Shown: in pieces, positions 1 to 64,000 of the stretch
Layout: every line of letters starts with the position of its first letter
Numbering within the stretch: the first letter of the stretch is position 1
IMG/VR virus record: IMGVR_UViG_3300009553_000022
Coordinates: 1-64,000 of that record
Source: a virus
Length of the DNA: 64,000 nucleotides
Reading direction: 5' to 3' (one strand)
Program-made: the position numbers and the translations under genes
Notes under the pieces: generated by a model
Told to the model about the DNA's origin: nothing
Seen by the model: the letters and a program-made list of their open reading frames with translations, nothing else
The model's database searches: none

Positions 1-227
1 ACGCCAACGAGCGCGGGATCCAGCAGACGTCGCCGGAGATGTTGCAAGCCTCCAGTGCCGCACCCCTAGCCTTTTTGAAGGAGGCGCAAAATGCGCCGTA
101 TTCTCCGCTCGCGGCTGAAGCGCAGTTGATCCAGGCCCTTGCGGGCAACGGTCAACTCGGCAAGCCCGACGTTGTGGAGAACCTCAGCGGCGCTGAGCGG
201 GCAATGCAAGCCTTCGGGAACATCTAA
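1..227 (+). CDS. C-terminal end of a truncated structural-region protein
   Basis: The reading frame is open from base 3 at the left edge and ends with TAA at 225-227. The visible 74 residues are Ala/Gln-rich and predicted helical (ending ..AMQAFGNI). No domain is recognised. It lies 5 bases before the next gene on the same strand, so it belongs to the same virion-protein operon. An internal ATG at 39 exists, but the frame runs through it to the edge, so the gene most likely begins outside the window. Confidence 0.6.
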   Translation, partial: ANERGIQQTSPEMLQASSAAPLAFLKEAQNAPYSPLAAEAQLIQALAGNGQLGKPDVVENLSGAERAMQAFGNI

Positions 228-232
228 CGACC

Positions 233-1606
233 ATGCCGTTCTACCCTGCACAACGTGGCGGCGGCGGAAACGCCGGCCTGATGTGGAACATCTACAGCGA
301 CCTCTGGGGTCCTGGCAAGAAGCAGCGGGGTGTTGATAACGACCTCCGCGCGCAGGCCAACACTCGCGCGAACGAGGCCAACATGCGTGAGGCTGAGCTG
401 TTCCCGCATCAGCTTGAGCAGGTGAAGACCGCAAGCGCCGAGAAGGCCCGAGAGGCGGCCCGCGGGCAGGCCCTCGACAAGATCGGTCAAGCCCCCCGGG
501 CGCAGCTTCCAAACCTCCCTTTTGTTCCGACGGAAGCAATCAACCAGGGCCTCGCGAAGACCACAACCGACGCCCTCGAAGCGTTAAAAACCACGCCGTT
601 CGCCCAACTGTCACCCGAAAGCCAGGCGTTTGTACAGAGCGCCGCGCGCAATGTCTTCCCCGACCTGAACGAGGCTGACGCGGCGGTGAACTGGGACCGG
701 ATCGTTGGCGCCCGGACAGGGAACGCAGGAATTTTGCCGCAGGCCGTCACGTCTGAAGGCGGCAGGGTCAGCACTCAGTCTGTGCCTGCGTGGAAGGTCG
801 ACGAGGAGAAGTCGAAGGCGGCGCGCTCCAACATGGATGCCCTGACGAAGGCGGGCCAGGGGCTATTTCAAGATCTGCAGGGGCAGCCGATGATCCGAAC
901 TTATTTCGAGTCTAGCAAGGCTGTCGATACGCTGGGCAAGGCGGTCGAAGTCGCGAAGACCAACCCGAACGGAGTCGACGACGTTCAGATCATTTACAAC
1001 TACATCCGGGCGCTTGACCCGTCTGTCGTGAAAGAGGGTGAGATCCGGCTCCTGGCCGAGACCAGCCCGCTTTTGTCGCGGCTCGGCATCAAGCTCGACT
1101 CTCTGACGACCGGCCAAAAGCTGAACCAGAAGCAGCGCGACTTGATCTTGACCGCCGCCAAGCGAGGACTGGAGAGCCACGCGACCGCCGCGCAGAAAGT
1201 CGCTGACTCTTACGTGAAACAGGCCGAAGCCCAGGGCATCCCGTCCGGCAGCGTCGCGTTTCCGCAATTTGGTAGTCCGAAGGTGCAAGATCCGACGACC
1301 CTCGTTACTCCCCCGGGGGCGCCCCCGGCGCAGGCGCCGAACGAAGTGCCGTTTTTCAACTCTGAGGCCGAGGCCGAAGCCGCGAACCTGCCGCCCGGCA
1401 CAGTTGTCTCTTATTATGATCCGGTGAAGGGTCGTAATGTGCGGGCTCGGTGGCATGGACCAGCCCAGGCCGCGCCTGCCGCACCTACGCCTCCGCCTTT
1501 CCAGGCGTGGCCGCCGCAGTTCACGCTGCCGTCAGCGCCGCAGAACCCTGCGCAGCCGGGGTTTCAGCTTCCGGACATTAACCTTCCCCTCATTCTGTCC
1601 CGCTAA
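233..1606 (+). CDS. Virion-associated protein, function unknown
   Basis: 457 aa. The N-terminus (MPFYPAQRGGGGNAGLMW) is followed by a Lys/Ala/Gln-rich, mostly helical middle. The C-terminal ~110 residues are rich in Pro and Ala and look disordered. There is no signal peptide or membrane segment. Its stop overlaps the start of the 2,424-aa polyvalent protein (TAATG), so the two are translationally coupled. By position it may be an internal virion or ejection protein. No family was recognised; the role is inferred from context only. Confidence 0.75.
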   Translation: MPFYPAQRGGGGNAGLMWNIYSDLWGPGKKQRGVDNDLRAQANTRANEANMREAELFPHQLEQVKTASAEKAREAARGQALDKIGQAPRAQLPNLPFVPTEAINQGLAKTTTDALEALKTTPFAQLSPESQAFVQSAARNVFPDLNEADAAVNWDRIVGARTGNAGILPQAVTSEGGRVSTQSVPAWKVDEEKSKAARSNMDALTKAGQGLFQDLQGQPMIRTYFESSKAVDTLGKAVEVAKTNPNGVDDVQIIYNYIRALDPSVVKEGEIRLLAETSPLLSRLGIKLDSLTTGQKLNQKQRDLILTAAKRGLESHATAAQKVADSYVKQAEAQGIPSGSVAFPQFGSPKVQDPTTLVTPPGAPPAQAPNEVPFFNSEAEAEAANLPPGTVVSYYDPVKGRNVRARWHGPAQAAPAAPTPPPFQAWPPQFTLPSAPQNPAQPGFQLPDINLPLILSR

Positions 1607-4600
1607 TGCCTTTCGAGATCCTCGACGAGCAGCCAGCACAGCCCCCGTCGGCAAAACCCGCCGGCGGTTTCGAGGTGCTGGACGAGCAGCCGGTAGACGC
1701 GTCCTTCGTAATGGGCCGCGTCGCACAGGGCCAGCCTGTCAGTCTCGCCGAGGCGAAAATCGTCCGCGACTCCGACCAGAAAGGCGAGGGCTGGGGAAAA
1801 TTCCTCGGTGACGTCGGGCACGGCTTGTGGGAAACCGGCAAGGGCGCCGTCTCGAACGCGGGGAAAGCGTGGATGGATCCCAACCTCCAAGCGTACCCGC
1901 TCAAGAAGTTTACGACGTTGGCCGAGGGGGCTCTCCGCGGGACATACGATCTCGCAAACATGGCCCGGCAGGCCGCGCGGAAGGGCTACGACAAAGTCCG
2001 CGACTCTGGTGCGCCCGAGGACGAAAAAGTCCAGCACCTACAATCCCGCCTGAACCAAAGCGCCGAATGGGCCAAGGGTCGGGCGCAAGGCTGGGACGGA
2101 CAGGGCACGCTGACGCCGTTTGTCGGGAACCTTCCTGACGCCCTCAAGCCCATGCTGGCGCCGTCCGCCCCAGGTGCCGAGGCTGCGAGCTTGGTTCTCG
2201 ACCCGACGCTCTTGATCGGCGGCGAGGGCGCCGTCGGTAAAGGGCTGATGAAGGCCGCCGCCGCGGGCGCGCTGAAAAAGATCCCTGGTGCTGCGAAGGT
2301 TGCTCAGCTGGCCAGCAAAGCCGCAGAGTTGGCTCCTAAAGTCGTCCCGAAGACTCTGGAAGGTGTTGAGAAGGCCGCGAACGCGGTTAAGGAAGCCGCT
2401 GCCAAGCCCGGCGCGTTTGTCCGCCGCGTCCCCGAAGAGTTTCGCGCGCCGGTTTCGACCGCTGCGTTGCCTGTCACTGCGCCGGCACTCGCGACTCGTA
2501 AGGTTGCGGGCGCGGTTTCCAAAGTGGCGGAGTTCACTCGCCGCCTTTCCGAGTTGCCTGGCGCGACGCAGGCCGGATCTCGGCTTCAGCAACTGGCGAA
2601 AGACGCCTCGGCTCCCGCCTGGGCGCGTAATACAGCCCGGGTATTGGATGCTCGCGGTGTTGGTAGCGCGGCGTTTGATGCGGCTTCTGAACTCGGCAAA
2701 GGCGCGGCGCATGGCGGAGCGTACGGCGCCGCATTGGGAGCCGGCACAGCCGAAACCAGCGAGGAACGAGCGCACGCGATCGGCGGGGGTATGGCCCTCG
2801 GTGCCGCGGGGCGCGTGGGCATGCGCTACCTTCCTGCAGGCCGCGCGCACAAGATCGCTCAGATGCAGGCGAACGACCTCGCGTCGTTGTTCGAGCGGTT
2901 GGAAGGCCAGGGAACTCGTCCGGAGCTGCTGGACAAGCTGCCGTCTCACGCAGCCGACACACTGGCGGCGTACACTGCGGCCGTCGACCCCAGCCTAAAA
3001 GTTACTTTGCACGATGACGCCGGATTCGCCGCTGCCGCCCCTGAGCAACCGAACGCCGCCGCGTTTTACAACCCGAAGACCCACGAGGTCGTTCTGAACC
3101 TCGACCGCCTGGGGAGTGCCACCGGCCACGAACTCGGGCACGCTCTGATGTCTGCCCGCAAGGTGGACGGTGAGGCGCGTCTGGCGATTGATTCCGCTCT
3201 CGGCACGGACGGCGTTCTGGCTGCGGCCCGCGAATACGCCGGCCAGTTGGTCGACAACGACCTGAAACGCCAGCCCCCGCCGCTCCCCGGGCAGCCCCCG
3301 CCACTTCCGCAGGCTCGCGAGCAGCTCATTGCGAACAAGATTGCACAGCTGACGCAGGCGCATGGCGGCGACGGCTGGGTGTACTCGGAAATTGTCGCAG
3401 ACGCAGCGAAGAACCAGATCACACCTGACCTGTATAAGAATACGCTCCGGCCCTCGATGGCGAAGACCGTGCTGGAAGCCCTGGGCGCCAAGGCCCGCGG
3501 GGATCTGGCCGGCATGCTGCCGCCTGGCGCGTTGTTTAGCGACGCTCGGATCTACGGCGGCGACATCGCCAAGATGCTGCAAACGCATCTCCGCGAATCT
3601 CACCGCGAAGGCATCAAGCCCACGACCGCGAAAGAGGAAGGCGTCAACGTCCCGTCTGATCTGCTCGGTAAGCACGCTTCTGTTCCAGTTGGCTCGGATG
3701 CCGTGAAGGTTGAAGGTAGCGCGATTGTCCCCCGGACTCCCGCGGAGGTTCGGCAGATTGAGAAGGCGAGACAGCAGGCTGTGAAGCCGATTGTCGACCA
3801 GCAGCCGAAGCCCCAGGGCGACGTAAGTCCCGAGGTGGCTCCGCGTGTTGGTTCGGATGGTACGGTCGAAGTTCGCGGCACCAAGATCAGCGATCAGATC
3901 GCCGGACTCCCGCAGTTTTCGGACGAAGCCAAACGCATCGCGAAGCAGGTCGAGGATGTGATTGCCGGCGGGCAAGGCGGAATTATTCGGACGTGGTACC
4001 AAGCCCTCGGCTCCAGCAAGGTCGGCACCTGGGCGAAGTCTGTACGTAAGAAGCTCGGCAACTGGTCTGTTTCGCAGGTCGACATTGCGCCGTACGAGTT
4101 CCATATTTCCGACGCCAACAACGTTCTTGTGCGTGGAGTATCCCGGACTGCGGCGGAGCAGAAGCTCGCCCGTTGGCAGCAGGAAGGAAAGCTCGACAAG
4201 CTCTGGGGCGGTGACGCGGACGCCTTCAGAAAGGATCTCCACACCTACCTGCAGAACCACGCCCAAGGACTGCGCGGGGCCGTCAACCTCGGCGACGAAG
4301 TCCGGGACGCATTAAATCTATTTGTCACTGGGCAGGCGTCGAAGTTCAAAGACGCGAACCCACTGCGCGCGGACGTCTCAGGCAAGGACAAGAACGGGAT
4401 CATCCGCTCCATCCGCCTGGACCGCATGGCGAACCCTGAGCACGTCGAGGGCAGCCTCCCGCTCGACTGGACAAAGCAACAGCGCAATTTTAGCCCGGCG
4501 GGCGACGATCCGGTCGTTGCGGCCGCTCTCCGAACACCCGGCGGCCAGATCTTCAGCGATCGCTGGCATGGCGGCGCAATGATGCAGATCATGGACGCGG

Positions 4601-7600
4601 CGGGCCGGGGCGAGCTGAAGGAGCCTGCATTTGATTTCGAGAATGTCGCGGATGGTTTCGTCACCAAAAGCGGCAAATTCTTGTCCCGCGAGGAAGCTCT
4701 GCAGCACGCGCAGGCCCAGGGGCAACTCCCGGACAGCGCCCGATTTGAAAACGGGCAGCTGGAGTCCGATGCGTTTGCGGCACAGCGCAGTTTCTCCCCG
4801 TCGTCTGACTCTTACATCGACGACGCCCGCGACGTTTTCGCGAGAGCCCCCTCGCTCCAAACGCTCCGCTTCGACCGCGGAACCGGCGAGTTGATCGATC
4901 ACAAAGGGGACGTTGTTTCCGAGAACGACCTGAAGACGTTGGCACCAGGCGTCGACATGGATCGGGTCCGTGGTGCGGTTGTCACACTGACCGCACTGCA
5001 GGAGTGGGAAGCGCGGCAGGGCAATCTGTTTTCGCAGGTCTCGCAAGCCCCTAAAGCTCCTGGCGAGCCCGTCGAAAACCGTAAGGTGTTATACGCACCG
5101 TCGAAAGACAAACTCGGTTTCTATTCCCAGCTCGAAGAGACGTTAAAAGCGATCCCGCCGAAGTCGTCTCCTGCACAGATTCGCGCCATGTTGCGGCAGG
5201 GTGTGAAGGAAAAGGGCAAGCTACTCGCGAAGCCGGTTAAGGCTGAGGAGATGCGCGATACGAAGGCGCCAGACGGGACGACGTTCGAGGAGTGGCTGAA
5301 CGAGAACCCGAAGGCGACGCTCGACGAGATCAAGTCGTGGGCGCAGGTCAACAAGACGAAGGTATACGCCAATGAAGGCGCGAATAAGATCGAGGGAGAA
5401 GAGTATACCTCTGAGCCTGAGCCCGTGCGGTTTCGCGAGGCTCATTACGTTGAGATCGCGCCTGATCATGTATCAGATCACTTCCGTCAAAAAGTCGAAG
5501 ACGAGTTTCACGACCAATGGGCCGACGAGGTGCCGGAGGAAATGACCAGGCCCGAGTTTAAGGAGGAAGTTGTGCGGCGGATTGATGCTTATCTTAACGA
5601 GCATCCGGTGCGCGAATGGACCGACAACGAGCATGGTTACACGATCCAAGGGTCCAAGGAACAAGGGTACGCTGTATTTACTCCGGACGGCGATGAAGTC
5701 GACTCGGAGATCACTCGCTTTAGTCGCGCAGTCGACGCTGCCAACGAGCACGCGTTTGACGCCATGTCCACGACTGAGCGGCACGACGACGAGATCAGCA
5801 CAGAGCCCCAGTACAGCTCTTATGTCCTCGGCAAAGCCGGGGAGAACTACCAGGAAGTTGTTTTTGAAGTGCCGGGGAACCGTCCTGGTTCTGGCTTCGA
5901 GAGCAGCCATTTCAGCGGCAACCCGGATTACATTTTCCATGCCCGCACGAGTGAATATAAGACGCCGAAGGGCGAGAAGGTTTTCCTGATCGAGGAGACG
6001 CAGAGCGATCTGCACCGCGGGGGACGGGAAGAGGGGTACAAAGATTCGTCAATCGAGCGAAAACGCAAGCAGCTGTCAAACGCCTTCGATGCCCGTAGAG
6101 ACGCGATCTCCCAGGCGAACCAGATAACACCAACTGCTGACTTACAGAAGCTCTTCGCGGACGATCCTGAACTTACTCGCATAAAGGCTGAGAGAGAAAA
6201 GCTCCACGAGTCGCAAGGCAAGCTCCCCGACGCGCCACTCAAAAAATCCTGGTCCGAGTTCCTTCTGAAGTGGGGTCTTCGTGAGGCTGCGGCTCGCGGC
6301 GCGCAGTACCTGGGTTGGGTGACTGGTGGGCAGACTCAAGAGCACTACAATTTGCGGAAGGAAGTCAAAGAACTGTCCTGGGATGGGAAGACACTCAAGG
6401 CGGATCTTGTCCGTGGCGGACAGAGGTCGTTTCCGGCGGCCAACGAGGAAGAGGTCGCGAAGTACGTTGGGAAGGGCGTTGCGAGTCGGTTGGTAACGGC
6501 TGACCTGAAGCCCGAGCCGGCGGTTATGACTGAAGCGCAGTGGGCGCAAAAATTCCCTGAGCAGTGGGCAGAATACGCGAAGTCGCACAGTATTGGGCGA
6601 GATCCGTCTAGTGCACACTGGAAAGCGGTTGAACCAGACGGGGCGTCTAGCGGAGTATTTACTTCGCAAGAAGCCGCGGATTTGTGGTCGAAGCGCGTGT
6701 CTAGTACGCGATCTGTATCCGGCGGAGGTCTTGAGATGGGCGGCGAGTGGGCGGTCAACATGTACGACAAGGCCCACGTCAATTTTCTGGAGGATTACGC
6801 GAAGTCGCAGGGTTGGCTGAAGGCTCTCGGCGCGGAGCAGAGCAAGCCCGACCCGAACCAGCTCGAACTCGCCGGCATGCCCGAGCACAAGGCGAAGCGG
6901 GCTGTTCGAGACGTGGAGATCATTACGAAGCATGCCGGATCGGGTCCTTCTGGGGCACGCGGCGAAGGCGAAACTGCGAAGGTTCACGCGATCGCAATCC
7001 CGCCCGAGGTTAAGGATCACATCCTCCACGAGGGGCAGCCGATGTATTCGCCTAGCAGCGAGCCCGCGGCTCCCGACACGCTGACGGCTCTGCACAACAC
7101 TTCTGGCGCTGGCATTCTGGCCGCGGCTCGTATGGGCGGCATTCCCGCCCCGTCGGTGGCTGTTATGAAGCGGGAGCACCCGTTCTCGTCCTTCGGTGAC
7201 ATCACGCTGATCGCGCCGCGCGACGTTGTGGATCCTGAACACGGCACAAAAGTTTTCGACGCGGACGCGTACACGCCGCGCCAGCCCAAGCCGGAATACG
7301 GTCGGATTCGCTCAGCAGCAAAGAGCCAACTCCGTAAGCAGTTCGAGGCCGAGGTCAAGCGCCTGGACGATTACAGCAACTTCCACGAGGTCCTTGAGGC
7401 ATTGGGCGGACAGTACCGGACGCCGAGCAAGGAAAAGGCTATTGAGGCGATGGGCAACTCTCCCGCCGTTGTGTCTAAGTTCCTTGCCGATACCGGCGGC
7501 AACCCGGCTGACGTCTACCGCCGACAGTCGAAGCCCGGTGCGTCCTCGAACGAGTATTCGACCGAACTCCTTAAGGAACGGGAAACGCTCCGGAAGATTC

Positions 7601-8880
7601 TGTCGGGCCGGCAAGACGAGTTTAATAGCTGGGCCGAGAACATCCTGGACCCCGTATTCGGTCAGCCCTTTGTGAAGGTCGGCGGCCAGCGCCTTCCCTA
7701 CACCGCGGAGAATGTCGCCCGGGCGATGACCGGCAAGACCCGAGCCCAAGAGGGCGGGATGACCTACGGCCCCGGGCACGCCCGCGCGTCTGCCTCCCGC
7801 CAGTTCGGGTCAGTTCCGGAGATGCACAAAGCCGAGGGCAACCTCGTCTCTGACGACGATTTCCAGAAGCACCGCGACGCGCAAGAGCCGATCATGGACG
7901 CGTACCGGCGGGCGGCGGTCGGAGCAAATAACATCGAGCACCGGAGCACCTGGGATAACCTCGACGACGCGATGCGCGTTCTTGGGATGTACTTGCGCGG
8001 CGGCAAGAGCGACAGCCCGGCCCGGATGGCCGCGGCGCTGCGCCGCCACGGGTTCGGAGACGACCCGGAAGTCGTCCAGGCGGCGATCAAAGCTGCAGGC
8101 TCCCTCCGCGATGCTCCGACGGAATACTTCGAGGCCAAGCCGCAACGGGAGGTCAAACTTCCTGAGTTTGTCGGCGCTGTAGTGCCTGAAAAAACCTCTC
8201 CGCGGGTCCTGGCTGTGCTGGAGAAATACGGCATCCAGGTCGAGACATACAAGAACAGCGAAGACCGGCAAGCTGCGACTGTGCGCCTTCGCGAGAAGCT
8301 GGCTGGCGAAGGGCAGGCTGTTCATTTCGCACCATCAGAGGATGAAGGCTTCTTTTACAAAGCCGATCCGGATCTTCCTGGGCACGATCCTAAATACCGT
8401 ACCCCGGAGCCTGAAAGGGACCTGCCGGACGCCTCAACTGCTCGGAATGCCGGACTGATTCATTACTGGCAGGCTCCAAGCGGGAACCTGTACGACGCCG
8501 ACCGTTATCATTGGAAATGGGCACGGGAGCATGTGACAGGCGATGCCGCCGACGCAGTCGAACGGATGATCCGCAATGGCTGGACTAGGATCAACGTCTC
8601 GGCTGGTGACAGGATGGTTCTTGTCCAAGGCCGGCCGAGTCGAGCCCAAAGGGCGAGGTTAGAAGATTTGGGGTTCAGTGTCGAGCTGCCGGTAATGGAC
8701 GACAGCGGCATGCTTTTGATTGAGTCGACGGGTGAGTTCGGCCAACCCCCGGAATTTTCGCCCAGCGGCACAGCCCCGCAGAAGGGCGGTAAACGTCCCG
8801 CCCTCCGCGAGCCTAGGGAACACCTGGCACCAGGTCCGGAGCAACCGGACGACGAAGAGAATGAAACCCACATACAATGA
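1606..8880 (+). CDS. Phage large polyvalent protein with zinc-protease motif
   Basis: 2,424 aa, the largest gene in the window. It opens with a short duplicated motif (PFEILDEQP, then GFEVLDEQP) and a long Ala/Lys-rich helical region. A zincin signature HELGH sits at residues 508-512. Around 1400-1480 is a segment (GNPDYIFHARTSEY then FLIEETQSD) of the type repeated in phage polyvalent proteins. It is followed near 1550-1730 by a region with the motif YLGWVTGGQTQEHYNL. Proteins of this class are known to ride in the capsid and enter the host with the DNA, carrying several enzyme domains against host targets. Only the HExxH motif is a direct functional clue. Coding is continuous with no frameshift. 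Confidence 0.85.
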   Translation: MPFEILDEQPAQPPSAKPAGGFEVLDEQPVDASFVMGRVAQGQPVSLAEAKIVRDSDQKGEGWGKFLGDVGHGLWETGKGAVSNAGKAWMDPNLQAYPLKKFTTLAEGALRGTYDLANMARQAARKGYDKVRDSGAPEDEKVQHLQSRLNQSAEWAKGRAQGWDGQGTLTPFVGNLPDALKPMLAPSAPGAEAASLVLDPTLLIGGEGAVGKGLMKAAAAGALKKIPGAAKVAQLASKAAELAPKVVPKTLEGVEKAANAVKEAAAKPGAFVRRVPEEFRAPVSTAALPVTAPALATRKVAGAVSKVAEFTRRLSELPGATQAGSRLQQLAKDASAPAWARNTARVLDARGVGSAAFDAASELGKGAAHGGAYGAALGAGTAETSEERAHAIGGGMALGAAGRVGMRYLPAGRAHKIAQMQANDLASLFERLEGQGTRPELLDKLPSHAADTLAAYTAAVDPSLKVTLHDDAGFAAAAPEQPNAAAFYNPKTHEVVLNLDRLGSATGHELGHALMSARKVDGEARLAIDSALGTDGVLAAAREYAGQLVDNDLKRQPPPLPGQPPPLPQAREQLIANKIAQLTQAHGGDGWVYSEIVADAAKNQITPDLYKNTLRPSMAKTVLEALGAKARGDLAGMLPPGALFSDARIYGGDIAKMLQTHLRESHREGIKPTTAKEEGVNVPSDLLGKHASVPVGSDAVKVEGSAIVPRTPAEVRQIEKARQQAVKPIVDQQPKPQGDVSPEVAPRVGSDGTVEVRGTKISDQIAGLPQFSDEAKRIAKQVEDVIAGGQGGIIRTWYQALGSSKVGTWAKSVRKKLGNWSVSQVDIAPYEFHISDANNVLVRGVSRTAAEQKLARWQQEGKLDKLWGGDADAFRKDLHTYLQNHAQGLRGAVNLGDEVRDALNLFVTGQASKFKDANPLRADVSGKDKNGIIRSIRLDRMANPEHVEGSLPLDWTKQQRNFSPAGDDPVVAAALRTPGGQIFSDRWHGGAMMQIMDAAGRGELKEPAFDFENVADGFVTKSGKFLSREEALQHAQAQGQLPDSARFENGQLESDAFAAQRSFSPSSDSYIDDARDVFARAPSLQTLRFDRGTGELIDHKGDVVSENDLKTLAPGVDMDRVRGAVVTLTALQEWEARQGNLFSQVSQAPKAPGEPVENRKVLYAPSKDKLGFYSQLEETLKAIPPKSSPAQIRAMLRQGVKEKGKLLAKPVKAEEMRDTKAPDGTTFEEWLNENPKATLDEIKSWAQVNKTKVYANEGANKIEGEEYTSEPEPVRFREAHYVEIAPDHVSDHFRQKVEDEFHDQWADEVPEEMTRPEFKEEVVRRIDAYLNEHPVREWTDNEHGYTIQGSKEQGYAVFTPDGDEVDSEITRFSRAVDAANEHAFDAMSTTERHDDEISTEPQYSSYVLGKAGENYQEVVFEVPGNRPGSGFESSHFSGNPDYIFHARTSEYKTPKGEKVFLIEETQSDLHRGGREEGYKDSSIERKRKQLSNAFDARRDAISQANQITPTADLQKLFADDPELTRIKAEREKLHESQGKLPDAPLKKSWSEFLLKWGLREAAARGAQYLGWVTGGQTQEHYNLRKEVKELSWDGKTLKADLVRGGQRSFPAANEEEVAKYVGKGVASRLVTADLKPEPAVMTEAQWAQKFPEQWAEYAKSHSIGRDPSSAHWKAVEPDGASSGVFTSQEAADLWSKRVSSTRSVSGGGLEMGGEWAVNMYDKAHVNFLEDYAKSQGWLKALGAEQSKPDPNQLELAGMPEHKAKRAVRDVEIITKHAGSGPSGARGEGETAKVHAIAIPPEVKDHILHEGQPMYSPSSEPAAPDTLTALHNTSGAGILAAARMGGIPAPSVAVMKREHPFSSFGDITLIAPRDVVDPEHGTKVFDADAYTPRQPKPEYGRIRSAAKSQLRKQFEAEVKRLDDYSNFHEVLEALGGQYRTPSKEKAIEAMGNSPAVVSKFLADTGGNPADVYRRQSKPGASSNEYSTELLKERETLRKILSGRQDEFNSWAENILDPVFGQPFVKVGGQRLPYTAENVARAMTGKTRAQEGGMTYGPGHARASASRQFGSVPEMHKAEGNLVSDDDFQKHRDAQEPIMDAYRRAAVGANNIEHRSTWDNLDDAMRVLGMYLRGGKSDSPARMAAALRRHGFGDDPEVVQAAIKAAGSLRDAPTEYFEAKPQREVKLPEFVGAVVPEKTSPRVLAVLEKYGIQVETYKNSEDRQAATVRLREKLAGEGQAVHFAPSEDEGFFYKADPDLPGHDPKYRTPEPERDLPDASTARNAGLIHYWQAPSGNLYDADRYHWKWAREHVTGDAADAVERMIRNGWTRINVSAGDRMVLVQGRPSRAQRARLEDLGFSVELPVMDDSGMLLIESTGEFGQPPEFSPSGTAPQKGGKRPALREPREHLAPGPEQPDDEENETHIQ

Positions 8881-9097
8881 ATGCTTCATCGCGGCCCTGA
8901 CCGGACTCCTTGCTGGAGACGCGGGCGGCCTGGCGGAAAAGGTCGTCCAGGGAGGCGGATTCAACAATCCGTCAGACGCGCGGGAGCAGGCCGCGTATAC
9001 GCTCGTCCAGGCCGCTAAGGCGATTGCTGAAGCCGCCGTGTCGGACGCACCGCCTAAACCCCGGGCTGCCCGGGGCTTCACGAGCAAGATCAGTTGA
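8861..9097 (+). CDS. Small helical protein of the tail region
   Basis: 78 aa from ATG 8861 (MKPTYNECFIAALTGLLAG). It overlaps the end of the polyvalent gene by 20 bases. Longer upstream starts in this frame would lie deep inside that gene and read as its shadow. The protein is Ala-rich and amphipathic, without a membrane segment. Its TGA overlaps the TTG start of the tail-fibre gene. Function unknown; perhaps a fibre chaperone or a small virion protein by position. Confidence 0.6.
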   Translation: MKPTYNECFIAALTGLLAGDAGGLAEKVVQGGGFNNPSDAREQAAYTLVQAAKAIAEAAVSDAPPKPRAARGFTSKIS

Positions 9098-10359
9098 AGA
9101 ACGCCCATCAGCACACGATCGATCAAGTAGTCGGCCTCCGGACCTTGTCGGCTGACGTCAGCGCACGACTCGCTGAGATCGAGAATGAGATCTCAGCGAT
9201 CGAAGGGGACATTGCCGCCTTGGAGGGCATAGTCGGGCCGCCCATGGTCCTGGACACCGGCCCGTCGCCGGGGTATACCAAGATCGCCACCCTCAAGCGC
9301 GACGCCGTCGAGCAGTTCTCGGTGCAGGTGGACGGGCAGCTCAACTTGTTCCATTCCGAAGCGGACACCCAGGGCGTCACGATTAGCTGCAACAAGCGCG
9401 GGAAGACTGGCGACGCTAGCGCAGCGCCGGTTTCCGGGGATTCGATTGTGCAACTGCGGGCATACGCCTGGAATGGCTCGACGTACGGCGCAACTGGACA
9501 GATCCAGTTTGTTGCAGGGACGCAGCACAGCGGATCGACTGCCCAAAGCTACGTGCGTGCGTACGCGGTCCCCCCGTCGTCCACAACAGAGACGGAGGTG
9601 CTCCGGGGGACATTCGACTCTTCAGGCAATCCGATGCTCACGATGGGAGGCGCGACGTCGAGCTACCCAGCACTGAAGCGCAACGCCGCGTCGTTTGACG
9701 TGCGCCTGGCCGACGACTCCGCCTATGCCGCTTTTACGACGGGTACGTTACTCGCCGCCACGGGCGGGATGATCATGGGGACGACGGACTCGGCGTCGGT
9801 CTTCGCATACTCCTTCACCTGCAAAAAGCGCGGCACTACCGGCGACGCCAATGCGGCAGTTGCGACAGCGTCGGAGGTAGGAAACTTCTCCTGGCAGTCG
9901 TGGAATGGCTCGGCTTATGTCACAAACGCGCTGATGGTGATCAAGACGGAGGAGGCGCAGTCGTCGGGGCATGCTGGCGCGCAAATTAACTTCCGGACCA
10001 CGGCTGTAGGCTCTGGGTCCGTGACAAACGCGGCCTATATCACGGCTTCGCACAACTTCGTAATCGGCGCCACGTCAACCAACGAGCCCGCGTCCCTCGT
10101 CAAGGGGCTGGTGCTGGAGGCCGGAACCGCAGCCACCGGCGACCCGACGTCGGCGGGGGCGGTGTGGGTAGTGTCCGGGGAAATCCAATACCGGACCAGT
10201 GGGTCGAACGAGGGATCAGGTCAAACTAACCGCGTACACAACCGCGGCGCGCAGCAGGCCGGCGTAGGGACCAACTACACGCTAACGAACTCTGCGGCCC
10301 GGGTGACATTCGGCACGACGAATGCAGAGATCAACTTACCGACTGCCGGCACGTACTAG
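9094..10359 (+). CDS. Tail fibre / receptor-binding protein, ends at an amber codon
   Basis: 421 aa from TTG 9094 (TTGA overlap with the previous gene). An N-terminal heptad-like helix (residues ~8-45) is followed by two related beta-rich modules. Each contains a CxKRGxTGDA motif and a YAWNGS/QSWNGS motif, evidence of internal duplication. A glycine/threonine-rich linker leads to a C-terminal jelly-roll-like start (..AEINLPTAGTY). The frame then meets TAG at 10357-10359 and continues open for 89 more codons that complete the same fold (see next entry). The gene is the last of the virion operon and converges on a minus-strand gene. Confidence 0.75.
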   Translation: MKNAHQHTIDQVVGLRTLSADVSARLAEIENEISAIEGDIAALEGIVGPPMVLDTGPSPGYTKIATLKRDAVEQFSVQVDGQLNLFHSEADTQGVTISCNKRGKTGDASAAPVSGDSIVQLRAYAWNGSTYGATGQIQFVAGTQHSGSTAQSYVRAYAVPPSSTTETEVLRGTFDSSGNPMLTMGGATSSYPALKRNAASFDVRLADDSAYAAFTTGTLLAATGGMIMGTTDSASVFAYSFTCKKRGTTGDANAAVATASEVGNFSWQSWNGSAYVTNALMVIKTEEAQSSGHAGAQINFRTTAVGSGSVTNAAYITASHNFVIGATSTNEPASLVKGLVLEAGTAATGDPTSAGAVWVVSGEIQYRTSGSNEGSGQTNRVHNRGAQQAGVGTNYTLTNSAARVTFGTTNAEINLPTAGTY

Positions 10360-10629
10360 ATCATCGCGAACGTTTCTTTTAACGCCGGCACGACGTCAGG
10401 CGACATCTATTCAGCGGTGCTGCGCAATCTCACCGACTCGACGGACATTGGATCCGCGAAGCGGTTCACCCAGGCCAGCGCGGCACCGCTCAAGTTCAAT
10501 ACGACGCTGATTGAAGTCGTCACGGTTACGGCCCTAAAGGCGGTCGGCATTTTTGCCTACAACGAGACGGCTGCTCGCGGCGCGGTCGAATCAACGACTA
10601 CCCAGGTCGCGTACGTGAGGCTGTTTTAG
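10360..10629 (+). pseudogene. In-frame C-terminal domain of the tail fibre beyond the amber stop
   Basis: This is the same frame as the fibre gene, read from just after TAG 10357-10359 to TAG 10627-10629. The 89 residues (beginning IIANVSFNAG and ending VAYVRLF) alternate beta-strands and turns. They look like the second half of a C1q/TNF-type jelly roll whose first strand lies before the stop. No independent start with a ribosome site is visible. Either the amber codon is read through or suppressed, or it is a nonsense mutation, or it is a one-base error in the assembly. The end overlaps the convergent minus-strand gene by 39 bases. Confidence 0.6.
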
Positions 10630-11307
10630 CCCGACCTGGATCGACTTCATCCAGTCCGGCGGCGGGGCGAACAGATCGGCCATCTTCTTCGGCGCGACAC
10701 GGTCCCCGTTCTCGTCTGCCATCCAGATAAACGTCCAAAAGTCCCCGCTGACGCGGTTCACACAGCCGAGGTCGGTCTTTGCCCCGACTGGGCACGGCCC
10801 CATACGGGCGTTGTCCATGAAGTAGAATTTCCCCTCCCACTGAAAAAGTACGCCGGCGTGGAAGCCCTGGAGACCCCCGAATTGCGACCAGCGGTACAGG
10901 ATCCGGCGGGCCGGGACGCCTTGCGCCTGGAGATAGGACACCGTTGTCGTGCTGAAGGGGTCACAATGCATCGGGACCATGTAGTCCGGCAGGTGCTTAA
11001 ACGACGGCAGCGGGGCAGCCGGGGCACCGAACGCCAGACTGAGCAGCAACAGAACCAGGGTGAGGATAGGGCCGCCCGCAAACACGGTCTGGATCGTTGC
11101 ACTTGGGCACTTGCTGCGAACCCGCGCAGCCGAGACATGGCTCTTGAACTCAAAGGCGTGATCCCGCTTTGTCGTCCACTCCGGGCCGCCTGCGAAGCTG
11201 CCATCCCGCACAAAACTACCATCCGCGCTCCGCGCCCAGCCCGGGCGGGCGGCAACGTACCACGTCTGTTTTAGGTCTCTGCGATATTCAGCCACGATGT
11301 ACTTCAT
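10591..11307 (-). CDS. Membrane-anchored transglutaminase-like protein
   Basis: 238 aa from ATG 11307. A ~75-residue polar N-terminus is followed by one hydrophobic segment (ILTLVLLLLSLAF) and a folded C-terminal half. The order Cys (MHCDPF), GVPARRI, His (GFHAGVLF) and Asp (YFMDNARMGP) resembles the Cys-His-Asp arrangement of transglutaminase-like/papain-fold proteins. The assignment is by motif order only. The gene is antisense to the virion operon and has its own TTGACA-16-TATTGT promoter, with predicted +1 at the start codon. A lone gene with a private promoter beside late genes is typical of moron genes expressed in the lysogen, so superinfection exclusion or host conversion is possible. 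Confidence 0.7.
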   Translation of the reverse strand: MKYIVAEYRRDLKQTWYVAARPGWARSADGSFVRDGSFAGGPEWTTKRDHAFEFKSHVSAARVRSKCPSATIQTVFAGGPILTLVLLLLSLAFGAPAAPLPSFKHLPDYMVPMHCDPFSTTTVSYLQAQGVPARRILYRWSQFGGLQGFHAGVLFQWEGKFYFMDNARMGPCPVGAKTDLGCVNRVSGDFWTFIWMADENGDRVAPKKMADLFAPPPDWMKSIQVGLKQPHVRDLGSR

Positions 11308-11312
11308 ACCGC

Positions 11313-11340
11313 ACAATACGACACTGTCTGACGTTGTCAA
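11313..11340 (-). promoter_or_regulatory. Sigma-70-type promoter of the transglutaminase-like gene
   Basis: On the minus strand, TTGACA (11340-11335), a 16-bp spacer and TATTGT (11318-11313). The predicted +1 is about 11306, at the ATG (11307), so the mRNA would be leaderless. The -35 box overlaps a tandem operator-like pair, TGTCTGACG then TTGTCAAAC (11325-11342). Confidence 0.6.
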
Positions 11341-11362
11341 ACGTGGCTTTTCGTGGTAAGTT
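11334..11362 (+). promoter_or_regulatory. Possible divergent sigma-70-type promoter
   Basis: Plus strand TTGTCA (11334-11339), 17-bp spacer, TAAGTT (11357-11362). The predicted +1 is about 11369, at the ATG of the lipoprotein gene (11368). The boxes match less well than the minus-strand promoter they overlap. It shares the same TGTCWRAC pair. Confidence 0.4.
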
Positions 11363-11367
11363 ACTGA

Positions 11368-11946
11368 ATGCCACGGCTTCGTTTCTTCTCGCTTCTTTTC
11401 CTTGCGCCCGCGCTCCTTGTAGGCTGCATCGGCCCTCGCCCACTGCGCCCAGGCAACGCCTCCCTTTCCGCCGGCACAAACGGCATTGTGGCCACCGTCC
11501 GGCAGCCGGAAAACCCCCAGCAAGCGTCCTCGCAGCAGATCGAACGGGTCACGGAGACGCGCCCAGACGGCACCGTGCGGGTGACTGAGAAGGCGGGCGC
11601 GACCATTGGAGCCGCGCAGAAGGATACGGCCAGGGAGATCGCCGCGAAGCTTGCCAGCACCCGGCCCGTCCAGATCGTCGGGGTGATCCTAATCCTGGCC
11701 GCCTTGGCGATGTTCCACCCAGTTGTTCGGGCCGTGACCGCCAGCTCAACGCTGCAAATGGTGACCGGCGCCGTTGGGTTGTTCCTCATTTTTGCGCCCG
11801 TGGTCGTGGTTGGAAACGAGAAGCTCCTTCTGGTCCTAGGCATCGCCGGGCCAGCTGCGTACTTCTTCATTCACCGACACGGGAAGTTGCAGGGCTTGGT
11901 CGATGCGAATAAAAACGGCATCGACGACCGGGAGGAAAAACAATGA
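11368..11946 (+). CDS. Lipoprotein with three predicted membrane segments
   Basis: 192 aa. The N-terminal signal (MPRLRFFSLLFLAPALLVGC) ends in a lipobox-like LVGC with the lipidated Cys at residue 20. After ~75 polar residues come three hydrophobic stretches (VQIVGVILILAALAMF, MVTGAVGLFLIFAPVVVV and LLVLGIAGPAAYFFI) and an acidic tail with a DANKNGIDD motif. The stop overlaps the ATG of a holin-like gene (ATGA), so this looks like a lysis cassette. A lipobox plus several membrane helices is not a usual spanin layout, so the exact role is open. Confidence 0.7.
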   Translation: MPRLRFFSLLFLAPALLVGCIGPRPLRPGNASLSAGTNGIVATVRQPENPQQASSQQIERVTETRPDGTVRVTEKAGATIGAAQKDTAREIAAKLASTRPVQIVGVILILAALAMFHPVVRAVTASSTLQMVTGAVGLFLIFAPVVVVGNEKLLLVLGIAGPAAYFFIHRHGKLQGLVDANKNGIDDREEKQ

Positions 11947-12152
11947 AGATTCTAGACACAGCCCCAGGAAAAGACGGGGCGATCGGACTGTTCGGGATTG
12001 CGGCGGCGACAGGAAGCCACTGGATTGCGCAGCTGGAGCCGTGGCTCGCCCTTGGTTCACACATCTTCGGTTTTGTTGCAGCTGGTCTCTCGGCTGCGCT
12101 GCTTGCGCTCCGCTTATGGCGCGCAATCAAGAAAAGGGGGGACGACAAGTGA
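11943..12152 (+). CDS. Holin-like small membrane protein
   Basis: 69 aa with two hydrophobic stretches (GAIGLFGIAAATG, weak, and FGFVAAGLSAALLALRLW, strong) and a charged tail (RAIKKRGDDK). Size, topology and position between a lipoprotein and a small basic protein fit a phage holin that permeabilises the inner membrane. It starts in an ATGA overlap with the preceding gene. No endolysin is evident beside it; one may lie outside the window or within the polyvalent protein. Confidence 0.6.
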   Translation: MKILDTAPGKDGAIGLFGIAAATGSHWIAQLEPWLALGSHIFGFVAAGLSAALLALRLWRAIKKRGDDK

Positions 12153-12295
12153 TCGTCCACGATCATGGCAAGTTCCATGTGCGCTCAGAGAATGGGCGCA
12201 AGAACCTGGGCACCTACAAGACGAAGGAGGAGGCCGTCAAACGGCTTCAGCAGGTCCACTACTTCAAAACCCACCCTAAGAAGGGCGGGAAGTAA
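12149..12295 (+). CDS. Small basic protein with KTKEEAVKRLxQV motif
   Basis: 48 aa from GTG 12149 (GTGA overlap with the holin-like gene). The sequence runs from HVRSENGRKNLGTYKTK to the end HPKKGGK. It matches a small protein type common in phage genomes, with a GTYKTKxEAxKRLxQVxYFK core of unknown function. Several in-frame upstream codons lie within the previous gene; the overlapping GTG is the most economical start. It converges with the minus-strand replication block, overlapping it by 20 bases. Confidence 0.65.
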   Translation: MIVHDHGKFHVRSENGRKNLGTYKTKEEAVKRLQQVHYFKTHPKKGGK

Positions 12296-12818
12296 GCTTT
12301 TCCACCTTCGCGCGATACCAATCGAACCACTGCGCCGCGGAGCCTTTGAAGCCCGCGGTTTTTGCGTTTTCGAGGTACTCGTAGATTTCCCCCGACAGGC
12401 ACGCGCGGAGTAAATAAAACCATTTTGGGTCATACATGACCGCCAGCTTGTCGGGCCAACAGAGCGCCGACGGCTTTTCTCCACACATGCTCGCCAAGTG
12501 CCGCGAGTGAAACAGGCACAGCCGGTACGCCTGCAAGGCTCTTTGCTCGGCTTCCAACTCTCCCCGGCCTACAACTACCCGGTACCAGAACTTCACCAGC
12601 CTCCGCACCAAGCGGCTGCCGCCGACGGGGTGCAAGCGCCCCTCCTGGCCGTCAATGTTCGGTTGACCCCAGTAACCCCAGTCGTGGACGACAATGCAGA
12701 GCCATTCAAAGCCCCGCGGCCAGCACCCCTGGAATTTCCGCCAGGCCAGGGCAACCGTAACCGGGTGCCAAGCGAATTGGTGGACGCCAAAGAGAAGGCT
12801 ACGAGTTCCCAGAGTCAT
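12276..12818 (-). CDS. Conserved phage protein with HD-like motif
   Basis: 180 aa. Motifs include CIVVHDWGYWGQPNIDG, a later FHSRHLA, and CWPDKLAV. The His-Asp pair plus the downstream HSRH and DK suggest a metal-binding HD-like helical fold, as in other conserved phage proteins with a HDxGYWGxPNxDGxEGxxHP signature. The substrate is unknown. It is the last gene of the long minus-strand replication block and is joined to the HAD gene by a TGATG overlap. Confidence 0.7.
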   Translation of the reverse strand: MTLGTRSLLFGVHQFAWHPVTVALAWRKFQGCWPRGFEWLCIVVHDWGYWGQPNIDGQEGRLHPVGGSRLVRRLVKFWYRVVVGRGELEAEQRALQAYRLCLFHSRHLASMCGEKPSALCWPDKLAVMYDPKWFYLLRACLSGEIYEYLENAKTAGFKGSAAQWFDWYRAKVEKLTSRPS

Positions 12819-13159
12819 CAGTCGATGTTCATGCCGAGGATTTCCCCCGTGTTACGTTCAACGCAGACCGCGCGGTCGTCCCAGAGCTGGTACATCTGCA
12901 TGTCCTTGATGTTGGTAACTGGTAAGACTTGACCAATGTGCTCTATGCACCAGTTCTGAGTCGGGCGCAGGACTGAGACGTCTCGGTCTTGGACTCGCGC
13001 AGTGAAGATCCGGACTTCGGTGCCTTCCGCGAGCCAAAGCTTGATGCGATCCACCATCGGCCGGATCGGTTCTCCGATATGCTCGATGCCTTTCCATCCG
13101 TCGTAATGCGCAAGCGTTCCGTCGAGGTCGACGCCGATCCAGCCGTTTCTGTGACTCAT
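12818..13159 (-). CDS. HAD-superfamily phosphatase-like protein
   Basis: 113 aa. HAD motif I is GVDLDGTLAHYD (nucleophile and acid Asp), motif II is IFTAR, and a terminal acidic motif is LWDDRAV. The short length and IGEPIRPMV segment match small HAD proteins carried by phages and proteobacteria. The likely activity is dephosphorylation of a small molecule such as a nucleotide. It starts in an ATGA overlap with the resolvase gene. Confidence 0.8.
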   Translation of the reverse strand: MSHRNGWIGVDLDGTLAHYDGWKGIEHIGEPIRPMVDRIKLWLAEGTEVRIFTARVQDRDVSVLRPTQNWCIEHIGQVLPVTNIKDMQMYQLWDDRAVCVERNTGEILGMNID

Positions 13160-13608
13160 AAAGTTTCTTTGGCCCAGAGGGCGATAAGTGCGGCGTCAGA
13201 GGTGCCGTGGTCCTTTTTACGTTTGAACAAATCCGCTTGCGCCGGGAACAGCCCGATCGCGACGTCCCGCGTCATCTCCTTGAAGGGCTTCTTGGGCAGC
13301 CCCAGTTTCTTCTTCCAGTAGTTCGTCCACTTCAGCGGATGAACCTCGATCATTCGTCCGAGGTGCGTTGTGTAGATAGCCCCCTCCGCGACGCCTGTAG
13401 ACCTTCCGAAGGAAAACACGCTGCAGACACCCTCACCTGGGCGCGCATTAACCGCCTCAATCACGACCACGTCGGCCCCTGGGCTGAGTGTCGCGACAGC
13501 CCGCGCAATGTCCCGGCGCGCCTTGAAATCGCGCATTGCGGTCAGCTTGCCGTCCTCCAAACGGACGCACGCGCCTGAAATACCGGGGTCGATTGAGACG
13601 ACGATCAT
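13156..13608 (-). CDS. RuvC-like Holliday-junction resolvase
   Basis: 150 aa with an RNase H-like resolvase core. The acidic residues are SIDPGISG near the N-terminus, VIEAV in the middle, and DHGTSDAALIALWA near the C-terminus (the paired Asp motif). It likely cleaves branched DNA during replication, recombination or packaging. The gene overlaps the kinase gene above it and the HAD gene below it by 4 bases each. Confidence 0.85.
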   Translation of the reverse strand: MIVVSIDPGISGACVRLEDGKLTAMRDFKARRDIARAVATLSPGADVVVIEAVNARPGEGVCSVFSFGRSTGVAEGAIYTTHLGRMIEVHPLKWTNYWKKKLGLPKKPFKEMTRDVAIGLFPAQADLFKRKKDHGTSDAALIALWAKETL

Positions 13609-14159
13609 ACCGGCACTTCGTCGCGATACCCCAGCAACTCGCGTGCATAGCCGCTGAGACGGACCGGGATCTTGAAGATGTCGCGAAACAACCAGATCAG
13701 CTTTGCGTGATAGTCTTCGAGCGTGCCGTCATTGTGGATCGCACAACCGTTTGGCAGGGCTAAAATGTCCTCCCGCGTAAACGTCACGGTGAAATCTTCG
13801 GGGACGCCTGGGCGGTCGACCCAAACGACATGATCGAACAGAGGGGCGGCGGCTAAGACCTCGACCTTGTCGCGGCATCCGGTGCAGATGTCTCCTGTGG
13901 CAAGGCAGAGCTTCACCAAGAACGCCGGATCGCCGCGGCGCATCCAATCACAGTGATCCTTCCAAAACTGCCGGTTGTTGTGGCGCTCGTCGTATGCGGT
14001 TTGCGGGTGAACTCCCAGCGCCGATGCGACTGACTCTTTCGCGGCCCAGGATGTCGAGCCGGTGTAGCGAAGGCCCAGGTGGGACTCGGCAAACTTTGCG
14101 GCTTCGTCTTTCCCTGCGCGGCCCCAGCCGACGAACAATACTCGTTTATTTCGCTCCAT
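13605..14159 (-). CDS. Deoxynucleoside monophosphate kinase-like protein
   Basis: 184 aa from ATG 14159 (MERNKRVLFVGWGRAGKDEA). The P-loop is GWGRAGKDE, as in phage dNMP kinases that recognise a short GxxxxGKD motif. The middle region (HNNRQFWKDHCDWMR and the VWVDRPG segment) fits the same fold. It would recharge dNMPs for phage DNA synthesis. A longer start at 14201 would read through the end of the small upstream gene, so the ATG before the P-loop is preferred. Confidence 0.75.
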   Translation of the reverse strand: MERNKRVLFVGWGRAGKDEAAKFAESHLGLRYTGSTSWAAKESVASALGVHPQTAYDERHNNRQFWKDHCDWMRRGDPAFLVKLCLATGDICTGCRDKVEVLAAAPLFDHVVWVDRPGVPEDFTVTFTREDILALPNGCAIHNDGTLEDYHAKLIWLFRDIFKIPVRLSGYARELLGYRDEVPV

Positions 14160-14340
14160 AGGTTGCGGCAATGTCTGCGTTGACCCCGTCGAGGGCGCCA
14201 TACGCGGATGTTTGAACGACTTCGGCCATGTGGATCCCGCCCTCCGTCAGCTGTAGGAGATCGGCCTGCGTGAACTCGTTCACTCGAACGAATTTGCGGC
14301 CGTCCGACAGCTCGATCATGACTGCGACGGAGAGCTTCAT
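14146..14340 (-). CDS. Small protein of the replication block
   Basis: 64 aa (MKLSVAVMIELSDGRKFVRV...). Its beta-rich N-terminus contains an ELSDGRKFVRV segment. It overlaps the kinase start by 14 bases and begins in an ATGA overlap with the upstream gene. No family recognised. Confidence 0.6.
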   Translation of the reverse strand: MKLSVAVMIELSDGRKFVRVNEFTQADLLQLTEGGIHMAEVVQTSAYGALDGVNADIAATYGAK

Positions 14341-14633
14341 TGGCTGAAAATTAAGAACTCACCTCGGGACGGGTCGTAAATGACCTCGGAGATCTGGATC
14401 CCTTTTTCTGCGAGGGTCTTTAGCATCGCCTCGAATGCCGGCAGGGAATCCCGCTCGCTGAAGGTGAGAATGCGGGGCAGCGTCCGAACCTCGCCGGCCC
14501 GGTCTTTCAACTCAGCGGTGTACATCCGGCGCTGGATTTCGATCAGCTTGCCGGCAAGTTCCTGGTGCCGCGGAATCAGCGGAGCGAACTCCTTGAAGAC
14601 CTCGGCGTGTTGTTTGCGGAGATCGGAAATCAC
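14337..14633 (-). CDS. Small coiled-coil-like protein
   Basis: 98 aa from GTG 14633, chosen because it overlaps the upstream stop as GTGA, the same junction used by its neighbours. The N-terminal half is a charged helix (LRKQHAEVFKEFAPLIPRHQ). The C-terminal half ends IYDPSRGEFLIFSQ. Function unknown. Confidence 0.6.
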   Translation of the reverse strand: MISDLRKQHAEVFKEFAPLIPRHQELAGKLIEIQRRMYTAELKDRAGEVRTLPRILTFSERDSLPAFEAMLKTLAEKGIQISEVIYDPSRGEFLIFSQ

Positions 14634-15046
14634 TTTCCGCCCTCCACATTCCTCGCCCATTTCACCGCGAAAGTGTCCGCGAACGATGCGCGTGCCTCCC
14701 GTTCGCGTATATAACGCAGCGCGGTCTCGTGCCGGGTCTCGCCCTCGAATTTCTGCGCTACGGCATACAGAAGCTCGTTATACTGCTCCTGGGCTTTTGA
14801 CGACTCCGCGGGGCCGGGCGGGGGTTCGTCCACCGTCCTGTAATTGCAGTCAACGCGGGCGCGGATCTCGTCGAGAAGCTGGCCGGTCGTCGCGTTTCCA
14901 AGCCAGGGCTGCGACCAAATCTCTTCGAGGATCTCCGCGAAGGCTTCCGCCAGCGCAGTGTCCATTACTTTGTGCTTCGTCCACGGCTTACACCATGCCT
15001 GCGCAGCTTTCTCCCGTGCCAGTTGCATGCTCGCTTCTTTGCTCAC
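14630..15046 (-). CDS. Conserved phage protein of the replication block
   Basis: 138 aa from GTG 15046 (VSKEASMQLAREKAAQAW...), which overlaps the stop of the phosphoesterase gene as GTGA. The central segment contains the motif TALAEAFAEILEEIW and resembles small phage proteins of unknown function. Any longer version would be a shadow of the phosphoesterase gene. Confidence 0.6.
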   Translation of the reverse strand: MSKEASMQLAREKAAQAWCKPWTKHKVMDTALAEAFAEILEEIWSQPWLGNATTGQLLDEIRARVDCNYRTVDEPPPGPAESSKAQEQYNELLYAVAQKFEGETRHETALRYIREREARASFADTFAVKWARNVEGGK

Positions 15047-16323
15047 TTGGACACCTCGACCTTCTTCGCCAAGCGCGCCGGCAGGTCGTATGGGATCACG
15101 TCCTGAGACGGCGCCGTATGGAGGTTCAGCTCGTAATTCCAGCTCCGCCCGTGCTTGGGGTGGACTCCAAAAAACAGCTGGAACGGCCGGCAAGGAGTGA
15201 AATTGCAGTGCAGGGCGAACTCGTCGTCTGCGAAAAACGCGCCGTTGATCAGATACCGGCCGACAGCCGTCGAGGCACTAACTCCGCGGTGCTTGTCGCC
15301 GACGATGTAATAGTCAGGAGCCTTCTCGCCGATCGCGTTGTATCGCTGCGTCGTCGCGTTGACTTCCCGGCCCATTGCATGCGCGGGAATGCCGAGGGCC
15401 TTGTCGCCGCCGGACAGGTGATCGCCGTGCGCGATTTTGATCCGAGAGTTGAGGATGTCGAAGACTTGCTGCGCGCCTTCTTCCAGGATGAACTTCGCAT
15501 TGCCTGGGCCGGACGTTTCGAGCAGGGCCTGGATCTGGCCGAGGACAATGAAGTCGAAGTTGCTGTAACGGTTCTCCGTTGGCGGCTTCTTCTGGTTCTG
15601 CCAACGGCTGTGATTGCCACCAAGACCGCGACAAACGACTTCCGGGACGACTCGCGACAGCCGCGCAACAAACTGGTAGTACGCCAGCGACGCCAGCAGC
15701 ACTTGATCCGCCACAAGCCAGCGGTTCGGGACCTCCTGGCAATGCGACAGCGCACCTTCGACGAGGTCACCGAGGAAAAGGATGTTCAGCCGGCTAATCG
15801 GGTTCGCGACGTTCTCCACCAGAAGACGGCTCACCGTCTGCTCGATGAAATACAGCCGGTCCAGGAATACCCGGGGGTTGTAGTTACCGAAGCCGAGGGT
15901 GTGCCCAGGCGTCACAATCTTCCCGACGTGAGAGTCCGAGATGACAAGGACGGCGTCCTCGGGTTGGCCGGGCTTCCGGCTGGCTTTCAGAGGCGCCGGA
16001 ATGTTGACCGTAAAGCCGTTGTCGATGCTCCCGATCACCGCGTCCCGGAACTCGCCGACAATCTCCTGCTCGTGGGCGACGCGTTTCAGCAGCTTCTTGT
16101 AACGCCGCGCCGCCTCGTCCGCCTCGCGGAGCTTGTGATCGTCCCGCGCCTGCTGTAGGTCCTCCTGGAGAGTCGTTTTGTTCGGGGCGGGATTCGACAG
16201 CTTGCTGAGCGCGCCGCGCGCCTGGTTCTCGGTGATCCCGAATTCCTTGGCGATGGCGTGCCGTCCTGCTTTTGGGTTTGCAGCGCGATAGGCTGCGATC
16301 TTCTGGATCAATGCTTGGGTCAT
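15043..16323 (-). CDS. Calcineurin-like metallophosphoesterase with N-terminal HTH
   Basis: 426 aa from ATG 16323. Residues ~5-45 form a helix-turn-helix (HAIAKEFGITENQARGAL), followed by a coiled segment. The phosphoesterase motifs follow in order: DSHVGK, FLGDLVEG, GGNHSR, IAHGDHL and GDKHRG, covering the usual metal ligands. Phage proteins of this class may act as nucleases or phosphatases on nucleic acid. A sigma-54-like site ends 26 bases before the ATG and heads this operon of seven further genes. Starts further upstream would lie within the promoter. Confidence 0.85.
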   Translation of the reverse strand: MTQALIQKIAAYRAANPKAGRHAIAKEFGITENQARGALSKLSNPAPNKTTLQEDLQQARDDHKLREADEAARRYKKLLKRVAHEQEIVGEFRDAVIGSIDNGFTVNIPAPLKASRKPGQPEDAVLVISDSHVGKIVTPGHTLGFGNYNPRVFLDRLYFIEQTVSRLLVENVANPISRLNILFLGDLVEGALSHCQEVPNRWLVADQVLLASLAYYQFVARLSRVVPEVVCRGLGGNHSRWQNQKKPPTENRYSNFDFIVLGQIQALLETSGPGNAKFILEEGAQQVFDILNSRIKIAHGDHLSGGDKALGIPAHAMGREVNATTQRYNAIGEKAPDYYIVGDKHRGVSASTAVGRYLINGAFFADDEFALHCNFTPCRPFQLFFGVHPKHGRSWNYELNLHTAPSQDVIPYDLPARLAKKVEVSK

Positions 16324-16348
16324 ACAACGTTCTACAGTGTCAGACATC

Positions 16349-16364
16349 AGCACAAGCTGTACCT
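16349..16364 (-). promoter_or_regulatory. Sigma-54-type promoter a (degenerate)
   Basis: Minus strand AGGTACAGCTTGTGCT: GG and GC separated by 10 bases, with TGC intact but TGGCAC degraded to AGGTAC. It is followed by the family extension GATGTCTGACACTGTAGAA. It begins on the last base of the polymerase stop codon. Predicted +1 is about 16338; the +4 codon is GTA instead of GTG, and the gene uses ATG 16323. Confidence 0.6.
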
Positions 16365-18187
16365 CATTTCATGTACCGATCGGCGAGTTTTCCTTCGACT
16401 CCGAGAGGAAGATCCGGAGCCCACTCCGGCGGGATCGACATGAGCCGCTCCGCCTCCTTCATTGCCTCGCGTGCGCCCTGGATCGGGACCGCACAAATAA
16501 GTTCGTCGTGGCTGTGGAAAATCACCGGGATGCCCGCCCGCTCCACGCGGAGGATACCCTCAGCAGCGACGTCTCGGGCCATGCGCTGCGTCACGTTCTC
16601 CGTCAGCAGGCCGTGCCACAGTGACGGGATCCGCGAGTTGTGGCTCGTGTCTCCCCTGATCTTGAAAGAGCAGTAATTCCCGTCGGCGCATGAGCGCACA
16701 TGAAAATGTTTCAGCGGGATCCCGTTCGGCATCATCATGCACAACTCGCGATCCTTGTCGCGGGCAGCCGCGCGGATGTACTCCTTCATCCGGCCCCAGA
16801 ACGAGGTGATCTTTGGGTTGGCCGCGCGGAACTGATCCACTTGGGCCTGGAGCTGCGCCTCTGTGTAGTTCAACCCCTCCTTCAGCGCGCCGCGGCCGAA
16901 CGCCCCGGTGCCGCCGGCATATCCACCTGACAAAACGTGAACTTTACACACTTTGCGAAGCCCGTTGTTCTCTTCCTTCAGGACACCGCCGCCCCAGGCC
17001 AGCGCGTAGCGCGCATAAGCCTCGTAAATTTCCATCCCTTGCCGCATCGCCTGGAGCATGGCCTCATTGCCGGCGAGCCAGTGCAGGCACCGCGGCTCAA
17101 TCTGCGAGTAGTCGATCAGAGCGAACAGGCAGCCAGGCGGCGGAATCAAGTACCTCCGCATGTCGATCCCCGCGTCACCCTCGAAATCACCCCACTCCGC
17201 CATTTCCTCGGCGAATGCGACTGAGCTGTCGAGGTTCTGGACGTTGACGCCTGTGCTGCTCCACCGCTTCGTATGGGGCGCCCCGCAATAGCGGAACTCC
17301 AGGGGGAAAATGCCGTTGTGGACGCACCTTTGCAGGGTCTTGAGTTTCTTCTGCTTTGTGTTCGCCCCGCGGAGCGTCCGCATGTTCTTCACGAGCTTCG
17401 CCAGCTCCGGGTTGGCCGCCATCCAGCGCGCACATGCCTCGTCCCGCTTGTCCAGGGACGCAGGAGCCGCGACGCCGTGCCGCGAGCAGTAGTCCCCGAA
17501 CGCGTCCATACTCAGCGGCTTCCTGTCTTCGTGAACCCACGGCAGGCAGTTAATCGCCTCAAATCGCAGCCGCTCCAGGTGGGTTAAATCCTCTTCGACC
17601 GCGTCTGTGTCAATGTGGACGCCGCGCCGGTTGATCATCCGTGTGTGCGCTGCAACAGCGGCCTCAATCTCCGGCAGTGGCGGCATCTTCTCCAACATCT
17701 GCTTTTCCGTAAGCGAGTCGTTGAGGCAGTAGTCAACGACTCTCTGCTGCTCGCTGTCGGGTAACGAATTGAAGTCGACCCCCTTCATGCGATCCCGGAT
17801 CGTTTTATCGACAGAGGTGCCCAGCAGGGTCTTCGACAGACCGGCAACATTGCTAGGTAACTGCTGGCCGGCCGCCTGATCGAGAAGGCAGTGCCACTCA
17901 TGAACCGTCTTGCCGTAATGCTTCTCGAAAAACGCTTGGTCAAAGTTCGAGTGCGCGGCGACAAACTGGAGGTTGGGATCCTTATACCAGGAGTCGCCCA
18001 ACATCTGCCCCGCTTGTGCCGGTGTGCCGCAGAATTCCAGATCGTCGGAGACGACCGAGACGAGATACGCGTCGACCGCGGCGACGTAGTTCTTCAGTCC
18101 CATTGTGTCGACTGAAATCTCCTTGTCGTACGGCGTCTCGAAATCGACGACCACGCACTTGCGGCCAGCAAATTGGATCGGCTTCAT
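16364..18187 (-). CDS. Family A DNA polymerase with 3'-5' exonuclease
   Basis: 607 aa. Exonuclease motifs are DFET (15-18), NFDQ (81-84) and YCLND (153-157). Polymerase motif A is DYSQIEPR (359-366), with Pro where Leu is usual. Motif B is RKVCKVHVLSGGYAGG (411-426), with a Val-Leu-Ser in place of the common Phe-Gly region. Motif C is HSHDELI (558-564). All catalytic acids are present, so it should be an active replicative polymerase. Its length fits compact phage PolA enzymes that lack the 5' nuclease domain. ATGA overlap with the gene below. Confidence 0.92.
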   Translation of the reverse strand: MKPIQFAGRKCVVVDFETPYDKEISVDTMGLKNYVAAVDAYLVSVVSDDLEFCGTPAQAGQMLGDSWYKDPNLQFVAAHSNFDQAFFEKHYGKTVHEWHCLLDQAAGQQLPSNVAGLSKTLLGTSVDKTIRDRMKGVDFNSLPDSEQQRVVDYCLNDSLTEKQMLEKMPPLPEIEAAVAAHTRMINRRGVHIDTDAVEEDLTHLERLRFEAINCLPWVHEDRKPLSMDAFGDYCSRHGVAAPASLDKRDEACARWMAANPELAKLVKNMRTLRGANTKQKKLKTLQRCVHNGIFPLEFRYCGAPHTKRWSSTGVNVQNLDSSVAFAEEMAEWGDFEGDAGIDMRRYLIPPPGCLFALIDYSQIEPRCLHWLAGNEAMLQAMRQGMEIYEAYARYALAWGGGVLKEENNGLRKVCKVHVLSGGYAGGTGAFGRGALKEGLNYTEAQLQAQVDQFRAANPKITSFWGRMKEYIRAAARDKDRELCMMMPNGIPLKHFHVRSCADGNYCSFKIRGDTSHNSRIPSLWHGLLTENVTQRMARDVAAEGILRVERAGIPVIFHSHDELICAVPIQGAREAMKEAERLMSIPPEWAPDLPLGVEGKLADRYMK

Positions 18188-18561
18188 TCGCGGGGTACGA
18201 GAAGTCCTGCATTCCAGTCACGGCACAGCGTTGCGAGGGTGCCGTATACCGGTACTCCCAAGCTGTCCGCAAAGTTCACTTCTGCGCGTGCGCCAGAAGA
18301 CCGAGCCCAGTCATTCGTCAGAAGCACCGCGTCGCATCGGCGGAGTAACTCAAGATCACCATCAAGCCAAACATCGTCGGGGGCTGCGCCTTGAAAGAAA
18401 CGTGTATTTGTGTGCGGACAAAGGACTGCAAACCCGGCATGCCAGGCTTGAAGGGCCAGCTCCTCAGCGCGGCGTATGTTCTGCTCAATCTCCCAGGCGT
18501 TTGCTCCCCGGAAGGGGCCTGCGACGTAGACAACGAGTTTTCTAACGACGATGTGCGCCAT
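18184..18561 (-). CDS. DUF4406-like / deoxyribosyltransferase-fold protein
   Basis: 125 aa from ATG 18561. The N-terminus (LVVYVAGPFRGANAWEIEQN) has the VAGPxRG motif of DUF4406 and nucleoside 2-deoxyribosyltransferase-fold proteins. WLDGDLELLRRCDAVLL and SSGARAEVNFA fit the rest of the fold. It may act in nucleotide salvage. A long in-frame extension upstream is antisense and shadow sequence from the methylase gene. The gap to that gene is only 2 bases. Confidence 0.75.
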   Translation of the reverse strand: MAHIVVRKLVVYVAGPFRGANAWEIEQNIRRAEELALQAWHAGFAVLCPHTNTRFFQGAAPDDVWLDGDLELLRRCDAVLLTNDWARSSGARAEVNFADSLGVPVYGTLATLCRDWNAGLLVPRE

Positions 18562-18563
18562 AA

Positions 18564-19223
18564 TTAGACGTACGAGATCCCGAGTTGGCGACCAAGGTCG
18601 GTAAGCATGTCGGTCGGTGGAACGGCAGGCGGAGAAAAAGCGGCCCCCGGTTGGGAAGCGGTCGTTTCGCGAGCCGCAGGGGCGGCTGGCGCTGATGGCG
18701 CTGGGGGCCTGAAGATGACAAGCATGGACGGGAATGGGGCGGAGTCCTTGCATCCGCCAAATTTGAGACGGGACCGGATAAATCGGACCTCGGCGTATGG
18801 AAGTATGTAGTCGTGGAAAACCGCTTTGTCGGTGCGTGATGGGAGCAGCATGACAACAGTCGCGCCCTTCTGGGCCTCGGCCCACGCCTTCACGACAAAA
18901 TCATCCTGCCCGGCCTTGTACTTCGTGTTGCAGTGGCCGCGTTGTTTACAACGCTTCTTTTTGCAGTTCGGACTGCACACCGCTTCAGCCTCACTGTACG
19001 GCGGGTTTACCCATACCGTGTTTGGCGCCCACTCCTGCCTGAGTGCGTCATCCTGCTCGGTGAAATACTTCGCGACTTTTGCGTTTTCCGCACTCGCCGC
19101 CGCATCGAGCGTAAATCGAAACTCGGCGTCGAGGGGGAGAAACGTTGTGAGCGGGGTTTCCCAGCTATCGGATCCGCCCGTGTCGGCGGAGGAAAACATC
19201 ACTTTTTTGTCGTGGTCGTTCAT
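18564..19223 (-). CDS. Phage DNA N6-adenine methyltransferase (Dam type)
   Basis: 219 aa. It shows the phage Dam layout: DSWETPLTTFLPLDAEF, FTLDAAAS, then WVNPPYSEAE with the NPPY catalytic motif. A Cys-rich insert (CSPNCKKKRCKQRGHC) may bind zinc. The tail is Pro/Ala-rich. It probably methylates adenine in phage DNA against host restriction or to mark replication state. The ATG overlaps the stop of a six-codon leader reading frame directly behind the sigma-54 site, so translation is probably coupled. Confidence 0.85.
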   Translation of the reverse strand: MNDHDKKVMFSSADTGGSDSWETPLTTFLPLDAEFRFTLDAAASAENAKVAKYFTEQDDALRQEWAPNTVWVNPPYSEAEAVCSPNCKKKRCKQRGHCNTKYKAGQDDFVVKAWAEAQKGATVVMLLPSRTDKAVFHDYILPYAEVRFIRSRLKFGGCKDSAPFPSMLVIFRPPAPSAPAAPAARETTASQPGAAFSPPAVPPTDMLTDLGRQLGISYV

Positions 19224-19240
19224 GGGTTAGCGTGTTTCAC
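19220..19240 (-). CDS. Six-codon leader peptide MKHANP
   Basis: GTG 19240 starts six codons (VKHANP, initiated as Met) and a TGA whose bases overlap the methylase ATG (ATGA). The GTG lies at predicted +4 of sigma-54 promoter b, the same place where other operons of the family begin their first gene. It is either a coupling leader or a relic of the conserved start. Confidence 0.4.
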   Translation of the reverse strand: MKHANP

Positions 19241-19253
19241 AGTGTCAGACAAG

Positions 19254-19269
19254 AGCAAACGATGTGCCA
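19254..19269 (-). promoter_or_regulatory. Sigma-54-type promoter b
   Basis: Minus strand TGGCACATCGTTTGCT, a near-perfect match to the -24/-12 consensus, including TTGC. It is followed by CTTGTCTGACACTGTGAAAC. It sits 3 bases after the stop of the primase-helicase and faces the methylase, DUF4406 and polymerase genes. Predicted +1 is about 19243. Confidence 0.8.
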
Positions 19270-19272
19270 CGT

Positions 19273-21403
19273 TTATCGCTTCAGCAGAATCGACTTGGTG
19301 ATCTTGAAATCCCGCTCCGCGGTGCCCTCGACGTGCTCGATCCCCGAGTTTTCCATGCGGGCCAGGGTCCGGAGCTGGGTCGAGAAGCGACGCATCTGCC
19401 ACTGCTGCACGAGGGGCCGCACCGGCTCACAGCCAATCATCGCGCTGTATAGTGCTGTGGGGGTGCCGGTCCAGACGTCGGTGTTGTCAAAAACTACCGA
19501 CTGGCTGGCGAACAACGCGATCAGCTCGTACAGGTCGCGCGCTCCGCTCTGTTGCTTGCTGAGTTCGAGCAGTGACGGGTCAAAATAGCTTTCAACACCC
19601 GTTCGGCCCCCGATCCAGATCTCCGCGGGCGGGTTGTATTGCAGCAGCCAGCGGGCGAACATCGCCAGCTCCCGCGCGATCGCCGCCTCGGGGTTCTCCG
19701 GCCACTTGCCAGGGAACGCCTGGGCGAGGAAGAACATGAACTTGTCGCGAGTGTTCTCGTTCACTTCCGGCAACACTGCCGCAGAAGCCGCGTCGCAGTT
19801 GAGGGTGCCGAAAACACGGCCGCACCACACGAGCGACGCCTTCTTCGGAACTTCGGATGCCGGCTCTGCTCCGGGTTGACGACAAGCCCCTTCAACCGCT
19901 GGGCTGCAGACGACGCCTCGCGGTCGTTGGACGGAGCGTCCTCGTCGTTCATTGCCAGCAGGGCGCACTCGAAAAGCTCGTCATTGAATGCATCCCGCGC
20001 TGTCAAATGGCCCCAAGGGTTCGCCGACCGATACCCAGCCAGGGGCTTAACGACGTGCAGGCACCACAGCGTTTTGCCGGAGTTGACGGGGCCGGCCAGA
20101 AACAGCGCCTGACCCATTGTCGGCTTGTGGTTCAAAACCGACTCGTAGAAACGCTTGTGCCAGGCCATCGCGTGATGAAACCCAGCGCCGTACAGGCTGT
20201 GGGCTAGGCTCCAGATGAAGGGAAAGTCGCGTTCCGGCACGACAAGCTCGACTTGCGCCGGTTGGACAGGGATTAGATTACAGGTGTTTAGCATCCGCCT
20301 CCCGTCGATCTCGATCATGCCTGGACGTCGACAGACGAACGGCGCGGCGTGCTCGACGCGGTTAAATGTGTTGATGTGGTGCAGGACCCGGTGAGCCTCG
20401 GAGACTGTTTGTCCTTTGACTTTCTGCGTCGACAGCCCGCCACAGGCGAGGTGCAGCAGCGTGCTCTCGCGGTCGTAGTCGCGCCAAACGCCGCCGATGT
20501 TGATGAAGTAAGTTCGCCCGTCCCAGGCGGAATCTGCCGCGAGGTTCCCGAGGCTCCTGACCCGGTTCTCGTCGCACCACTTCGCGCCGAAAAGGGCCTC
20601 CCAGGACATGAACGGGACATTGCCAGTAAAGCACAGCATGCCGTCGGGCTTAATCTGGCAGCCGTTCGGGTTGTCTGCCGTCTCGTCCCAGAAACGCGGG
20701 CCAAGGTTGTTCACCTCGAACGGACCTTGCCAGCGACCGGGCCACTTCTCCGCAACCTTCGCCGCGATGACTTCGAGGGGCAGGTTGTCCGTGCTGCCGG
20801 TGTGCTTCTTTGCGACGCTGGCCACAACGCCAAACAACGTCTTCCAGGCGATCGGGGCATTGCCCAAGGCGCGCCACTCGCCCCGTTCGTCCAGACTTGT
20901 TCCGGCTTGCACGAAGCCTCGTCAAATCCGGCAAACGCTGTCGCCAGCTTAAACTTGTCGACGAACGCTTTAATGACTGCCGCGGCGTGCGCGGAGTTCA
21001 TTACCAGGATCGGGCGCTCGAACAGCCACACGGGCCGGAGCTTGTTGCTGAGCGTGGTTTCCAGAAATGTCGGGCGGAAATCTTCGGGGATCTGCGCGAT
21101 TAACGCGTCAACGTCTGTCTGCACGACGTCGTAATCCAGGGCCAGCCCGTTCATTGAATGGGCCTCGTTGCCGCTGCCTACGCGGAGAGTCGGAATGGCC
21201 CCACGCACCGCGGAATAAATTTGCCACTGAAAATCAGGCTTCGCGGTGAGTTCGCGGCGGTCCCGTTTCGGCATCGCCTTGAGTTCGGCAAGCCGCCCCT
21301 CGCCCGGGTCATACTTCCAGGGCTCGGCGAGTTCGCCGGTCTTGGCGCGGAGGTTCGGGAAACAGACAAAAAGGGGCGGCATGTAAAAGGGGAAAGAGGG
21401 CAT
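19273..21403 (-). CDS. Primase-helicase, split by two apparent -1 frameshifts
   Basis: Three overlapping frames join into one protein of about 700 aa. The first (21403 to about 20895) has PrimPol-like motifs: LALDYDVVQTD and FDEASCKPEQVW. The second (to about 19880) carries the helicase Walker A (AGPVNSGKT) and Walker B-like LLAMNDEDAP. The third (to 19273) carries VWCGRVFGTLNCD and the remainder of a D5/SF3-type ATPase. Both switches are -1, near GGGG (about 20893) and CCC (about 19876, minus-strand sense). A single missing base at each would restore one frame. Either two sequence errors or real frameshifting; the fused product would be the replicative primase-helicase. Confidence 0.75.
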
Positions 21404-21435
21404 CCGTGCCCTTATTTACTCCGGGAAGGAGAGCC

Positions 21436-22344
21436 TTACTCGGAAGCTTCACCGTCCTCGCGGACAGTGCTGCCGCGGAGCGCAGCGGCGTAGTGTCGGA
21501 TCTCGGGGCCGGACTCCTCGCGGAGCACGTTGACCTCGGGCACCCAGACGGAGAACTTGCCGCCGGTCGTCCGAACGACTTTCATCGTCCAAACGAATTT
21601 TTCCAACATGGCGGCCTTGCCTGGGACGACAGCCTGCATCTTCGTCTTGCTGTAGATCGGCGTGAAAAAGCGGGAGTATGCGCCACCCGAGCAGTAATAC
21701 ACTGCCGGCGCGTACCGCTTGCCGTCGGCCTCGATCACAAAGCCGGGGTGCTTGCAGTTGGCGGGTTCTTCCAGGAGCAGGAGAAACTTCGCCGTTTTCT
21801 GCCAGCGGAGTTTGACACCGTCCGGGGAGTAACCGACACCGCCGCCGCACGCCTGGGCTTCTTGCAGCGTGTCGACGATGCGCGACGTCATGCCCTCTTC
21901 CATTTCCTCCTTCGTGAGGTTCTCGCGGTACTGCGTTTTGACCTTCACCGGAATGAACCGAAGAACCGGGTTATTGGCCGGATTCTGCAGGTCGGGGATC
22001 CCGAAGAGGACCTCGTCCGCGTAGAGCGTGACGCCCTGGTTGAACTTCTTCGCGAGTTCCCCGGAGCCGTTGACGAGCTGGAATCGAGGCACGCGCAAGT
22101 CGCTTGCGTCGACTTCGCCCTCGATGCCTTCGATACCGGAGCCGGCGACGTCGCGGCGAACAGTAACGGCTGTCGAAGCCGTCTGCGTTTCGCCTGCCGG
22201 GACGACTTCGGCCGTGAAAGTCGGACCGACGCCCAGCTCATGAGCCAAGCGATCCGCGGCGTTTTCGTCAACGGGTAGGTGCGAGGTGTCGGCGGGGGGA
22301 GTAGCCGCTTGTGCGGCCGGTTTTCTGAGTGTTGCTGTAACCAT
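21436..22344 (-). CDS. Putative ssDNA-binding / recombination-associated protein
   Basis: 302 aa. An Ala/Thr-rich disordered N-terminus (~70 aa) is followed by a beta-rich domain with RVPRFQLVNGSGELAKKF and VLFGIPDLQNPANNP. The C-terminus is acidic (..REDGEASE), as in single-strand DNA-binding proteins. It lies between a DUF2800 nuclease and the primase-helicase, where related phages encode ssDNA-binding proteins. No family motif is decisive, so the call rests on context and the acidic tail. Confidence 0.5.
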   Translation of the reverse strand: MVTATLRKPAAQAATPPADTSHLPVDENAADRLAHELGVGPTFTAEVVPAGETQTASTAVTVRRDVAGSGIEGIEGEVDASDLRVPRFQLVNGSGELAKKFNQGVTLYADEVLFGIPDLQNPANNPVLRFIPVKVKTQYRENLTKEEMEEGMTSRIVDTLQEAQACGGGVGYSPDGVKLRWQKTAKFLLLLEEPANCKHPGFVIEADGKRYAPAVYYCSGGAYSRFFTPIYSKTKMQAVVPGKAAMLEKFVWTMKVVRTTGGKFSVWVPEVNVLREESGPEIRHYAAALRGSTVREDGEASE

Positions 22345-22372
22345 GTGGTTTTGCGTTGTTGGGGTTTGGTGT

Positions 22373-22600
22373 TTAGGATCCGGAGACTTTCTCCGAAATT
22401 GCAGGCGCCGATTTTTCCAAGCGAATCGTCGCGTACTGGATCAGGCCGTCGGCGCGTGTGAGTAAGTTTTCCGCCGAAAGGGTCATCGCCATGATCTCCT
22501 TTGCTTGCTTCTTGGTCGACTTGGCCTCGCGGGCTTGCTCCTTAGCTTCAGCCAGGATCCGCTTTTTCAGCTTCGGATCGCTAGTCTGATTTGCTTTCAC
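22373..22600 (-). CDS. Possible nested gene: C-terminal 75 residues of the DUF2800 frame
   Basis: GTG 22600 lies at predicted +4 of sigma-54 promoter c and is in frame with the DUF2800 gene. It would yield a separate 75-aa Lys/Ala-rich helical protein (MKANQTSDPKLKKR...). The DUF2800 part upstream is already about 382 aa, close to what such proteins usually need. The segment may thus be produced both as a tail of the nuclease and as an independent product. Confidence 0.4.
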   Translation of the reverse strand: MKANQTSDPKLKKRILAEAKEQAREAKSTKKQAKEIMAMTLSAENLLTRADGLIQYATIRLEKSAPAISEKVSGS

Positions 22601-23746
22601 GGTGCCAGACTGTAGCAGACCCTGTGCCACGTTGTTTGACATGGCGACGTAGCTGTCCGCGAAAACTGCTTCCAACTTGGTTAGCGCGATGTCGCAGCAG
22701 CCCAAAACTTGATCGGGGGTTAAGACGTCTTTCAGCGCCTCAGCGACAAGCGCCGGCTCGTGAACTGACCGATCCCGCTTCCTGGCGCACGCCTTGATGA
22801 CAACCTCCTGGCCAGGGGCGACCTCCACGCGAAGCACGCCGTTAGGTTCCGCCTGGGCTAACTCTAACGCTCTCGCCTTTATCCCACTCTTGCTCTCTTC
22901 CAGGAGAGTTTCGAGGCGGTCGAGGATGTAACACGCCTTGGCGACGTCTTCCGGCGTGTGAATTTCTATCGCGCTGAACGTCGACGGCATCGGCAGCGGC
23001 TCAGCCTTCTGAACTGCGACCGCTGCGGTCTGAACGAGTGCGGGACAACTCCCGGCCCGCGAACAAAAATCGCAATACGGATTGACGTTGAGCGTCGGGT
23101 TTGGTTGCTGCGCGCTGCGAATGACCCCTTGAACGGCTGTAAATATATCATATAACTCCTCCCGGCGAAAGCTGGCCGCGGTCGTTTTGTGCAGTTTCGG
23201 CTGCACGAACAGCACACCCAGCTTGCCGAGCTTCGGGAATTTGTGGAACGATCCGAGCGCGTACGCCTTGCCCTGGTAGTTGACTGCGGCAGGTGGTACG
23301 GGTATCCAACCGAACTTATGATCAATCAAGACGCCCGTCGTTCCATCCTTTAAAATGATCAAAACGTCGAGGTGCCCGGCTGTCAGCTCTTGTCCCGTCG
23401 GGTCCGGAACTGTCACCCTGATTTCGTTGTGGATCTCCTCCCAACCTGCCGCGATCCAACGGTCCATTTCCTTGCATGAGAATGCGAGGAGCGTGTAGTC
23501 CTCGTCACTGATCGCGAACTCCCCCGACTGACTTAATTCGTCCAACGCTGTCAGTGTACGCGTGTGCCGCCCCTCCTTCACACGATCGACCAAAACGTCG
23601 GCGAGTTCATGCAAACGGGTACCTTCTCGGGACGCCTCGGACTCGCCGTCGTTAGGCAAGTAGCCGGGACAAGCTGCATAGGCGTTGAGTTTCGACGGCC
23701 CGTAGCGGTGATGCGTTCGGGCGGCGTGGTTAGGTTGTTCGTTCAT
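22373..23746 (-). CDS. DUF2800-type PD-(D/E)XK nuclease with Fe-S cysteines
   Basis: 457 aa. An N-terminal Cys (CPGYLPN, C26) and a C-terminal CxxCxxxxxC (C225, C228, C234) form the Cas4/AddB-like cluster. The nuclease core is GHLDVLI (D127) and LIDHKFG (D142, K144), preceded by RLHELAD. It likely resects DNA ends in replication or recombination together with the ssDNA-binding-like protein downstream. Residues after ~382 form a Lys-rich helical extension that reads through sigma-54 promoter c. It begins 17 bases inside the preceding gene. Confidence 0.8.
   Translation of the reverse strand: MNEQPNHAARTHHRYGPSKLNAYAACPGYLPNDGESEASREGTRLHELADVLVDRVKEGRHTRTLTALDELSQSGEFAISDEDYTLLAFSCKEMDRWIAAGWEEIHNEIRVTVPDPTGQELTAGHLDVLIILKDGTTGVLIDHKFGWIPVPPAAVNYQGKAYALGSFHKFPKLGKLGVLFVQPKLHKTTAASFRREELYDIFTAVQGVIRSAQQPNPTLNVNPYCDFCSRAGSCPALVQTAAVAVQKAEPLPMPSTFSAIEIHTPEDVAKACYILDRLETLLEESKSGIKARALELAQAEPNGVLRVEVAPGQEVVIKACARKRDRSVHEPALVAEALKDVLTPDQVLGCCDIALTKLEAVFADSYVAMSNNVAQGLLQSGTVKANQTSDPKLKKRILAEAKEQAREAKSTKKQAKEIMAMTLSAENLLTRADGLIQYATIRLEKSAPAISEKVSGS
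22614..22629 (-). promoter_or_regulatory. Sigma-54-type promoter c (inside a coding region)
   Basis: Minus strand TGGCACAGGGTCTGCT, followed by ACAGTCTGGCACCGTGAAAG. It has the same spacing and +4 GTG as the other members, but lies inside the DUF2800 frame. It would drive the nested frame, the ssDNA-binding-like gene and the primase-helicase. Predicted +1 is about 22603. Confidence 0.7.
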
Positions 23747-23960
23747 TTGAAATCACTGGATGAAAGCGCGACGCGTCGAGCTTGAACTCGATCTCCATGT
23801 TGTCGCCGTCCCCGCCGTGGATGACAGCGCCGCTCGTTACGCCCTTCACGCGGATTACCCATTTCCCGTCGCTATAACCCCACGCGGCGCCTTCGAGACT
23901 GGCGTACACTTGGATCTTGTGTGGCTTGGTAGGCAGTCCGTTGTCGTTGTGTGTTCTCAC
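23730..23960 (-). CDS. Small beta-rich protein
   Basis: 76 aa from GTG 23960, overlapping the helicase stop as GTGA. The middle (YSDGKWVIRVKGVTSGAVIHGG) looks like a small beta-barrel or beta-sheet. No family recognised. It is positioned between the helicase and the DUF2800 nuclease. Confidence 0.55.
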   Translation of the reverse strand: MRTHNDNGLPTKPHKIQVYASLEGAAWGYSDGKWVIRVKGVTSGAVIHGGDGDNMEIEFKLDASRFHPVISNERTT

Positions 23961-25468
23961 GGTGTTAGGTCTCCGTCGTTGAGTAAGTCGATGCGGTCCG
24001 CCTTTGCGCGCACGTTCGTCGCGATGCTCTCCTCCTCGGTGCCGCGGAAGACCAAAAGGTATTGCTGACTGAAACCGCCGCCATCGCGGTTTACGCGACC
24101 AAAGCCCTGCTTCAGCAAGTCGGCGCGATCAGGCGGCGAGAACAGGCTTACGCGTTCGGTCTGCTTGAAAGGGTCGTGGAAACCGATCCCGACGCCGCCA
24201 GCTGCGGTGTTGGCAACGAGCGCAGGCAGCCGGTTCCCTTGCATGTCCTTCTCGATGTGCCCGCGGTCTTCGGCGGACGTGTCGCCGTCGAGGATCGGGA
24301 CCTCGCAACCGAGGGCCTTTGATAAGGCCGCGGCCAACTGCTTCGCGGTCTCGCGGTAGTTCACGAAGCACACCACGGGGCAGGATTGCGCGTAGTCGAC
24401 GGCAAACTCCTTCATGTCCGGAACCTTCAGAAGTTCGAGGGCCTGGCGGGCGCGGATCAGCTTCTCCAGGGCGGTTGCCGCGTCGTCCTGCTGGGCTCGG
24501 CGCTGCTGGTACAACTCGGCGATCTCGCCGGCTAAGCGCCGGGCTTTGTCGGTCGGGTCCAGCAGCCGAGCGTCGATGATGGTCTTCGGGAAGCCCGGAA
24601 TGTCGGCCTTGCGAAGGCGCGCCGCGCGCGCGGGAAACAGCGTGGAATTGAGATCCAGAATCGCCTGCCGCGCCTCCGCGGCGACGAGCGGGTCGTCAGA
24701 GTTCGCAGGGAATTGAAAGCCTCCGAACACGCCGGGCTTTACGCCGTGCTTGAAGAGCCACCACTTGTAGTCGCTCAGACTGTGCAATCCGAGGGCGTAC
24801 CCGAGGGCTTTGAGTTTCAGCGGTGAGTCGGCGGCCGTCGCCGACATCGTGTGGACGTATCGGAATTGCCGCTTAGCGGCGATCAGCATTTTGCTTTGCA
24901 GGCTAGTAGCGCCAGAGCACCGGTCTACCTCGTCGAAGATCGCCATCTCGTAGGCCTGCCCCCACTGCCAGCGGCTTCCCCTCGCGCACAAAACTTCGTG
25001 GCCAAAGGCGGACTCGGTTTCTCGCGGTCCCAAGGCCCACCGGCAGTTGTTGGGGCTGTACGCTTCGTCCTCGTCTTCCCGCGCGAGCCGTCGCGTCTCC
25101 TGAAACTTCGTCGAGCGCGCCCATTCCGCGAAAACCTCAAACTCTTTCCACTCGGCGCAGCATTGCAGTTGTATTTCTGCCCACGTCTCGGCGAGGGGCT
25201 TTTTGATGTAACGGCTAACACCCCGCGCGTCTTCGTAATTGATGATCTGGGCCGGGACTCCGACCCGCTCCGACCACTCTTCCCAGGAGGGGATCACGGA
25301 CTTCGGGCAAAGAATCAGCGGCACGCAGTCGAGGGCTTGGGCAAGTGCTAACGCACACGGCGTCTTCCCGGTGCCTGTGTCGCTGGCGTCGAGGGCCGCG
25401 CGGTTCGTGCGGAGCACCTTCAGCAAGTGCTCGACGTGCGGCTTCTGATATTCGCGGAGGAAGTTCAA
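23957..25468 (-). CDS. SNF2/DEAD-like helicase with an HNH-related insertion
   Basis: 503 aa superfamily 2 helicase. Walker A is SDTGTGKT (29-36), motif Ia region is LILCPKSV (51-58), and motif II is FDEVDR (178-183). Motif III-like MSATA follows. The C-terminal RecA lobe shows VCFVNYRET, NTAAGGVGIGFHDP and QGFGRVNRDG. Residues ~104-152 are unlike a helicase: CAEWKEFEVFAEWA and EAYSPNNCRWALGPRE resemble the C-terminal half of the HNH/AP2-like protein encoded two genes upstream. Its role is probably replication fork or recombination remodelling. GTGA overlap with the next gene. Confidence 0.85.
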   Translation of the reverse strand: MNFLREYQKPHVEHLLKVLRTNRAALDASDTGTGKTPCALALAQALDCVPLILCPKSVIPSWEEWSERVGVPAQIINYEDARGVSRYIKKPLAETWAEIQLQCCAEWKEFEVFAEWARSTKFQETRRLAREDEDEAYSPNNCRWALGPRETESAFGHEVLCARGSRWQWGQAYEMAIFDEVDRCSGATSLQSKMLIAAKRQFRYVHTMSATAADSPLKLKALGYALGLHSLSDYKWWLFKHGVKPGVFGGFQFPANSDDPLVAAEARQAILDLNSTLFPARAARLRKADIPGFPKTIIDARLLDPTDKARRLAGEIAELYQQRRAQQDDAATALEKLIRARQALELLKVPDMKEFAVDYAQSCPVVCFVNYRETAKQLAAALSKALGCEVPILDGDTSAEDRGHIEKDMQGNRLPALVANTAAGGVGIGFHDPFKQTERVSLFSPPDRADLLKQGFGRVNRDGGGFSQQYLLVFRGTEEESIATNVRAKADRIDLLNDGDLTP

Positions 25469-25668
25469 CCGACCTCCTCGGCTCGGATTTCCTTGGCTCC
25501 GATGTCCAGCAGCTCCTGCGCACTGGAGAAAATCGCGGAAGGCAGATAGTCGTCCAGACGCGCTTTTCGGATCTCAACGACCGCTTCTCCGTAAACCTGT
25601 CGGACCCGGAAGAAGTCGGGAAGGCCGTACTCAGATTCGGGGCCGAGCTTGAAATATCTCAGACTCAT
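25465..25668 (-). CDS. Small protein ahead of the helicase
   Basis: 67 aa from ATG 25668, which overlaps the stop of a 24-aa membrane peptide (ATGA). The sequence MSLRYFKLGPESEYGLPDFF leads into a helical part ending ..AKEIRAEEVG. It overlaps the helicase start by 4 bases. Function unknown. Confidence 0.6.
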   Translation of the reverse strand: MSLRYFKLGPESEYGLPDFFRVRQVYGEAVVEIRKARLDDYLPSAIFSSAQELLDIGAKEIRAEEVG

Positions 25669-25739
25669 GTCAGCGCAACAAAGAGCAGCATGCCGAGGCC
25701 GATCGCAGTGGCGGCCAACCACAGACGGAAAAATTTCAT
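25665..25739 (-). CDS. 24-residue membrane peptide
   Basis: ATG 25739 to TGA 25665. Apart from the first few residues it is one hydrophobic helix (MKFFRLWLAATAIGLGMLLF...). It is tied to both neighbours by ATGA overlaps, the junction type used across this operon, which supports it being translated. Role unknown. Confidence 0.5.
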   Translation of the reverse strand: MKFFRLWLAATAIGLGMLLFVALT

Positions 25740-26476
25740 TCGCCGAACACAGAGCCGCGGGGTTTGATGCCGACGAATCCGGCGACGGACGCGTCGAGGG
25801 TCTTGCGCCCTCCATTGTGTACCTCTGTCGCCGCCTCGATCCGCTCCATGACGAAGCGATCCAGGAGGGCCAGGAAATCGGCGCCGACGCGTTTACCCCG
25901 GGCCTTGGCACGGGCTTTAACTTTTGACACGACTAGGAACTGTGGTTTTCTCATGCTATTTTTGGGTTTATTTTTGCGACTGCGGCGCGTGTTCTGCGCC
26001 TGCTCACAAAGTGGGATCCAGCAGCAGTTATCTGGGCAGTAGTTTCCGTTGACCTCCCTGCGCTCTATGGTGAGGTCTTCCCGGAAACCGGACCCACGAG
26101 CCCACTGAGCGAAAGGAATGAATTCCTCCCACTCAGGGCAAATCGTGATCCCCCGGCCTCCGTAGCTGTGGAAATTAGGGTCCTTGGGGTTGCGGCAACG
26201 CTGCCGCATGTTGGTCCAAACCTTGTGCAGGGGCGTCTTTGTCTCGCCGTGAACGCGGAACCGGGTCGCGTTAAGCCGGCCTTTTTCTCGGGCGGCGCAG
26301 CCGCAAGACGTCGTATTGCCCGCGCGGAGGTTGTCGAACCTCGCCACAAATTCGGTTCCGCAGTCGCACCGCACTTGCCGGTAACGCGTGGGGAACTGCT
26401 GCCCGTGCGTGGCGCCGGGGCCTAGAATGACAACCCGCCCGTAACGCTCGGGATCCGATGTTTGTCTAGGTCTCAC
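25736..26476 (-). CDS. HNH/AP2-like endonuclease-type protein
   Basis: 246 aa from GTG 26476. An N-terminal zinc-binding segment (RCDCGTEFVARFDNLR then TSCGC) precedes a core with HKVWTNMRQRCRNP, GGRGITICPEW and NGNYCPDNCCWIPL, typical of phage HNH/AP2 homing-type proteins. The tail is Lys/Arg-rich. The GTG is at predicted +4 of sigma-54 promoter d. Earlier ATG/TTG codons in frame (reading ARRLLMSDAV) lie upstream of the predicted +1 and are translated promoter sequence. It heads the operon down to the DUF2800 gene. Confidence 0.75.
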   Translation of the reverse strand: MRPRQTSDPERYGRVVILGPGATHGQQFPTRYRQVRCDCGTEFVARFDNLRAGNTTSCGCAAREKGRLNATRFRVHGETKTPLHKVWTNMRQRCRNPKDPNFHSYGGRGITICPEWEEFIPFAQWARGSGFREDLTIERREVNGNYCPDNCCWIPLCEQAQNTRRSRKNKPKNSMRKPQFLVVSKVKARAKARGKRVGADFLALLDRFVMERIEAATEVHNGGRKTLDASVAGFVGIKPRGSVFGE

Positions 26477-26489
26477 AGCGTCAGACATG

Positions 26490-26505
26490 AGCAGACGCCG
26501 TGCCA
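26490..26505 (-). promoter_or_regulatory. Sigma-54-type promoter d
   Basis: Minus strand TGGCACGGCGTCTGCT, identical over 16 bases to promoter f on the other strand. It is followed by CATGTCTGACGCTGTGAGAC. Predicted +1 is about 26479, with GTG at +4. TGTCAGAC and CTGACAGTG motifs lie 120-150 bases upstream and could be activator or repressor sites. Confidence 0.85.
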
Positions 26506-26506
26506 C

Positions 26507-26752
26507 GTTTTGAGAACTTAGGGCACCCTTGAACTAGCCGGCCTGAACTTAGATCCTGGGGTTTTGCCGAAAAGAGTAGGCAAAAACAGAGAAGGGCCGC
26601 CGGGGTAAAAACCGCTTGATCTCCTTGTCAGACGTGGTTTACTACGGCCTGACAGTGTACCGAGTCACACTTTAAACATAATTCTGCGACCCGCGCAATA
26701 GCCCCGAAAACCGCTTAATTTTAACCGTAACTTGCCGATTGAACTAGCGTAT
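26507..26752 (+). promoter_or_regulatory. Intergenic region between divergent operons
   Basis: 246 bases without a gene, AT-richer than its surroundings. It holds the upstream side of sigma-54 promoter d and, toward the integrase side, TGTCAGACG (26627-26635) and CTGACAGTG (26651-26659), members of the TGTCWRAC family. CTGACA followed after 17 bases by TTAAAC is a weak candidate promoter for the integrase operon. No strong -10 is visible. Confidence 0.35.
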
Positions 26753-27001
26753 ATGAGCCACCAACATACATGGGTCCTGGCGGTCCTGGAAGAGGGCCGC
26801 GTCAGCCAACACATCGAAATCCGGTCGTTCCCGTCCCGCCGCGAGGCGCTTCTCGCCCTGGGCAGTTACGGCGAGGCCTGGCCCGGAGAGTCGCAGCAAC
26901 GGTTCCTAGACGCCGTAAACGGCGATCAACTGGACGTTGCCGAAGTCGTCGCGGGGAACAACTTCACTCTGACCTGGACAATCAAATCGACCGCCCTATG
27001 A
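26753..27001 (+). CDS. Small protein upstream of the integrase
   Basis: 82 aa from ATG 26753 (MSHQHTWVLAVLEEGRVSQH...). It overlaps the integrase start as ATGA, so they form one operon. There is no obvious excisionase HTH; the fold looks alpha/beta. It could be an integration accessory factor, but nothing in the sequence shows that. Confidence 0.6.
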   Translation: MSHQHTWVLAVLEEGRVSQHIEIRSFPSRREALLALGSYGEAWPGESQQRFLDAVNGDQLDVAEVVAGNNFTLTWTIKSTAL

Positions 27002-28143
27002 GCAGCCGATGGGAAACAACCAAAGTGCCGGGCATCCGCCGCGACAAAGCGACTGGGATGCTTTACCTGAACAAGAGCGTCAACGGTCGAGTCTACGGCG
27101 AGAGCCTGAAGACGACGGACCTCGCGGTCGCGAAGCAGAAGTTTTTCGCACGCCTCGCGGAGCTGGCAAGCGAGCCCCGCCCGATAGCCCCGAAGCCCGA
27201 GCGGTATTCCCTGGGTGAGATCCTCGACACTTACGCCGCCCGGCTCGACGCGGAGCACGGCTCCCTCGACCCGAAAACCATCAAGCGGAAGAAGTGGACG
27301 CTGTCGACGATCGTCTCGACCTGGGGCGAAGTGCCGGTCCTCAAGACCCGCGGCGTCGGTAGCTTCCGCAGTCTCCCCGCGAAGCGCGTCAGCTATGACG
27401 ACCTCCTGGCGTGGCGGAAGCATTTCATCGACCCGAAGGGCGGCAACTTCAAGCCGTCGTATTTCAACCTCGTCCGCGATGTCCTCGAAGAGGTGTTTGA
27501 CCTGGCTGTCGAGTTCGGGCAGATCCGCGAGAATCCCGTTTGTCGTCTCAGCGTCGCAGCGGTGCCCCGCGCGCATTACGTCCTGCCGACTGGTGAACAG
27601 TGGGCGGCGATGCTGGCCAAGATCGACACGGCGACCGAGGTCGGTCAGAACTGCCGCGACTTGCTCGAAGGGCTGTCGTTGACGGGACTGCGGATCAGCG
27701 AGGCGTATGCTCTGCGCGTCGAGATGGTTGACCTGGAAGCCCGCGAGGTTCGCTTGCCGGCCGCGATTGTCAAAGGCCGTAACGGGCGAAGGAACGGACG
27801 GACGATCGATCTTATTCCCGAAGCTCACGCACTCATGACGCGGCTTGTCGCGACCGCTGGCCCGGACGGGCTGATCTTCAAAGCCGAGGGACGACGCACA
27901 TTGACGCGCATCTGCAAGGAAGCTGGCTGGACAGCGAAATTTACTCTCCACTCGTGCCGACATTTCTTCGCGACGCGGATGCTTGAATCGGGCGTGCCGG
28001 TACAGACCGTTGCGGAATGGATGGGACATCAGGACGGCGGCACGCTGCTACTGAAGACCTACACGCATCTTTGCCGGCGGCATGGGAAGGCGGCTGCGGC
28101 GAAGGTTACGATTTTCCCGGGCGAGAAGAAGGACGCAGTCTAA
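26998..28143 (+). CDS. Tyrosine-family integrase
   Basis: 381 aa from ATG 26998. The N-terminal arm/core-binding part (to ~residue 180) includes NKSVNGRVYGESL. The catalytic domain carries TGLRISEA (Arg), VKGRNGRRNG (Lys region), LHSCRHFFATRM (His-x-x-Arg), MGHQDG (His) and TYTHL (Tyr nucleophile). All expected catalytic residues are present. It should insert and excise the phage at an attachment site, so the phage is temperate. The attP is expected nearby but not identified. Confidence 0.92.
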   Translation: MSSRWETTKVPGIRRDKATGMLYLNKSVNGRVYGESLKTTDLAVAKQKFFARLAELASEPRPIAPKPERYSLGEILDTYAARLDAEHGSLDPKTIKRKKWTLSTIVSTWGEVPVLKTRGVGSFRSLPAKRVSYDDLLAWRKHFIDPKGGNFKPSYFNLVRDVLEEVFDLAVEFGQIRENPVCRLSVAAVPRAHYVLPTGEQWAAMLAKIDTATEVGQNCRDLLEGLSLTGLRISEAYALRVEMVDLEAREVRLPAAIVKGRNGRRNGRTIDLIPEAHALMTRLVATAGPDGLIFKAEGRRTLTRICKEAGWTAKFTLHSCRHFFATRMLESGVPVQTVAEWMGHQDGGTLLLKTYTHLCRRHGKAAAAKVTIFPGEKKDAV

Positions 28144-28339
28144 ACGCAAAGGTGCAGATCGCCGAGCAGTGGTCTGTCAACACGCTTAACTGTTCGGCAA
28201 CTGGAACAGATCCCGCAGCGTTTCCCGTTACGGTCTAGCAGCGCGCCTGCCGCCATACGTTCAAGCTCTTCAGGGTTTCAAGTTCCGTCGTGGTAAAACC
28301 CGCCCGCGTCGTTTAGTGTGGTAGACGGTCATTTCGCTT
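28144..28339. other. Noncoding region after the integrase; possible attP location
   Basis: 196 bases without a convincing gene between the converging integrase and regulatory operon. It contains a perfect 6-bp inverted repeat, CTGTTC/GAACAG with an 8-base loop (28190-28209), and no U-rich tract after it. Position next to the integrase makes it a plausible attP or terminator region, but no core sequence can be proven from this window. Confidence 0.3.
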
Positions 28340-28561
28340 TTACGCGGGGTTCGAGTATCGGCCCAGGTCAATCTCCACGCGTTCGCGGACAGTGTCGCAA
28401 TCCTTGTAAATTGCGGGGATCGACACGGTCATGCGAACATCCTCGCCGCACTCTGGCCAACCAGGGTAGTGGTCCTCGGCCGAAAGCGTCGCGTCCCACT
28501 TCTTTAGCAGTGCGGCCAGTTCGGCCCGGAATTCGATTTCAACTTGCTGTGATGTCTGCAT
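28340..28561 (-). CDS. Small acidic phage protein
   Basis: 73 aa (MQTSQQVEIEFRAELAALL...). Motifs LSAEDHYPGWPECGEDVRM and RVEIDLGRY resemble a small protein type found in phages, function unknown. It overlaps the next gene upstream by 23 bases and is the last gene of the activator operon. Confidence 0.65.
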   Translation of the reverse strand: MQTSQQVEIEFRAELAALLKKWDATLSAEDHYPGWPECGEDVRMTVSIPAIYKDCDTVRERVEIDLGRYSNPA

Positions 28562-28898
28562 ATTTCTGAACGTCCTTCTTCCGCACTAAATACGGCCGGA
28601 ATGGCTTCAACGAAGCGGTGCAGACTAGGCACTCCTCCCGTCGGCCTGTGGCTGAACCCTGTTCGTATTCTGGCGGCCCATCAAGAGAGCGGTGCTCCCG
28701 GCCCCTTCGGAATTTGTAATTGTCGACGATCGCCATTCTCAAGCCGATCACGTACCCGGTGCCGGACTCGCACAGCGGCGTCGGCGAAGCCTGCCGGACA
28801 CACCCCTGGCCGTGAACGTAGTCACTCAAAAAGCGTTCGGAGCAAGTCATGCCGTAGGCCGGCCCGTGTTCGATTTTCTGGCCAATGAAATAGTTCAA
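28539..28898 (-). CDS. Unknown protein downstream of the sigma-54 activator
   Basis: 119 aa (MNYFIGQKIEHGPAYG...). Cys-containing motifs (MTCSERFLSDYVHGQGC and EECLVC) could bind a metal. It starts in an ATGA overlap with the activator gene, so it is co-translated with it. No family recognised. Confidence 0.6.
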   Translation of the reverse strand: MNYFIGQKIEHGPAYGMTCSERFLSDYVHGQGCVRQASPTPLCESGTGYVIGLRMAIVDNYKFRRGREHRSLDGPPEYEQGSATGRREECLVCTASLKPFRPYLVRKKDVQKYADITAS

Positions 28899-29782
28899 GC
28901 TACCTCCTTCAACGTAATCCCAAGAGCTGCCAGCTTCGCACGGCCCCCATCCCGGTTGACGCCCAGGGCCTCACTAAACTGCGTGACGTTCCCAGCCTCA
29001 GCCCAGACAGCCCGCAAGGCGGCCTCGTCGAGGCATGCGTCCGGTATGGTTCCCAGGAGCAGCAACCGCGACAGCCAGCCGAACAGCTCCCGACAGTTCC
29101 CTGTCCAGGGCCGCGTCTGCAGGTCGAGCAATATCTCCGGCGAGAGCACGGGAACCGGAAGCTTATGCCTCTTCGCTTCGGCTGCGAGGAACTGGGCCGC
29201 GAGGGCTCCCAGGTCTTCCGGCCGTTCCCGCAATGGTGGAATCTCCAGGGTGAAGGCGGCGAGGCGATGATAGAGGTCGGCGCGGAGCTTGCCGGACTTG
29301 ATTGTGGCGGCTGGGTCGACATTCATCGCCGCGACGATCCGCACGTCGACAAATTCGTCTCGGTCGCTGCCCAGGGAGCGCACCCGACTATCCTGGAGGG
29401 TCCGCAAGAGCTTCGACTGCGCCTGAGCCGGCATCTCCGACAGCTCGTCGAGGAACAGCGTCCCGCCAGATGCCGCGCGGAACAGGCCCAGCCGCGACGT
29501 TACAGAGCCCGTATACGCGCCCCGCTGCGCGCCGAACAGCTCGCTTTCAATTAAATCGGCAGGAAGCGCCGCACAGTTCAGCGAAACCTTCGGCCCCGCG
29601 GCGCGGGGGCTATTGCCGTGGATCAGGTTCGCGAAGACCTCCTTGCCCGTCCCCGTCTCACCCAGGACGAGAACAGGGACATCAAATTTAGCGAGATGCA
29701 CAGCCTTACGGGCAAGTGCCTGAATGGCCGGACTAGCAAAGATAGGGACCAAGCGAGTTTCATAAAGGTGCCGTCCTGGCAA
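28895..29782 (-). CDS. Minimal sigma-54 activator (bEBP, PspF-like)
   Basis: 295 aa: an AAA+ domain and a DNA-binding domain with no N-terminal receiver, GAF or PAS domain. Walker A is GETGTGKE (41-48). The sigma-54 contact loop is GAYTGS (88-93) where GAFTGA is canonical; the essential Thr is kept. Walker B is GGTLFLDE (106-113), the arginine-finger region LRADLYHRL (166-174), and sensor II NCREL (229-233). The C-terminus is a Fis-type helix-turn-helix (NVTQFSEALGVNRD, 265-278). Such proteins hydrolyse ATP to open promoters bound by RpoN polymerase. The TTG start at 29782 is uncertain. The gene is second in an operon with a sigma-70-type promoter, while at least eight sigma-54-type sites lie elsewhere in the window. 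Confidence 0.92.
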   Translation of the reverse strand: MPGRHLYETRLVPIFASPAIQALARKAVHLAKFDVPVLVLGETGTGKEVFANLIHGNSPRAAGPKVSLNCAALPADLIESELFGAQRGAYTGSVTSRLGLFRAASGGTLFLDELSEMPAQAQSKLLRTLQDSRVRSLGSDRDEFVDVRIVAAMNVDPAATIKSGKLRADLYHRLAAFTLEIPPLRERPEDLGALAAQFLAAEAKRHKLPVPVLSPEILLDLQTRPWTGNCRELFGWLSRLLLLGTIPDACLDEAALRAVWAEAGNVTQFSEALGVNRDGGRAKLAALGITLKEVA

Positions 29783-29791
29783 GGTTGATGG

Positions 29792-29956
29792 TTAAAGGAC
29801 GACCTGCTCGCGGACCCGAACGCCGTGGCGCCGCAGGCTCTCCGACAGTTGGCTGGCGAAGGCATCGGCGTCCTGCCGGGTGTAAAACGTGCCACACTCC
29901 CCCCAACCGTCCCACCGGCCAGGGCCTATTTTAGTCTCAACAACGTATTGCTTCAT
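29792..29956 (-). CDS. Small protein leading the activator operon
   Basis: 54 aa from ATG 29956 (MKQYVVETKIGPGRWDGWGE...). A TFYTRQDADAFASQL segment suggests a small alpha/beta fold. It is the first gene after the minus-strand promoter, 9 bases before the activator TTG. Longer in-frame starts would read through the promoter region. Role unknown. Confidence 0.6.
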   Translation of the reverse strand: MKQYVVETKIGPGRWDGWGECGTFYTRQDADAFASQLSESLRRHGVRVREQVVL

Positions 29957-29963
29957 GCATGAC

Positions 29964-29991
29964 ACGGTAGCACCATGCACTACGTTGTCAA
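29964..29991 (-). promoter_or_regulatory. Sigma-70-type promoter of the activator operon
   Basis: Minus strand TTGACA (29991-29986), 16-bp spacer, TACCGT (29969-29964). The -10 is weak. Predicted +1 is within a few bases of ATG 29956. The -35 box overlaps the operator-like CGTTGTCAAACG (29983-29994). This would let the activator be made before any sigma-54 transcription. Confidence 0.5.
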
Positions 29992-30014
29992 ACGCACGAA
30001 CACAAAACAATACA

Positions 30015-30043
30015 TTGACAACTCCCGTGGGCAGCCGATAAAC
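30015..30043 (+). promoter_or_regulatory. Sigma-70-type promoter of the ribbon-helix-helix gene
   Basis: TTGACA (30015-30020), then GATAAA at 16 bp or ATAAAC at 17 bp. The predicted +1 is about 30049 and the ATG is at 30051, so the message is leaderless or nearly so. The promoter is divergent from the activator operon, with the operator-like site in between. Confidence 0.55.
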
Positions 30044-30050
30044 CTGTGGT

Positions 30051-30353
30051 ATGAAAAGCAGCGTACGACAAAAGCCTGACCAAAAAATAGATCGGACGAG
30101 ACCCGAGCAGTTCGCGGTGCGAATCACGGACAACCTGCGGTCGCGTGTCGAGGCCGTCGCCGCAGCCTTATCCAACGAAGCGCAAACGACTACCATATCC
30201 GACGTTGCCCGACGCTGTCTAGTCGGGCATTTGCCGGTGCTGGAGCGTGAACTCGGGCTTGTTGAAAACCGGCCGCAGTCGGCGGAAACGGATACAACGC
30301 AGTGGGTCGCGGAAGCGAAAAAGCGCGCAACTAAAGCCAATGCCAAAGTCTAA
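30051..30353 (+). CDS. Ribbon-helix-helix DNA-binding protein, candidate repressor
   Basis: 100 aa. A basic N-terminal arm (~20 aa) leads to a strand EQFAVRITDN and two helices (NLRSRVEAVAAALSNEAQ and TTISDVARRCLVGHLP) in the Arc/CopG/MetJ arrangement. Such dimers bind short, often tandem, sequences with about one-turn spacing. It is transcribed away from the activator operon, and the shared intergenic region holds TGTCAAAC-type sites also found at most phage promoters. This makes it the best candidate for the regulator that reads those sites; that link is inference. Confidence 0.7.
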   Translation: MKSSVRQKPDQKIDRTRPEQFAVRITDNLRSRVEAVAAALSNEAQTTTISDVARRCLVGHLPVLERELGLVENRPQSAETDTTQWVAEAKKRATKANAKV

Positions 30354-30373
30354 CGGGTGGGACAAAAGTAGAA

Positions 30374-30401
30374 TTGCAGAGGCACCGCGGGACGGTATGG
30401 A
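30374..30401 (+). promoter_or_regulatory. Weak sigma-70-type promoter of the PAS gene
   Basis: TTGCAG (30374-30379), 16-bp spacer, TATGGA (30396-30401). The predicted +1 is about 30408, two bases before ATG 30410, the same leaderless geometry seen at other operons. It has no obvious TGTCWRAC site. Confidence 0.4.
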
Positions 30402-30409
30402 TACGGTGC

Positions 30410-30775
30410 ATGCAGATAATCGGCAACCAGTTTGAACTTTTTTGGGTGAGCGACTCGGACGGATCCGGCTGGACCCTTAGCCGGGCGCTACAAACGCACC
30501 TCGGGCTGTCGCATGTCAGCTCGTACGAGGATGTGCTGGCCGCGGTGCATCCCAGGGACCAGCGGCGCGTCCGGCAGCAACTCGAATCGGCCCGCAGCGC
30601 ACGGGACGGCATTACGCTGAAGTTCAAGGTTTGGCTGCCAAGCAACCAGGTTTTTGCCCAGGCGAGGCTAGTCGGCTGGCCGCGGTTCATAAACGGGAAT
30701 ACCTTCCTGGGCCACATCGGTTTTTGGCGTATCAAACTCCCATCGGCCCCGCCCGATATCGGAGATCTCAACTAA
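30410..30775 (+). CDS. Stand-alone PAS-domain protein
   Basis: 121 aa from ATG 30410. The pattern FELFWVSDSDGSGWTLS, HLGLSHVSSYEDVLAAVHPRD and GHIGFWRI follows the PAS fold-3 order, including the HPxD motif that precedes the long helix. There is no kinase or output domain and no signal peptide. A solo PAS protein is unusual in a phage. Here it lies near a sigma-54 activator that lacks the PAS or receiver domain usual in the cellular family, so it might sense a host signal for it. The partnership is inferred from position only. Confidence 0.7.
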   Translation: MQIIGNQFELFWVSDSDGSGWTLSRALQTHLGLSHVSSYEDVLAAVHPRDQRRVRQQLESARSARDGITLKFKVWLPSNQVFAQARLVGWPRFINGNTFLGHIGFWRIKLPSAPPDIGDLN

Positions 30776-30820
30776 ATTGCCTTGCGCTGCACAGCTTTGT
30801 ATCATCTTGTCAAACACAGT

Positions 30821-30849
30821 TTGACAACGTCGCACGCATGAACTATTCT
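30821..30849 (+). promoter_or_regulatory. Sigma-70-type promoter of the DUF932 gene
   Basis: TTGACA (30821-30826), 17 bp, TATTCT (30844-30849). The -35 lies in a perfect inverted repeat TTGTCAAAC-ACA-GTTTGACAA (30807-30827), the best single palindrome of the operator family. A purine-rich AGGAAAA stretch lies before ATG 30873, so this message does have a leader of about 16 bases. Confidence 0.7.
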
Positions 30850-30872
30850 CCGGGCGTCAGGAAAACAAAATT

Positions 30873-31688
30873 ATGCAAACACTGAACGTCAAGAGCCGAA
30901 CAATTCTCAGCAATGAAGACCTCAATCGCATCGCTCCCAGCATCTTCGCGGAGCACGCGGCTTCCCACCTCACCGAACGTTACGCGTTCTTCCCCACGTC
31001 CCGCGTCGTCGACGCTATGCGCGGCGCAGGATGGAACCCCGTAGCCGCCCAAGAGATGCGCGCCCGTAAGGAAGAACGCCGCGGCTTCCAGACCCACGTC
31101 GTCCGCTTCCAGAAGGCCATTCACACGCTCGCGGTGGGCGACAGCGTCTTCGAGCTGATCCTGAAAAACGCGCATGATGGCGGCTGCTCCTGGCAGATGC
31201 ACGCCGGTCTCTACCGCGCGACCTGTGCCAACGGCATGGTCGTCTCCGAAGGCGTCTCGCAGCAGGCCAACATCCGGCACAGCGGGCGGGAAATCGACGA
31301 GATCATCAGCAACAGCTTCAGCATCGCTGAACGCCTGCCCCTCATGGCCGAGCACGTTGGCAAATTCAGCAGCCGACTCCTCACCGACACCGAAGCTCGC
31401 ACCTTCGCGGCGGGTGCCCTGGCCCTTCGCTACGAGGCCAACGAGGCGCCGATCAAGGCCGAGGCCCTCTTGACCGCCCGCCGGGCTGGCGACGTCGGAA
31501 ACGACCTCTGGCGCACGTTCAACCGCGTTCAGGAAAACCTGATGCGCGGCAAGCAACGCGGGTACAAGATTACGGCCGCCAGCCGGGGCTTTCTGCGCAA
31601 GGTCAGCACCCGCCCGGTCACCGCGATCAACGAAGATCTGCGTATCAATAAGGAACTTTGGAGCCTCGCCGAGAGCTTCTCGGCATAA
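30873..31688 (+). CDS. DUF932 phage/plasmid protein
   Basis: 271 aa. The motif order matches the DUF932 family found on phages and plasmids: RYAFFPTSRVVDAMRGAGW, VRFQKAIHTLAVGDSVFEL, HAGLYRATCANGMVV. It is related in name only to antirestriction-type loci; the biochemical function is unknown. It is a single-gene transcription unit, with its own promoter and a strong terminator directly after it, so it is probably made early and in quantity. Confidence 0.85.
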   Translation: MQTLNVKSRTILSNEDLNRIAPSIFAEHAASHLTERYAFFPTSRVVDAMRGAGWNPVAAQEMRARKEERRGFQTHVVRFQKAIHTLAVGDSVFELILKNAHDGGCSWQMHAGLYRATCANGMVVSEGVSQQANIRHSGREIDEIISNSFSIAERLPLMAEHVGKFSSRLLTDTEARTFAAGALALRYEANEAPIKAEALLTARRAGDVGNDLWRTFNRVQENLMRGKQRGYKITAASRGFLRKVSTRPVTAINEDLRINKELWSLAESFSA

Positions 31689-31758
31689 TTTACTCACGGG
31701 CGGCTGGCCCTGTGCAATCCTCCCAATTCAGCCCGCCCCAAATAGCCCACCTCAAAAC

Positions 31759-31790
31759 AAGGCCCTGCACCCACAGGGCCTTTTCTTTTT
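31759..31790 (+). terminator. Rho-independent terminator after DUF932
   Basis: A perfect 9-bp stem AAGGCCCTG/CAGGGCCTT with a 6-base loop (CACCCA) is followed by TTCTTTTT. It is the clearest intrinsic terminator in the window. It insulates DUF932 from the next promoter, which starts about 20 bases later. Confidence 0.9.
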
Positions 31791-31812
31791 GTCAAATTGT
31801 GTCTGACAGAGT

Positions 31813-31841
31813 TTGACAAAGTAACCTAAGCGGATTAGGAT
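31813..31841 (+). promoter_or_regulatory. Sigma-70-type promoter of the PAPS-reductase/methylase operon
   Basis: TTGACA (31813-31818), 17 bp, TAGGAT (31836-31841). The predicted +1 is 31848, the A of the ATG: a leaderless message. Three operator-like units lie in a row: TTTGTCAAA (31788-31796), TGTCTGACA (31800-31808) and TTTGACAAA (31812-31820). Confidence 0.75.
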
Positions 31842-31847
31842 ACCGGC

Positions 31848-32648
31848 ATGGGAACGACAACCGAAAAACTCCTCCGCTGGGCCGACTACATCGTGATCAA
31901 CACCTCGGCGGGCAAAGACTCGCAGGCGATGATGGACTACGTTTGCCGCCTCGCATTTTCAGCCGGCATGCTGCACAAGGTCGTCGCCGTCCACGCCGAC
32001 CTGGGCCGCGTCGAATGGAAGGGCACCCGCGAGCTGGCCGAGGAGCACGCCAAGTACTACGGCATTCCGTTCCACGTCGTCCGTCGCGAGAAGGGCGACC
32101 TCCTGGAGCAGGTCGAGGCGCGCGGCATGTGGCCGGACAGCGGCAACCGCTACTGCACCAGCGACCAGAAGCGCGACCAAGTGGCCAAGTTCCACACGCA
32201 GCTTTCCCTCAAACCGGTTGTCCCCGGGCGCCGCGTCCGCATCCTTAACTGCATGGGCTTCCGCAAAGACGAGAGCCCGGCCCGCGCGAAACGCCGCCCT
32301 GTCCAGGCGGACAGCCGCACGACAAACGGCAAGAAGGCCGTGCTGAACTGGCTCCCGATCCACACCTGGAGCGTCGATCTCGTCTGGAGCACGATCCGCG
32401 CCTCCGGCGTCCCCCATCATTACGCCTACGACAAGGGCATGCCCAGGCTGTCCTGCTGCTTCTGCATCTTCGCCCCTAAGGACGCCTTGGTCATCGCAGG
32501 CCGGGAGAACCCGGAGCTTCTCGCGGAGTACGTGCGGGTCGAGGCGAAGATCGGCCACAGCTTCCGAAACAAATTCAAGATCGCGGAGGTCCAGGAGGCG
32601 ATCGCCGCAGGCTACCAACCCAAGAACGTTCAAAACTGGACAATGTAA
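31848..32648 (+). CDS. PAPS-reductase / PP-loop family protein
   Basis: 266 aa. The PP-loop is NTSAGKDSQAMM near residue 20, followed by VAVHADLGRVEWKGT and RYCTSDQKRDQ, the usual PAPS-reductase-family order. A late CCFCIF motif adds paired cysteines. Members activate or reduce sulfur-containing adenylates, and related DndC proteins serve DNA phosphorothioation. No other Dnd gene is seen. It is coupled by TAATG to a C5 methylase, so a joint role in DNA modification or restriction evasion is plausible but unproven. Confidence 0.85.
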   Translation: MGTTTEKLLRWADYIVINTSAGKDSQAMMDYVCRLAFSAGMLHKVVAVHADLGRVEWKGTRELAEEHAKYYGIPFHVVRREKGDLLEQVEARGMWPDSGNRYCTSDQKRDQVAKFHTQLSLKPVVPGRRVRILNCMGFRKDESPARAKRRPVQADSRTTNGKKAVLNWLPIHTWSVDLVWSTIRASGVPHHYAYDKGMPRLSCCFCIFAPKDALVIAGRENPELLAEYVRVEAKIGHSFRNKFKIAEVQEAIAAGYQPKNVQNWTM

Positions 32649-33538
32649 TGAAAGCTGTTGATTTATTCGCGGGCGCTGGCGGGTTCTCCACTGGCGCGAA
32701 GATGGCCGGCGTCGATGTCGTATGGGCGGCGAACCACTGGCGCGCAGCCGTCGACTGTCATGCGGCGAATCACCCCAGCGTCGCGCACATGTGCCAGGAC
32801 CTGCATCAAGCCGACTGGAATCAGGTCCCAGCGCACGACGTCCTGCTGGCGTCTCCGTCCTGCCAGGGGCATGCCAAGGCCCGCGGGAAGGAGCGGCCCC
32901 ACCACGACGCCGCGCGGTCTACCGCCTGGGCCGTCGTCTCCTGCGCCGAGGTTCACCGCCCGGAATTTGTCGTTGTCGAGAATGTCCCCGAGTTTCGGCG
33001 CTGGCTCCTTTACCCGGCGTGGACGCAGGCGATGAACGCCCTGGGCTACTCCACCGCGGAGCACGTTATCAACGCCGCCGACCACGGCGTCCCTCAATCC
33101 CGCGTGCGCCTGTTCGTCGTATGCTCGCGGAGCAAGGCGCCCCTGCAGCTGAAGTTCCAGCCGAAGGCCCACGTCCCGGCTAGCTCGTTCATCACAGCCC
33201 CAGGGACGACTCCCGTCAGCTCGCTGTGCGCCCGTTCCCAGGCCCGCATAGCAAACGGCCGCGCGGAGCACGGCAGCCGGTTTCTCATGGCTTATTTTGG
33301 CACGGAGAAGGGCGGGCGGAGCCTTAACGCACCCCTCGGCACCGTCACCACGCGCGACCGGTACGCCCTGGTCGACGGCGACAACTGCCGGATCCTGACC
33401 GTTGACGAGTACCGGCAGGCAATGGGGTTCCCCGACTACCAGCTGCCGGCCAACAAGAAGCTCGCGAAGCACCTGCTCGGCAACGCGGTTTGTCCGCCTG
33501 TGGCCCGCGATATCCTCCTGCAACTGGCTAAGAACTAG
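32648..33538 (+). CDS. DNA (cytosine-5) methyltransferase
   Basis: 296 aa. C5-methylase motifs in order: DLFAGAGGFSTG (I), SPSCQGH with catalytic Cys (IV; Ser replaces the usual first Pro), VVENV (VI), QSRVRLF (VIII), APLGTVTTRDR (target region) and GNAVCPP (X). All catalytic elements are kept, so activity is expected. It is cotranscribed with the PAPS-reductase-like gene from an early promoter, fitting protection of phage DNA from host restriction. It ends in TAG, so TAG is a normal stop in this genome. Confidence 0.92.
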   Translation: MKAVDLFAGAGGFSTGAKMAGVDVVWAANHWRAAVDCHAANHPSVAHMCQDLHQADWNQVPAHDVLLASPSCQGHAKARGKERPHHDAARSTAWAVVSCAEVHRPEFVVVENVPEFRRWLLYPAWTQAMNALGYSTAEHVINAADHGVPQSRVRLFVVCSRSKAPLQLKFQPKAHVPASSFITAPGTTPVSSLCARSQARIANGRAEHGSRFLMAYFGTEKGGRSLNAPLGTVTTRDRYALVDGDNCRILTVDEYRQAMGFPDYQLPANKKLAKHLLGNAVCPPVARDILLQLAKN

Positions 33539-33577
33539 GCCTTTGTGAGACACGGTAAAATAATGTCAGACAACGTT

Positions 33578-33606
33578 TGACAACGTAACCGAACCGGCTT
33601 AGGATA
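33578..33606 (+). promoter_or_regulatory. Sigma-70-type promoter of the long early operon
   Basis: TTGACA (33578-33583), 17 bp, TAGGAT (33601-33606), nearly the same as the promoter at 31813. The predicted +1 is about 33613 and the ATG is at 33615. TGTCAGACA (33565-33573) and GTTTGACAA (33576-33584) form the operator-like pair. Confidence 0.75.
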
Positions 33607-33614
33607 GCGACGCA

Positions 33615-33884
33615 ATGAGCAAGAAACTCTGGACCGGAAAGACCGCGAGACAAGAACTGTTCAGCTTCGTGCAGATACGCGCTGCGGCGAGCGACTGGGA
33701 CATAAACGACGCCTTCGAGAGTGTCCTAGACGGCGCGGAAGGCTGCCCAGACGGGTCGCTGAAACGCGAGATGCTGCGTTACTGGGAAGGCCTCGACTGG
33801 CGCGCCCAGGGGCGTCTCATCAGCGAAATTCGAGCCGCCGTACGCCGTGGCGACCGCCTCGCGGGCCTTAAAATCCAACGCTAA
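33615..33884 (+). CDS. Early-region protein, unknown
   Basis: 89 aa (MSKKLWTGKTARQELFSFVQ...). Predicted mostly helical, with charged residues and no cysteine pairs or membrane segment beyond a single CPDG. First gene of the long early operon and started at the predicted transcription start. No family recognised; host-takeover function is possible from position. Confidence 0.7.
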   Translation: MSKKLWTGKTARQELFSFVQIRAAASDWDINDAFESVLDGAEGCPDGSLKREMLRYWEGLDWRAQGRLISEIRAAVRRGDRLAGLKIQR

Positions 33885-33892
33885 CAAACAAG

Positions 33893-34480
33893 ATGAACAC
33901 ACCCACAGACACCGAAATCGCGGACCTACTACGTCAAACCACCTTGCCGAACGGCCAGGCGTTACGCCCACCGCAGAGAATGCACGGCTACATCGACTCT
34001 GATTACGGCTGGGAACTGTACACGGTGTTCAGCGAGAACAGGCGCCTTTGCACGGCGCTGTCAATCCGCACGCCGCGGGGAGCCGGCGACAAGATCGAGG
34101 CCCTGTACGTCGAAGTGGACAGCATCAAACGCGGGCGTCGGCGGACCTTCGCGTCGCAAGAGAAAGTCGACCTGAATCAGCCCGCCTGGCAGGGCGCGCT
34201 GGTCTCCGCAATTCTCCGCGCGTACTCTGGCATGGACTCCTTACACACTTCCAAAGCCAACCGCATCCAGGCGCAGCGCGATGCCGAGGCTAGCCGCGAG
34301 GCCTTCGGGGAAGAGATCACGAAGCTGACCGGCACTTACGTCGGCAGCTGGCAAGTGCTAAAGGGGGCGGAAGGCGCCCCTGTGGGCATCAGCCGGCAAT
34401 ACAACATCCACGGCAACACCGCTGCCGAGGTCGTGGCGAAGATGAAAGCGATCGAAGCGATCCTGATGGAGGGCCAATGA
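33893..34480 (+). CDS. Early-region protein, unknown
   Basis: 195 aa (MNTPTDTEIADLLRQTTLPN...). An N-terminal beta-rich region (GYIDSDYGWELYTVF and TALSIRTPRG) is followed by a helical C-terminus (NTAAEVVAKMKAIEAIL). It overlaps the next gene as ATGA. Function unknown. Confidence 0.7.
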   Translation: MNTPTDTEIADLLRQTTLPNGQALRPPQRMHGYIDSDYGWELYTVFSENRRLCTALSIRTPRGAGDKIEALYVEVDSIKRGRRRTFASQEKVDLNQPAWQGALVSAILRAYSGMDSLHTSKANRIQAQRDAEASREAFGEEITKLTGTYVGSWQVLKGAEGAPVGISRQYNIHGNTAAEVVAKMKAIEAILMEGQ

Positions 34481-34677
34481 AAAAGACCTTTCGAGAATTT
34501 TACGAGCTGGCCAAAAAACTTAACCGCCAACGCGGCGGCGACGACTGGAACTTTGACCACGACAACCGCCTGGATGTGACGCAGGGACACGGCGGGGTGA
34601 GTCTCAGTTGGTTCGACCGCGCCCGCGGCATATATCGGCGTAGCTACGTCCGAGGCGCCATCCTAATCAAGCCATGA
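34477..34677 (+). CDS. Early-region small protein
   Basis: 66 aa (MKKTFREFYELAKKLNRQRG...), with a helical basic start and a beta-rich, aromatic end. ATGA overlaps at both ends tie it to its neighbours. Function unknown. Confidence 0.65.
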   Translation: MKKTFREFYELAKKLNRQRGGDDWNFDHDNRLDVTQGHGGVSLSWFDRARGIYRRSYVRGAILIKP

Positions 34678-34892
34678 TTCAAGTCGTCGCAATTTATTCC
34701 TGGGAGGGGTGGGACGCCGTCAAGGTGCTTGTGGATGGAAAGCCGTTTCTGGCCTACCCGTCCGGCTCCTTACGTATCCGCTGGCGGATTCCCGGAAAAG
34801 AGCTGACCGCCCAGGCGCGGCGAGCCGTCGGGCGCGCGATCTGGAAAGCGCACGAAGACCCGAAAACGCCTCGATTTAAGACCAAGCCATGA
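34674..34892 (+). CDS. Early-region small basic protein
   Basis: 72 aa (MIQVVAIYSWEGWDAVKVLV...), beta-rich first half and a basic helix later (AQARRAVGRAIWKAHED). ATGA overlaps at both ends. Function unknown. Confidence 0.65.
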   Translation: MIQVVAIYSWEGWDAVKVLVDGKPFLAYPSGSLRIRWRIPGKELTAQARRAVGRAIWKAHEDPKTPRFKTKP

Positions 34893-34972
34893 AACTGAGC
34901 GGCGCCGAACGCGCCAAGTATCAAATGGCCGTCCGCAACCGGGAATCCTATGTCGGAACCTTGTCCGCATAA
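34889..34972 (+). CDS. 27-residue peptide gene
   Basis: ATG 34889 to TAA 34972, beginning MKLSGAERAKYQMAVRNRES. It starts in an ATGA overlap like its neighbours, and the helical, charged sequence is not a shadow of another gene. Function unknown. Confidence 0.45.
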   Translation: MKLSGAERAKYQMAVRNRESYVGTLSA

Positions 34973-34978
34973 CTGCAC

Positions 34979-35182
34979 ATGACCGTCGAGACCTTCCAGC
35001 CCCGTTTTATCGCCGCGGCCAAGCTGCCCGCACTCGCGAACCTGTGGCACCTGTCCCGCGCAGCCGCCAGCGGCCGGCACGAAAGGCTTCTCTGGACCTC
35101 CAAACACTTCGCAAACGAGAACCCCGAAGTTTCGCCCACAGCCGCATACAAAGACCTCTGCGACTGGCTGGCGTGGAACTAA
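34979..35182 (+). CDS. Early-region small protein
   Basis: 67 aa (MTVETFQPRFIAAAKLPALA...). Mostly helical, with an aromatic end (YKDLCDWLAWN). Six bases after the preceding stop. Function unknown. An exact-spacing TGGCAC-type match inside it (35045) is treated as chance. Confidence 0.6.
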   Translation: MTVETFQPRFIAAAKLPALANLWHLSRAAASGRHERLLWTSKHFANENPEVSPTAAYKDLCDWLAWN

Positions 35183-35195
35183 CACCGCAACCGCT

Positions 35196-35666
35196 ATGAA
35201 CTACGCCAAACTTGGAACCGTCTCGCACGGCACAATGAACCCCGAGCATCTGCTGCGCAGGCTCTCCGCCGAACTCAAGCACCAGCTCGACCGCAATCCG
35301 CAATGGTGCGCGGAGCACCCGGCCGTATCGCGCCGGCTGAAGGAACTCGCCAGCGTCGCCGAGGTAGTCGGCTCAGACAACGACGACGCGTCGGAGACTG
35401 TAAGCGAACTCTTCGATCTCCTCGACAACTTCGCCCCGCCGTACACGTCCTTCTGCTCTCACCCAGGCGACGGCTCGGACTTCGGGTACTGGCCGCACGA
35501 CATCGAGAGCATCAAGGAGGACATCGACTTTAGCTCCTCCGCGGAGGCCGAGTACCCGCCGACCGACTTCGCCGGCGAATGGCTTCATATCAACGAGCGC
35601 GGCAACTGCACGCTCTACACCCGCAGCGAGGCGGGCCGGGATACGGAGCTTTGGTCTCTTGTCTAA
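35196..35666 (+). CDS. Early-region acidic protein
   Basis: 156 aa, acidic throughout (for example SDNDDASETVSELFDLLDN and SIKEDIDFSSSAEAEYPP). Strong acidity without a membrane segment is common in DNA-mimic and host-inhibitor proteins, but there is no family match. It ends with a beta-rich WLHINERGNCTLYTRSEAG. Function unknown. Confidence 0.7.
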   Translation: MNYAKLGTVSHGTMNPEHLLRRLSAELKHQLDRNPQWCAEHPAVSRRLKELASVAEVVGSDNDDASETVSELFDLLDNFAPPYTSFCSHPGDGSDFGYWPHDIESIKEDIDFSSSAEAEYPPTDFAGEWLHINERGNCTLYTRSEAGRDTELWSLV

Positions 35667-35696
35667 CACTGCAACACAACATCAAACACAAACTAT

Positions 35697-35936
35697 ATGG
35701 ACACCATCGAATACGAACAAGGCTACGACGAAGGTTACGACGCAGGCCGCGCGGGGGGCTACTCGGACGGCTACTCAGACGGCGTCGCGCACGCCCAGAC
35801 CAGCACGCCGGCCCACCGGGTCGCGCAGTACGTCGACAACCGCGCCGGTGCGAACGGGGCTGTGGCCCTGATCTTCGCGGCTGTGGTCATCGACCTCGGG
35901 ATCATCGCCAGCGTCATCTACTACCTGGCGCGATGA
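35697..35936 (+). CDS. Gly/Tyr-repeat membrane protein
   Basis: 79 aa. The N-terminus repeats a GY[DS][ED]GY unit (EQGYDEGYDAGRAGGYSDGY), and the C-terminus is one membrane helix (VALIFAAVVIDLGIIASVIYY). Start at ATG 35697. It overlaps the next gene as ATGA. Possibly an inner-membrane early protein; function unknown. Confidence 0.65.
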   Translation: MDTIEYEQGYDEGYDAGRAGGYSDGYSDGVAHAQTSTPAHRVAQYVDNRAGANGAVALIFAAVVIDLGIIASVIYYLAR

Positions 35937-36304
35937 CAGTCGACGAGCTGATCGAAGCGGTCGCGGCGCGAGTCACGACAACGGACTTGCGCCTCGACTC
36001 AAAACTGCATGCTCAAATGGCCCTCGACTTCAACCAGACCCGCGCGGAGCGGGAATACCACGAAGCCCGCGCGCGTGAACTGACACCGTTCCATGTCGAA
36101 CCCGGCGCGCCATGCCCGTTCTGCTGCAAGAAGCCGACCCGGCTGGCGTGGACCTGGGAGCACCTCTCCCAATGTTATGCAAAAACGAAACCGCCCACGC
36201 ATTCGCCGCACCTGGGGCACGCTACGACCAACGACCCGAGTCAAACCGTCAGCCAAGCGGTACAACCGCCGTTTACTCAAAATGGCCCTTTTACCGCGCA
36301 GTGA
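35933..36304 (+). CDS. Early-region protein with zinc-like cysteines
   Basis: 123 aa from ATG 35933 (MTVDELIEAVAARVTTTDLR...). A Cys cluster CPFCCKKPTRLAWTWEHLSQC could bind zinc. The tail is Pro/Thr/Gln-rich and probably disordered. Longer in-frame starts upstream are shadows of other genes; the ATGA overlap fixes this one. Function unknown. Confidence 0.6.
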   Translation: MTVDELIEAVAARVTTTDLRLDSKLHAQMALDFNQTRAEREYHEARARELTPFHVEPGAPCPFCCKKPTRLAWTWEHLSQCYAKTKPPTHSPHLGHATTNDPSQTVSQAVQPPFTQNGPFTAQ

Positions 36305-36307
36305 ATT

Positions 36308-36460
36308 ATGAAACCTCTCGAACAAATCAAAACCTATTTCGCCGTCATTGGCCGGCAAGGCGGGCTCGTGAAGTCGAAGCAGAAGGCTATCGCCTCGCGG
36401 CTCAACGGCGCGAAGGGTGGACGCCCCCGCAGGAAGATTTTGGGCGCGTCGCCCAAGTAA
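36308..36460 (+). CDS. Small basic NGxKGGRPRK-type protein
   Basis: 50 aa. The second half (KAIASRLNGAKGGRPRRKIL) carries the basic GAKGGRPR motif found in many tiny phage and mobile-element proteins, and probably contacts nucleic acid. Start at ATG 36308, 3 bases after the preceding stop. Function unknown. Confidence 0.55.
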   Translation: MKPLEQIKTYFAVIGRQGGLVKSKQKAIASRLNGAKGGRPRRKILGASPK

Positions 36461-36471
36461 CCCCAAACCCA

Positions 36472-36855
36472 ATGAAGAAAACCACACTGACGGTGCTCGC
36501 CATGATGGCGGCAGTTATTACGGCCACGGCTGGCGTCAAACAAATCGGCGAAATTAATGGCGTGAAGATCTACCGGATCCGCACTGCCAGCCTGTTCGCC
36601 CCTAGCAGCACGACAATCGTCGCGGCGAACACCAATGCGCCCGGCTCGTTGGAAGTGCTGAACGGCGTCGGCAACCCTGGCTTTGTGCCGGCAGTCGCGA
36701 ACGCGGGTGGAATGGCGGGCGGCGCCGCCCTCCTGCGTCCGGCTCGTTCGAGCACGAACGTCGAGCAGTCCGGCGCGTCGAGCGCCACAGCGACCGCCAC
36801 GTCCACGGGCGGCGGCGACCGACAGAACGGCAGCATCCATCACAACGGCAACTAA
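36472..36855 (+). CDS. Small exported protein
   Basis: 127 aa from ATG 36472. A classical signal peptide (MKKTTLTVLAMMAAVITATA) precedes a Gly/Ala/Thr-rich mature part with VKIYRIRTASLFAPSS and no Cys. An exported early or lysogenic protein could act at the cell envelope, for instance in exclusion; no family was recognised. A GC-rich hairpin with a T-run follows it. Confidence 0.65.
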   Translation: MKKTTLTVLAMMAAVITATAGVKQIGEINGVKIYRIRTASLFAPSSTTIVAANTNAPGSLEVLNGVGNPGFVPAVANAGGMAGGAALLRPARSSTNVEQSGASSATATATSTGGGDRQNGSIHHNGN

Positions 36856-36863
36856 GCGTAACG

Positions 36864-36892
36864 AGCCCCACGGACGGGGCGCGCCCCTTTTA
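36864..36892 (+). terminator. Possible intrinsic terminator
   Basis: GCCCC-acgga-cGGGGC (36865-36880) overlaps a perfect palindrome GGGGCGCGCCCC (36876-36887), followed by TTTTATG. The next gene starts at 36892, so termination is probably partial, if it happens. Confidence 0.5.
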
Positions 36893-37011
36893 TGGAATAC
36901 CCAGAATGCTACAGTCACGCGCAGCCGGAGGCGCAGCAGGCTTTGCGCGACTACCTCAACGACAAGATTTCCGAAGGCGACCTAATCAGGCTAGCCGCAA
37001 CAATCCTATGA
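36892..37011 (+). CDS. 39-residue early-region protein
   Basis: ATG 36892 to TGA 37011 (MEYPECYSHAQPEAQQALRD...). Helical and acidic. Its stop overlaps the next ATG (ATGA), which supports translation. Function unknown. Confidence 0.5.
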   Translation: MEYPECYSHAQPEAQQALRDYLNDKISEGDLIRLAATIL

Positions 37012-37217
37012 CCGACCAACGACTCAAAGAGTGGAATGCAACATTTCCGCCTGGCTCGCCGTGCATCCTTCGCCTGGACGACGGCAGCGAAATTCAAACC
37101 CGCACACGCAGTAAGGCGTGGAGGCTCGGCCACGGTACGGTTGTCGTCTCGCTGGCAGGCCAGTCCGGCGGCTGGCTCCTCGGACGCCTCAAGATGATGG
37201 AAACCCACAAGCTCTAA
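37008..37217 (+). CDS. Small phage protein
   Basis: 69 aa from ATG 37008 (MTDQRLKEWNATFPPGSPCI). The segments LRLDDGSEIQTRTRSKAWRL and GTVVVSLAGQSGGWLLGRL resemble a small beta-barrel protein often seen in phages. Function unknown. Confidence 0.65.
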   Translation: MTDQRLKEWNATFPPGSPCILRLDDGSEIQTRTRSKAWRLGHGTVVVSLAGQSGGWLLGRLKMMETHKL

Positions 37218-37221
37218 CCCT

Positions 37222-37836
37222 ATGGCCCAACGTGAATATTCGTACGCGGCTGCCTTCATCGCTTTCGCGAAGGGGGACAAGCTCGAAGACATCAGCGAGA
37301 CCCTCGGCATCCCGCTGCAAACCCTCCGCAACAAGTCCCGCGATGAGTGCTGGCGCAAGCTGGCCACGCAGCTGCAACAGAGCATCGTCCCCCTGTCTTC
37401 CCCGAAGTCCGCGGAGCGCGATATCGAGCGCATCAAGAAGAACCGCGAGGACAACATCCGCCTGGCTGAGAAGCTCCGGGTCGACGCGGAGCGCGTGATT
37501 GACGCCCTGCTGGATAACACGCTGACCATTGAGCACGTCAACAGCAAGGGGCTCATCACAAACAGGCGCCCGAACATCCAGGACCGCACAGCTCTTGCCG
37601 GCTACGTCAAGACGATCGCAGAGACGCTATACAGAGCGCATGGCGACGTTCTCCTGGCCCGCGAGACGGACGCCCTGCCCCAGCAGGCTGCCCAGGTCGT
37701 AATCAACCTACCCGCCGCGATAGCCCGGCCCCGCGCGGAGCGCGAGCTGGTCGACGACGCGAAGCCGATCATCGAGCTGAGACCTCCACAACAGGCCGAG
37801 GCCGTAACAGTCACCCGAACACCCGAACAGCAATGA
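37222..37836 (+). CDS. HTH protein, terminase-small-subunit-like
   Basis: 204 aa. An N-terminal helix-turn-helix (FAKGDKLEDISETLGIPLQT) is followed by long helices and a Pro/Gln tail. The layout resembles phage small-terminase DNA-binding proteins, but the large terminase is 12 kb away and in another transcription unit, so this may be an early regulator instead. ATGA overlap with the next gene. Confidence 0.55.
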   Translation: MAQREYSYAAAFIAFAKGDKLEDISETLGIPLQTLRNKSRDECWRKLATQLQQSIVPLSSPKSAERDIERIKKNREDNIRLAEKLRVDAERVIDALLDNTLTIEHVNSKGLITNRRPNIQDRTALAGYVKTIAETLYRAHGDVLLARETDALPQQAAQVVINLPAAIARPRAERELVDDAKPIIELRPPQQAEAVTVTRTPEQQ

Positions 37837-38093
37837 AACTATTCTTAATCGACCGAATTGACCGCGTGGATTACGGCGAATTTGACGGCGCCGTCGTCGC
37901 CGCGCCAGACGAGGAGACTGCGCGCAACATGCACCCAAGGGACGGCCAGCCTGTTGCCTGGGACGAGAAGCCTTACGCAAACGGGCTTCCTAACTGGGCC
38001 TTCACCCCGCACAACGTCCAGGTAACGTATATTGGGGAAGCTAAGGAAGGCACGGCGGCCGGCGTTGTCCTCAGCAGTTACAGAGCGGGTTGA
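37833..38093 (+). CDS. Small phage protein
   Basis: 86 aa (MKLFLIDRIDRVDYGEFDGA...). An alpha/beta protein with VVAAPDEETARNMHP and VQVTYIGEAKEG, matching a small protein type recurring in phages. Function unknown. ATGA overlap upstream. Confidence 0.65.
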   Translation: MKLFLIDRIDRVDYGEFDGAVVAAPDEETARNMHPRDGQPVAWDEKPYANGLPNWAFTPHNVQVTYIGEAKEGTAAGVVLSSYRAG

Positions 38094-38098
38094 TACTT

Positions 38099-38359
38099 AT
38101 GAGCCCATACGACGCCATTACCCAGCGCCTCCGACAAATCCTCAGGCCGCGCGGCGACGAAACTCTAATCGAGACCGCGGAGCGTGTAGTCAAAGAGAAT
38201 GAAGCACTCCGCGAGTGCCTCGGCATAGCGATTAGTCGGATCGCGGAGCTGGAGAAGCAGCTCGCCGACATCAAAGAATGCAACTGCGACGTGTGCCAGT
38301 GCTACGGCGTCGGTGCCTGTCAGCAGGACGATCCGGACTGGGACCCTCAAGAGATATGA
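38099..38359 (+). CDS. Coiled-coil protein with Cys-rich end
   Basis: 86 aa from ATG 38099; a TTG at 38090 overlapping the upstream stop is an equally possible start. A helical coiled coil (TAERVVKENEALRECLGIAI) precedes a Cys cluster (CNCDVCQCYGVGAC) that may bind metal. Function unknown. Confidence 0.55.
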   Translation: MSPYDAITQRLRQILRPRGDETLIETAERVVKENEALRECLGIAISRIAELEKQLADIKECNCDVCQCYGVGACQQDDPDWDPQEI

Positions 38360-38595
38360 AACGCCTCGAACAAAGACCCCGCGACCTGATTTTGCGGAAC
38401 GCGATGCGCCTGCTGCGCGCTAAGTACAGAGGGCGGCCCGCCTGGGCGCTTGTCCAAGACATCACCGGCTTCGGCTGCACCTACTCAATGGAGGTTTGCC
38501 GCGAACTCGGGATCAACCCTTGCAACCCGTTCAAAGAGTTCCCTGTGAAAGGCTACGCGGGCAGGGTTGTGCTGTGCGAGTTCAACGAGGAATGA
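38356..38595 (+). CDS. Early-region small protein
   Basis: 79 aa from ATG 38356 (MKRLEQRPRDLILRNAMRLL...). A basic helical first half and a middle with VQDITGFGCTYSMEVCRELG. ATGA overlaps at both ends. Function unknown. Confidence 0.6.
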   Translation: MKRLEQRPRDLILRNAMRLLRAKYRGRPAWALVQDITGFGCTYSMEVCRELGINPCNPFKEFPVKGYAGRVVLCEFNEE

Positions 38596-38825
38596 AGTTT
38601 GTCCCACCCAAGCCGCCTGTCTGCTGCGGCAAACCAGCGAAGCCTTACATGGAGAAGTACGGTAAGCCGTGCCACTCTACCGAGATGGGATTTCGTTGCG
38701 TCGTGTGCAAACGATCAAGGCTGCCGTACGACCTACCAGGCGATGCCTGGTTGCCGTTTGTCCCGTTCACTCCGGAGCAGCAGGCGAATTACGAAGAGAA
38801 TCTGCGGGCTGAGGGACTGGCGTAG
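38592..38825 (+). CDS. Zinc-ribbon-like small protein
   Basis: 77 aa from ATG 38592. Cysteine pairs (PPVCCGKPAKPY and FRCVVCKRSRLPYDLPGD) suggest a zinc ribbon. ATGA overlap upstream. Function unknown. Confidence 0.6.
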   Translation: MKFVPPKPPVCCGKPAKPYMEKYGKPCHSTEMGFRCVVCKRSRLPYDLPGDAWLPFVPFTPEQQANYEENLRAEGLA

Positions 38826-38829
38826 GGTA

Positions 38830-38964
38830 GTGGCAGGCGTAGCAAAGAAACTGCGGGCCGGTGAAGATGATCCAAGACAGGGGGTAAGCGGAGTCTGGTC
38901 AGTCTACGCGTACGGCTTTAGAGAGAATGTGCCGATCGTACGGTACCGTGGGGTCCTTAGATGA
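38830..38964 (+). CDS. Possible 44-residue protein at the operon end
   Basis: GTG 38830 to TGA 38964; beta-rich sequence with GVWSVYAYGFRENVPIVRYR. It is the last plus-strand frame before a convergent minus-strand operon. A different frame just downstream (LEECDLCHDLYQIVSE) also looks protein-like, so the gene end may be disrupted. Low certainty. Confidence 0.35.
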   Translation: MAGVAKKLRAGEDDPRQGVSGVWSVYAYGFRENVPIVRYRGVLR

Positions 38965-39048
38965 CCGATTAGTGTACGTCAGGCCGCTGGAGGAGTGCGA
39001 TCTCTGTCACGACCTTTACCAAATAGTGAGCGAGGTGCGCTCGGTAGT

Positions 39049-39348
39049 TCAAACAGGCGTGCATACACGGGAGGGGACATACTTCTCGCAAAATGCCTCG
39101 TCCGTCATGCTGAAGACGCGGTCTCCATCCTTCACGATCCAGGCGGTCCCAATGCCCACGTCCTTCGAGCCGCGTATGTAAACCTTCGCGGAGTACACCC
39201 TGCCCTTCTCGGGGTTGTGCATCGCCGCGCATATAGAGAGGCCAAACGGCATAGGCTCACCGCGCAAGAGTATGTCTTCAGCGGCCTTCTGGGTGAACTG
39301 GATCGCCTCGACTGCGTGGGGTTTGGTGACGTAGTTTTGTGGTTTCAT
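39049..39348 (-). CDS. Small phage protein
   Basis: 99 aa from ATG 39348 (MKPQNYVTKPHAVEAIQFTQ...). The AVEAIQFT motif near the start and the IGTAWIVKDGDRVFSMTDEA segment with a C-terminal FCEKY match a small protein type common in phages, function unknown. Last gene of the 39-41 kb minus-strand operon. Confidence 0.7.
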   Translation of the reverse strand: MKPQNYVTKPHAVEAIQFTQKAAEDILLRGEPMPFGLSICAAMHNPEKGRVYSAKVYIRGSKDVGIGTAWIVKDGDRVFSMTDEAFCEKYVPSRVCTPV

Positions 39349-39554
39349 GTGTCGCACTCCGGGCACCCGCGCACTGTTTGCCGATCGCAGTGACAGACGG
39401 AGCGCCGTTTCTTCTTCTTCTTCGGCCCCCAGTTGATAGAGTCGTAGTTGTTGCGGTACTGGTCGGACCGGTTATTGCGCGGCGAGTCGCCTTTGCCCGG
39501 CCCTGTCTTTGTCGTGGGGCCGTATTCAGGTCCGTATAGGTCTCCGGGTTTCAT
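39345..39554 (-). CDS. Small Cys-containing phage protein
   Basis: 69 aa from ATG 39554. A polar middle (TGPGKGDSPRNN) contains GDSPR and a Lys tract, and the end CHCDRQTVRGCPEC may bind zinc. Overlaps its neighbours by 4 bases each. Function unknown. Confidence 0.6.
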   Translation of the reverse strand: MKPGDLYGPEYGPTTKTGPGKGDSPRNNRSDQYRNNYDSINWGPKKKKKRRSVCHCDRQTVRGCPECDT

Positions 39555-39775
39555 TTCGATTTTAGATAATCTGGGTTTTGAATTAGGTCGACCACACACT
39601 CGAAAATTTCGTCGTGGGACTCACCGTCGCCGATGCTGTACCACCAGTCCGCAAAGCCGCCGATGCTATCCAGCTCATGAAAGACTTTCCACGCCACCTT
39701 CCGCGCGGGATCAAGTGGCAGCGTGTGCAGCAGCCTGCCCTCCTTGCGGGCCTTGTAGATCTCGGAGTAGGTCAT
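39551..39775 (-). CDS. Small helical protein
   Basis: 74 aa (MTYSEIYKARKEGRLLHTLP...). Contains FHELDSIGGFADWWYSIGDG and an acidic helix. ATGA overlaps on both sides. Function unknown. Confidence 0.65.
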   Translation of the reverse strand: MTYSEIYKARKEGRLLHTLPLDPARKVAWKVFHELDSIGGFADWWYSIGDGESHDEIFECVVDLIQNPDYLKSK

Positions 39776-40023
39776 TGCGGTTTAGAACAGGGGCAGTGCG
39801 CGGCGTGTATGACGCTGCTGCCGCGGGAGAGGTAGACGTGCCCTTCGTGGTGCAACTCGACGAGGCCCAGGGAGGGGATTAGTACGCACCAGGCGTTTGT
39901 CTGCGGCGCTGGCGCCTCGGGGACTGGCGTGGGGGCGCAGGTCACCAGATAGACGCCGACAAGCGCAAGCGGAATCAGCAGAATGGAGGCGGCGGCGAGT
40001 GCGAGGGTTTTCAGAAATTTCAT
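39772..40023 (-). CDS. Small exported or membrane-anchored protein
   Basis: 83 aa from ATG 40023. A signal-like hydrophobic start (MKFLKTLALAAASILLIPLA) ends near LVTCAP, a weak lipobox-like site. The mature part is short with HxxGHVYL and a CPC near the end. Function unknown. Confidence 0.6.
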   Translation of the reverse strand: MKFLKTLALAAASILLIPLALVGVYLVTCAPTPVPEAPAPQTNAWCVLIPSLGLVELHHEGHVYLSRGSSVIHAAHCPCSKPQ

Positions 40024-40031
40024 GGGAGGTT

Positions 40032-40217
40032 TCACTTCCATACGAAAGAGGTTTGCCCGTTCGTGGGGTTGATCGCCCAGTACGCCGCGCCGTGCGCGAT
40101 CGCATCCCGCTGCCAGCCCGAGACGGTGCCAGCCGCGCCGACAATCACGCCCAGGCCGACGCCCAGAACAAAAACGACGAGTACGGCGGTACCATCAAGA
40201 AGGGGATCAGAGCGCAT
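40032..40217 (-). CDS. Small membrane protein
   Basis: 61 aa from ATG 40217. One strong membrane helix (GTAVLVVFVLGVGLGVIVGA) precedes a polar C-terminus ending GQTSFVWK. Function unknown; it could be a minor envelope protein. Confidence 0.6.
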   Translation of the reverse strand: MRSDPLLDGTAVLVVFVLGVGLGVIVGAAGTVSGWQRDAIAHGAAYWAINPTNGQTSFVWK

Positions 40218-40225
40218 AAATATGG

Positions 40226-40993
40226 TCAGTGGGCGGCTTCCGCCCACGGCGCATCGTCGGGGTCGGGATGGTATCCGATGGTTAGGATCTGCGTTGCGAT
40301 CTCCGTGCCGGATTCTCTGAACGCGCCAGCTGGGACGTCTTCACGCTCCCACTCGTAGCCGTCCAGAACGTCGTCCCACTCGTCCAGATGCCCAGGCGCG
40401 ACGATGGCGACAAGGCGGCCCCCATCAGCGAGCCACTTGAGCGCGTGCGTGACGTGCTTGATGTCAGAGCCCCGCGTAAAGGGCGGGTTCATCACGATGC
40501 GGCTGTACTTGATGGCGGGCGGGGGCAGAGTGAGGAAGTCGGCGATCTCCACCGTGCGCTCTTCGCCCTCCAGGTGTTTCTCGTTCTCGGGGTTCAGCTC
40601 GATGCAATAGACCCATGACGCACCAGCTCCCAGGCAGGCACGCGCGAGCGCGCCCTGTCCAGCCGAAGGCTCAAGGACGACATGCTCATCGAGAGAGGCA
40701 AGCGCGGCCACTCGCTCGGCCAGATGCGGCGGCGTATAGAATGCCTGGAACTTCTTGCGCTCGTCGATGGAGACGCCGCTGCCGAGCATCGCGGACAGCT
40801 TCGCTGTCGGACACGACTCAAATAGATGGCCCTTGCCGCGCTTCCACCTTCCACCAGCAGCGCGCAGAGCCTTGTCGACGGCCTCATACAGTGGGCGCGG
40901 CAACTGTGCGTCGGGGAGGCATACAGCGTTGCCGACGACTGTTGCACCGCGGAGCACGTCCGCAACTTCGGGGGAGATTTTAACGTCGGCCAT
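40226..40993 (-). CDS. Class I methyltransferase, N6-adenine type
   Basis: 255 aa. FYTPPHLAERVAALA, then LEPSAGQGALARACL (SAM-binding motif I), and MNPPFTRGSDIKHV with the catalytic NPPF. This is the arrangement of N6-adenine methylases of the TaqI-like class. An N-terminal ~85 residues may recognise DNA. It is the third DNA methylase of the window and adds to an apparent restriction-evasion set. Confidence 0.8.
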   Translation of the reverse strand: MADVKISPEVADVLRGATVVGNAVCLPDAQLPRPLYEAVDKALRAAGGRWKRGKGHLFESCPTAKLSAMLGSGVSIDERKKFQAFYTPPHLAERVAALASLDEHVVLEPSAGQGALARACLGAGASWVYCIELNPENEKHLEGEERTVEIADFLTLPPPAIKYSRIVMNPPFTRGSDIKHVTHALKWLADGGRLVAIVAPGHLDEWDDVLDGYEWEREDVPAGAFRESGTEIATQILTIGYHPDPDDAPWAEAAH

Positions 40994-40996
40994 AGG

Positions 40997-41356
40997 TCAG
41001 GGGACGATGATGGGAGAAGACGCCTGGGCCTTCGGCGCGCGGCGGCGGCGCTGGAGAATGGCCTCGCACCACGCAGCCGCGACAGCAGCCACCTGGACGA
41101 GTTCTGTATACAGCTGGCGGTCTCGCTCCTCCTCGGTCGTCAGGACGCCGTTGCGGTAGTCACACAGCGCACGGGCGACTTCCCCGTTCTCCTCCGCGAG
41201 GACAGTGTAGCGCGCCTCGTCCAAGACGTTGGGGGCCGCACAGGTCCAGGCAAATTTGCCTGACTTGCATAGAACCTCCTGGCGCTCGCGCTCCGCGATG
41301 ATGTCGTTCAGGACGGCTAGGCGAGCCGCGGCTCCGAGTTTGTCAGTGTCAGTCAC
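40997..41356 (-). CDS. MazG-like nucleotide pyrophosphohydrolase-type protein
   Basis: 119 aa from GTG 41356, at predicted +4 of sigma-54 promoter e. The helix TVLAEENGEVARALCDYR carries a MazG-like EExGEV motif, and the rest is helical. Such proteins hydrolyse NTPs or lower alarmone levels during infection. The apparent start further upstream (AHRLLMSGT) is translated promoter sequence. It leads the operon that runs to 39049. Confidence 0.65.
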   Translation of the reverse strand: MTDTDKLGAAARLAVLNDIIAERERQEVLCKSGKFAWTCAAPNVLDEARYTVLAEENGEVARALCDYRNGVLTTEEERDRQLYTELVQVAAVAAAWCEAILQRRRRAPKAQASSPIIVP

Positions 41357-41369
41357 AGTCCCAGACATG

Positions 41370-41385
41370 AGCAGCCGGTGTGCCA
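41370..41385 (-). promoter_or_regulatory. Sigma-54-type promoter e
   Basis: Minus strand TGGCACACCGGCTGCT preceded by T, followed by CATGTCTGGGACTGTGACTG. Predicted +1 is about 41359 and GTG at +4 starts the MazG-like gene. Just upstream is TGTCTGACAG-CGTCAAACGT, an operator-like pair abutting the -24 box. Confidence 0.8.
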
Positions 41386-41471
41386 ACGTTTGACGCTGTC
41401 AGACAGTGGTGTGCAGTGTCGAGGCCTGAATGTTAGGCACGTCTAATATTGTTAGGCTGTATTATACCCGG

Positions 41472-41949
41472 CGCGGAGCGCGTGAAAATCACGCAGGTAA
41501 GTGTGCCATTTTGTCTCACTGCGCAGTTTTTGCACAGTGCCGGTTGTGTGTGTGCACGGACCCAGTAGCCCCGCGGGAGCACGATTCAGCCCCCACATCG
41601 CCGCCGCAGCCCGCCCGGACCCGGCGCCGACCCTGGGCGTCAACGGGTTAGGCGCGCTCCGCGGCGAGGCCTGGGGCGCTCACACTTGTAGTAAGGGTGT
41701 GCGCGACGGCGGCTAAGACGCTGAGGCTGAGGGGCATATCCCCCGCGGAGCACGCTTGAACTAGGGAGGGGAACTAGCGCGAACGTTAACGGTAGCGCGG
41801 TCCCCAGGCGCAACCCACCGCGGAGCACGTAAGGTGTTGATAATAAACCGATTCCCCCCGAGACCCCCGGGGAAGGGAACCCCCGGCGGGGGCAGAGGGA
41901 CCGAATTTTTGAATTTTGGCCGGTCAGAAAGTCCGCGGCGCGCTCCGCG
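41472..41949. repeat. Five iteron-like 11-mers CGCGGAGC[A/G]CG
   Basis: Copies at 41472-41482 (+), 41653-41663 (-), 41744-41754 (+), 41819-41829 (+) and 41939-41949 (-). The first, second and last have G at the variable base, the others A. More copies are scattered in coding DNA elsewhere (for example 21516, 30952, 33056, 37412, 37492, 40951), but none is as dense as here. Confidence 0.65.
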
Positions 41950-41981
41950 AGGGGCTTGCAGGCGGAAAGCGGGTTCTCAGG

Positions 41982-42134
41982 CAAAAGGCGGAAATTTTGC
42001 CAAAAACAGGGGGGAGGTCCCTCCCATACCATCTAGTAAGAATAATATAATAATAATAATAAAATAATATTATTACTAGTAATGGAGTAGGGAGCCACTT
42101 CCCCCCTGTTTTGGCCGAAATTCCCGCCTTTTCG
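41982..42134. repeat. Long inverted repeat around an AT-rich core
   Basis: The left arm (41982-42025) and the reverse complement of the right arm (42090-42134) align over ~45 bases with roughly 85% identity, sharing AAAAGGCGG and CAGGGGGGA. Between them lies a tract made almost only of A and T (42034-42083), itself partly palindromic (CTAGTAAGAATAATAT against ATATTATTACTAG). It could extrude as a cruciform or unwind easily. Confidence 0.75.
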
Positions 42135-42136
42135 TG

Positions 42137-42165
42137 TTGCACGGTGTCAAACGGCGTGTTACAGT
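42137..42165 (+). promoter_or_regulatory. Sigma-70-type promoter at the right of the noncoding region
   Basis: TTGCAC (42137-42142), 17 bp, TACAGT (42160-42165). Predicted +1 is about 42172, six bases before ATG 42178. The spacer holds TGTCAAACG and the start region TGTCTGAAG, operator-like units. Confidence 0.5.
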
Positions 42166-42177
42166 GTCTGAAGTCTT

Positions 42178-42879
42178 ATGTGTCCTGTTAGAATCGTGTC
42201 TGTTGACGTCGAAAAGCTCGGGCGCTGGCCCGGTCTCCGGCCCGACTACGTGGAGCTTGGCCAGGAGTTTGATTCCATCGCTGCGCTTGGGCGGGCGTTC
42301 GGTTACCCGCCCAGGTCGCTTCAGCTTAGAGACAAGCCGCTGCGGCTTCACTGCGGTGTCACGATTCAGTTCACTGACGTCCCGGTACCGACGAGGCAGG
42401 AGATCCGCGACGAGTGTGTGCGCCTCCTGGAGTCTGGTGACCCTGCGACAATACAGCGGGCAGCCTTACGTGCCGCGTTTGCGGTGCGGTTCGGTCTAGT
42501 CGACGAGGGCCGGCAGAACTGCCCGGCTGATCGGATGTATCGGACGCTGCAAGATGCCGGTGCGCTCCGCGACGTCGAGCGCCTTTTCGACCACAGGCAC
42601 TACTTCCGTCGTGAGAACACGGCGGTGCTGGTGACGCAGCCGTATGGGCTCGGGCGCGCGGAGGATCCGACGTTGCACGAGTGGGCAGCCCGGTTTGGGA
42701 TCGTGGTTTCAGGGGAGGACGAGTGGTCGTTTCACTATCCCGGCCAGACGTCGCTGATTATGTTCGAGCTGGACTTGCCGGCCGTCCGGCGTCTGGGTGT
42801 GACCGCCTACCGCACCCAGCGTAAAGCCCGACGCGAAGAGAACATCGCCGCATTGCGACGCCACCACAATCTCGTATGA
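42178..42879 (+). CDS. Unknown protein with CGVT module
   Basis: 233 aa. The first ~65 residues (FDSIAALGRAFGYPPRSLQL then LRLHCGVTIQF) resemble the last ~45 residues of the next gene (HLGYASANYLACRLAG then KLGCGVTVCYV). Both have a GY-x(n)-CGVT pattern of the kind used as small DNA-recognition modules beside homing-type proteins. The rest is helical. First gene after the origin-like region. Function unknown. Confidence 0.6.
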   Translation: MCPVRIVSVDVEKLGRWPGLRPDYVELGQEFDSIAALGRAFGYPPRSLQLRDKPLRLHCGVTIQFTDVPVPTRQEIRDECVRLLESGDPATIQRAALRAAFAVRFGLVDEGRQNCPADRMYRTLQDAGALRDVERLFDHRHYFRRENTAVLVTQPYGLGRAEDPTLHEWAARFGIVVSGEDEWSFHYPGQTSLIMFELDLPAVRRLGVTAYRTQRKARREENIAALRRHHNLV

Positions 42880-43277
42880 ATCCGCCTCAACTCGCTCGCT
42901 GGAACGGCTCCGCATGGGAGCCCCTGGACGTCTCGCCGGAGTGCCTGAAGATCGTCGACCTAATACTCGGGCTCCCGGGAAGCAGAAACTCCGTTGTCAA
43001 CGGACAGCCGCCGCCCGTGCCGCACAAACCCGGGCGCCCCGCGGAGCCCGTGTGCGTGGAGGAGGTCGATGACGCGGCTTATGCCTCCTGGTGTGAGAAG
43101 CACCCCGGCGCGAAGCCCGTGGACCTGAGCACGGTCTGGAGCAGTGGTGCGGAAGGCTCGGCTCACCTGGGATACGCCTCGGCGAACTATCTCGCCTGTC
43201 GGCTGGCCGGCAAGCGCAGCGTCAAGCTGGGCTGTGGTGTGACGGTTTGCTACGTGAAACACTCCCGATTCGACTAA
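42876..43277 (+). CDS. Unknown protein with C-terminal CGVT module
   Basis: 133 aa in ATGA overlap with the previous gene. The N-terminal half is Pro-rich (NGQPPPVPHKPGRPAEPV), and the C-terminal half has the GYASANYLACRLAG and GCGVTVCYV module shared with its neighbour. The two may be paralogues that gained the module by duplication. Function unknown. Confidence 0.6.
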   Translation: MNPPQLARWNGSAWEPLDVSPECLKIVDLILGLPGSRNSVVNGQPPPVPHKPGRPAEPVCVEEVDDAAYASWCEKHPGAKPVDLSTVWSSGAEGSAHLGYASANYLACRLAGKRSVKLGCGVTVCYVKHSRFD

Positions 43278-43280
43278 ACA

Positions 43281-43403
43281 GTGCACGCCTGCCTGAACTA
43301 CTCGGCCCACATGTACCGCTGCTGCTGGCTTTGCCGGAAGCGCCTCACACCGACGATCGTTTGTAACTGGTGTTGGCTAGGTACTTGGTCTGATTTTGTC
43401 TGA
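43281..43403 (+). CDS. Zinc-finger-like micro-protein
   Basis: 40 aa from GTG 43281, or 30 aa from ATG 43311. The core CCWLCRKRLTPTIVCNWCW has CxxC-x9-CxxC spacing, typical of a small zinc ribbon. The stop lies 5 bases before sigma-54 promoter f. It may be a nucleic-acid-binding peptide; function unknown. Confidence 0.45.
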   Translation: MHACLNYSAHMYRCCWLCRKRLTPTIVCNWCWLGTWSDFV

Positions 43404-43408
43404 CACTG

Positions 43409-43424
43409 TGGCACGGCGTCTGCT
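43409..43424 (+). promoter_or_regulatory. Sigma-54-type promoter f
   Basis: TGGCACGGCGTCTGCT, identical to promoter d. It is followed by CATGTCTGGAGGTGTGAGC and preceded by TGTCTGACACTG. Predicted +1 is about 43435, with GTG at +4 (43438). Confidence 0.85.
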
Positions 43425-43437
43425 CATGTCTGGAGGT

Positions 43438-43644
43438 GTGAGCAAGCAACTAACACGAAGCAGCGTCAAAGCAATGAAGCCGGCCGAGCAGGCCGCGGCG
43501 TACTTCGCTGACAACACGGCGATGTATGTAACCAACGATCGGCCCGGCCCCAGCCTGCGAGCGCAAGAAGCGTTCTGGAACGACTGGCAGGAGGCCCTGG
43601 ACACCTGGAAGGCGACGCTGCCTCGCGACCGTTTCTCCGTATGA
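43438..43644 (+). CDS. First gene of the operon behind promoter f, unknown
   Basis: 68 aa from GTG 43438 (VSKQLTRSSVKAMKPAEQAA, first residue Met). ATG 43474 is an alternative start. Helical, with WNDWQEALDTWKATLP. The in-frame TTG/ATG codons further upstream encode the promoter itself (ARRLLMSGG) and precede predicted +1. ATGA overlap with the next gene. Function unknown. Confidence 0.6.
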   Translation: MSKQLTRSSVKAMKPAEQAAAYFADNTAMYVTNDRPGPSLRAQEAFWNDWQEALDTWKATLPRDRFSV

Positions 43645-43976
43645 GCACGACCACAACTGCACTCCGATTTGGCGGCGACGACTTGGAAGTCGCGTTCTGG
43701 CAGTTCCACGAGGAAAACCCTCAGGTGTATTCGCTGCTGCGCGACGAGGCGTTGAAGAAGCGCCGTGCTGGTGCGACGAAGCTCGGCATTGCGAAGCTGT
43801 ACGAGCAAATCCGCTGGGAGATGGCCCACGGCGTCATTCCTGAGGACGATTGTTTCGTCCTGAACAACAATCACCGCGCGCTGTATGCCCGCTTCTTGAT
43901 GGAGCAAGAGCCGGAGTTGAGAGGCTTCTTCGAGATCCGAACTCGGGTCAGCACCCGCCCGCCCGTATGCGCGTAA
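43641..43976 (+). CDS. Unknown helical protein
   Basis: 111 aa (MSTTTTALRFGGDDLEVAFW...). Contains QFHEENPQVYSLLRDEALKK and KLYEQIRWEMAHGVIPE, features of a small helical phage protein that recurs in temperate phages. ATGA overlap upstream, 10-base overlap downstream. Function unknown. Confidence 0.65.
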   Translation: MSTTTTALRFGGDDLEVAFWQFHEENPQVYSLLRDEALKKRRAGATKLGIAKLYEQIRWEMAHGVIPEDDCFVLNNNHRALYARFLMEQEPELRGFFEIRTRVSTRPPVCA

Positions 43977-44257
43977 CCGTCAACGTTCGGCAAGAAGAGA
44001 TCGACAAAGGCGAACGCTGCTCAGCCTGCAACTGCGCTGTCGCCCTGGCTGTGCTCCGCGCGGTGCCCGATGCGACGCATGTCCGGGTTGAAGGGGCTCT
44101 GACACGGCAGACGATCTGCATCTACGCGCCGGCCTGGAACCCCTCGACTGTCACTATCTGCTCCCCGGAGTCCGTCGGGCGTTTTGTTGACGCCTACGAC
44201 AAGAGCCTGCCTGTCGCCCCGTTCTCGTTCGACATCGAAATCCCGGATTTTGAATGA
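43967..44257 (+). CDS. Unknown small protein
   Basis: 96 aa from ATG 43967 (MRVTVNVRQEEIDKGERCSA...). It resembles a small phage protein with a CxxCxC segment after a beta-strand (GERCSACNCAVALAVLR). The ATG overlaps the previous gene by 10 bases. Function unknown. Confidence 0.6.
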   Translation: MRVTVNVRQEEIDKGERCSACNCAVALAVLRAVPDATHVRVEGALTRQTICIYAPAWNPSTVTICSPESVGRFVDAYDKSLPVAPFSFDIEIPDFE

Positions 44258-44718
44258 GCCCGCATCTTCGATACCTCTCTTACCTGATCCGCCACAAGTG
44301 GTTTGTCTTTGTGGCCGGCCTCAAAGTCGGCGCGCCGCTGTGGCGTTTAATCATCCACGACTGGTCAAAGTCTTTGCCCTCGGAGTGGCTCGCCTACGTC
44401 GAGAGCTTTTACGGCGGACACAACCCACGCCCCCAGTGGGTGAAGGAAGATTTTGACCGCGCTTGGCTGCGTCACCAACACCGCAACGATCACCATTGGC
44501 AGCACTGGGTCCTTCGCAACGACGACGGTTCGACCAAGCCGCTGCAGATGCCGATCGCCTGCGCCGAGGAGATGGTTGCGGACTGGGCCGGCGCGGGCCG
44601 CGCAATTACTGGCAAGTGGGAGGTTGCGGCATGGTATGCCAAGAACCACGAGAAGATCCTTCTGCACCCGAACACTGCCGCAGTCGTCGACGCCATGCTG
44701 AAAGTGTATTTCCCGTGA
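44254..44718 (+). CDS. DUF5662-like phage protein
   Basis: 154 aa. It has the HxxWVFxAGxxxGxPLWRxxxHDWSKxxPxEW pattern (residues ~14-45) and a later HQHRNDHHWQHW His-rich segment, matching the DUF5662 family. The many His and Asp suggest metal binding. ATGA overlap upstream. Function unknown. Confidence 0.75.
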   Translation: MSPHLRYLSYLIRHKWFVFVAGLKVGAPLWRLIIHDWSKSLPSEWLAYVESFYGGHNPRPQWVKEDFDRAWLRHQHRNDHHWQHWVLRNDDGSTKPLQMPIACAEEMVADWAGAGRAITGKWEVAAWYAKNHEKILLHPNTAAVVDAMLKVYFP

Positions 44719-45113
44719 ACATCGAAACTCACACCATCGCCGGGACTGCAACCGGGCGGCCCAGTTGTGTTGAAAATAATCAGTCTCCAGTCGCCTGGAC
44801 GCTCGTTGCTGGGCTGGCGTTTGCGGTCGACCTGGAAGAGAAGGCCGCGAAAGTCGGGCTGCATGTCGCCCTCGGCGGTGGCGTGCTGTATCGAGGTTAC
44901 TCCTGCAAGGATCTCGACGTGATCATTTACCCGAACGGGCCGATTGATCCGAACTGGCAGGAGACCGCGATCAAATTCATCGACGAGCATGTCGGCAAGT
45001 CGATTCGCTGCACGCGTGATCGCGACGTCGCCACCAACAAGCACGTCCGGACCGCGCGAATCGCAAACGGCGACTTCGCTGGCAAACGCGTCGATTTCTT
45101 TTTGCTCTCGTGA
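44715..45113 (+). CDS. Nucleotidyltransferase-fold protein
   Basis: 132 aa from GTG 44715 (GTGA overlap). The motif ALGGGVLYRGYSCKDLDVII matches the Gly-rich helix turn and DxD of the nucleotidyltransferase fold, and a last Asp is in RVDFFLLS. Such proteins transfer nucleotides to small molecules or proteins; substrate unknown. Confidence 0.65.
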   Translation: MNIETHTIAGTATGRPSCVENNQSPVAWTLVAGLAFAVDLEEKAAKVGLHVALGGGVLYRGYSCKDLDVIIYPNGPIDPNWQETAIKFIDEHVGKSIRCTRDRDVATNKHVRTARIANGDFAGKRVDFFLLS

Positions 45114-45172
45114 AAATCCTGATGATGCTCGCCCTGCTAACCCTGCTGCTCTGGCGGATATTCGACAAATAA
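45110..45172 (+). CDS. 20-residue membrane peptide
   Basis: GTG 45110 to TAA 45172: mostly one hydrophobic helix (KILMMLALLTLLLWRIF). GTGA overlap with the previous gene. Similar in style to the 24-residue peptide at 25665-25739. Function unknown. Confidence 0.45.
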   Translation: MKILMMLALLTLLLWRIFDK

Positions 45173-45173
45173 T

Positions 45174-45323
45174 ATGCCCAACAACAACCCTCCAACTGAC
45201 TGGCTCCGCGTTGCGCTGAAACTCTTCGTGGGGTTCGGCATTATGTGCGTCGCCGTCGGCGCCGCGACCCTCTTCGCCCACTTCATTGCGCTGCTCGCGG
45301 GCATCCTGGGAGGAGTGCTTTGA
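45174..45323 (+). CDS. Small membrane protein
   Basis: 49 aa from ATG 45174. A hydrophobic C-terminal two-thirds (FGIMCVAVGAATLFAHFIAL) forms one or two helices. Its TGA overlaps the TTG of the Nudix gene. Function unknown. Confidence 0.5.
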   Translation: MPNNNPPTDWLRVALKLFVGFGIMCVAVGAATLFAHFIALLAGILGGVL

Positions 45324-45730
45324 AAGAGTACGTCGCCGGATTTTTGTTCTCCACCGACCGCAGCCGGGTCGTTCTGATCTGCAAAGAGAAACCCGCCTGG
45401 CAGGCCGGCAAGCTGAACGGAGTCGGCGGGAAGATCGAGCGCGACGAGCTGCCGCATCAGGCCATGCGCCGCGAGTTCTTCGAGGAAACCGGCGCGAAGA
45501 CTTGCGTCTCGGACTGGCACCACTTCTGCAGGTACCAGGGTGAGGATTGTGTCGTGCATTTCTTCCGTGCCTTTAAAGATCTCGAAGTCGAGTCAGTGAC
45601 GAGCGAGCTTGTGCGCTGGTACTACGTCCGTGAACTGAACACATACCCCACGCTGCCTAACCTCTCCTGGCTGGTGCCGTTTGCCCTCGACGAAACGCTG
45701 TCGCATTCTGAGGTCTACGAGGTGGCTTAA
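45320..45730 (+). CDS. Nudix hydrolase
   Basis: 136 aa from TTG 45320 (TTGA overlap). The Nudix box is complete: GGKIERDELPHQAMRREF followed by FEETG. It would hydrolyse a nucleoside diphosphate derivative, for example an oxidised dNTP or an RNA cap. The 5' part of a longer frame is Arg-rich shadow sequence. An exact-spacing TGGCAC-type match at 45515 inside it is treated as chance. Confidence 0.85.
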   Translation: MKEYVAGFLFSTDRSRVVLICKEKPAWQAGKLNGVGGKIERDELPHQAMRREFFEETGAKTCVSDWHHFCRYQGEDCVVHFFRAFKDLEVESVTSELVRWYYVRELNTYPTLPNLSWLVPFALDETLSHSEVYEVA

Positions 45731-45736
45731 CCGCCC

Positions 45737-45751
45737 GAAGTGTGGTATATT
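45737..45751 (+). promoter_or_regulatory. Extended -10 promoter, copy 1
   Basis: GAAGTGTGGTATATT, with TGG-TATATT as an extended -10. The same 15 bases recur at 50903-50917. No clear -35. Predicted +1 is about 45758, with AAGGAGG before ATG 45774. Confidence 0.55.
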
Positions 45752-45773
45752 TCCCGCGTTCCAGAAGGAGGCA

Positions 45774-46229
45774 ATGAAAGTCTGCGGCATGACAGGGGAT
45801 CAGGTCCAGGGCCTTGTCCGTTACTGGCAGGAAAAGCTGCGACTGCGTGATTGGGACATATCGGTTGAGTTCGTCGACCCGCGCGATATTCCGGACAGCT
45901 GGGGATCGAATGAGTATGAGGCGGACTTGCTCCGCGCCAAGATCAAGATTTCGACGGACCAGCCGTCGATGCGGTGCTTAATCGACACGATATGCCACGA
46001 ACTGTTGCATCTGATGTTTCACCTGGCGGAGCCGGAAACCCCGGAGATGCGGATCACCGAGCAGGGTATTGTCCGAATTGCACCGGTCTTGGCAGAATTT
46101 TACCTCGGATCCCTTCCTTCCACGAAACGCTGCGAAGGAAATTGCAGATCATCCGCGGCGCGCAAAAAAGTTTCGCGCAAGCGTTCCGGAAGATCGACGT
46201 CGACGCGTCGGAAGTTCGGCGCTGGTTGA
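45774..46229 (+). CDS. HExxH metallopeptidase-like protein, end possibly frameshifted
   Basis: 151 aa from ATG 45774. The N-terminal domain (LVRYWQEKLRLRDWDISVEF) leads to a zinc motif CHELLHLMFH. From about residue 117 (base ~46120) the sequence turns Arg/Ser-rich and loses character, while the -1 frame becomes protein-like (see next entry). The real product may be a fusion. AAGGAGG lies just before the start. Confidence 0.6.
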   Translation: MKVCGMTGDQVQGLVRYWQEKLRLRDWDISVEFVDPRDIPDSWGSNEYEADLLRAKIKISTDQPSMRCLIDTICHELLHLMFHLAEPETPEMRITEQGIVRIAPVLAEFYLGSLPSTKRCEGNCRSSAARKKVSRKRSGRSTSTRRKFGAG

Positions 46230-46555
46230 TCGGTGAGGCGTGGCCAAGTCGTCGGCGCATGGAGCAGATCGATGCGCTGTATGAATGGTGCTGGAGGAAG
46301 TCGAGGCGAAGAACCGAGTTCCGCAGCGTGCGCCACTATCGCGACAAGGCGATGAAGGAAGGCCCGAAGTTCGACGCCCAGGGGAACCCGATTCCGCTGC
46401 CGAAGCCTCCGCCGCGAAAAGCGAAGGCGGCTTGTTTCAAACTGCCTGAAGCGCCGGCCCGTTACGTGGTCGACGAGAAAATTTTTGATGCTGGTGAATA
46501 CAAACCAACCGATCCGTCCGCTCCCGGCGCCCTGGAGGTGCCCGCTGTGCGGTAG
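46142..46555 (+). CDS. Helical HTH-like protein, perhaps fused to the metallopeptidase
   Basis: 137 aa from TTG 46142, a weak start. The segment AQKSFAQAFRKIDVDASEVR followed by RWLIGEAWPSRRRMEQIDAL looks like a small HTH. The tail is Lys/Pro-rich. In-frame protein-like sequence extends 5' to the point where the preceding gene degrades, so a single missing base near 46110 would fuse the two. Function unknown. Confidence 0.5.
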   Translation: MQIIRGAQKSFAQAFRKIDVDASEVRRWLIGEAWPSRRRMEQIDALYEWCWRKSRRRTEFRSVRHYRDKAMKEGPKFDAQGNPIPLPKPPPRKAKAACFKLPEAPARYVVDEKIFDAGEYKPTDPSAPGALEVPAVR

Positions 46556-46697
46556 CGGCATGGCGCCGCATGCGGATCGATGCCCGTGCAACGGGCCGTA
46601 TCCGAAGCCGCCTGGACCTTACGAGTACGTTCCGCCGGCTCCAGGACTGCCGGGACCTTACGAGTGCTTTCCGCCACCGTGGATCGCCTGGTGCTAA
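46488..46697 (+). CDS. Zinc-ribbon-like Pro-rich small protein
   Basis: 69 aa from ATG 46488, overlapping the previous frame by 68 bases. RCPLCGSGMAPHADRCPC is zinc-ribbon-like. The C-terminal half repeats a Pro-rich GPYE unit (PPGPYEYVPP then LPGPYECFPP). Function unknown. Confidence 0.5.
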   Translation: MLVNTNQPIRPLPAPWRCPLCGSGMAPHADRCPCNGPYPKPPGPYEYVPPAPGLPGPYECFPPPWIAWC

Positions 46698-46701
46698 TTT
46701 T

Positions 46702-46878
46702 ATGGCAAACCCAACATACTCAAGCGCGACGAATCCTGGCAAAGGGTCCGAAGGGCGCCAAATCGAAAACAAGAAACGTGTTCAAAACACCGGCTACGCT
46801 CATGCGGCCGCGCTGAAGGGTCCGATCAAGACGACCCCCAAACGCTGCCCAGGCAGCCGCAACACCGCGGGGAAGTGA
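46702..46878 (+). CDS. Small polar protein
   Basis: 58 aa from ATG 46702 (MANPTYSSATNPGKGSEGRQ...). Basic, probably disordered. Its TGA overlaps the GTG of the next gene. Function unknown. Confidence 0.5.
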   Translation: MANPTYSSATNPGKGSEGRQIENKKRVQNTGYAHAAALKGPIKTTPKRCPGSRNTAGK

Positions 46879-47048
46879 AGAAGGCCGGGCGACCGCGCGG
46901 ACCGCATCGAGTGTTCGTAACCGTCACCGTGTTACCCTCGACGCTGGCTTCGCTCGACCGCTTGGTGTTTGCCCTGGGGAAGAAGCTTTCCCGGGGCCGG
47001 CTCCTCGACCTCGTGCTCCCCGTAATCGAGAACGACCTGAACAAATGA
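46875..47048 (+). CDS. Second ribbon-helix-helix-like protein
   Basis: 57 aa from GTG 46875 (GTGA overlap). A basic arm (KKAGRPRGPHR), a strand VFVTVTVLP, and two helices (STLASLDRLVFALGKKLSRG then RLLDLVLPVIENDL) follow the Arc/CopG plan. It may be a second regulator acting on late genes. Target unknown. Confidence 0.5.
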   Translation: MKKAGRPRGPHRVFVTVTVLPSTLASLDRLVFALGKKLSRGRLLDLVLPVIENDLNK

Positions 47049-47203
47049 TCCGCTTCAACCGCAATCTGCTCCTGCCGAGCTTTTGTGTCGACCTGTGCTG
47101 GCATTCCGGCCCGCGCCGCCTGCCCACGCTCCACATCCACCTTTGGCGCTGGTCGCTGACCGTCAACTCGCCATGGGATCATCTCATGTCTGACATTGAC
47201 TGA
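47045..47203 (+). CDS. Small protein before promoter g
   Basis: 52 aa (MIRFNRNLLLPSFCVDLCWH...), aromatic and His-rich in the middle. ATGA overlap upstream. It ends 5 bases before sigma-54 promoter g. Function unknown. Confidence 0.45.
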   Translation: MIRFNRNLLLPSFCVDLCWHSGPRRLPTLHIHLWRWSLTVNSPWDHLMSDID

Positions 47204-47208
47204 AACCG

Positions 47209-47224
47209 TGGCACGGTAGCTGCT
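47209..47224 (+). promoter_or_regulatory. Sigma-54-type promoter g
   Basis: TGGCACGGTAGCTGCT, followed by CTTGTCTGACACTGTGAAAC. It is preceded by TGTCTGACAT-TGACTGAAAC, an operator-like tandem. Predicted +1 is about 47235, with GTG at +4. It heads the operon with the protease, FkbM methylase, terminase and probably the portal. Confidence 0.85.
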
Positions 47225-47237
47225 CTTGTCTGACACT

Positions 47238-47465
47238 GTGAAACGTCTACTGACACAAGTTCGCATCTGGTTGATGCGGTATCACGCGGAGTTCCTCCTG
47301 CAACGCGTTCTCGCCGAAATCGATCGGATCGATGCGATCCAATACGCGAACATTCGTCGCGATCGCGAAATCATTCGTCTTTCCCAAGAAGCCGACAAAC
47401 TCGAAGCCTCCCTTGACGCGGAGAGCCGACGCCGCAAACGCGCCTTCTTGGAACTCCCGGACTAG
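47238..47465 (+). CDS. Coiled-coil protein behind promoter g
   Basis: 75 aa from GTG 47238 (VKRLLTQVRIWLMRYHAEFL, first residue Met). A basic helix is followed by a charged coiled coil (REIIRLSQEADKLEASLDAE). An apparent upstream TTG start (SDTV) precedes predicted +1. Function unknown. Confidence 0.6.
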   Translation: MKRLLTQVRIWLMRYHAEFLLQRVLAEIDRIDAIQYANIRRDREIIRLSQEADKLEASLDAESRRRKRAFLELPD

Positions 47466-47544
47466 TGCCGCCTTTGGGGCCGCTGAGGTTTTGTCCAGCG
47501 CGAAGGGTCCAGACGTAAACTGCACCACCCCAATAAAATTTCGT

Positions 47545-47820
47545 ATGCCTCCTTTGGTCGCAAAGCCCCCCGCCGTTCTCGGCGTCAAGCAACGCAAAAC
47601 CCTCCGGGTCGACATGCCGACGCTTCCGCCCGGCGCCGTCATCCGCGCGACGGATCGCAACTACGTGATCCAGCGAAACGGTTCCTGGGTGCGCCGCGAC
47701 CGCGAGGAGGAGCTGCCAGCCCGCAAGTCCATGGTTTATCTGGCGCACCCCTCCCGGCCGCCGTACGTCCACCGAACCAAAACAACCGCGGATCCGATCC
47801 CATTCAACGTGGCGCGTTGA
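47545..47820 (+). CDS. Small basic protein
   Basis: 91 aa from ATG 47545 (MPPLVAKPPAVLGVKQRKTL...). Contains GAVIRATDRNYVIQRNGSWV, beta-rich, and a basic Pro-rich end. A 79-base gap precedes it. Position before the packaging genes suggests a minor virion protein. Function unknown. Confidence 0.55.
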   Translation: MPPLVAKPPAVLGVKQRKTLRVDMPTLPPGAVIRATDRNYVIQRNGSWVRRDREEELPARKSMVYLAHPSRPPYVHRTKTTADPIPFNVAR

Positions 47821-47831
47821 TTCCTACACCT

Positions 47832-48593
47832 ATGAAATACCTCAGCTGCCTGCTGTTGTTCGTACTCACTGCGTTCTCAACCCCCGCGGCAACGAGTTCC
47901 GCCGCGATCCAACACGTCCAGGCGGTGTCTGTCACCGTGATCGCTGGCCGGTCGGCGGGAAGTGGTACGCTGATTACCCGCACGAACCCCGCGGGCAAGG
48001 AGTTTACCCTGTGCCTGACGGCGGGGCATGTCATTGAGGGCAGCGTCGGTGCCGGTGCCCACTCTGTCACGAACCACGCGGCCGTCATCCCGCCAATTCC
48101 GTTTCCCCTCGCCTCACCGAGCAGTTCGGCTGCCGTCCAGGTTATGACCACGATCACAGAGGGCGACCGCATCGTCGGTTGTACGCTCATTGACGCCGTC
48201 GTCGTTGCGTTCTCTCCTGCGGATCAGGACGACATCGCTATATTGTTGCTTCGGAAAATCGTACGCCATCCGGACGTTAGATTTGGGACGGACAAGGCGC
48301 CGTCGATCGGGACCCCGCTTATGCATGTCGGATCGATGATGGGGCCGTTTGGCGCTGGAAGCTTCACGACAGGCGTCTTGTCTCAGACCGGGCGCGTGAT
48401 GTTTGACGTGGAATTCGATCAGACGAGTTGTACAGCACTCCCCGGCTCTTCGGGCGGCGGGGTGTTCGACGAGTCCGGCACCTATGTCGGTATGCTGGTG
48501 AGAGGATCGGCAGCGACGGTCAACTTTACCGTGCCGGTGCGCCGGCTTCGGGCCTGGGCCAAGTCGCAGGGCATCCCCTGGTTGTTCCCATGA
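47832..48593 (+). CDS. Exported trypsin-like serine protease
   Basis: 253 aa from ATG 47832; a TTG at 47817 overlapping the previous stop is an alternative. A signal peptide (MKYLSCLLLFVLTAFSTPAA) precedes an S1 chymotrypsin/trypsin-type fold. The triad is His in CLTAGHVI, Asp in DQDDIAILLL and Ser in LPGSSGGGVFD. All three residues are present, so activity is expected. A secreted protease is unusual for a phage late operon; it might act on the envelope or on virion proteins. It is coupled to the FkbM methylase by an ATGA overlap. Confidence 0.8.
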   Translation: MKYLSCLLLFVLTAFSTPAATSSAAIQHVQAVSVTVIAGRSAGSGTLITRTNPAGKEFTLCLTAGHVIEGSVGAGAHSVTNHAAVIPPIPFPLASPSSSAAVQVMTTITEGDRIVGCTLIDAVVVAFSPADQDDIAILLLRKIVRHPDVRFGTDKAPSIGTPLMHVGSMMGPFGAGSFTTGVLSQTGRVMFDVEFDQTSCTALPGSSGGGVFDESGTYVGMLVRGSAATVNFTVPVRRLRAWAKSQGIPWLFP

Positions 48594-49303
48594 GCCCGAC
48601 CGAAATACCGCCTGGATTCTGTCGATTGCCGATTGATGTATTGGCTTACCAGGAGGTCGTCATCCAGAACTGTTACCGCCTGCCAACATCCGTCCCGCCT
48701 GGGCAGGTAGCCGTCGACATCGGCGCGCACATCGGCTGTTTCACTTGCGAGGCGCTTGACCGGGGCTTTGACCGCGTCTTTTCCTTCGAGGCCGACCCTC
48801 GGAACTTTTCCCAGCTCTGCCGGAACGCGGTTCGTCGGCCCGACGCGCGTCGCGCAGAGCTGCAATGGGGTGCCGTGTGGCGGTCCGACAAGCCTTTGAC
48901 TGATCTCCGAATGGCCTGGCAGTTCGATCCGAACGTCCGCGAGACGAACACAGGCGGCGGGTCGGTGGCACTGAGCTTCGGATCTGGCGACTTGGTCCCG
49001 GGGCACTCGCTCCGCAGCGTCTTCCAGCGCCTCGACCAACTCAAGATCCCCCGGATTAATTTTCTCAAGCTGGACTGCGAGGGCTCCGAGTTTCCGATCC
49101 TTTACTCCGCGCCGGACCTACTCGATCGCGTCGACCGCATCGCAGCAGAGCTTCACGACAACCTGCCTTGGAAATCTGACGCGCTCGTCGACGGCTTCGA
49201 GAATACTGAAGAGGCCGTGCACAGCTTTCTTCGGTCGCACGGATTCACAACCGAACGCGCCGACGGATTCCCAAACCGCCCTTATTTGTTCGCGGAGCGA
49301 TAA
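48590..49303 (+). CDS. FkbM-family methyltransferase
   Basis: 237 aa from ATG 48590. SAM-binding motif VAVDIGAHIGCFTCEAL, then RVFSFEADPRNFSQL and a conserved INFLKLDCEGSEFPIL, the FkbM signature order. Such enzymes methylate hydroxyls, often on sugars. With two glycosyltransferases and a cupin in the same late region it may decorate a virion glycan. TAATG overlap with the terminase. Confidence 0.85.
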   Translation: MSPTEIPPGFCRLPIDVLAYQEVVIQNCYRLPTSVPPGQVAVDIGAHIGCFTCEALDRGFDRVFSFEADPRNFSQLCRNAVRRPDARRAELQWGAVWRSDKPLTDLRMAWQFDPNVRETNTGGGSVALSFGSGDLVPGHSLRSVFQRLDQLKIPRINFLKLDCEGSEFPILYSAPDLLDRVDRIAAELHDNLPWKSDALVDGFENTEEAVHSFLRSHGFTTERADGFPNRPYLFAER

Positions 49304-50904
49304 TGCCCGAATCGGATGCCGACCTCACCGCCCTTCCGTCTGATGCGCTTTCCGCAGAGGAACGTCGTCGGCTGACGGCGCAGCCCGCCTCTACTCTTGC
49401 GGACTGGTACAAGCCCTCGAAATCAATCTCGGAGTTCCACGCCTCTCGCGCACGCATACGCTGCTTAGTCGGCGCTCGTGGAACGGGGAAGACAACTGCG
49501 ATCGCAGTCGACTGCGTCGGTCACATTACCCACAACCCAGGCGCAAAAGCGTACATTCTCCGGAAGACCCAAGAGTCTAATGAGAGCACCACCCAGGAGA
49601 CTTTTGAGGAAGTTTTCTCGAAGTGTGGTTATACCGATACCGGCCTGTCGCTGTTTAAGAAGATCGAAGGTGGCAAATACTACAGGGTTCCCTCGGCGGA
49701 AGCGATTCGACTGTTCACGATCTTCCTAAACAAAAAACCAAACAAAACACAGATCCTTCAGTGGTTGGAGACGATCGGAAATCGGTTTTGCGGGCATATC
49801 CATTTCAGCGGTGTTCCGGACGCGTCGAAACGCGACAGCCGTTTTCGTGGCTACGAATGCAGTTATTTGGTTTTCGTCGAGGCCGACCAGCTCGTCGAGG
49901 CGGATTTTCAGATGGCCCAGCTTTGTCTGCGCTGGAAAGACGCGTACGGGAAACAGATCGGAGACTACTCGTGCATCCTGGACACTAACCCGCCCGGCAC
50001 GAAGCACTGGATCGCCAAGTTCGAGGCCGACAGCAAGACCCGCTCAGATGTGCAGTTTTGGCACCTGCACATTGACGAAAACGCCCACAATCTCCCCGAG
50101 GGCTACGTCGAAAACGCTAAGCGTGTGTATGCGCGCCGCCCGGCGATGTACAAGCGGATGATCGAGGGCCAGTACGCCGACGCCTTCGATGGGGAGCCCG
50201 TGCTCTGGGCGTTTACGGAAGAGCACGCCTACGACGATCTCCCCTGGCCCCGCGGTGCCTACCTGGTTCGTGGTTGGGACTTCGGTACGAGCAACTCAGT
50301 GATTTTCTCGGCCTACTGGTCCGAGGGGCCAGACGAGTACTGGTGGGATTTGTGGGAGCACTACGCGGAAATGTCCGACGTCGAGCGCCAGTGCCGCGCC
50401 GCGTGGGACATCACGAAGGAAGTTTTCCCGTTCTGGAATGACCGCTCGATATGTTCCGGCGTTCTCGATGCTTGCGACCCCGCCGGGAATGCGAAGACTG
50501 ATAAGGGCAGCTCGATTGCCGTGCTCAACACGCACAGCATATACCCGAAGTTTTCGACCAAGCACCGCAGTCTGCCGGTGACTCTCGCCGCGTATAACCG
50601 GATCCTGGAGAAAAAAGACCGCTTCGGGCGCCTCATTTATCGGATCGACCGGAAGAATTGCGAGCGCCTATACCTGGGCTCCGCCGGCGGCTACCGTTAC
50701 CCCACCGAGAAGGAGGTCGGCTATAAGTCCGGCGAGCCCGGCAAGGGGCCGGATTTCGGCAATTACGACCACGTTGTTGACGCCTCCCGGTACGCGAAGG
50801 TCAATTTCCTGCGCCTAATGAAGGTCGAAATGGAGGCCATGCAGAAGCCGGTCGGTCGTCTGGCTGCTAAAACATCCGTGAACCCCGCTAGAAGCTGGCG
50901 CTGA
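49303..50904 (+). CDS. terL: Terminase large subunit
   Basis: 533 aa. The ATPase has Walker A GARGTGKT (57-64) and Walker B region YLVFVEADQ. The nuclease domain has RGWDFGTSN, DACDPAGN and a final DHVVDASRY, which supply the three acidic metal ligands. It packages DNA into the prohead through the portal encoded next. A matching small subunit is not certain; the HTH protein at 37222 is one candidate. It starts in a TAATG overlap with the FkbM gene. Confidence 0.92.
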   Translation: MPESDADLTALPSDALSAEERRRLTAQPASTLADWYKPSKSISEFHASRARIRCLVGARGTGKTTAIAVDCVGHITHNPGAKAYILRKTQESNESTTQETFEEVFSKCGYTDTGLSLFKKIEGGKYYRVPSAEAIRLFTIFLNKKPNKTQILQWLETIGNRFCGHIHFSGVPDASKRDSRFRGYECSYLVFVEADQLVEADFQMAQLCLRWKDAYGKQIGDYSCILDTNPPGTKHWIAKFEADSKTRSDVQFWHLHIDENAHNLPEGYVENAKRVYARRPAMYKRMIEGQYADAFDGEPVLWAFTEEHAYDDLPWPRGAYLVRGWDFGTSNSVIFSAYWSEGPDEYWWDLWEHYAEMSDVERQCRAAWDITKEVFPFWNDRSICSGVLDACDPAGNAKTDKGSSIAVLNTHSIYPKFSTKHRSLPVTLAAYNRILEKKDRFGRLIYRIDRKNCERLYLGSAGGYRYPTEKEVGYKSGEPGKGPDFGNYDHVVDASRYAKVNFLRLMKVEMEAMQKPVGRLAAKTSVNPARSWR

Positions 50905-50917
50905 AGTGTGGTATATT
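50903..50917 (+). promoter_or_regulatory. Extended -10 promoter, copy 2
   Basis: GAAGTGTGGTATATT, the same 15 bases as at 45737, overlapping the terminase stop codon by 2 bases. Predicted +1 is about 50924. A good GGAGG (50933-50937) precedes ATG 50945 by 7 bases, so this message has a leader. Confidence 0.55.
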
Positions 50918-50944
50918 AGGCGGTCCCAGTTCGGAGGTTCTCTT

Positions 50945-51382
50945 ATGCCTGATCCAATGCCTATGCCCACGCCCGCGGAAGATGCGAAACCGGCCCAGCC
51001 GGCGCCGTCCCTCTATCTCAACGAGAAGGACCTCGACAACTTCGGACTGCACGACTGCGTTCCCGGTGAGAAGTACACCGCGACGATCGACTTCACTGTA
51101 ACCGGCATGGATGCGCCGAGTAATGGCGAAGCCAGCAAGCGAATCGAAATCGACAAGATGTCCGACATCCAGCCGCACCAGGGCGCGGGCGACGTCGCCG
51201 CTCCGGAGACGATGGAAGAGGGATTGCCGATCGACGCCGAACCCGTTCCCGACGAGGCGGAGCCCACGGAAGAGCCCGACGGCGAAGAGGACGCCGGCGA
51301 CATGTCGAAGCCGTATATTCGGCGCAAGGCGAAGAAACCCTCGCAGTTCCCGGTGGACGTCAAGAAGCTTCAACGACTCTGA
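50945..51382 (+). CDS. Head-region accessory protein
   Basis: 145 aa from ATG 50945, with a strong ribosome site. A Pro-rich start is followed by SLYLNEKDLDNFGLHDCVPG and KYTATIDFTVTGMDAPSNGE, a beta-rich core seen in small structural proteins near phage portals. An acidic region (~95-120) leads to a basic tail (IRRKAKKPSQFPVDVKKLQR). Probably a minor head or decoration protein; not proven. Confidence 0.65.
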   Translation: MPDPMPMPTPAEDAKPAQPAPSLYLNEKDLDNFGLHDCVPGEKYTATIDFTVTGMDAPSNGEASKRIEIDKMSDIQPHQGAGDVAAPETMEEGLPIDAEPVPDEAEPTEEPDGEEDAGDMSKPYIRRKAKKPSQFPVDVKKLQRL

Positions 51383-51385
51383 TCC

Positions 51386-51679
51386 ATGCTCCCGAACCTA
51401 TTTTCTGGTCCGTCCATGCCCGGGGCCGTCCCTGGCTCCCTTCCGCCGTCCACTACCGGGCAGGTCACCGCGCCGCCGCCAGCTGCGGCGCCGCCCGTTT
51501 CGTCGCCCCTCGCGGGGCCGATGATGCCTGGGCCGCTCGCCCCGTCTGAACCCGACTACATGGTTGAGAGGCAGGAAGACGGCACGTTGTTGATTCGGAT
51601 CAAAAACCCGGACGGGACGCCTGGCGTTGTGGTCAAACACATGCCGCCGATCAAGCAGGCCGGAGCACCAGCCCGGTAA
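51386..51679 (+). CDS. Pro-rich head-region protein
   Basis: 97 aa. The first ~55 residues are Pro/Gly/Ala-rich and disordered, the last ~40 beta-rich (YMVERQEDGTLLIRIKNPDG). It lies 3 bases after the previous gene and just before the portal. Possibly a virion linker. Function unknown. Confidence 0.55.
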   Translation: MLPNLFSGPSMPGAVPGSLPPSTTGQVTAPPPAAAPPVSSPLAGPMMPGPLAPSEPDYMVERQEDGTLLIRIKNPDGTPGVVVKHMPPIKQAGAPAR

Positions 51680-51695
51680 GTAACGCCTCCCACCT

Positions 51696-53792
51696 GTGGA
51701 TCGCTTCTTAGCCCGCCGTCTAGAGACCGACGAAGACTTTCAAAAGAAGGTCTCCAGGTTGGCGAAGGACTATCTCGGGCTAGGTCAGCAGTCTGTCACG
51801 TACTACACCGAGGAGTTCGATCAAGCACACGATCTGCTGATGTGCTACGCGCCCCTGTCGAAGGCCGACTTGGAGCAACTCGAACGCGGCCACCCAAAGC
51901 GTTTTATCCTGCCGATGTCGGCGACGCAGATCACGACGATGACAACGTTCATCGCGCAGATGCTGTTCGGCGACACGCAGCCCTGGAAGGTGGAAGGACG
52001 CGGACCCGAAGACGAGGCAAGCGCCGAACACGTCAATCAACTTCTTCGCTGGAACGCCGAGCAGCAGCCGTCTTACCTGCTCGGGTACCTCTGGGTGCAA
52101 GACATTCTTACGTACAACCGGGGAATTCGGTACAACTCCTGGCAACCGGTCTATGAGACCGAGGTCGTGAATGTGGAGATTGAGGACCCCGAGGACCTGG
52201 ACGAAGAGGGCAATCCGAAAAAGTACACGCGGCCAGCGAAGCGCCGCAAAGAAGTCGCGGCGTACAACCACATCCACCTTGTAAGCCCGTACGAGTTTGT
52301 TTGCGATCCGTCGATTCCTCTTTGGCGATTTCAGCAGGGCCGTTTCGCTGGTCATCGGACTCTGATCCCGTGGCTGGAGCTTGAGAAACGATCTCGGCTG
52401 TCGCCCGATCATCCGTCGTACGTCCTGCCAAGCGCCGTCGGGAAGCTGAAGAAGAAAAAGAAGACCGACGCGGGCAATATCGGCATGGGCACGATCGTCG
52501 CCGGGGGCGGCGCGGCTACGAGGGTCAGCGCGACCACTTCCCGGACTGCGTTTGAGCGCAATCGGTCGAACGCCAACCCGGATACAACCGCCGACAAAAA
52601 CGACGCTGGGATCGTCGAGTGCCACGAGCTTTACATCCGGCTGATCCCGTCCGACAACGAACTTTATGAGGGCGACGAGCAGGTCATTTTCCAGGTGCTC
52701 GTCGGGAATCAAGACGTGGTTCTTGCGATCAACGAGTCGCCGAACAAGCACGACCAGTACCCATATTCCGCGGCTGAAGGGCGCCCGTCGGCGTATTATC
52801 AGTACTCCCCGAGCTGGTTGATGATGCTGAAGCCGATCCAGGATTACATCGATTACCTCGAAAACCGCCGGCAGCAGTCCATCGCGCGCACCTCGGGCAA
52901 CATGTTCATTGTCCGGCCCGACAAGGTCAACATCGCCGACTTTATGGACCCGGACAAGGACGGCCTGCTGATCCCGATCCTTCCCGACGCGACGTCGGAC
53001 CGGCTCGACGACATCGTCAAGCAAGTTCCGGTCACCGACCTGACTCAGCAGTTTCGCCAGGAGATTCAAGACTTCACAGCGTTCTCTGAGACCGTCACGG
53101 GTGTGAACGCGCCAATGCAGGGCGCAATGACCGACGACACGACCGCGACCCAGTACGTCGGGACCCAGCAAATGTCTGCGGGTCGTCTGTCGTCCGTCGC
53201 GAGGTTGATCAGCGTTCAGGGCCTTGTCCCGGAAACGCGTCAGATCGTTTCTAATTTCCAGCAGTTCTTGACGACGCCGATGTCTCTTCGGTTCGTCCCG
53301 AACGGGGTCGACGGGGCCTCGACGTTCCACGGTCAGCGGGCTCTGGACGTCTCGCCTGACACGATTCAAGGACAGTTTGATTTCATCGCGCACGACGGCA
53401 GCCTGCCAGGCACCGACGCGCGGAAGGTTGCTGCGATCTCCCGGCTGTTGGAGCTGGTGCCGGTCGTACCGCAGTACTTCCAGCCCGCCCCTGGCAACAT
53501 CGACGCCCGCGCCTTGATTCTGGCCGGGGCCAAGGCCGCCGGCTTACAAGTCGAAAACTTCCAATTTACGCCGGACACCGCCGCCCAGGAGGCCGCTGCC
53601 ACAATGCCGCCCGCGCCGCCGGAAGGTGCCCCGCCCGGCCCGGAATCCCCGGCGACCGAGCCTGTGCCCACTTTGCCCGACCTTGTCGGAACTCCGCCAG
53701 CTAACCAAGGCCCAGGCCGGCCCCCGACCCCGACTATGTCGGAGTTGCCGTCTGCCGAGCCTCTCCAAGTCCGCCCGCAGAACGCGTATTAA
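51696..53792 (+). CDS. Portal protein
   Basis: 698 aa from GTG 51696. An N-terminal helical region (FDQAHDLLMCYAPLSKADLE) and FILPMSATQITTMTTFIAQM start the portal core. The middle contains an acidic loop and a Lys-rich patch (KLKKKKKTDAG), then DYIDYLENRRQQSIARTSGN and GAMTDDTTATQYVGTQQMSA. The C-terminal ~70 residues are Pro-rich. Size and order fit the long portals of podovirus-type phages, which form the dodecameric DNA channel. It sits right after the terminase and head-accessory genes. Confidence 0.85.
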   Translation: MDRFLARRLETDEDFQKKVSRLAKDYLGLGQQSVTYYTEEFDQAHDLLMCYAPLSKADLEQLERGHPKRFILPMSATQITTMTTFIAQMLFGDTQPWKVEGRGPEDEASAEHVNQLLRWNAEQQPSYLLGYLWVQDILTYNRGIRYNSWQPVYETEVVNVEIEDPEDLDEEGNPKKYTRPAKRRKEVAAYNHIHLVSPYEFVCDPSIPLWRFQQGRFAGHRTLIPWLELEKRSRLSPDHPSYVLPSAVGKLKKKKKTDAGNIGMGTIVAGGGAATRVSATTSRTAFERNRSNANPDTTADKNDAGIVECHELYIRLIPSDNELYEGDEQVIFQVLVGNQDVVLAINESPNKHDQYPYSAAEGRPSAYYQYSPSWLMMLKPIQDYIDYLENRRQQSIARTSGNMFIVRPDKVNIADFMDPDKDGLLIPILPDATSDRLDDIVKQVPVTDLTQQFRQEIQDFTAFSETVTGVNAPMQGAMTDDTTATQYVGTQQMSAGRLSSVARLISVQGLVPETRQIVSNFQQFLTTPMSLRFVPNGVDGASTFHGQRALDVSPDTIQGQFDFIAHDGSLPGTDARKVAAISRLLELVPVVPQYFQPAPGNIDARALILAGAKAAGLQVENFQFTPDTAAQEAAATMPPAPPEGAPPGPESPATEPVPTLPDLVGTPPANQGPGRPPTPTMSELPSAEPLQVRPQNAY

Positions 53793-53807
53793 GGCGTTTG
53801 ACACGTT

Positions 53808-53823
53808 GGCACGGAGTCTGCTC
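53808..53823 (+). promoter_or_regulatory. Sigma-54-type promoter h
   Basis: TGGCACGGAGTCTGCT preceded by T, followed by CCTGTCTAACGCTGTGAAAC. It lies 15 bases after the portal stop. Predicted +1 is about 53834, with GTG at +4. It faces the scaffold, capsid and tail genes, and perhaps beyond the right edge. Confidence 0.85.
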
Positions 53824-53836
53824 CTGTCTAACGCTG

Positions 53837-54057
53837 TGAAACTAATGCCAATAGATCACGAAGCGGAGCGTCGTGTATTATCGACGCTCCCGAATTCTCC
53901 CGCCCATGCCGTGATCCACAACGCGCTGGCTCGTGATATTGAGGCAGCTCGGTCCAAGTTGGAAACCTGCAGCAGCGCCGAGTTGTGCCAGATTCAGGCT
54001 GAAATTTTAGTCCGCCGGCAGCTCGTCGGCTGGCTTGCAACGACCCACAAACGCTAA
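53837..54057 (+). CDS. Small helical protein behind promoter h
   Basis: 73 aa from GTG 53837 (VKLMPIDHEAERRVLSTLPN, first residue Met); ATG 53846 is an alternative. Helical, with CSSAELCQIQAEILVRRQLV. Longer in-frame starts run through the promoter and the portal end. Between portal and scaffold genes it may be a small head-assembly factor. Function unknown. Confidence 0.6.
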
Positions 54058-54058
54058 T

Positions 54059-55288
54059 ATGGATCCCAAACCCAACACACCCCCGTCTAAACCCGCGTCG
54101 GCGCCGTCTCCGGCGGCCACGCCAGCCGCTACAGCGCCGAAGCCTGCCGCAGCTCCGCGCCCGGCTTCGACCACGCCGAAGCCCGCCGCGGCCAAGCCGG
54201 CTGAGACCCCCCGCAACGACAAGGGGCAGTTCGCACAAGGTCCGCGACCCAAGTCTGCGCCGATGAGTGCCCGGAAGGCGCTGGGTCTGCCCGAGGATCC
54301 GTCGAAGACCGTCGCGACAATCGTCGACGGCGCACGAAAAAACCTCAAGGCGGTTCACTCCTACCACAACGTTCCGGATCCTGCCGCGCCGGCCACTCCG
54401 CCGCCAGCTCCTGCGGCCCCGGACGCCCCGGTTGAGGTGACGCCGCCCGCCGAAGACCCAGCCGCTCCTGCGGCGCCTGCGGTCAGCCCGCCGCCTGCGA
54501 AGGTGAAGATCGGCGACAAGGAATATACGACCGAGGAATTGACTGCCCGGATGGCCGAGCTGGAGCAAGCCGCCAAGCCTGCCGCTGCCCCACCGGCACC
54601 TGCAGCGCCGCCCGCGGAGCCGCCGCGGCAGATGACGCCGGAAGAACTCAAAGCGGCGGAAGAAAAATGGGTGACGGAAACCGCGAAAGAGTTCGCTCCG
54701 CCCATTACGGAGGCCGAACTTGACACGATCCTCGCTGGCGGTAAGGACGCTGTGGCCGCGATGGCTGCGATCCGGTCCCGCGACATCGCGACGGCCCTCC
54801 TGGCTGCGCGCAAGGACATTTCGGCGTTGATCGCCCCGGAGCTGGCTAAAATCGGGCCGATCGCGGCTCATTTCGAGCAGCTTCAGCGGTATACGGCCAC
54901 GCAAGAGTTTGTCCAGGAGTACCCGGACTTCGCACCGCATGTGGATTTGGCTGTCAGCGTGGCGGAGCAGCTCATGGAGAAGTACCCCGAGCAGTTCTTC
55001 GCCCTGACGGACGCTCAGCGCCGCGCCGAGGTTGCCCGGCAAACCGACGTGATCCTGAGCGCGAACTTCAAGCGGTTCAATCCTAACGCGACTGGCACCT
55101 GGCGCGACGCCGCGAAGCCTGCCGCCGCTCCGCCGGCTGCGCCCGTTCCCTCGCCGACGCCCGCCGCTCCGCCGGCTGCGCCCGTTCCCCCGCCGGTTCG
55201 GCCGCTGGCGAGCAATCCGCCGTCGTCTCAGTCTGGCGCCGCAGCTCCGGACTTCCAGTCTTCTGTGGCCCGCAGCTTGCGTAAGTGA
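54059..55288 (+). CDS. Scaffold-like assembly protein
   Basis: 409 aa from ATG 54059. Pro/Ala-rich arms at both ends flank a helical, acidic middle (EELKAAEEKWVTETAKEF, FEQLQRYTATQEFVQEYPDF). Low-complexity ends and an acidic helical core, directly before the capsid region, are typical of phage scaffolding proteins that are removed during head maturation. No family motif; the call is by position and composition. Confidence 0.65.
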   Translation: MDPKPNTPPSKPASAPSPAATPAATAPKPAAAPRPASTTPKPAAAKPAETPRNDKGQFAQGPRPKSAPMSARKALGLPEDPSKTVATIVDGARKNLKAVHSYHNVPDPAAPATPPPAPAAPDAPVEVTPPAEDPAAPAAPAVSPPPAKVKIGDKEYTTEELTARMAELEQAAKPAAAPPAPAAPPAEPPRQMTPEELKAAEEKWVTETAKEFAPPITEAELDTILAGGKDAVAAMAAIRSRDIATALLAARKDISALIAPELAKIGPIAAHFEQLQRYTATQEFVQEYPDFAPHVDLAVSVAEQLMEKYPEQFFALTDAQRRAEVARQTDVILSANFKRFNPNATGTWRDAAKPAAAPPAAPVPSPTPAAPPAAPVPPPVRPLASNPPSSQSGAAAPDFQSSVARSLRK

Positions 55289-55776
55289 TGAGCGACTCCG
55301 CGGAGTTTTTGAGTCGCCCGGACCCGTTGGCGTCGTTTGCCGCCTGGTATTTGTCTACTGTGCGCGGCGACCTGGGCAACGTTCCGCACCAAGCCGTCGA
55401 GAAGATCGAGATCGGCTCGGCGATCACGCTGTTTCGTTCGCCGCCGTTCCTGGTTGAACTCCTCTTGTTCCACCCGAATACGGTGATCAAGCCGCACTCA
55501 CACCCTGATGTTGACACGGTCGTCGTGTATATCTGCGGCGACATGTCGTTGACGGTCGCGGGCCAGGAGCTTTTTCCGCTCGGGTCTACCAACGTACAGC
55601 CTGACGGCGGCTCGAACCGTCGCGGGATTCCGGTGCGCTTTCCTCCTGGCGTCGTCCACTCCGGGCAGATCGGAGCGACCGGAGGCGCGCTGCTGTCAAT
55701 TCAGCGGTGGCTGGCCGGAGAGCCCACGTCTGTAAAAAACAACTGGCGAGGAGAAGACGGGTCGACACAAGGATGA
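55288..55776 (+). CDS. Cupin-fold protein
   Basis: 162 aa from ATG 55288 (GTG 55285 is possible). The cupin metal motif is KPHSHPDVD followed by VVYICGD and, later, FPPGVVHSG. A small cupin beside two glycosyltransferases and downstream of an FkbM methylase may modify a sugar or amino-acid residue on a virion protein, or simply bind one. Its TGA overlaps the next ATG. Confidence 0.65.
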   Translation: MSDSAEFLSRPDPLASFAAWYLSTVRGDLGNVPHQAVEKIEIGSAITLFRSPPFLVELLLFHPNTVIKPHSHPDVDTVVVYICGDMSLTVAGQELFPLGSTNVQPDGGSNRRGIPVRFPPGVVHSGQIGATGGALLSIQRWLAGEPTSVKNNWRGEDGSTQG

Positions 55777-56519
55777 AAATTTACATCTCAGCGCACAACC
55801 GCAAGCCTGAGTTGCTGCGAATCAACTCACTCGTGTTTGACACTCTTCGCGTCGGGTTCCCCACTGCGGAGATTGAGATCTGGGGGAACGGTCGGGACGA
55901 AGCACTTAATTTGCATTGGCTGGAGCAAGCTGCCCGCGTCGAGGGCAAGTTTGTTTTGAGGGACGAGCAGACGTACGGAGAACGGATCCAGGAGTGGATC
56001 GACCGCATGGACGAACCTTTCGTCATCTGCGACACCGACATCGTCTTTTATGACAACATGGAAACGGTCGAGTGGAAGGGGCCGCTCCACGGCTGCCATG
56101 TGCCGGCGTTTCATTGCCCGTTTGCGAAGACCCGGACTGTGGATCGCTTGCACACGCACCTGCTGTACTTTGATCCGACCCAGATCAGGAAGTCGATTTC
56201 GCGTGTGCGAACAGTTATCCCCGACAACTACCTGACTCCCTGGGCAGACATGATCCTGCCTGCGCGAGTACCGCACCGGTCCGGATGGCAGTTTTACGAC
56301 ATCGCCGCGGCACTGTACCACACCGTCGGCGGGTACGCGTTCACGCCGGAAATCCGGGACCGGTACAGTCATCTGAACTGTGGTACGATTAGCGATCTCG
56401 TCGGTTCCTCCGTCGGTTTGGATCTCACCGCCGCGCACCAAGCAATCGCCGAAAACCCCGAGCTGGGCCGCGGCATCTGGCGGAAACAAGACGAATTCTT
56501 CAAACAGTACGCAGTATGA
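55773..56519 (+). CDS. Glycosyltransferase-like protein 1
   Basis: 248 aa from ATG 55773. An alpha/beta N-terminus (MKIYISAHNRKPELLRINSL) leads to a DxD motif in EPFVICDTDIVFYDN, as in GT-A glycosyltransferases that bind a nucleotide sugar through a metal. The C-terminal half has HLNCGTISDLVGSSVGLDLT. It is coupled on both sides by ATGA overlaps in the late head operon, so the acceptor is plausibly a virion protein. Confidence 0.7.
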   Translation: MKIYISAHNRKPELLRINSLVFDTLRVGFPTAEIEIWGNGRDEALNLHWLEQAARVEGKFVLRDEQTYGERIQEWIDRMDEPFVICDTDIVFYDNMETVEWKGPLHGCHVPAFHCPFAKTRTVDRLHTHLLYFDPTQIRKSISRVRTVIPDNYLTPWADMILPARVPHRSGWQFYDIAAALYHTVGGYAFTPEIRDRYSHLNCGTISDLVGSSVGLDLTAAHQAIAENPELGRGIWRKQDEFFKQYAV

Positions 56520-57139
56520 AACACAGCATTTTCTTAGGCATGCCGATGTATGGCGCCGTTCACGGCGACGCCGCGATCTCTATGATGGCTGTGGCGGCCC
56601 GAGCCGCTGCGACGAACGTTCTCCGCGGAGTCGAGGGAAACTTTTTTGGTGCCCTCGGCGAAGCACGCAACCAGCTCGTAAAGTCGGCTCTCAGTTCTGG
56701 GGCCAGTCACATACTCTTCCTTGACGCTGACATGGTCGTCCCGTCGGACGCCCCGCGTCTGCTGCTGAAACATAACCTGCCGGTCGTGTCGGCGCTATAC
56801 TTCGAGCGCGTACCTCCGTTCAAGCCGATCGTGGGTAGGGTGTCCGAGAACCCGCGTTGCGGCGATTATCTGGATTATCCGCCCGGGGTTTCTGAAGTCG
56901 GTCTTGTTGGCTGCGGATGCTTGCTCGTGAACCTAGATGTCTTCCGGAAGATTGCTGACCACCTGAAGGCCGAGGAGTGGTTTACGTTTTTCTCCAAGCG
57001 TGCGGGCGAGGACATCAGCTTTTGCAAGCTGTGCCGCGACCTGGGGATCAAGATGTACCTCGACGCCGATGTGAAGTGTGATCACGTCGCACAGTTGCTC
57101 GTCGGCGAGGCGGATTTCAAGAAGGCGTTTGATCGGTGA
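56516..57139 (+). CDS. Glycosyltransferase-like protein 2
   Basis: 207 aa. GT-A-like core with GEARNQLVKSALSSGASHIL and a DAD motif in FLDADMVVPSD, then VVSALYFERVPPFKP and a GEDISFCKLCRDLG segment with the ED pair common to GT-2 enzymes. Coupled to glycosyltransferase 1. A terminator follows and then the capsid gene. Confidence 0.75.
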   Translation: MKHSIFLGMPMYGAVHGDAAISMMAVAARAAATNVLRGVEGNFFGALGEARNQLVKSALSSGASHILFLDADMVVPSDAPRLLLKHNLPVVSALYFERVPPFKPIVGRVSENPRCGDYLDYPPGVSEVGLVGCGCLLVNLDVFRKIADHLKAEEWFTFFSKRAGEDISFCKLCRDLGIKMYLDADVKCDHVAQLLVGEADFKKAFDR

Positions 57140-57159
57140 TCGGTTCGGCATTTCCTAAT

Positions 57160-57206
57160 AAAAGATCTATCGCCCGGTGACGGGCTCTAGCGCCGGGATC
57201 TTTTTT
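57160..57206 (+). terminator. Terminator before the capsid gene
   Basis: AAAAGATC pairs with GATCTTTT around an inner CCCGG/CCGGG stem, and also a small CCCG-GTGA-CGGG hairpin, ending in TTTTTT (57201-57206). It would separate the glycosyltransferase genes from the capsid gene, perhaps to give the latter its own message level. Confidence 0.65.
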
Positions 57207-57311
57207 GGGTTAGGTTACAGGCGTCCAAGATACCGCTGATCGCGCCAAGGAGCGATTGGGCGGCTCTTCAAAAAAGTTCGGGGCTTCTGTCCCCCAAAAA
57301 GAAAACGCACT

Positions 57312-58523
57312 ATGTCCGCCATTTCAGGTCTCCTCTCCACCGCCGAAGCCGCAACCAACGAGTTGGTCGGGGAGTTCCAGGAAACGATCTTCGTCCGCAA
57401 CAGCCGCGGTTTCAACGTCGGATCGACCCTCTTCGGTCTCATGAGCCGCCTTGACAACGAAGGCGCCGAGAACCTGGAGTACAACTGGTTTGAACGCGAT
57501 CCCGTCCGCAAGACGGTCTACGCCCAAGCTACCGCGACGTCTTCGATCACCGCGCTGACCTTCAGCGACACTGCTACCGGTGCCGCGGGGACCGTCAACT
57601 TCCTTTTGCACGCCGGTATGGTCCTGATGGACGACCGGACGCGTGAGTATGTCAAGGTCACGGCGACCCCGACCGACACGACCAACACGATCACCGTCAC
57701 CCGCGGTTTTGCCAACACCGCCGCGACGATCAACGCTGGTGATACGTTCACGATCGTTACCCTGGGCAAGGGTGAAGGTTCGGATCCCGTCCGCGCGGCG
57801 TACGAGAATCCCTCCACGCTCACGAACTACATTCAGACCTTCAACTCGACTGTCGAGCTGACCAATGCCTTCAAAGGCAGCGTTCTCCGCACGGACATCG
57901 AGGGGCCTCTGAACGATCGCCGACTGCAGGCGCTCGAAAAAATTTCCCGCGACATCGAGTTTGCGTACCTGCTCGGGGCCAAGAAGAAAACCGCCTCGAC
58001 CAGCAACGCCGGTTTTGAATACTTCACCGGTGGAGTCTACCAGGGCCTCGTCGACGCTGCTCTGACGAGCAACGTCCAGGACGGCGCGTCGATCACGCTC
58101 GCCAACTTCAACGCCTGGCTGCAGAACGTGCTGCCTTACGGCTCCGACGCGAAGCTCGCTTTCGCCGGCCCCCAGGCTTACTCCGCTATTTCCACGTTCG
58201 CGAACACCGGGACCAACGGTTACCGGATCATGCAGAACGAAACGGTTTTCGGCATGCACATCCAGGTTATCAACACGCCCTTCGGCGAGCTGAACCTGGC
58301 GCAACATCCACTCCTCCGCGAGGCCGTCGGTCTCCGTGACTGGATGTTCGTCCTCGACCTCCCGCACCTGACTCAGAAGGTGTTTGAGAAGCTCTTCCTG
58401 GAAGACAACATCCAGAGCAACGGAGTTGATTCCTACAAGGAGCAGTTCCGCGCGAAGTTGGGTTTGCGGATGAAATTCCCGAACGCCTTCGGGGTCATCT
58501 ACGACCTTACCACCATCACGTAA
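57312..58523 (+). CDS. Major capsid protein, SU10-type (HK97 fold)
   Basis: 403 aa. The pattern of the SU10/DUF5309 capsid family is visible: an N-terminal LVGEFQETIFVRNSRGFNVG, a central insertion domain with repeated short strands (~80-160), and a C-terminal part with RIMQNETVFGMHIQVINTPF, MFVLDLPHLTQKVFEK and FRAKLGLRMKFPNAFGVIYD. It forms the icosahedral shell. Purine-rich sequence but no classical GGAGG precedes the ATG. A terminator lies upstream and small head genes downstream. Confidence 0.85.
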   Translation: MSAISGLLSTAEAATNELVGEFQETIFVRNSRGFNVGSTLFGLMSRLDNEGAENLEYNWFERDPVRKTVYAQATATSSITALTFSDTATGAAGTVNFLLHAGMVLMDDRTREYVKVTATPTDTTNTITVTRGFANTAATINAGDTFTIVTLGKGEGSDPVRAAYENPSTLTNYIQTFNSTVELTNAFKGSVLRTDIEGPLNDRRLQALEKISRDIEFAYLLGAKKKTASTSNAGFEYFTGGVYQGLVDAALTSNVQDGASITLANFNAWLQNVLPYGSDAKLAFAGPQAYSAISTFANTGTNGYRIMQNETVFGMHIQVINTPFGELNLAQHPLLREAVGLRDWMFVLDLPHLTQKVFEKLFLEDNIQSNGVDSYKEQFRAKLGLRMKFPNAFGVIYDLTTIT

Positions 58524-58526
58524 GCG

Positions 58527-58793
58527 ATGGCGAAGGCCGTCATGGAAGCGAAGGCCGCGGTCGATCTCGTATCGCCTGCCCTTTCTCGACCAGAAGAGAA
58601 GCCGGCCCCGGCTCCCGAACCTCCCCGCAAGTCCTGGCGGTTCGTGAACAATAAAAGCTGGTGGCAGGAGCTGGCCCTAAGAGACGGGTCGAAACTAAAA
58701 TTCCCGTCGCAAGAGTTCGTCACTGAAGACGCAACACTTGCGGCACAACTGACCGAACTTGTCGCTAAGGGCATCCTGTGCGACGGAAACTGA
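58527..58793 (+). CDS. Small protein after the capsid gene
   Basis: 88 aa (MAKAVMEAKAAVDLVSPALS...). A Pro-rich stretch is followed by WRFVNNKSWWQELALRDGSK, beta-rich. Perhaps a head-stabilising or decoration protein by position. Function unknown. Confidence 0.6.
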   Translation: MAKAVMEAKAAVDLVSPALSRPEEKPAPAPEPPRKSWRFVNNKSWWQELALRDGSKLKFPSQEFVTEDATLAAQLTELVAKGILCDGN

Positions 58794-58799
58794 TAGATT

Positions 58800-58961
58800 A
58801 TGGCAAACGAACCCAAAAAGGGCGCAAACAAGAGCGGCGTGACTCACAAGGAATACGTCGCAGTGATCGGCGGCATTCCGCCCAAGAAAACCGTTCGCGA
58901 GATCGATGCGGATGTCAAGCCGCGCGCCAATGGCCGCGCTCCTGGCTCCGTTCGGAAGTAA
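58800..58961 (+). CDS. Small basic protein
   Basis: 53 aa from ATG 58800 (MANEPKKGANKSGVTHKEYV...). Lys/Arg/Gly-rich, ending ANGRAPGSVRK. Just before a strong terminator. Function unknown. Confidence 0.55.
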   Translation: MANEPKKGANKSGVTHKEYVAVIGGIPPKKTVREIDADVKPRANGRAPGSVRK

Positions 58962-59002
58962 GCAACCCGGCCCGCGCGCTCCGCGCGTAAACGCAATTTC
59001 GC

Positions 59003-59044
59003 AGGCCGCGGGCGTATTATCACGCTCGCGGTCCTTTTTCTTTT
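59003..59044 (+). terminator. Rho-independent terminator after the head genes
   Basis: The stem pairs GGCCGCGGGCGT with ACGCTCGCGGTCC (59004-59033, one mismatch and one G-T pair) around the loop ATTATC, followed by TTTTTCTTTT. It should limit transcription from the capsid genes into the tail genes. Confidence 0.8.
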
Positions 59045-59047
59045 CCT

Positions 59048-59683
59048 ATGACCCTCGCAGACCTGAACGGCCTCATGGTAACGGGCGTGAGCCGGACCGA
59101 CATTACTGCCAACGGTTCGGACGACTATTCGTCTTTCCTCAACGAGGCGCAGAGGGCGATCTGTCAGCGCCGGTCGTTCAAGTGGATGCGGACGAGTGCT
59201 GATCTGACTATCCCAGCCGGCGATGTCGCCGTCACGCTGCCGGAGAACTTCAAGGAGCTGACGAAAGGGCGCACGCCTGTGGTTCAGGTCGATTCGTCCC
59301 AGGATCCCGAGGTTCTTACTCCTGTCGATGTCTGGACTCTGGAAAAGCAGCAACGTCGCGGGATGACGGCCCCGTTTTTGACTGTCCGCCTGGACACGAC
59401 AACCGACCCGCCCCAGCTCGCGCTACTGGCCTCGTTTGACACTGACGTCGACCTTCGTGTCAGTTACTACGCCTTCCCGGACGACCTCGTCGAGGATGGC
59501 GACGAGAACCGACTCACGGTCGATCATCCCCACATGCTGCTGAACAAGGCCAAGGCTCTCGCGTTCGCCTCTGTGAACGATGCGACCACTCGGGATTTTG
59601 AGGAGTTGTTTGAGAGCCAGTTTAAGGTAGTCGCGGGCTTTGACGCCTACTCCAGTTTGTCGGGCACAGTTTCGAGGATGTAA
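59048..59683 (+). CDS. Tail adaptor / tubular-A-like protein
   Basis: 211 aa. An N-terminal helix pair (DDYSSFLNEAQRAICQRRSF) is followed by a beta-rich domain (RTSADLTIPAGDVAVTLPEN) and a C-terminal helix. This layout and the place right after the head genes fit head-tail adaptor (tubular A-like) proteins of podovirus-type phages. Fold assignment is by pattern only. Confidence 0.6.
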   Translation: MTLADLNGLMVTGVSRTDITANGSDDYSSFLNEAQRAICQRRSFKWMRTSADLTIPAGDVAVTLPENFKELTKGRTPVVQVDSSQDPEVLTPVDVWTLEKQQRRGMTAPFLTVRLDTTTDPPQLALLASFDTDVDLRVSYYAFPDDLVEDGDENRLTVDHPHMLLNKAKALAFASVNDATTRDFEELFESQFKVVAGFDAYSSLSGTVSRM

Positions 59684-59687
59684 TCTT

Positions 59688-60443
59688 ATGGCAATTTTCA
59701 CCGATACCGATCCGTCTGATTCTGACAGCGTGCGCCTGGGCGCGCAGCAAATCCGCGAGCTGAAGGAGATCCTCAACAACACGTTGGGGCTGCTTTACAC
59801 GCTGTCGCCGGTCGACGACCCCGAGGGTTCCGCGGCTGCCGTCGCCGGAGGTGTTTCGCAAACGATGATCGCGGATTTGGCGATCTCGTCTGGCAAGTTG
59901 GCTGCCAATGCTGTCACCACCGCAAAGATCACCGATAGCAACGTCACCACTGCGAAGATCGCTGACTCGAATGTCACCACTGCGAAGATCGCTGACTCGA
60001 ATGTCACCACTGCGAAGATCGCTGACTCGAATGTCACCACTGCGAAAATTGCGGCCGGTACGAACGGGCAAGTTCTGGTCACGTCTGGCGGAGCCGCCAC
60101 TTGGGGCTCGGCCCTGCAAGCAACCGCGAACCAGTCGATCGGCAGTGCTGCCGAGGCGATCAACCTCTCAGTCGCGCATGGGCTGGCTGCGGTGCCGAAG
60201 TATGCGGAGTGGGTGCTGGTCTGCACCGACGCCGGGGGCGACGCCGGGTACTCGCAGAATGACGAAGTGTCGATCGTGTCCAACCACGAGAACAACTCGC
60301 AGGTGACGACCTGGCGCGACGCGACGAACGTTGGCGTTTCATTCACGTCTGGGCTCTCGTTAAAGGTTTACAACAAGTCGACGCAGGCCCTCACCAGTAT
60401 CTCGCGTTCCAAGTGGCGCGCGAAAGCTTACTTCTCTCTGTAA
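59688..60443 (+). CDS. Tail/fibre protein with decapeptide repeats
   Basis: 251 aa from ATG 59688. A helical start (RLGAQQIRELKEILNNTLGL) is followed by five near-identical VTTAKI[AT]DSN decapeptides (~76-123). The C-terminus is a compact beta domain (YAEWVLVCTDAGGDAGYSQN and SLKVYNKSTQALTSISRSKW). The repeats resemble beta-helical or trimeric stalk repeats of phage fibres. The stop overlaps the next ATG (TAATG). Confidence 0.65.
   Translation: MAIFTDTDPSDSDSVRLGAQQIRELKEILNNTLGLLYTLSPVDDPEGSAAAVAGGVSQTMIADLAISSGKLAANAVTTAKITDSNVTTAKIADSNVTTAKIADSNVTTAKIADSNVTTAKIAAGTNGQVLVTSGGAATWGSALQATANQSIGSAAEAINLSVAHGLAAVPKYAEWVLVCTDAGGDAGYSQNDEVSIVSNHENNSQVTTWRDATNVGVSFTSGLSLKVYNKSTQALTSISRSKWRAKAYFSL
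59913..60056 (+). repeat. Tandem 30-bp coding repeat
   Basis: Units at 59913, 59943, 59973, 60003 and a partial one at 60033, each coding VTTAKI[A/T]DSN. The three copies at 59943-60032 are identical in DNA, including silent positions, so they expanded recently or are kept homogeneous. Confidence 0.85.
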
Positions 60444-63400
60444 TGCGGCGCAAACGCCCTCTCCAAGTGCGAGTCGCGGCCCCTTCCCGGGGCCTCGTTA
60501 CCCGCTTGCCTCCCGAGCTGGCCGACAAGCTGAAGCCGAACGACGTAAACCGCACATGTGTCGTTGCGCAAAACGTCCGTTTCGAGGATGGCGTGGTCGC
60601 TGCGGCGCCTGGGTTCGAGCAGGTCGAAATGAGCGACAGCCTCGCGACTACGTTGCTGCACCATTGGACGCTGAACGAAGCTAGTGAGACGCGGGTTGAC
60701 GTACACGGCGACAACGACATGGAGGATTTCGGCGGGTTCCCTACGAGCGCGACAGCGGGGAAGTTCGACGACGCGGCGAATTTTCAGGATGTCGCCTCGG
60801 ACGACATTGCTTTGCGGACCAACAGCGCGCTTGCTCTGGTTGACGGGAGCGATTTGACGGTCACAGGCTGGTTTCGATTCACCGGCGGCGCGGGAGTCCT
60901 GCACTTGTTTGGTGTACCCGACGCTTTCGATCTCGCGATTGAGAGCCAGAAGCTCGCCTTTTACGCCTGGGATACGCTGAACAGTTCGGTTCGGGTTGAG
61001 TCGGCGTCGTTGTCGCCGAGCACTATTTATTTTTTCGCGGCCACGATTGAAAGTGGCAACGAGATCTCGATCCGGGTCAACGCCGCGACTGCGGTTACGG
61101 ACAACTTCAGCGGCATTTCCACATTTCCGGGCCGGCCTGTTATTGGCGGCGCCTCGGGTAGTAGCGGCTCCGGCGGCTTCTGGCTCGATTCTCTGAGCGT
61201 CTTCTCGTCCGTACTGTCGACGGCCGAAATTGATCGGCTTTACAACTCTGGCGACGGCCTTGACTACCCTTTCCTCGGCGGAGTGTTCTACACGATCCAC
61301 CAAGCCGACTACCTGCAGAGTCCGGACAATCCGCTCTTCTTCTGCAACCTCTCGCACATTTATCTGGCGACGCGGAGCTACTCCGCCAGCCCGCGCACGT
61401 TCAGCGTTGTGCTGACGGATCTCTTTGAGGCAGACGCCCCGACCAGTGCCGAACTTCGCTGGCACGCCTGCGATTTCTTCAATCGAGTAGTCTTTGCAGC
61501 CGACGGCGTGACGCCGCAGCAGTATTTGACGGGAGTCGCGACGAGTGACTTGCCCGGCCTTCCGTCCAACGCCGATTACGCTGGAGTAACCGCGTTCGCG
61601 GGGCACTTGCTGCTGTGGAGCGGCGTTACCCTGAAATGGTGCGACCTCAACGACGCGACGAACTGGATCCCAGTCGCTGAGACCGTAACCACGAACAGCC
61701 TTGCGGTCGCGACGGGAGGCTTTACGCAGCCTTCCCTGGGCAATACGACCTCGGTCTTCTACGTCGACGACGCTCCGACGGGCTGGGTTGTCGGGATGTT
61801 TGTTCGCATCGAGCACAGTACGGCGTCCGTCAGCTACTACGCTGTTGCGTCAATCTCGCCGTTTCTGTCCCTGACTGCGACTAGTGTCGCCAGCTCTCAG
61901 ACCGCGACCGGGTCCGCGACAACGGCGATTTTTATAACCGAGCCCGTCGAGTGGGAGGCCGGCACGATCGTTGTCGTGGGGTCGAGTATTTTGACTGTGG
62001 CGGATTCAGCGGAAGCGTCGACAGACGCCTGGATCGTGTACGCTGATGCCACCGTCACGGCGGGCTCTCCGCGAACTGTCACGGGATTGATTCTCTCGTC
62101 ACAGGATACGGACCTCGCCGTCGACGATTACATTTCTATCGGCCCGAACACGATCCCGGGCCGAGACGTCTATAAGATCACCGCAATCTCGACCGATACC
62201 TCGACGGGCAAAGTCAAGCTGAACTTGAGCCAGGTCGGAAATTCCGGCACTGGTTCTAATCCGCTCGGCGACGCGGCGACGATTGTAGACGGCTCTGTCG
62301 TTGTCCGTCAGCCGTGGGTTTCGCTCACCAATGCCGGGAGCAACGTCACGGTCTCGGCTTCGACGACGATCTCTGAGAAGTACGGCCTGACGCTCACGCT
62401 GCAGGATCTGACCGGTGCCCAGGCCGGCGGCACTATCAGCGCCGGCGCGACTCTCGTGCCTCTGGAAGCGAATGAGGCCGGAGAAGCGCAGTTTGTCGGG
62501 AACGACGACAACGGCGATATTTTGGAGGTCGTGCCGGTGGGCGAGTATGCGGTTTCGCTGAAGGCGCGGTCGGTCTCGTCGGTCCAGTACGTCGGGAGGC
62601 AACAGGGCGTTTTCTTCCGCCGCACCGAGTTGCGCAGCGACGGGCTGCTTGCACGGAATGCCTGGGCAAAGTTGGGCGATTCGCGGATCGCGTTCCTCGG
62701 GCGCAAAGAGCTGTACGTCTACTCCGGCGGGCAGTCGGCGGAGCCGGTTTGCCAACAGTTCACGCGGCAGCTGTACGCGGAGCTTGATCGCGCCCGCCTG
62801 GGCGAGGCGTTTGCGTTCCACAACGAGCTGCGAAATGAGCTTTGGCTTGTCTACCCCACCATCGGCGGCGGGCAGAAGGTTCTGATCTGGAATCATCTGG
62901 AGGATACCGCAACCATCGACGACTACGAGACCGATTCGGGACATCTCACAACGGCCGCCCAAGCCGACTGGAGTACGGATCCCGTATGGTCCGACACAGT
63001 CGGAAGCTGGGAGAGCCTTGAAGATGGTGTGACTTGGTCGAGCCTCACCGCGTCGGGCGAGCAGCTGCTGACGCTGATCGCGAACGGGCTCGGCACCGTG
63101 GCCGTGCAGGGCGAGGTGTGGAATCGAGACGGAGACGGATACGACTGTGTCGCGGAAACCTGCGACTACGACTTCGGCGACTCGGAAGCGTTCAAGTACG
63201 TTGACGCCGTCCGTGTGGTTTTCGATCGGGGCACCGACAACGTCGAGCGGCTAGTTTATGTGCAGATCGGCACGCGGAAAGACTCCTTGTCGCCGGTCGT
63301 CTACAGCGCCCGGCACGCAATCAACATCTCTGACGCGCAGTCGCAGCCGGTGAAGGTCAACCCAGGCGGCGCGGGCCGGTTTATTCGGCTCCGGTTCACT

Positions 63401-63472
63401 TCTGAGGATCCCGATGTGAAGTGGAGGATCTCCGGCTTCGAGATCATCGCGCGGGCCGGCAATACGTACTGA
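60443..63472 (+). CDS. Large tail protein (nozzle/hub-like) with a LamG-like domain
   Basis: 1,009 aa from ATG 60443. The start (GLVTRLPPELADKLKPNDVN, then QNVRFEDGVVAAAPGFEQVE) resembles the opening of tail nozzle/hub proteins that form beta-propellers. Residues ~70-280 look like an inserted concanavalin/LamG domain (LLHHWTLNEASETRVD, LTVTGWFRFTGGAGVLHLFG, STAEIDRLYNSGDGLDYPFL), likely carbohydrate-binding. The rest is long beta-rich sequence ending in a ~150-residue globular domain. Confidence 0.7.
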   Translation: MRRKRPLQVRVAAPSRGLVTRLPPELADKLKPNDVNRTCVVAQNVRFEDGVVAAAPGFEQVEMSDSLATTLLHHWTLNEASETRVDVHGDNDMEDFGGFPTSATAGKFDDAANFQDVASDDIALRTNSALALVDGSDLTVTGWFRFTGGAGVLHLFGVPDAFDLAIESQKLAFYAWDTLNSSVRVESASLSPSTIYFFAATIESGNEISIRVNAATAVTDNFSGISTFPGRPVIGGASGSSGSGGFWLDSLSVFSSVLSTAEIDRLYNSGDGLDYPFLGGVFYTIHQADYLQSPDNPLFFCNLSHIYLATRSYSASPRTFSVVLTDLFEADAPTSAELRWHACDFFNRVVFAADGVTPQQYLTGVATSDLPGLPSNADYAGVTAFAGHLLLWSGVTLKWCDLNDATNWIPVAETVTTNSLAVATGGFTQPSLGNTTSVFYVDDAPTGWVVGMFVRIEHSTASVSYYAVASISPFLSLTATSVASSQTATGSATTAIFITEPVEWEAGTIVVVGSSILTVADSAEASTDAWIVYADATVTAGSPRTVTGLILSSQDTDLAVDDYISIGPNTIPGRDVYKITAISTDTSTGKVKLNLSQVGNSGTGSNPLGDAATIVDGSVVVRQPWVSLTNAGSNVTVSASTTISEKYGLTLTLQDLTGAQAGGTISAGATLVPLEANEAGEAQFVGNDDNGDILEVVPVGEYAVSLKARSVSSVQYVGRQQGVFFRRTELRSDGLLARNAWAKLGDSRIAFLGRKELYVYSGGQSAEPVCQQFTRQLYAELDRARLGEAFAFHNELRNELWLVYPTIGGGQKVLIWNHLEDTATIDDYETDSGHLTTAAQADWSTDPVWSDTVGSWESLEDGVTWSSLTASGEQLLTLIANGLGTVAVQGEVWNRDGDGYDCVAETCDYDFGDSEAFKYVDAVRVVFDRGTDNVERLVYVQIGTRKDSLSPVVYSARHAINISDAQSQPVKVNPGGAGRFIRLRFTSEDPDVKWRISGFEIIARAGNTY

Positions 63473-63473
63473 A

Positions 63474-64000
63474 ATGCCGATCGAAGTCCCAAAAATTGTT
63501 TTGCCGGCGCCGCTCCGCCAAGCCCGGAACGAGGCGGAACGGAACAACGTCTTGCTGAGGTTTACTCGCGAGACTGAATCGGCCTTTAAGGGCCTGGTTG
63601 ATAGTCACGGCAATCTTATTTCTTCCATAAACACCCTGGAGGAAGATGTCGCATCTCTCCGGGAGACAGTTGAGGCTCTTCCCGCCGGGGGAACGGGTGC
63701 GGCCGGCCCGCCAGGACCTCCAGGGGCGCAAGGGCCGCCGGGGGCGGACGGTGCTGATGGCGCGGACGGTGCTGATGGCGCGGACGGCACGCCAGCCGCA
63801 AGCGAGATCCGATACTCCGACGGCCGGGCGGTCGAGTTCTTTGACGACTACGCTGCCGGCTCGATCTCCACGTTCGACAAGGGGCTAGGATTCGATACGA
63901 ACGGCGTAGGCACCGGCTGCACGATCGTCTCTAAAACGATGGTATCGGGACAAGTGCATAACCGGCTTGCGATTAATCAGGGTCAGTACGGGCGAAAACT
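63474..64000 (+). CDS. Collagen-like tail fibre, cut by the right edge
   Basis: At least 175 residues from ATG 63474. A charged coiled-coil start (NEAERNNVLLRFTRETESAF) leads to ten or so Gly-x-x collagen triplets (GPPGPPGAQGPPGADG, then repeated GAD), and then a globular domain (VEFFDDYAAGSISTFDKGLG). Collagen-like stalks are common in phage fibres. The C-terminal receptor-binding part is outside the window. Confidence 0.75.
   Translation, partial: MPIEVPKIVLPAPLRQARNEAERNNVLLRFTRETESAFKGLVDSHGNLISSINTLEEDVASLRETVEALPAGGTGAAGPPGPPGAQGPPGADGADGADGADGADGTPAASEIRYSDGRAVEFFDDYAAGSISTFDKGLGFDTNGVGTGCTIVSKTMVSGQVHNRLAINQGQYGRK

Follow-up and report, generated by a model that had tools for sequence, protein, structure and literature searches.

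The window, a 64,000-nucleotide stretch of a virus record (IMGVR_UViG_3300009553_000022), raises the question of which RNA polymerase transcribes the replication and virion genes of this phage, and what sets that polymerase to work. Phages are known to time their late genes by bringing in a new polymerase or sigma factor, through an antiterminator, or with a protein that activates sigma-70-type promoters. A sequence-only reading had proposed something else here: host sigma-54 (RpoN) polymerase acting at eight repeated -24/-12 promoters and opened by an activator that the phage itself encodes. We find this to be the best reading, given the conservation of the sites in a relative, the catalytic motifs of the activator, searches that returned no rival polymerase or sigma factor, and a second phage family.

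Sigma-54-type promoter sites in the window

All eight proposed sites were found, with coordinates off by at most one base. The GG-N10-GC spacing first described is correct, while the motif given as TGGCAC-N7-TGCT has a gap that is actually N6. Seven sites have near-perfect -24/-12 elements (TGGCAC-N6-TGCT) and one is degenerate. On the minus strand, the degenerate site AGGTACAGCTTGTGCT (16349-16364) precedes an exonuclease gene (15043-16323, ATG at 16323); TGGCACATCGTTTGCT (19254-19269) precedes genes for a Dam-type methylase (18564-19223) and a DNA polymerase (16364-18187); TGGCACAGGGTCTGCT (22614-22629) lies inside ORF 22373-23746 and has an in-frame GTG at 22600; TGGCACGGCGTCTGCT (26490-26505) precedes an HNH endonuclease gene (25736-26476) and helicase/exonuclease genes; and TGGCACACCGGCTGCT (41370-41385) precedes a leftward block starting at 41356. 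On the plus strand, TGGCACGGCGTCTGCT occurs again (43409-43424) before 43438-43644, TGGCACGGTAGCTGCT (47209-47224) stands before 47238-47465 and the terminase/portal block, and TGGCACGGAGTCTGCT (53807-53822) leads into 53836-54057 and the major capsid block. Each of the eight points toward a same-strand ORF, and together they are directed at the blocks for replication, packaging and capsid and at the 39-41 kb block, as originally described. Seven had been called intergenic, and after start-codon correction seven are indeed non-coding, except that site 16364 shares one base, the final one of the stop codon, with the polymerase gene; site 22629, within ORF 22373-23746, is the sole coding one among the eight reported.

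We scanned the whole 66,629-base record with a sigma-54 weight matrix drawn up from general knowledge. The top seven matches of the record were the seven good sites, each scoring at least 14.9 bits, and a match within coding sequence at 45515 reached 14.3 bits in the same scan. The degenerate site scored 9.6 bits and was recognised through its intact downstream extension, TGTCTGACACTGT. Because the best chance match was at least 14.9 bits in 6 of 20 order-1 simulations (maximum 16.2), a single site proves little, but seven would. A strict pattern, TGG[CT]A[CT]N6TGC[TA], which takes in 45515 and leaves out 16364, matched eight times; its reversed form, used as a control, matched nowhere, and shuffled sequences gave a mean of 0.49 matches, with none of 100 shuffles reaching eight.

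The sequence-only reading had pointed to related phages as a further check, and all four testable sites recur in an independent relative, G001, of which a fragment is available and in which no activator was found. The counterparts of sites 41385, 43409, 47209 and 53807 lie at 2009 (minus strand), 4188, 6761 and 14394 (plus strand), respectively; they keep the GG-N10-GC frame and their spacers have diverged. A fifth G001 site stands before an HNH-like gene. Across the eight window sites and these five, GG and GC occur at one spacing in 13/13, the spacer between the -24 and -12 elements varies, and TGGCAC is present in 11. Conservation extends from about -46 to +10 only and is nearly unbroken from -26 to +9. 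Behind two of the four shared sites (41385 and 43409) the first genes of the two phages have no blastp match to each other; these sites appear to have been kept although the gene behind them was replaced. Among partial records of other capsid or terminase relatives (L120-L123) we counted 0, 1, 0 and 0 sites. Three records (L003, L004 and L016) were rejected as independent evidence, being one contig of the same phage (99.99% over 13,097 bases), and L019 was rejected as a relative, having one site, probably by chance, and sharing no protein across the 9.7 kb examined. Two genome-collection scans with terminase or capsid patterns, whose reach is close relatives, returned no prophage copies, and the integrase and DUF932 neighbours gave no pointer to a host.

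Conservation nearly continuous from -26 to +9 would also be expected if these 36-bp elements were promoters of another phage or host factor, such as a single-subunit RNA polymerase, and resembled sigma-54 promoters by accident; T7-type promoters are conserved through +1. We regard this as scarcely credible. The invariance of GG and GC beside a variable inter-element block argues against it, as does the conservation at +4 to +6, which is that of a start codon (see below). Unrelated activator-bearing phages have the -24/-12 part with the extension of the window phage absent, and the window phage encodes a sigma-54 activator. No T7-type RNA polymerase (PF00940) was detected in any of 16 records, T7 itself serving as a working positive control, and no sigma-70 region 2 was found in the window phage or the G001 fragment, nor a sigma-54 DNA-binding domain in the window phage.

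The phage activator and a second phage family

The sigma-54 activator is encoded at 28895-29782 on the minus strand. It had been called complete and PspF-like, and this was borne out: all catalytic motifs are present (Walker A GETGTGKE, loop GAYTGS, Walker B GGTLFLDE), and the AAA+ domain begins at residue 16 of 295 and is followed by a lid, with no N-terminal regulatory domain. Pfam Sigma54_activat (PF00158) matches with 199 bits, together with the AAA lid, and the protein aligns with the solved NtrC-family proteins, FleQ, NifA, PspF and ZraR. As it has no regulatory domain, its mere presence would suffice for remodelling. A Fis-like HTH can be seen by eye at the C-terminus (GNVTQFSEALGVNRDGGRAKLAALGI), where no Pfam HTH family matched at E 0.001. 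VNRDGGRAKL makes an unusual recognition helix, and the loop deviates from GAFTGA. The protein matches PHROG 7998, annotated in the library as of unknown function, as does a protein of Phage DP SC_2; the part of that phage examined (L018) contains the PHROG 7998 protein and no strict sigma-54 site.

An activator alone does not imply a sigma-54 system. At all 80 activator loci together there were 62 matrix matches versus 40.4 expected, the excess being confined to a few, and in the 13 records inspected, site numbers were 0-4 for G008-G015, with none in G013-G015. G005 was not counted, as a sigma-70 region 2 is present and 8 of its 10 matches fall inside called genes. Four loci (L099-L102) with a co-oriented activator and sigma-54 site were set aside as host-like by eye.

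The sequence-only reading knew of no described temperate phage with such a design. The design is not unique, since a second, unrelated phage family repeats the combination of activator and repeated sites. We gathered this family by terminase alone, giving 50 records, many of them near-copies (52 terminases form 24 clusters at 90%). The activator is present in 37/50 records and in 34 of the 35 that are at least 25 kb long, and the family holds 181 sites, with 8 matches to the reversed pattern; once the four seed records are left out, the figures are 33/46, and 158 versus 7. In 27 of the 32 activator-bearing records with listed sites, the AAA+ domain is followed by a co-directional site at no more than 500 bp. 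Four of the activators terminate without an HTH. In a quick tree the activator of the window phage did not group with those of the second family; a single clade of the two was not rejected (p-AU 0.277). The temperate lifestyle first described is supported for the window phage alone, which has a tyrosine integrase gene (27025-28143, plus strand); no tyrosine integrase was detected in the 28 second-family records tested.

The sites might be real and nevertheless be served in vivo mainly by a host activator that answers to a nitrogen or stress signal, with the phage protein doing something else. Host activators are able to open sigma-54 promoters promiscuously, and there are virus records with an activator and no sites. 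This is very improbable, however, when a complete activator sits in the phage's own early-type operon and when nearly all of the longer second-family records encode one, mostly just before a site.

Start codons, early promoters and a shared box

The downstream extension that the sites were reported to share is present and can be read differently: at six of the eight sites it includes the GTG start of the next gene. Counting both phages, a GTG exactly 15 nt past the C of the -12 element opens the next gene at 10/13 sites, and each of the ORFs begun by these GTGs has 68 codons or more. In the window these are 43438-43644, 47238-47465 and 53836-54057 on the plus strand (behind sites 43409, 47209 and 53807) and, on the minus strand, 40997-41356 behind site 41385, the HNH endonuclease gene behind site 26505 and a 75-codon ORF (22373-22600) behind site 22629, which shares its reading frame with the C-terminal end of ORF 22373-23746. 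The product of 47238-47465 has a homologue in G001 (6790-7020; 42% over 76 columns) with homology from residue 1, and that of 53836-54057 is homologous to the product of G001 14423-14650 (59% over 71 aa). With the GTG fixed in this way, most sigma-54 mRNAs therefore look leaderless or near-leaderless. Leaders of normal length, with the GTG a coincidence of the box sequence and the true starts further down, would be in keeping with two of the eight window sites, where an ATG start lies 12 or 17 nt further downstream, and with GTG being the weaker start codon for a leaderless mRNA. We consider such leaders unlikely, as the GTG stands at one index in so many sites, each time opening a substantial ORF, as the homology just described starts at residue 1, and as anti-SD matches differ little between positions upstream of genes (28/102) and random places (21/102).

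Early genes had been assigned TTGACA promoters, and TTGACA-N17 sequences do occur, at 30821, 31813, 33577 and 30015. Three early sigma-70-type promoter sequences on the plus strand carry boxes of the form TGTCWRAC: TTGACA-N17-TATTCT (30808-30849), with a box dyad TGTCAAAC-N3-GTTTGACA over the -35 element; TTGACA-N17-TAGGAT (31790-31841), with three boxes and an ATG 6 nt past the -10 element; and a second TTGACA-N17-TAGGAT (33564-33605), with a box dyad. The probable promoter of the activator operon, TTGACA-N16-TACCGT (29964-29993, minus strand), has the box GTTTGACA over its -35 element, and the operon runs leftwards from 29956. The other half of the extension, TGTCTGAC, is found across early -35 elements as well, and its occurrence at both promoter classes suggests a shared operator. 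At the sigma-54 sites boxes span -8 to +1, and several of the sites have boxes between -46 and -30; the p-value for box enrichment is inflated, near-palindromic boxes having been counted on both strands.

Lying over early -35 elements and around the sigma-54 +1, the box is most likely the operator through which one phage regulator would hold both the early and the sigma-54 stage off in the lysogen. A candidate for this regulator is the 100-aa product of a gene divergent from the activator operon (30051-30353, plus strand, ATG start). The ribbon-helix-helix fold expected for it was not upheld (no Pfam family above cut-off; single-sequence model with pLDDT 64.9 and no strand), and none of the small phage proteins tested showed a recognisable repressor fold. 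That result, the boxes at both promoter classes and the Fis-like HTH of the activator would agree with the activator itself binding the boxes, turning sigma-54 promoters on and, over the early -35 elements, early genes off. This seems to us a less probable arrangement, although one to be taken seriously: the boxes overlap or abut the place of the polymerase, unlike the usual distal enhancers, and the second-family phages whose activators lack an HTH have still kept their promoters. Nor was a distal enhancer for the activator HTH seen around the sites when their alignment was inspected.

A probable two-stage programme and known systems

The phage very probably follows a two-stage lytic programme on host RNA polymerase, as read from its promoters and genes. 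In the first stage, sigma-70-type promoters (TTGACA-N17-TAGGAT) would drive early genes including the activator operon. For sigma-54 holoenzyme, the opening of DNA depends on an ATP-driven activator; in the second stage, the phage activator would remodel the host holoenzyme at the eight -24/-12 promoters, so that the genes for replication, packaging and capsid are turned on, mostly through leaderless or near-leaderless mRNAs.

We think it probable that these phages represent an undescribed and widespread class of tailed phages that spans no fewer than two unrelated lineages, of which one encodes an integrase and another has no detectable tyrosine integrase, and perhaps also G005 as a third. 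In this class middle and late genes would be under host sigma-54 and an unregulated AAA+ activator of the phage's own that in several cases has no DNA-binding domain, and RpoN would be needed for phage production; in the window lineage the promoter would be fused to a leaderless start codon and one box regulator would silence both stages. If so, this would be a further solution to late-gene timing, tightly off and switched on by a single protein, and rpoN would be a determinant of phage production. It would also point to what PHROG 7998 and phage proteins like it, annotated as unknown, may do, and would provide naturally unregulated, HTH-less activators with cognate promoters for biochemistry. 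An activator gene together with repeated -24/-12 sites makes a simple genomic test for virus collections.

No precedent for a virus-wide sigma-54 scheme was found in the literature searched. In the temperate phage GIL01 a phage LexA homologue activates late genes (PMC6182141), which is alike in that a phage regulator turns on late genes, and differs in that the portion of that report consulted makes no mention of sigma-54. The timed early-to-late switch is shared with T7 RNA polymerase, lambda N and Q, and the T4 and SPO1 sigma factors; unlike T7, T4 and SPO1, the window phage has no detected T7-type polymerase, sigma-70 region 2 or sigma-54 DNA-binding domain. Bacterial sigma-54 regulons, such as PspF/psp, NtrC/gln and FleQ/flagella, likewise have -24/-12 promoters with GG-N10-GC and an AAA+ activator with Walker A and B motifs and a GAFTGA-type loop. 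The regulon proposed here differs from them in being phage-borne, in covering replication and virion genes with no distal enhancer seen and, in the window group, in having a fixed start codon about 4 nt away from where transcription is expected to start. Mu C, P2 Ogr and phi29 p4 act on sigma-70-type polymerase. Like them, the phage activator would steer host RNA polymerase to late promoters; in this case the holoenzyme would contain sigma-54, and opening would require ATP.

Probable sigma-54 promoter elements and the start codons behind them

All eight -24/-12 elements claimed by the sequence-only reading (16349-53823) were read directly in the sequence; its GG-N10-GC spacing was right, but its core of TGGCAC-N7-TGCT was a miscount of TGGCAC-N6-TGCT. 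With a weight matrix based on the general sigma-54 consensus and not fitted to these sites, the seven good sites were the seven best matches in the whole 66,629-base virus record from which the window (bases 1-64000) is taken, and lone matches this strong do occur by chance (best match of at least 14.9 bits in 6/20 simulations). The comparison with shuffled controls proposed by the same reading also favored the sites: the strict pattern TGG[CT]A[CT]N6TGC[TA], which includes an ordinary coding match at 45515 and excludes the degenerate 16364 site, occurs 8 times in the record, compared with 0 for the reversed pattern and a shuffle mean of 0.49, and 0 of 100 shuffles reached 8. As had been claimed, the sites face the replication, 39-41 kb and late blocks, their targets being exonuclease, methylase plus polymerase, helicase/exonuclease, the 39-41 kb block, terminase/portal and capsid. 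One site lies, with an in-frame GTG (22600), within the 3' third of an exonuclease ORF (22373-23746, minus strand) and behind its exonuclease homology (residues 3-323), and this ORF appears to be a fused or nested gene.

Because the window has genes for terminase, portal, major capsid protein, DNA polymerase and tyrosine integrase, the virus is, as judged from gene content, a tailed phage and probably temperate. Among 50,697 named phage records, 7 match its capsid protein at no more than 28.3% identity (Vibrio, Roseobacter, Caulobacter and other phages) and 6 match its terminase at no more than 26.2%. Gene calls were simple ones made for this analysis; no tRNA genes were found in the window. 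A 2424-aa late protein (1606-8880, plus strand), perhaps an injected virion protein, carries a PBECR5 (phage Barnase-EndoU-ColicinE5/D-RelE-like nuclease) domain, with its best stretch at residues 1825-1983.

One independent relative, G001 (35,160 bases), was found in IMG/VR by its terminase; it shares 86% identity in terminase and portal and 96% in capsid with the window phage, and the largest block that aligns is 73.6% identical in nucleotides. All four sites whose region G001 covers are conserved, with 41385-, 43409+, 47209+ and 53807+ corresponding to 2009-, 4188+, 6761+ and 14394+, respectively; the recurrence of sites that the earlier reading proposed looking for in related phages is present here. 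Across these pairs the frame is conserved and the spacers have diverged. Since the first genes behind 41385-/2009- and 43409+/4188+ do not match between the two phages, the promoter seems to have persisted there while the gene behind it was exchanged. A fifth G001 site (25923+) lies upstream of an HNH-like gene (25923-26387, labeled by eye), which adjoins a tRNA-Phe call of odd length (25664-25754, 91 nt) and may be a mobile gene that has been brought under the regulon.

The downstream extension that the sites had been said to share is indeed conserved, but its meaning differs: it comprises a start codon plus a box. A GTG lies at one fixed index, 15 nt past the C of the -12 element, at 6/8 window sites and 4/5 G001 sites, and each of these ten begins an ORF that is 68 codons or longer. 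Three sites depart from this: at 16364 an ATG follows 12 nt further on; at 19269 the ATG is 17 nt further on and the GTG begins a frame of just six codons; and G001 25923 has either a GTG two nt before that index or a TTG one nt after it. Homology between the phages links two pairs of the small genes behind the sites, in one pair from residue 1. Sigma-54 transcription usually starts about 12 nt past the GC, so the fixed GTG predicts leaders that would be 0-3 nt, giving leaderless or near-leaderless mRNAs. Matches to the anti-SD sequence are hardly more frequent upstream of genes (28/102) than at random places (21/102), the gene caller itself having favored such matches.

The activator, the box and a proposed mechanism

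The complete PspF-like activator claimed for this genome is borne out: the protein at 28895-29782 (minus strand; PHROG 7998) has a Sigma54_activat match of 199 bits plus an AAA lid, the motifs GETGTGKE, GAYTGS and GGTLFLDE, and, by eye, a Fis-like helix-turn-helix at its C-terminal end, and it aligns with the solved NtrC-family proteins, FleQ, NifA, ZraR and PspF. Since its AAA+ domain starts at residue 16 and no sensory domain precedes it, expression of this protein should equal activation. The activator is absent from G001, a fragment without the early region. No sigma-54 DNA-binding domain, sigma-70 region 2 or T7-type polymerase was found in the window phage's record (T7 serving as a working control for the polymerase search), which agrees with the claim that the phage has neither a T7-like polymerase nor a sigma factor of its own.

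The remainder of the extension, TGTCTGAC, is a member of a box family, TGTCWRAC, of which 24/34 occurrences are intergenic in a genome that is 8% intergenic, a bias whose p-value is inflated by double counting. Early TTGACA promoters, claimed for the early genes at large, were found for several (TTGACA-N17-TAGGAT or similar); box dyads with N3 lie over or beside the -35 of those at 30808, 31790 and 33564, and in the probable promoter of the activator operon (29986) a box covers the -35. At the sigma-54 cores boxes occupy about -8 to +1, and several sites have boxes between -46 and -30 as well. We read the box as one operator serving both stages, with the product of the divergent gene 30051-30353 a candidate for the protein that binds it. 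Direct boxes TGTCTGAC-N2-TGTCAAAC also occur within 11320-11946 (plus strand) with a TTGTCA-N17-TAAGTT promoter (by eye) that ends 5 nt before ATG 11368, the start of an ORF that resembles a lipoprotein gene and overlaps a gene called on the minus strand. Early genes at 30873-33538 (plus strand) encode DUF932, a PAPS-reductase-like protein and a C5 cytosine methylase, which suggests DNA modification or anti-defence.

From these parts, which are themselves observed, we infer three steps. Early sigma-70-type promoters, released from the box regulator, would make the activator; at the -24/-12 promoters, the activator would hydrolyse ATP and open the host's sigma-54 polymerase; and the replication, packaging and capsid genes would be translated from leaderless or near-leaderless mRNAs.

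Activators and sites in other phages

Over the best 80 of 217 activator loci from an IMG/VR scan, the matrix gave 62 matches compared with 40.4 expected, so most activator-bearing virus records among these appear to have no regulon. Thirteen records were chosen from the scan for inspection: G003-G007 have 4-8 sites each and G008-G015 0-4, compared with 0-1 reversed in both groups. Partial control records related to the window phage by capsid or terminase (L120-L123) have 0, 1, 0 and 0.

G003, G004, G006 and G007 form one phage family, with terminase, polymerase and other genes in common, for the most part at about 23-47% identity; to the window phage each shows one to three matches, and the activator is the sole match common to all four. 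To remove selection, this second family was collected by the terminase of three members alone, giving 52 loci in 24 clusters at 90% terminase identity, many records being near-copies. An activator is present in 37 of the 50 records analysed and in 34/35 of those of at least 25 kb; 12 of the 13 records without one are fragments below 23 kb, and the remaining record measures 36.7 kb. TGGCAYN6TGCW occurs in 44/50 records, 181 times compared with 8 for its reverse; leaving out the four seed records gives 158 sites compared with 7 reversed, and an activator in 33/46. Sites and activator, a pairing the earlier reading had proposed seeking elsewhere, thus go together in this family. At many loci the sites recur upstream of terminase and about 4.4-6.3 kb past its start, where in G003, G004, G006 and G007 they stand directly before a gene that is, by gene order, the putative capsid gene. 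A co-directional site follows the AAA+ domain within 500 bp in 27 of 32 activator records with listed sites. No tyrosine integrase was found in the 28 members tested, and the G004 proteins that occupy the capsid and portal positions match none of the 50,697 named phage records. The four activators read all end without a helix-turn-helix and may act from solution, as some bacterial activators are reported to do.

G005 (L111-L113), an unrelated 48.7-kb virus record, has 10 pattern matches compared with a shuffle mean of 0.44; several read TTGCAGG and 8/10 lie within called genes. It has its own sigma-70 factor, and the activator is all that it shares; it was left aside as a regulon member on these grounds, and is possibly a third lineage or another motif. 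Two virus records of 203 kb (L025) and 57 kb (L026) encode the activators that the tree places closest to that of the window; these lack a regulatory domain and have, by eye, a Fis-type HTH, and their records have 0 strict sites. The gut phage DP SC_2 (L018) has a GAFTGA protein of PHROG 7998 (19770-20684) adjoining a primase-like gene (by eye), and no strict site within the 38.7 kb examined.

The sequence-only reading knew of no described temperate phage built in this way. Among the papers listed, likewise, none describes a sigma-54 regulon in a phage, which is weak evidence since they cover open-licence literature only. The nearest of those listed concern host sigma-54 (PMC4591121) and prophage genes that act on an RpoN-dependent operon of the host (PMC9879122).

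Follow-up and report, generated by a model that had tools for sequence, protein, structure and literature searches.

A putative sigma-54 regulatory hub with RHH-like and PAS-fold proteins in an integrase-bearing phage

Genes and promoters of the divergent region

The window analysed here is a stretch of 64,000 nucleotides from a virus (IMG/VR record IMGVR_UViG_3300009553_000022, positions 1 to 64,000), and its features are collected in Table 1. Around positions 29,957 to 30,775, an apparent leftward operon with a sigma-54 activator (bEBP) diverges from two rightward genes for a ribbon-helix-helix (RHH)-like and a PAS-fold protein. The activator that an earlier sequence-only reading had placed here was confirmed by its AAA+ domain (Pfam Sigma54_activat, E 4.7e-59, 199.3 bits against a cut-off of 20.2), and the 54-aa ORF does lie ahead of it, with a best Pfam, PHROG or NCBIfam match of E 0.099 or worse. 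Among the PDB matches of the bEBP are NtrC-family proteins, NifA (second-best), FleQ and the AAA+ domain of PspF. Its loop, aligned to GAFTGA, reads GAYTGS and departs at two positions; GAYTGA is one of the loop variants still permitting activation according to an excerpt of PMC6615313. The bEBP carries no N-terminal (cis-)regulatory domain, and activators of this type (PspF, HrpRS) are described in a section of PMC7057263 as being controlled in trans. Its C-terminus is weakly HTH-like: a profile of seven bEBP C-termini, from loci found in genome contigs, ranked it 4th of 985 ORFs at a weak E of 1.1, and Pfam gave nothing at E<=0.1.

That the first rightward gene encodes an RHH-like protein is moderately supported by its sequence. 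Matches in Pfam, PHROG and NCBIfam at E<=1 include no RHH family, and a search of the window's own record with PF01402 (RHH_1) and PF03869 (Arc) returned nothing for this ORF at E<=10. We therefore cannot call on Pfam for the RHH gene claimed earlier, but the ORF is real and it tops the ranking of a profile of our own, built from 39-residue segments of eight cellular RHH_1 matches (the cellular proteins were reached through the genomes of six of the seven bEBP loci). Against this profile it came 1st of 985 six-frame ORFs (E 0.011, runner-up E 1), aligned over residues 21-39 only, with a score equalled in 2 of 5000 shuffles. A single-sequence model (pLDDT 65) has helices at 18-42, 49-68 and 82-99 and no strand, and a fold search with it found no match at E<=0.001.

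The second rightward product is a predicted PAS fold, as the sequence-only reading had it. Its sole Pfam match is PAS_3 at E 0.0059, under the cut-off. The model is of low confidence (pLDDT 54), but Foldseek matched it to the PAS domain of FixL (E 3.0e-4) and also to that of NifL, and VIA gave a best Z of 9.2 (rmsd 3.3 over 104 residues). The best 50 rows of each search are PAS, LOV or PAS-containing proteins, most of them by title; phytochromes, sensor kinases and flavin proteins make up a small remainder that we take to be PAS-containing. A LOV photoreceptor was rejected for lack of the flavin-binding cysteine, the 121 aa from the ATG having no cysteine at all. If translation began at a TTG further upstream, the protein would be longer by 12 residues including one Cys, outside the PAS domain. 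The weak promoter of its own that had been attributed to this gene was not confirmed, as the consensus scan lists none in 30353-30410, and the gene is probably co-transcribed with the RHH-like gene.

Both divergent promoters were found by eye as TTGACA-N16 candidates, one on each strand, which agrees with the earlier claim of back-to-back promoters, although their -10 elements are weak and the consensus scan lists neither. The gap from -10 to ATG is 7 nt on the activator side, where the -35 lies inside the 12-mer GTTTGACAACGT (29982-29993), and 8 nt on the RHH side, where the -35 lies in a two-mismatch box, CATTGAC. The operator-like sites said to be shared between the promoters are weakly borne out, as one exact box, GTCAAAC (29987), stands 26 bp from CATTGAC (30013) and the two do not form a tandem array. 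With one exact and one poor box, the hub sites are weaker than those of the DUF932 or PAPS reductase-like genes. The proposed likeness to a lysis-lysogeny switch is partly supported, in that an integrase adjoining divergent activator and RHH-like genes fits it; no CI- or Cro-like gene was seen among the subset of ORFs scanned.

Table 1 Positions of genes, promoters and boxes in the window.
Feature	Position	Strand	Details
Double box	11324..11344	-	Promoter TTGACA-N16-TATTGT (by eye), 5 nt before ATG 11307
Sigma-54 promoter TGGCACATCGTTTGCT	19254..19269	-	Towards Dam-like methylase and DNA polymerase genes
Sigma-54 promoter	22614..22629	-	Within 3' end of exonuclease gene; towards 21436-22344 and beyond
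Sigma-54 promoter	26490..26505	-	Towards helicase and exonuclease genes
Tyrosine integrase, adjoining the hub	27025..28143	+	Pfam Phage_integrase, E 3.1e-19
bEBP, PspF-like sigma-54 activator	28895..29782	-	295 aa, TTG start
54-aa ORF, apparent first gene of activator operon	29792..29956	-	ORF list; ATG at 29956
Activator-operon promoter, sigma-70-like, TTGACA-N16-TACCGT	29964..29991	-	By eye; -35 at 29991-29986
RHH-gene promoter, TTGACA-N16-GATAAA	30015..30042	+	By eye; -35 at 30015-30020
RHH-like protein, candidate box-binding repressor	30051..30353	+	100 aa; ORF list, profile rank
Solo PAS-fold protein without output domain	30410..30775	+	121 aa from ATG; ORF list, Pfam, fold search
Perfect double box TTGTCAAACacaGTTTGACAA	30807..30827	+	On -35 of DUF932 promoter TTGACA-17-TATTCT
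Triple box	31789..31819	+	On -35 of PAPS-reductase-like gene promoter TTGACA-17-TAGGAT
Box array, in register at 33545, 33565, 33575	33543..33583	+	On -35 of promoter TTGACA-17-TAGGAT
Sigma-54 promoter	41370..41385	-	Two upstream boxes, 2 bp off the common register
Boxes GTCAAAC (42146) and GTCTGAA (42166)	42144..42172	+	Upstream of ORF at 42178
Sigma-54 promoter	43409..43424	+	Two boxes upstream
Sigma-54 promoter	47209..47224	+	Upstream of terminase and portal genes
Sigma-54 promoter	53807..53822	+	Upstream of capsid and other structural genes

Boxes and sigma-54 promoters across the window

A family of boxes (GTCTGAC, GTTTGAC, GTCAAAC), repeated at 10 bp, lies on the -35 elements of early sigma-70 promoters and beside sigma-54 promoters. 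The 12-mer that covers the -35 of the activator operon is found exactly at four places in the window (11331-, 29982-, 30819+ and 33575+) and 14 times at two mismatches or fewer, against a shuffle mean of 4.60, and 14 was reached in none of 100 shuffles. Exact boxes form five pairs spaced exactly 10 bp apart (0.00 expected), and 14 such pairs are seen when one mismatch is allowed, against 1.40 (largest 4 in 40). One-mismatch boxes as such are not in excess (315 against 297.4), and it is the spacing alone that is exceptional. The 21-bp double box has four forward matches at three mismatches or fewer, two of them overlapping, and its reversed pattern has none. Upstream of the ORF at 42178, a spacing of 20 bp separates the boxes, and a poorly matching unit lies in between. 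As the -35 hexamer TTGACA falls within the box, the presence of single boxes at sigma-70 promoters is to some extent to be expected. Overall, the pattern leans towards the boxes being operators of a tandem-binding repressor. MetJ and Arc are RHH repressors that act on tandem operator repeats. The RHH-type ParR of plasmid pB171 contacts 10-bp repeats in the portion of the work cited here (PMC5016525). Since tandem 10-bp repeats suit RHH proteins, the recurrence of the boxes at early sigma-70 promoters and near seven sigma-54 promoters lends indirect support to the idea, put forward earlier, of an RHH protein working against the activator. The RHH-like protein may be the repressor that binds the boxes, an assignment that we make tentatively.

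Seven near-identical sigma-54 promoters (TGGCAC-N6-TGCT) lead into apparent replication and morphogenesis operons. Exact occurrences of the pattern TGGCAC-N6-TGCW number eight across the window, where resampling gave 0.17 on average and at most 3 over 300 draws. With one mismatch allowed, the count of 10 (mean 4.36, reached in 2 of 100 shuffles) is not exceptional. Seven of the eight exact sites point along the downstream genes and have boxes beside them, which extend to p+19 to p+25; the eighth (45515) is without boxes. In 9 of 11 promoters, GTGAAAC at p+29 shares bases with a GTG start codon, which weakens the case for each sigma-54 promoter element as independent evidence. A search for an upstream activating site between -400 and -25 of the 11 promoters gave no dyad or 7- to 9-mer above 100 background draws; the usual distance of bEBP sites, as stated in the same section of PMC7057263, is about 100-150 bp upstream. 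Taken together, these sites probably form a sigma-54 regulon under the control of the phage's bEBP, a reading that is well supported.

Relatives and database searches

A close relative (G023), a fragment from which the activator region is missing, has four such sigma-54 promoters, three in place and the fourth elsewhere. The counterparts of 47209, 53807 and 43409 each agree with the 16-bp core at 13 of 16 positions, and TGGCAC and TGCT are intact in all three. A gapped comparison gives 88, 99 and 72 matches out of 129 positions for the upstream flanks (56-77% identity) and 73, 69 and 61 of 114 for the downstream flanks, so that the core stands only modestly above its flanks. The boxes are partly conserved, with 15, 7 (9 deleted) and 11 of 17 positions matching in p-21 to p-5 and 6, 8 and 3 of 10 in p+16 to p+25. 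A contrast between conserved core and boxes and unconserved flanks was dropped, as the flanks are similar too once gaps are allowed, and the weaker box conservation lowered our confidence in the sigma-54 regulon, the boxes and the RHH assignment.

A distant relative of 69.6 kb (G025) shares the polymerase (46%), terminase (54%) and capsid (51%). It holds no bEBP, no such sigma-54 promoter, no 10-bp box pairs and no integrase homologue. Viral contigs contained no relatives of the bEBP, the RHH-like protein, the PAS protein or the DNA polymerase; they also lacked the exact sigma-54 promoter pattern, in a set from which near relatives were possibly left out. Genome contigs contained no capsid relatives. 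In the phage collection, the RHH-like and PAS proteins had no match, and the bEBP matched 66 records, which were set aside because several among the 40 matches listed appear, judging by their names and lengths, to be bacterial contigs filed as phage. Phage MT121960 encodes a GAFTGA protein, and its 38.7 kb contain no TGGCAC-N6-TGC site. Among 21 viral loci from a DUF932 neighbour search, no bEBP, RHH or PAS homologue was found at E<=0.01. Weak PF00158 matches in nine of these 21 records were rejected as bEBPs, as the five loci inspected (of eight) have a GPTGVGKT AAA+ protein without GAFTGA. In the open-licence literature, no phage bEBP or phage sigma-54 programme was found among the matches listed; an excerpt of PMC9879122 deals with a prophage influencing a host bEBP.

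A proposed circuit and its alternatives

The bEBP, the sigma-54 promoters with their retention in the close relative, and the 10-bp periodic boxes can be read directly from the DNA. They could belong to a regulatory hub of an integrase-bearing phage, in which the operons, the repression and a lysogenic state are parts that we infer. Host sigma-70 polymerase would start a small early set comprising the activator operon, the RHH-PAS operon and the genes for DUF932 and PAPS reductase, along with some others. Next, the bEBP of the phage would open host polymerase carrying sigma-54 (RpoN), a seldom-used bacterial sigma partner, at the seven promoters that stand ahead of the operons for replication and morphogenesis. 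A 7-bp pseudo-palindrome every 10 bp would be bound by a repressor, for which the RHH-like protein is the leading candidate. This repressor would cover the early -35 elements and lie next to, or on top of, the sigma-54 promoters, keeping both promoter classes silent and autoregulating the divergent operons. The PAS protein would provide signal input to either the RHH-like protein or the bEBP. By analogy, it is possible that it gates the AAA+ domain of the bEBP in trans, as had been suggested earlier; alternatively, as it adjoins the RHH-like gene and is probably on the same transcript, it may act on the RHH-like protein instead. That it modulates one of these two is an evenly balanced proposition. 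The whole model of a bEBP acting through RpoN together with an RHH repressor is plausible but falls somewhat short of an even chance. We are more doubtful still of its fullest form, in which the entire lytic programme runs on host sigma-54 through the phage's own bEBP and is silenced by a single RHH repressor with PAS signal input, its 10-bp boxes being interleaved with the -35 of sigma-70 promoters as well as with the -24/-12 region of sigma-54 promoters.

Perhaps the bEBP itself binds the boxes. It would then be an early-to-late switch that shuts the sigma-70 -35 elements, including its own, and activates sigma-54 promoters from promoter-proximal sites, with the RHH-like protein in a minor role. 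NtrC at glnA is a precedent for one bEBP that both represses and activates. No element other than the boxes was seen to be common to the sigma-54 promoters, and the stretch from -400 to -25 yielded no further site. From the distant relative, boxes, bEBP and sigma-54 promoters are jointly absent. The unit TTGTCAAAC-NNN-GTTTGACAA is also of the size of an HTH dyad. However, the C-terminal HTH of the bEBP is weak in its profile rank and invisible to Pfam, and short pseudo-palindromes in 10-bp tandem fit RHH dimers better. The boxes moreover reach into the place of the polymerase, far from the usual upstream distance of bEBP sites (PMC7057263, as excerpted). We regard a box-binding bEBP as unlikely, though a serious contender.

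The sigma-54 programme could also be real and the RHH-PAS pair unrelated to it, the RHH-like protein being accessory or regulating only itself while a different DNA-binding protein, of the phage or its host, uses the boxes. The hub carries single boxes only, the RHH identity is moderate, and another candidate regulator exists in ORF 37222-37833 (PHROG 'DNA binding protein', E 7e-5; weak Phage_CP76 match, E 0.069). The position of the RHH gene between box-bearing promoters and the agreement of 10-bp tandem repeats with RHH binding speak against this separation, which we consider rather improbable. It is far less probable that the arrangement is ordinary and its resemblance to a regulon due to chance or composition. 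Such a reading could draw on the TTGACA contained in the box and on the unexceptional one-mismatch sigma-54 count, but it is countered by the excess of exact sigma-54 sites, the 10-bp peak in box spacing and the retention of sigma-54 cores at three corresponding positions of the close relative.

The proposed circuit, with its bEBP and RHH repressor, can be set beside several known systems. Like PspF and HrpR/HrpS, the bEBP is a stand-alone AAA+ activator without an N-terminal regulatory domain. It differs from them in being phage-encoded, in its GAYTGS loop and weak C-terminal HTH, and in being accompanied by seven matched promoters in its own phage genome, with no upstream activating site found. 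The short pseudo-palindromic boxes every 10 bp resemble those of ParR of pB171, MetJ and Arc, but here a single phage has them at promoters of two classes, sigma-70 and sigma-54, and membership in the RHH family rests on a weak profile rank. As in NifL-NifA, a PAS protein and a bEBP are separate and encoded nearby. NifL contacts NifA through its H and GHKL domains, according to part of PMC9866876, whereas the 121-aa phage protein lacks both and lies across the divergent region from the bEBP, beside the RHH-like gene. Temperate-phage immunity regions, where integrase, repressor and divergent promoters come together, share with this locus the adjacent integrase, the divergent regulators and related boxes on both -35 elements, although a CI- or Cro-like gene is missing from the ORFs scanned here.

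To take over transcription, phages usually rely on promoters for sigma-70, on a polymerase of their own, on antiterminators or on sigma appropriation, and activators such as Mu C, P2 Ogr and lambda Q turn on late operons with the host polymerase. In this phage, by contrast, host sigma-54 and an ATP-driven bEBP are proposed, and replication genes are included. As sigma-54 promoters are silent without an ATP-driven activator, leakage of the lytic programme should be low, and a single protein supplied by the phage should control it. On the basis of very few genomes, the comparison with the distant relative points to a sigma-54 layer that can be gained or lost as a unit. The seven matched promoters would also be a natural set for studying competition between a repressor and sigma-54. 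With a sigma-54 lytic programme, infection would be linked to the RpoN of the host, and if the full circuit is true, infection would depend on RpoN and lysis would be gated by a signal sensed by the PAS protein.

Proteins of the divergent region

The virus record (66,629 bases, of which the window is a part) carries terminase, portal, capsid, DNA polymerase, helicase and exonuclease genes. Its sigma-54 activator (bEBP) has a complete sigma-54 activator domain (E 4.7e-59), PDB matches to NtrC-family proteins, NifA, FleQ and PspF, no N-terminal regulatory domain and a weak HTH end. GAYTGS is the sequence of its sigma-54 loop. A few bEBPs are described as having tyrosine in place of the F (PMC7057263), and GAYTGA is given as one of the variants still permitting activation (PMC6615313), a comparison that covers the Y of this loop and not its final S. 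PHROG 7998, labelled 'unknown function', matches the bEBP at E 2.8e-43 and may be a family of phage bEBPs. A gut phage record, MT121960, has a gene (20001-20588) for a free-standing AAA+ protein whose loop is an exact GAFTGA, and no TGGCAC-N6-TGC site was seen in its 38.7 kb. In the phages collection, several bEBP-matching records that carry the names of Salmonella or Acinetobacter phages resemble pieces of bacterial chromosome, judging from annotated gene names and record lengths.

The RHH-like ORF had no match to Pfam RHH profiles. With a profile built from eight cellular RHH_1 matches it ranks first of 985 ORFs (E 0.011; next ORF E 1), a score reached by 2 of 5000 shuffles; its predicted structure is non-decisive for an RHH fold. 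For the neighbouring product, a PAS fold is supported by fold comparison of a low-confidence model, and the Pfam PAS_3 match lies under its cut-off. Elsewhere, the ORF at 37222-37833 (+) matches a PHROG DNA binding protein (E 7e-5) and weakly a CII-like family (Phage_CP76, E 0.069), making it a possible second DNA-binding regulator. The window holds two or three methylase-like genes, and a 2424-aa ORF (1606-8880, +) shares 62% identity with its counterpart in the relative G023 over the aligned part.

Features of the divergent region and methylase-like genes
Feature	Coordinates	Strand	Remark
Tyrosine integrase	27025-28143		
bEBP	28895-29782	-	small ORFs below it in minus-strand group
54-aa ORF	29792-29956	-	same minus-strand group as bEBP
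RHH-like gene	30051-30353	+	
PAS-fold gene	30410-30775	+	
DUF932 gene	30873-31688	+	
PAPS-reductase-like gene		+	right of DUF932
Cytosine methylase-like gene	32648-33538	+	named by eye only; right of PAPS-reductase-like gene
Dam-like methylase, Dam family match	18567-19223	-	E 3e-28
Methyltransferase, weak match	40229-40993	-	E 0.0057

Sigma-54 promoters, boxes and start codons

The pattern TGGCAC-N6-TGCW occurs at eight sites, against a mean of 0.17 and a largest count of 3 in 300 first-order resampling draws in 2-kb blocks, and is much less exceptional once one mismatch is allowed (10 against 4.36; 2 of 100 shuffles reach 10). Seven of these promoters are aligned with downstream genes (19269-, 22629-, 26505-, 41385-, 43409+, 47209+ and 53807+), which on the gene map include helicase and exonuclease, a Dam-like methylase and DNA polymerase, terminase and portal, and capsid genes; from gene order we infer operons behind them. 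The exonuclease gene contains promoter 22629 in its 3' end. Site 45515-45530 (+), the eighth, lies in a region read as coding and lacks boxes; it is probably due to chance and was set aside.

The 7-bp units GTCTGAC, GTCAGAC, GTTTGAC and GTCAAAC number 38, compared with 15.8 in shuffles; the one-mismatch count is not elevated (315 against 297.4). Pairs at exactly 10 bp stand out both for exact units (5 against 0.00) and with one mismatch (14 against 1.40, largest 4 in 40 shuffles), and 20-bp spacing is elevated too (8 against 1.25). Across the whole record, the 21-bp double box has four forward matches at up to three mismatches, two of them overlapping, and none when read backwards. Boxes overlap the -35 at sigma-70-like promoters 30807, 31789, 33543 and 11324, and at sigma-54 promoters they sit around p-21, p-11 and p+19, where p is the base that opens TGGCAC. 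Promoter 41385 has its upstream boxes 2 bp off register, and 26505 and 19269 show no upstream box.

In 9 of 11 sigma-54 promoters (window 6/7, G023 3/4), an ORF of 40 aa or longer can begin with a GTG at exactly p+29, about 3 nt past the expected transcription start (taken as p+26), with an in-frame ATG or TTG at p+17 in five of the nine; the GTG of promoter 22629 is in frame within a longer gene and so is not an independent case. Because of this recurrence near the expected start, the GTGAAAC element may be the start region of near-leaderless messages and not a box. An ATG also follows the -10 by 5-9 nt at 11307, 29956, 30051, 31848 and 33615 (two by eye), and start codons so unusually close to promoters suggest leaderless or near-leaderless messages.

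The sequence-only reading, which placed divergent promoters with shared operator-like sites here and gave the PAS gene its own weak promoter, was right in part and needs corrections. Both divergent promoters can be read by eye (TTGACA-N16-TACCGT on the minus strand, TTGACA-N16-GATAAA on the plus strand; 7 and 8 nt from -10 to ATG), and the consensus scan listed neither of them, nor any promoter ahead of the PAS gene. The minus promoter sits within the 12-mer GTTTGACAACGT, which is exact at four places (11331-, 29982-, 30819+ and 33575+), whereas the box around the plus promoter carries two mismatches.

Conservation among relatives

Terminase and capsid searches gave a 16-kb fragment (L035) with terminase and capsid proteins identical to those of the window, and the 35-kb G023, which stops short of the divergent region and is 73.6% identical over a main block of 14.6 kb. 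Three of the four TGGCAC-N6-TGC sites of G023 correspond in place to 47209, 53807 and 43409; nothing in the end of the window record corresponds to the fourth (25923). An ungapped comparison, misled by small insertions, had given sharp core and box conservation and is corrected by a gapped one. In the latter, the 16-bp core agrees at 13/16 in each pair and TGGCAC and TGCT are retained in 3/3. For 47209, 53807 and 43409 respectively, identities are 15/17, 7/17 (9 deleted) and 11/17 from p-21 to p-5; 6/10, 8/10 and 3/10 from p+16 to p+25; 10/10, 7/10 and 7/10 from p+26 to p+35; 88/129, 99/129 and 72/129 in upstream flanks; and 73/114, 69/114 and 61/114 in downstream flanks. By this alignment the promoters are therefore kept in place, modestly above their partly coding flanks, and the boxes are conserved only in part. 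Box pairs at 10 bp recur in G023 (exact 1 against 0.00; one mismatch 5 against 0.88, largest 3), and pieces of two distant relatives (L048 and L047) have none.

Another relative, G025 (69.6 kb), has homologues of the polymerase (46%), helicase (37%), exonuclease (35%), terminase (54%) and capsid (51%), no integrase homologue at E<=1e-3, and no bEBP, sigma-54 site or 10-bp box pairs; proteins of the divergent region gave just fragment matches of 11-40 residues (E 0.33-0.93). The 21-kb fragment G024 likewise has no bEBP or sigma-54 site. Thus bEBP, sigma-54 promoters and boxes are missing together in another lineage, a correlation only, from very few genomes of uncertain completeness.

A possible regulatory switch

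On the favoured reading, early genes would be read by the host sigma-70 polymerase, and the bEBP, after its synthesis, would open sigma-54 polymerase at the seven promoters. Since the boxes overlap sigma-70 -35s and are closely placed around sigma-54 promoters, they look like repressor operators. Short pseudo-palindromes at 10-bp steps suit RHH proteins, MetJ and Arc among them, and by this analogy the RHH-like protein is the first candidate for the putative box-binding repressor. ParR also contacts 10-bp repeats (PMC5016525). The chief alternative has the bEBP itself binding the boxes, a reading that gains from the fact that a separate upstream site was sought at the sigma-54 promoters and none was found. 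The PAS-fold protein could feed a signal either to the RHH-like protein, its probable operon partner, or to the bEBP. For the possible gating of the AAA+ domain in trans, as first proposed, NifL is only a partial precedent, because the parts said to contact NifA are its H and GHKL domains (PMC9866876).

Among the open-licence papers listed in literature searches, no phage with a comparable sigma-54 programme was found. The idea of a lysis-lysogeny-like switch, with the RHH-like protein set against the activator, is plausible, and the recurring operator-like family and the dedicated sigma-54 regulon give it a concrete molecular basis.
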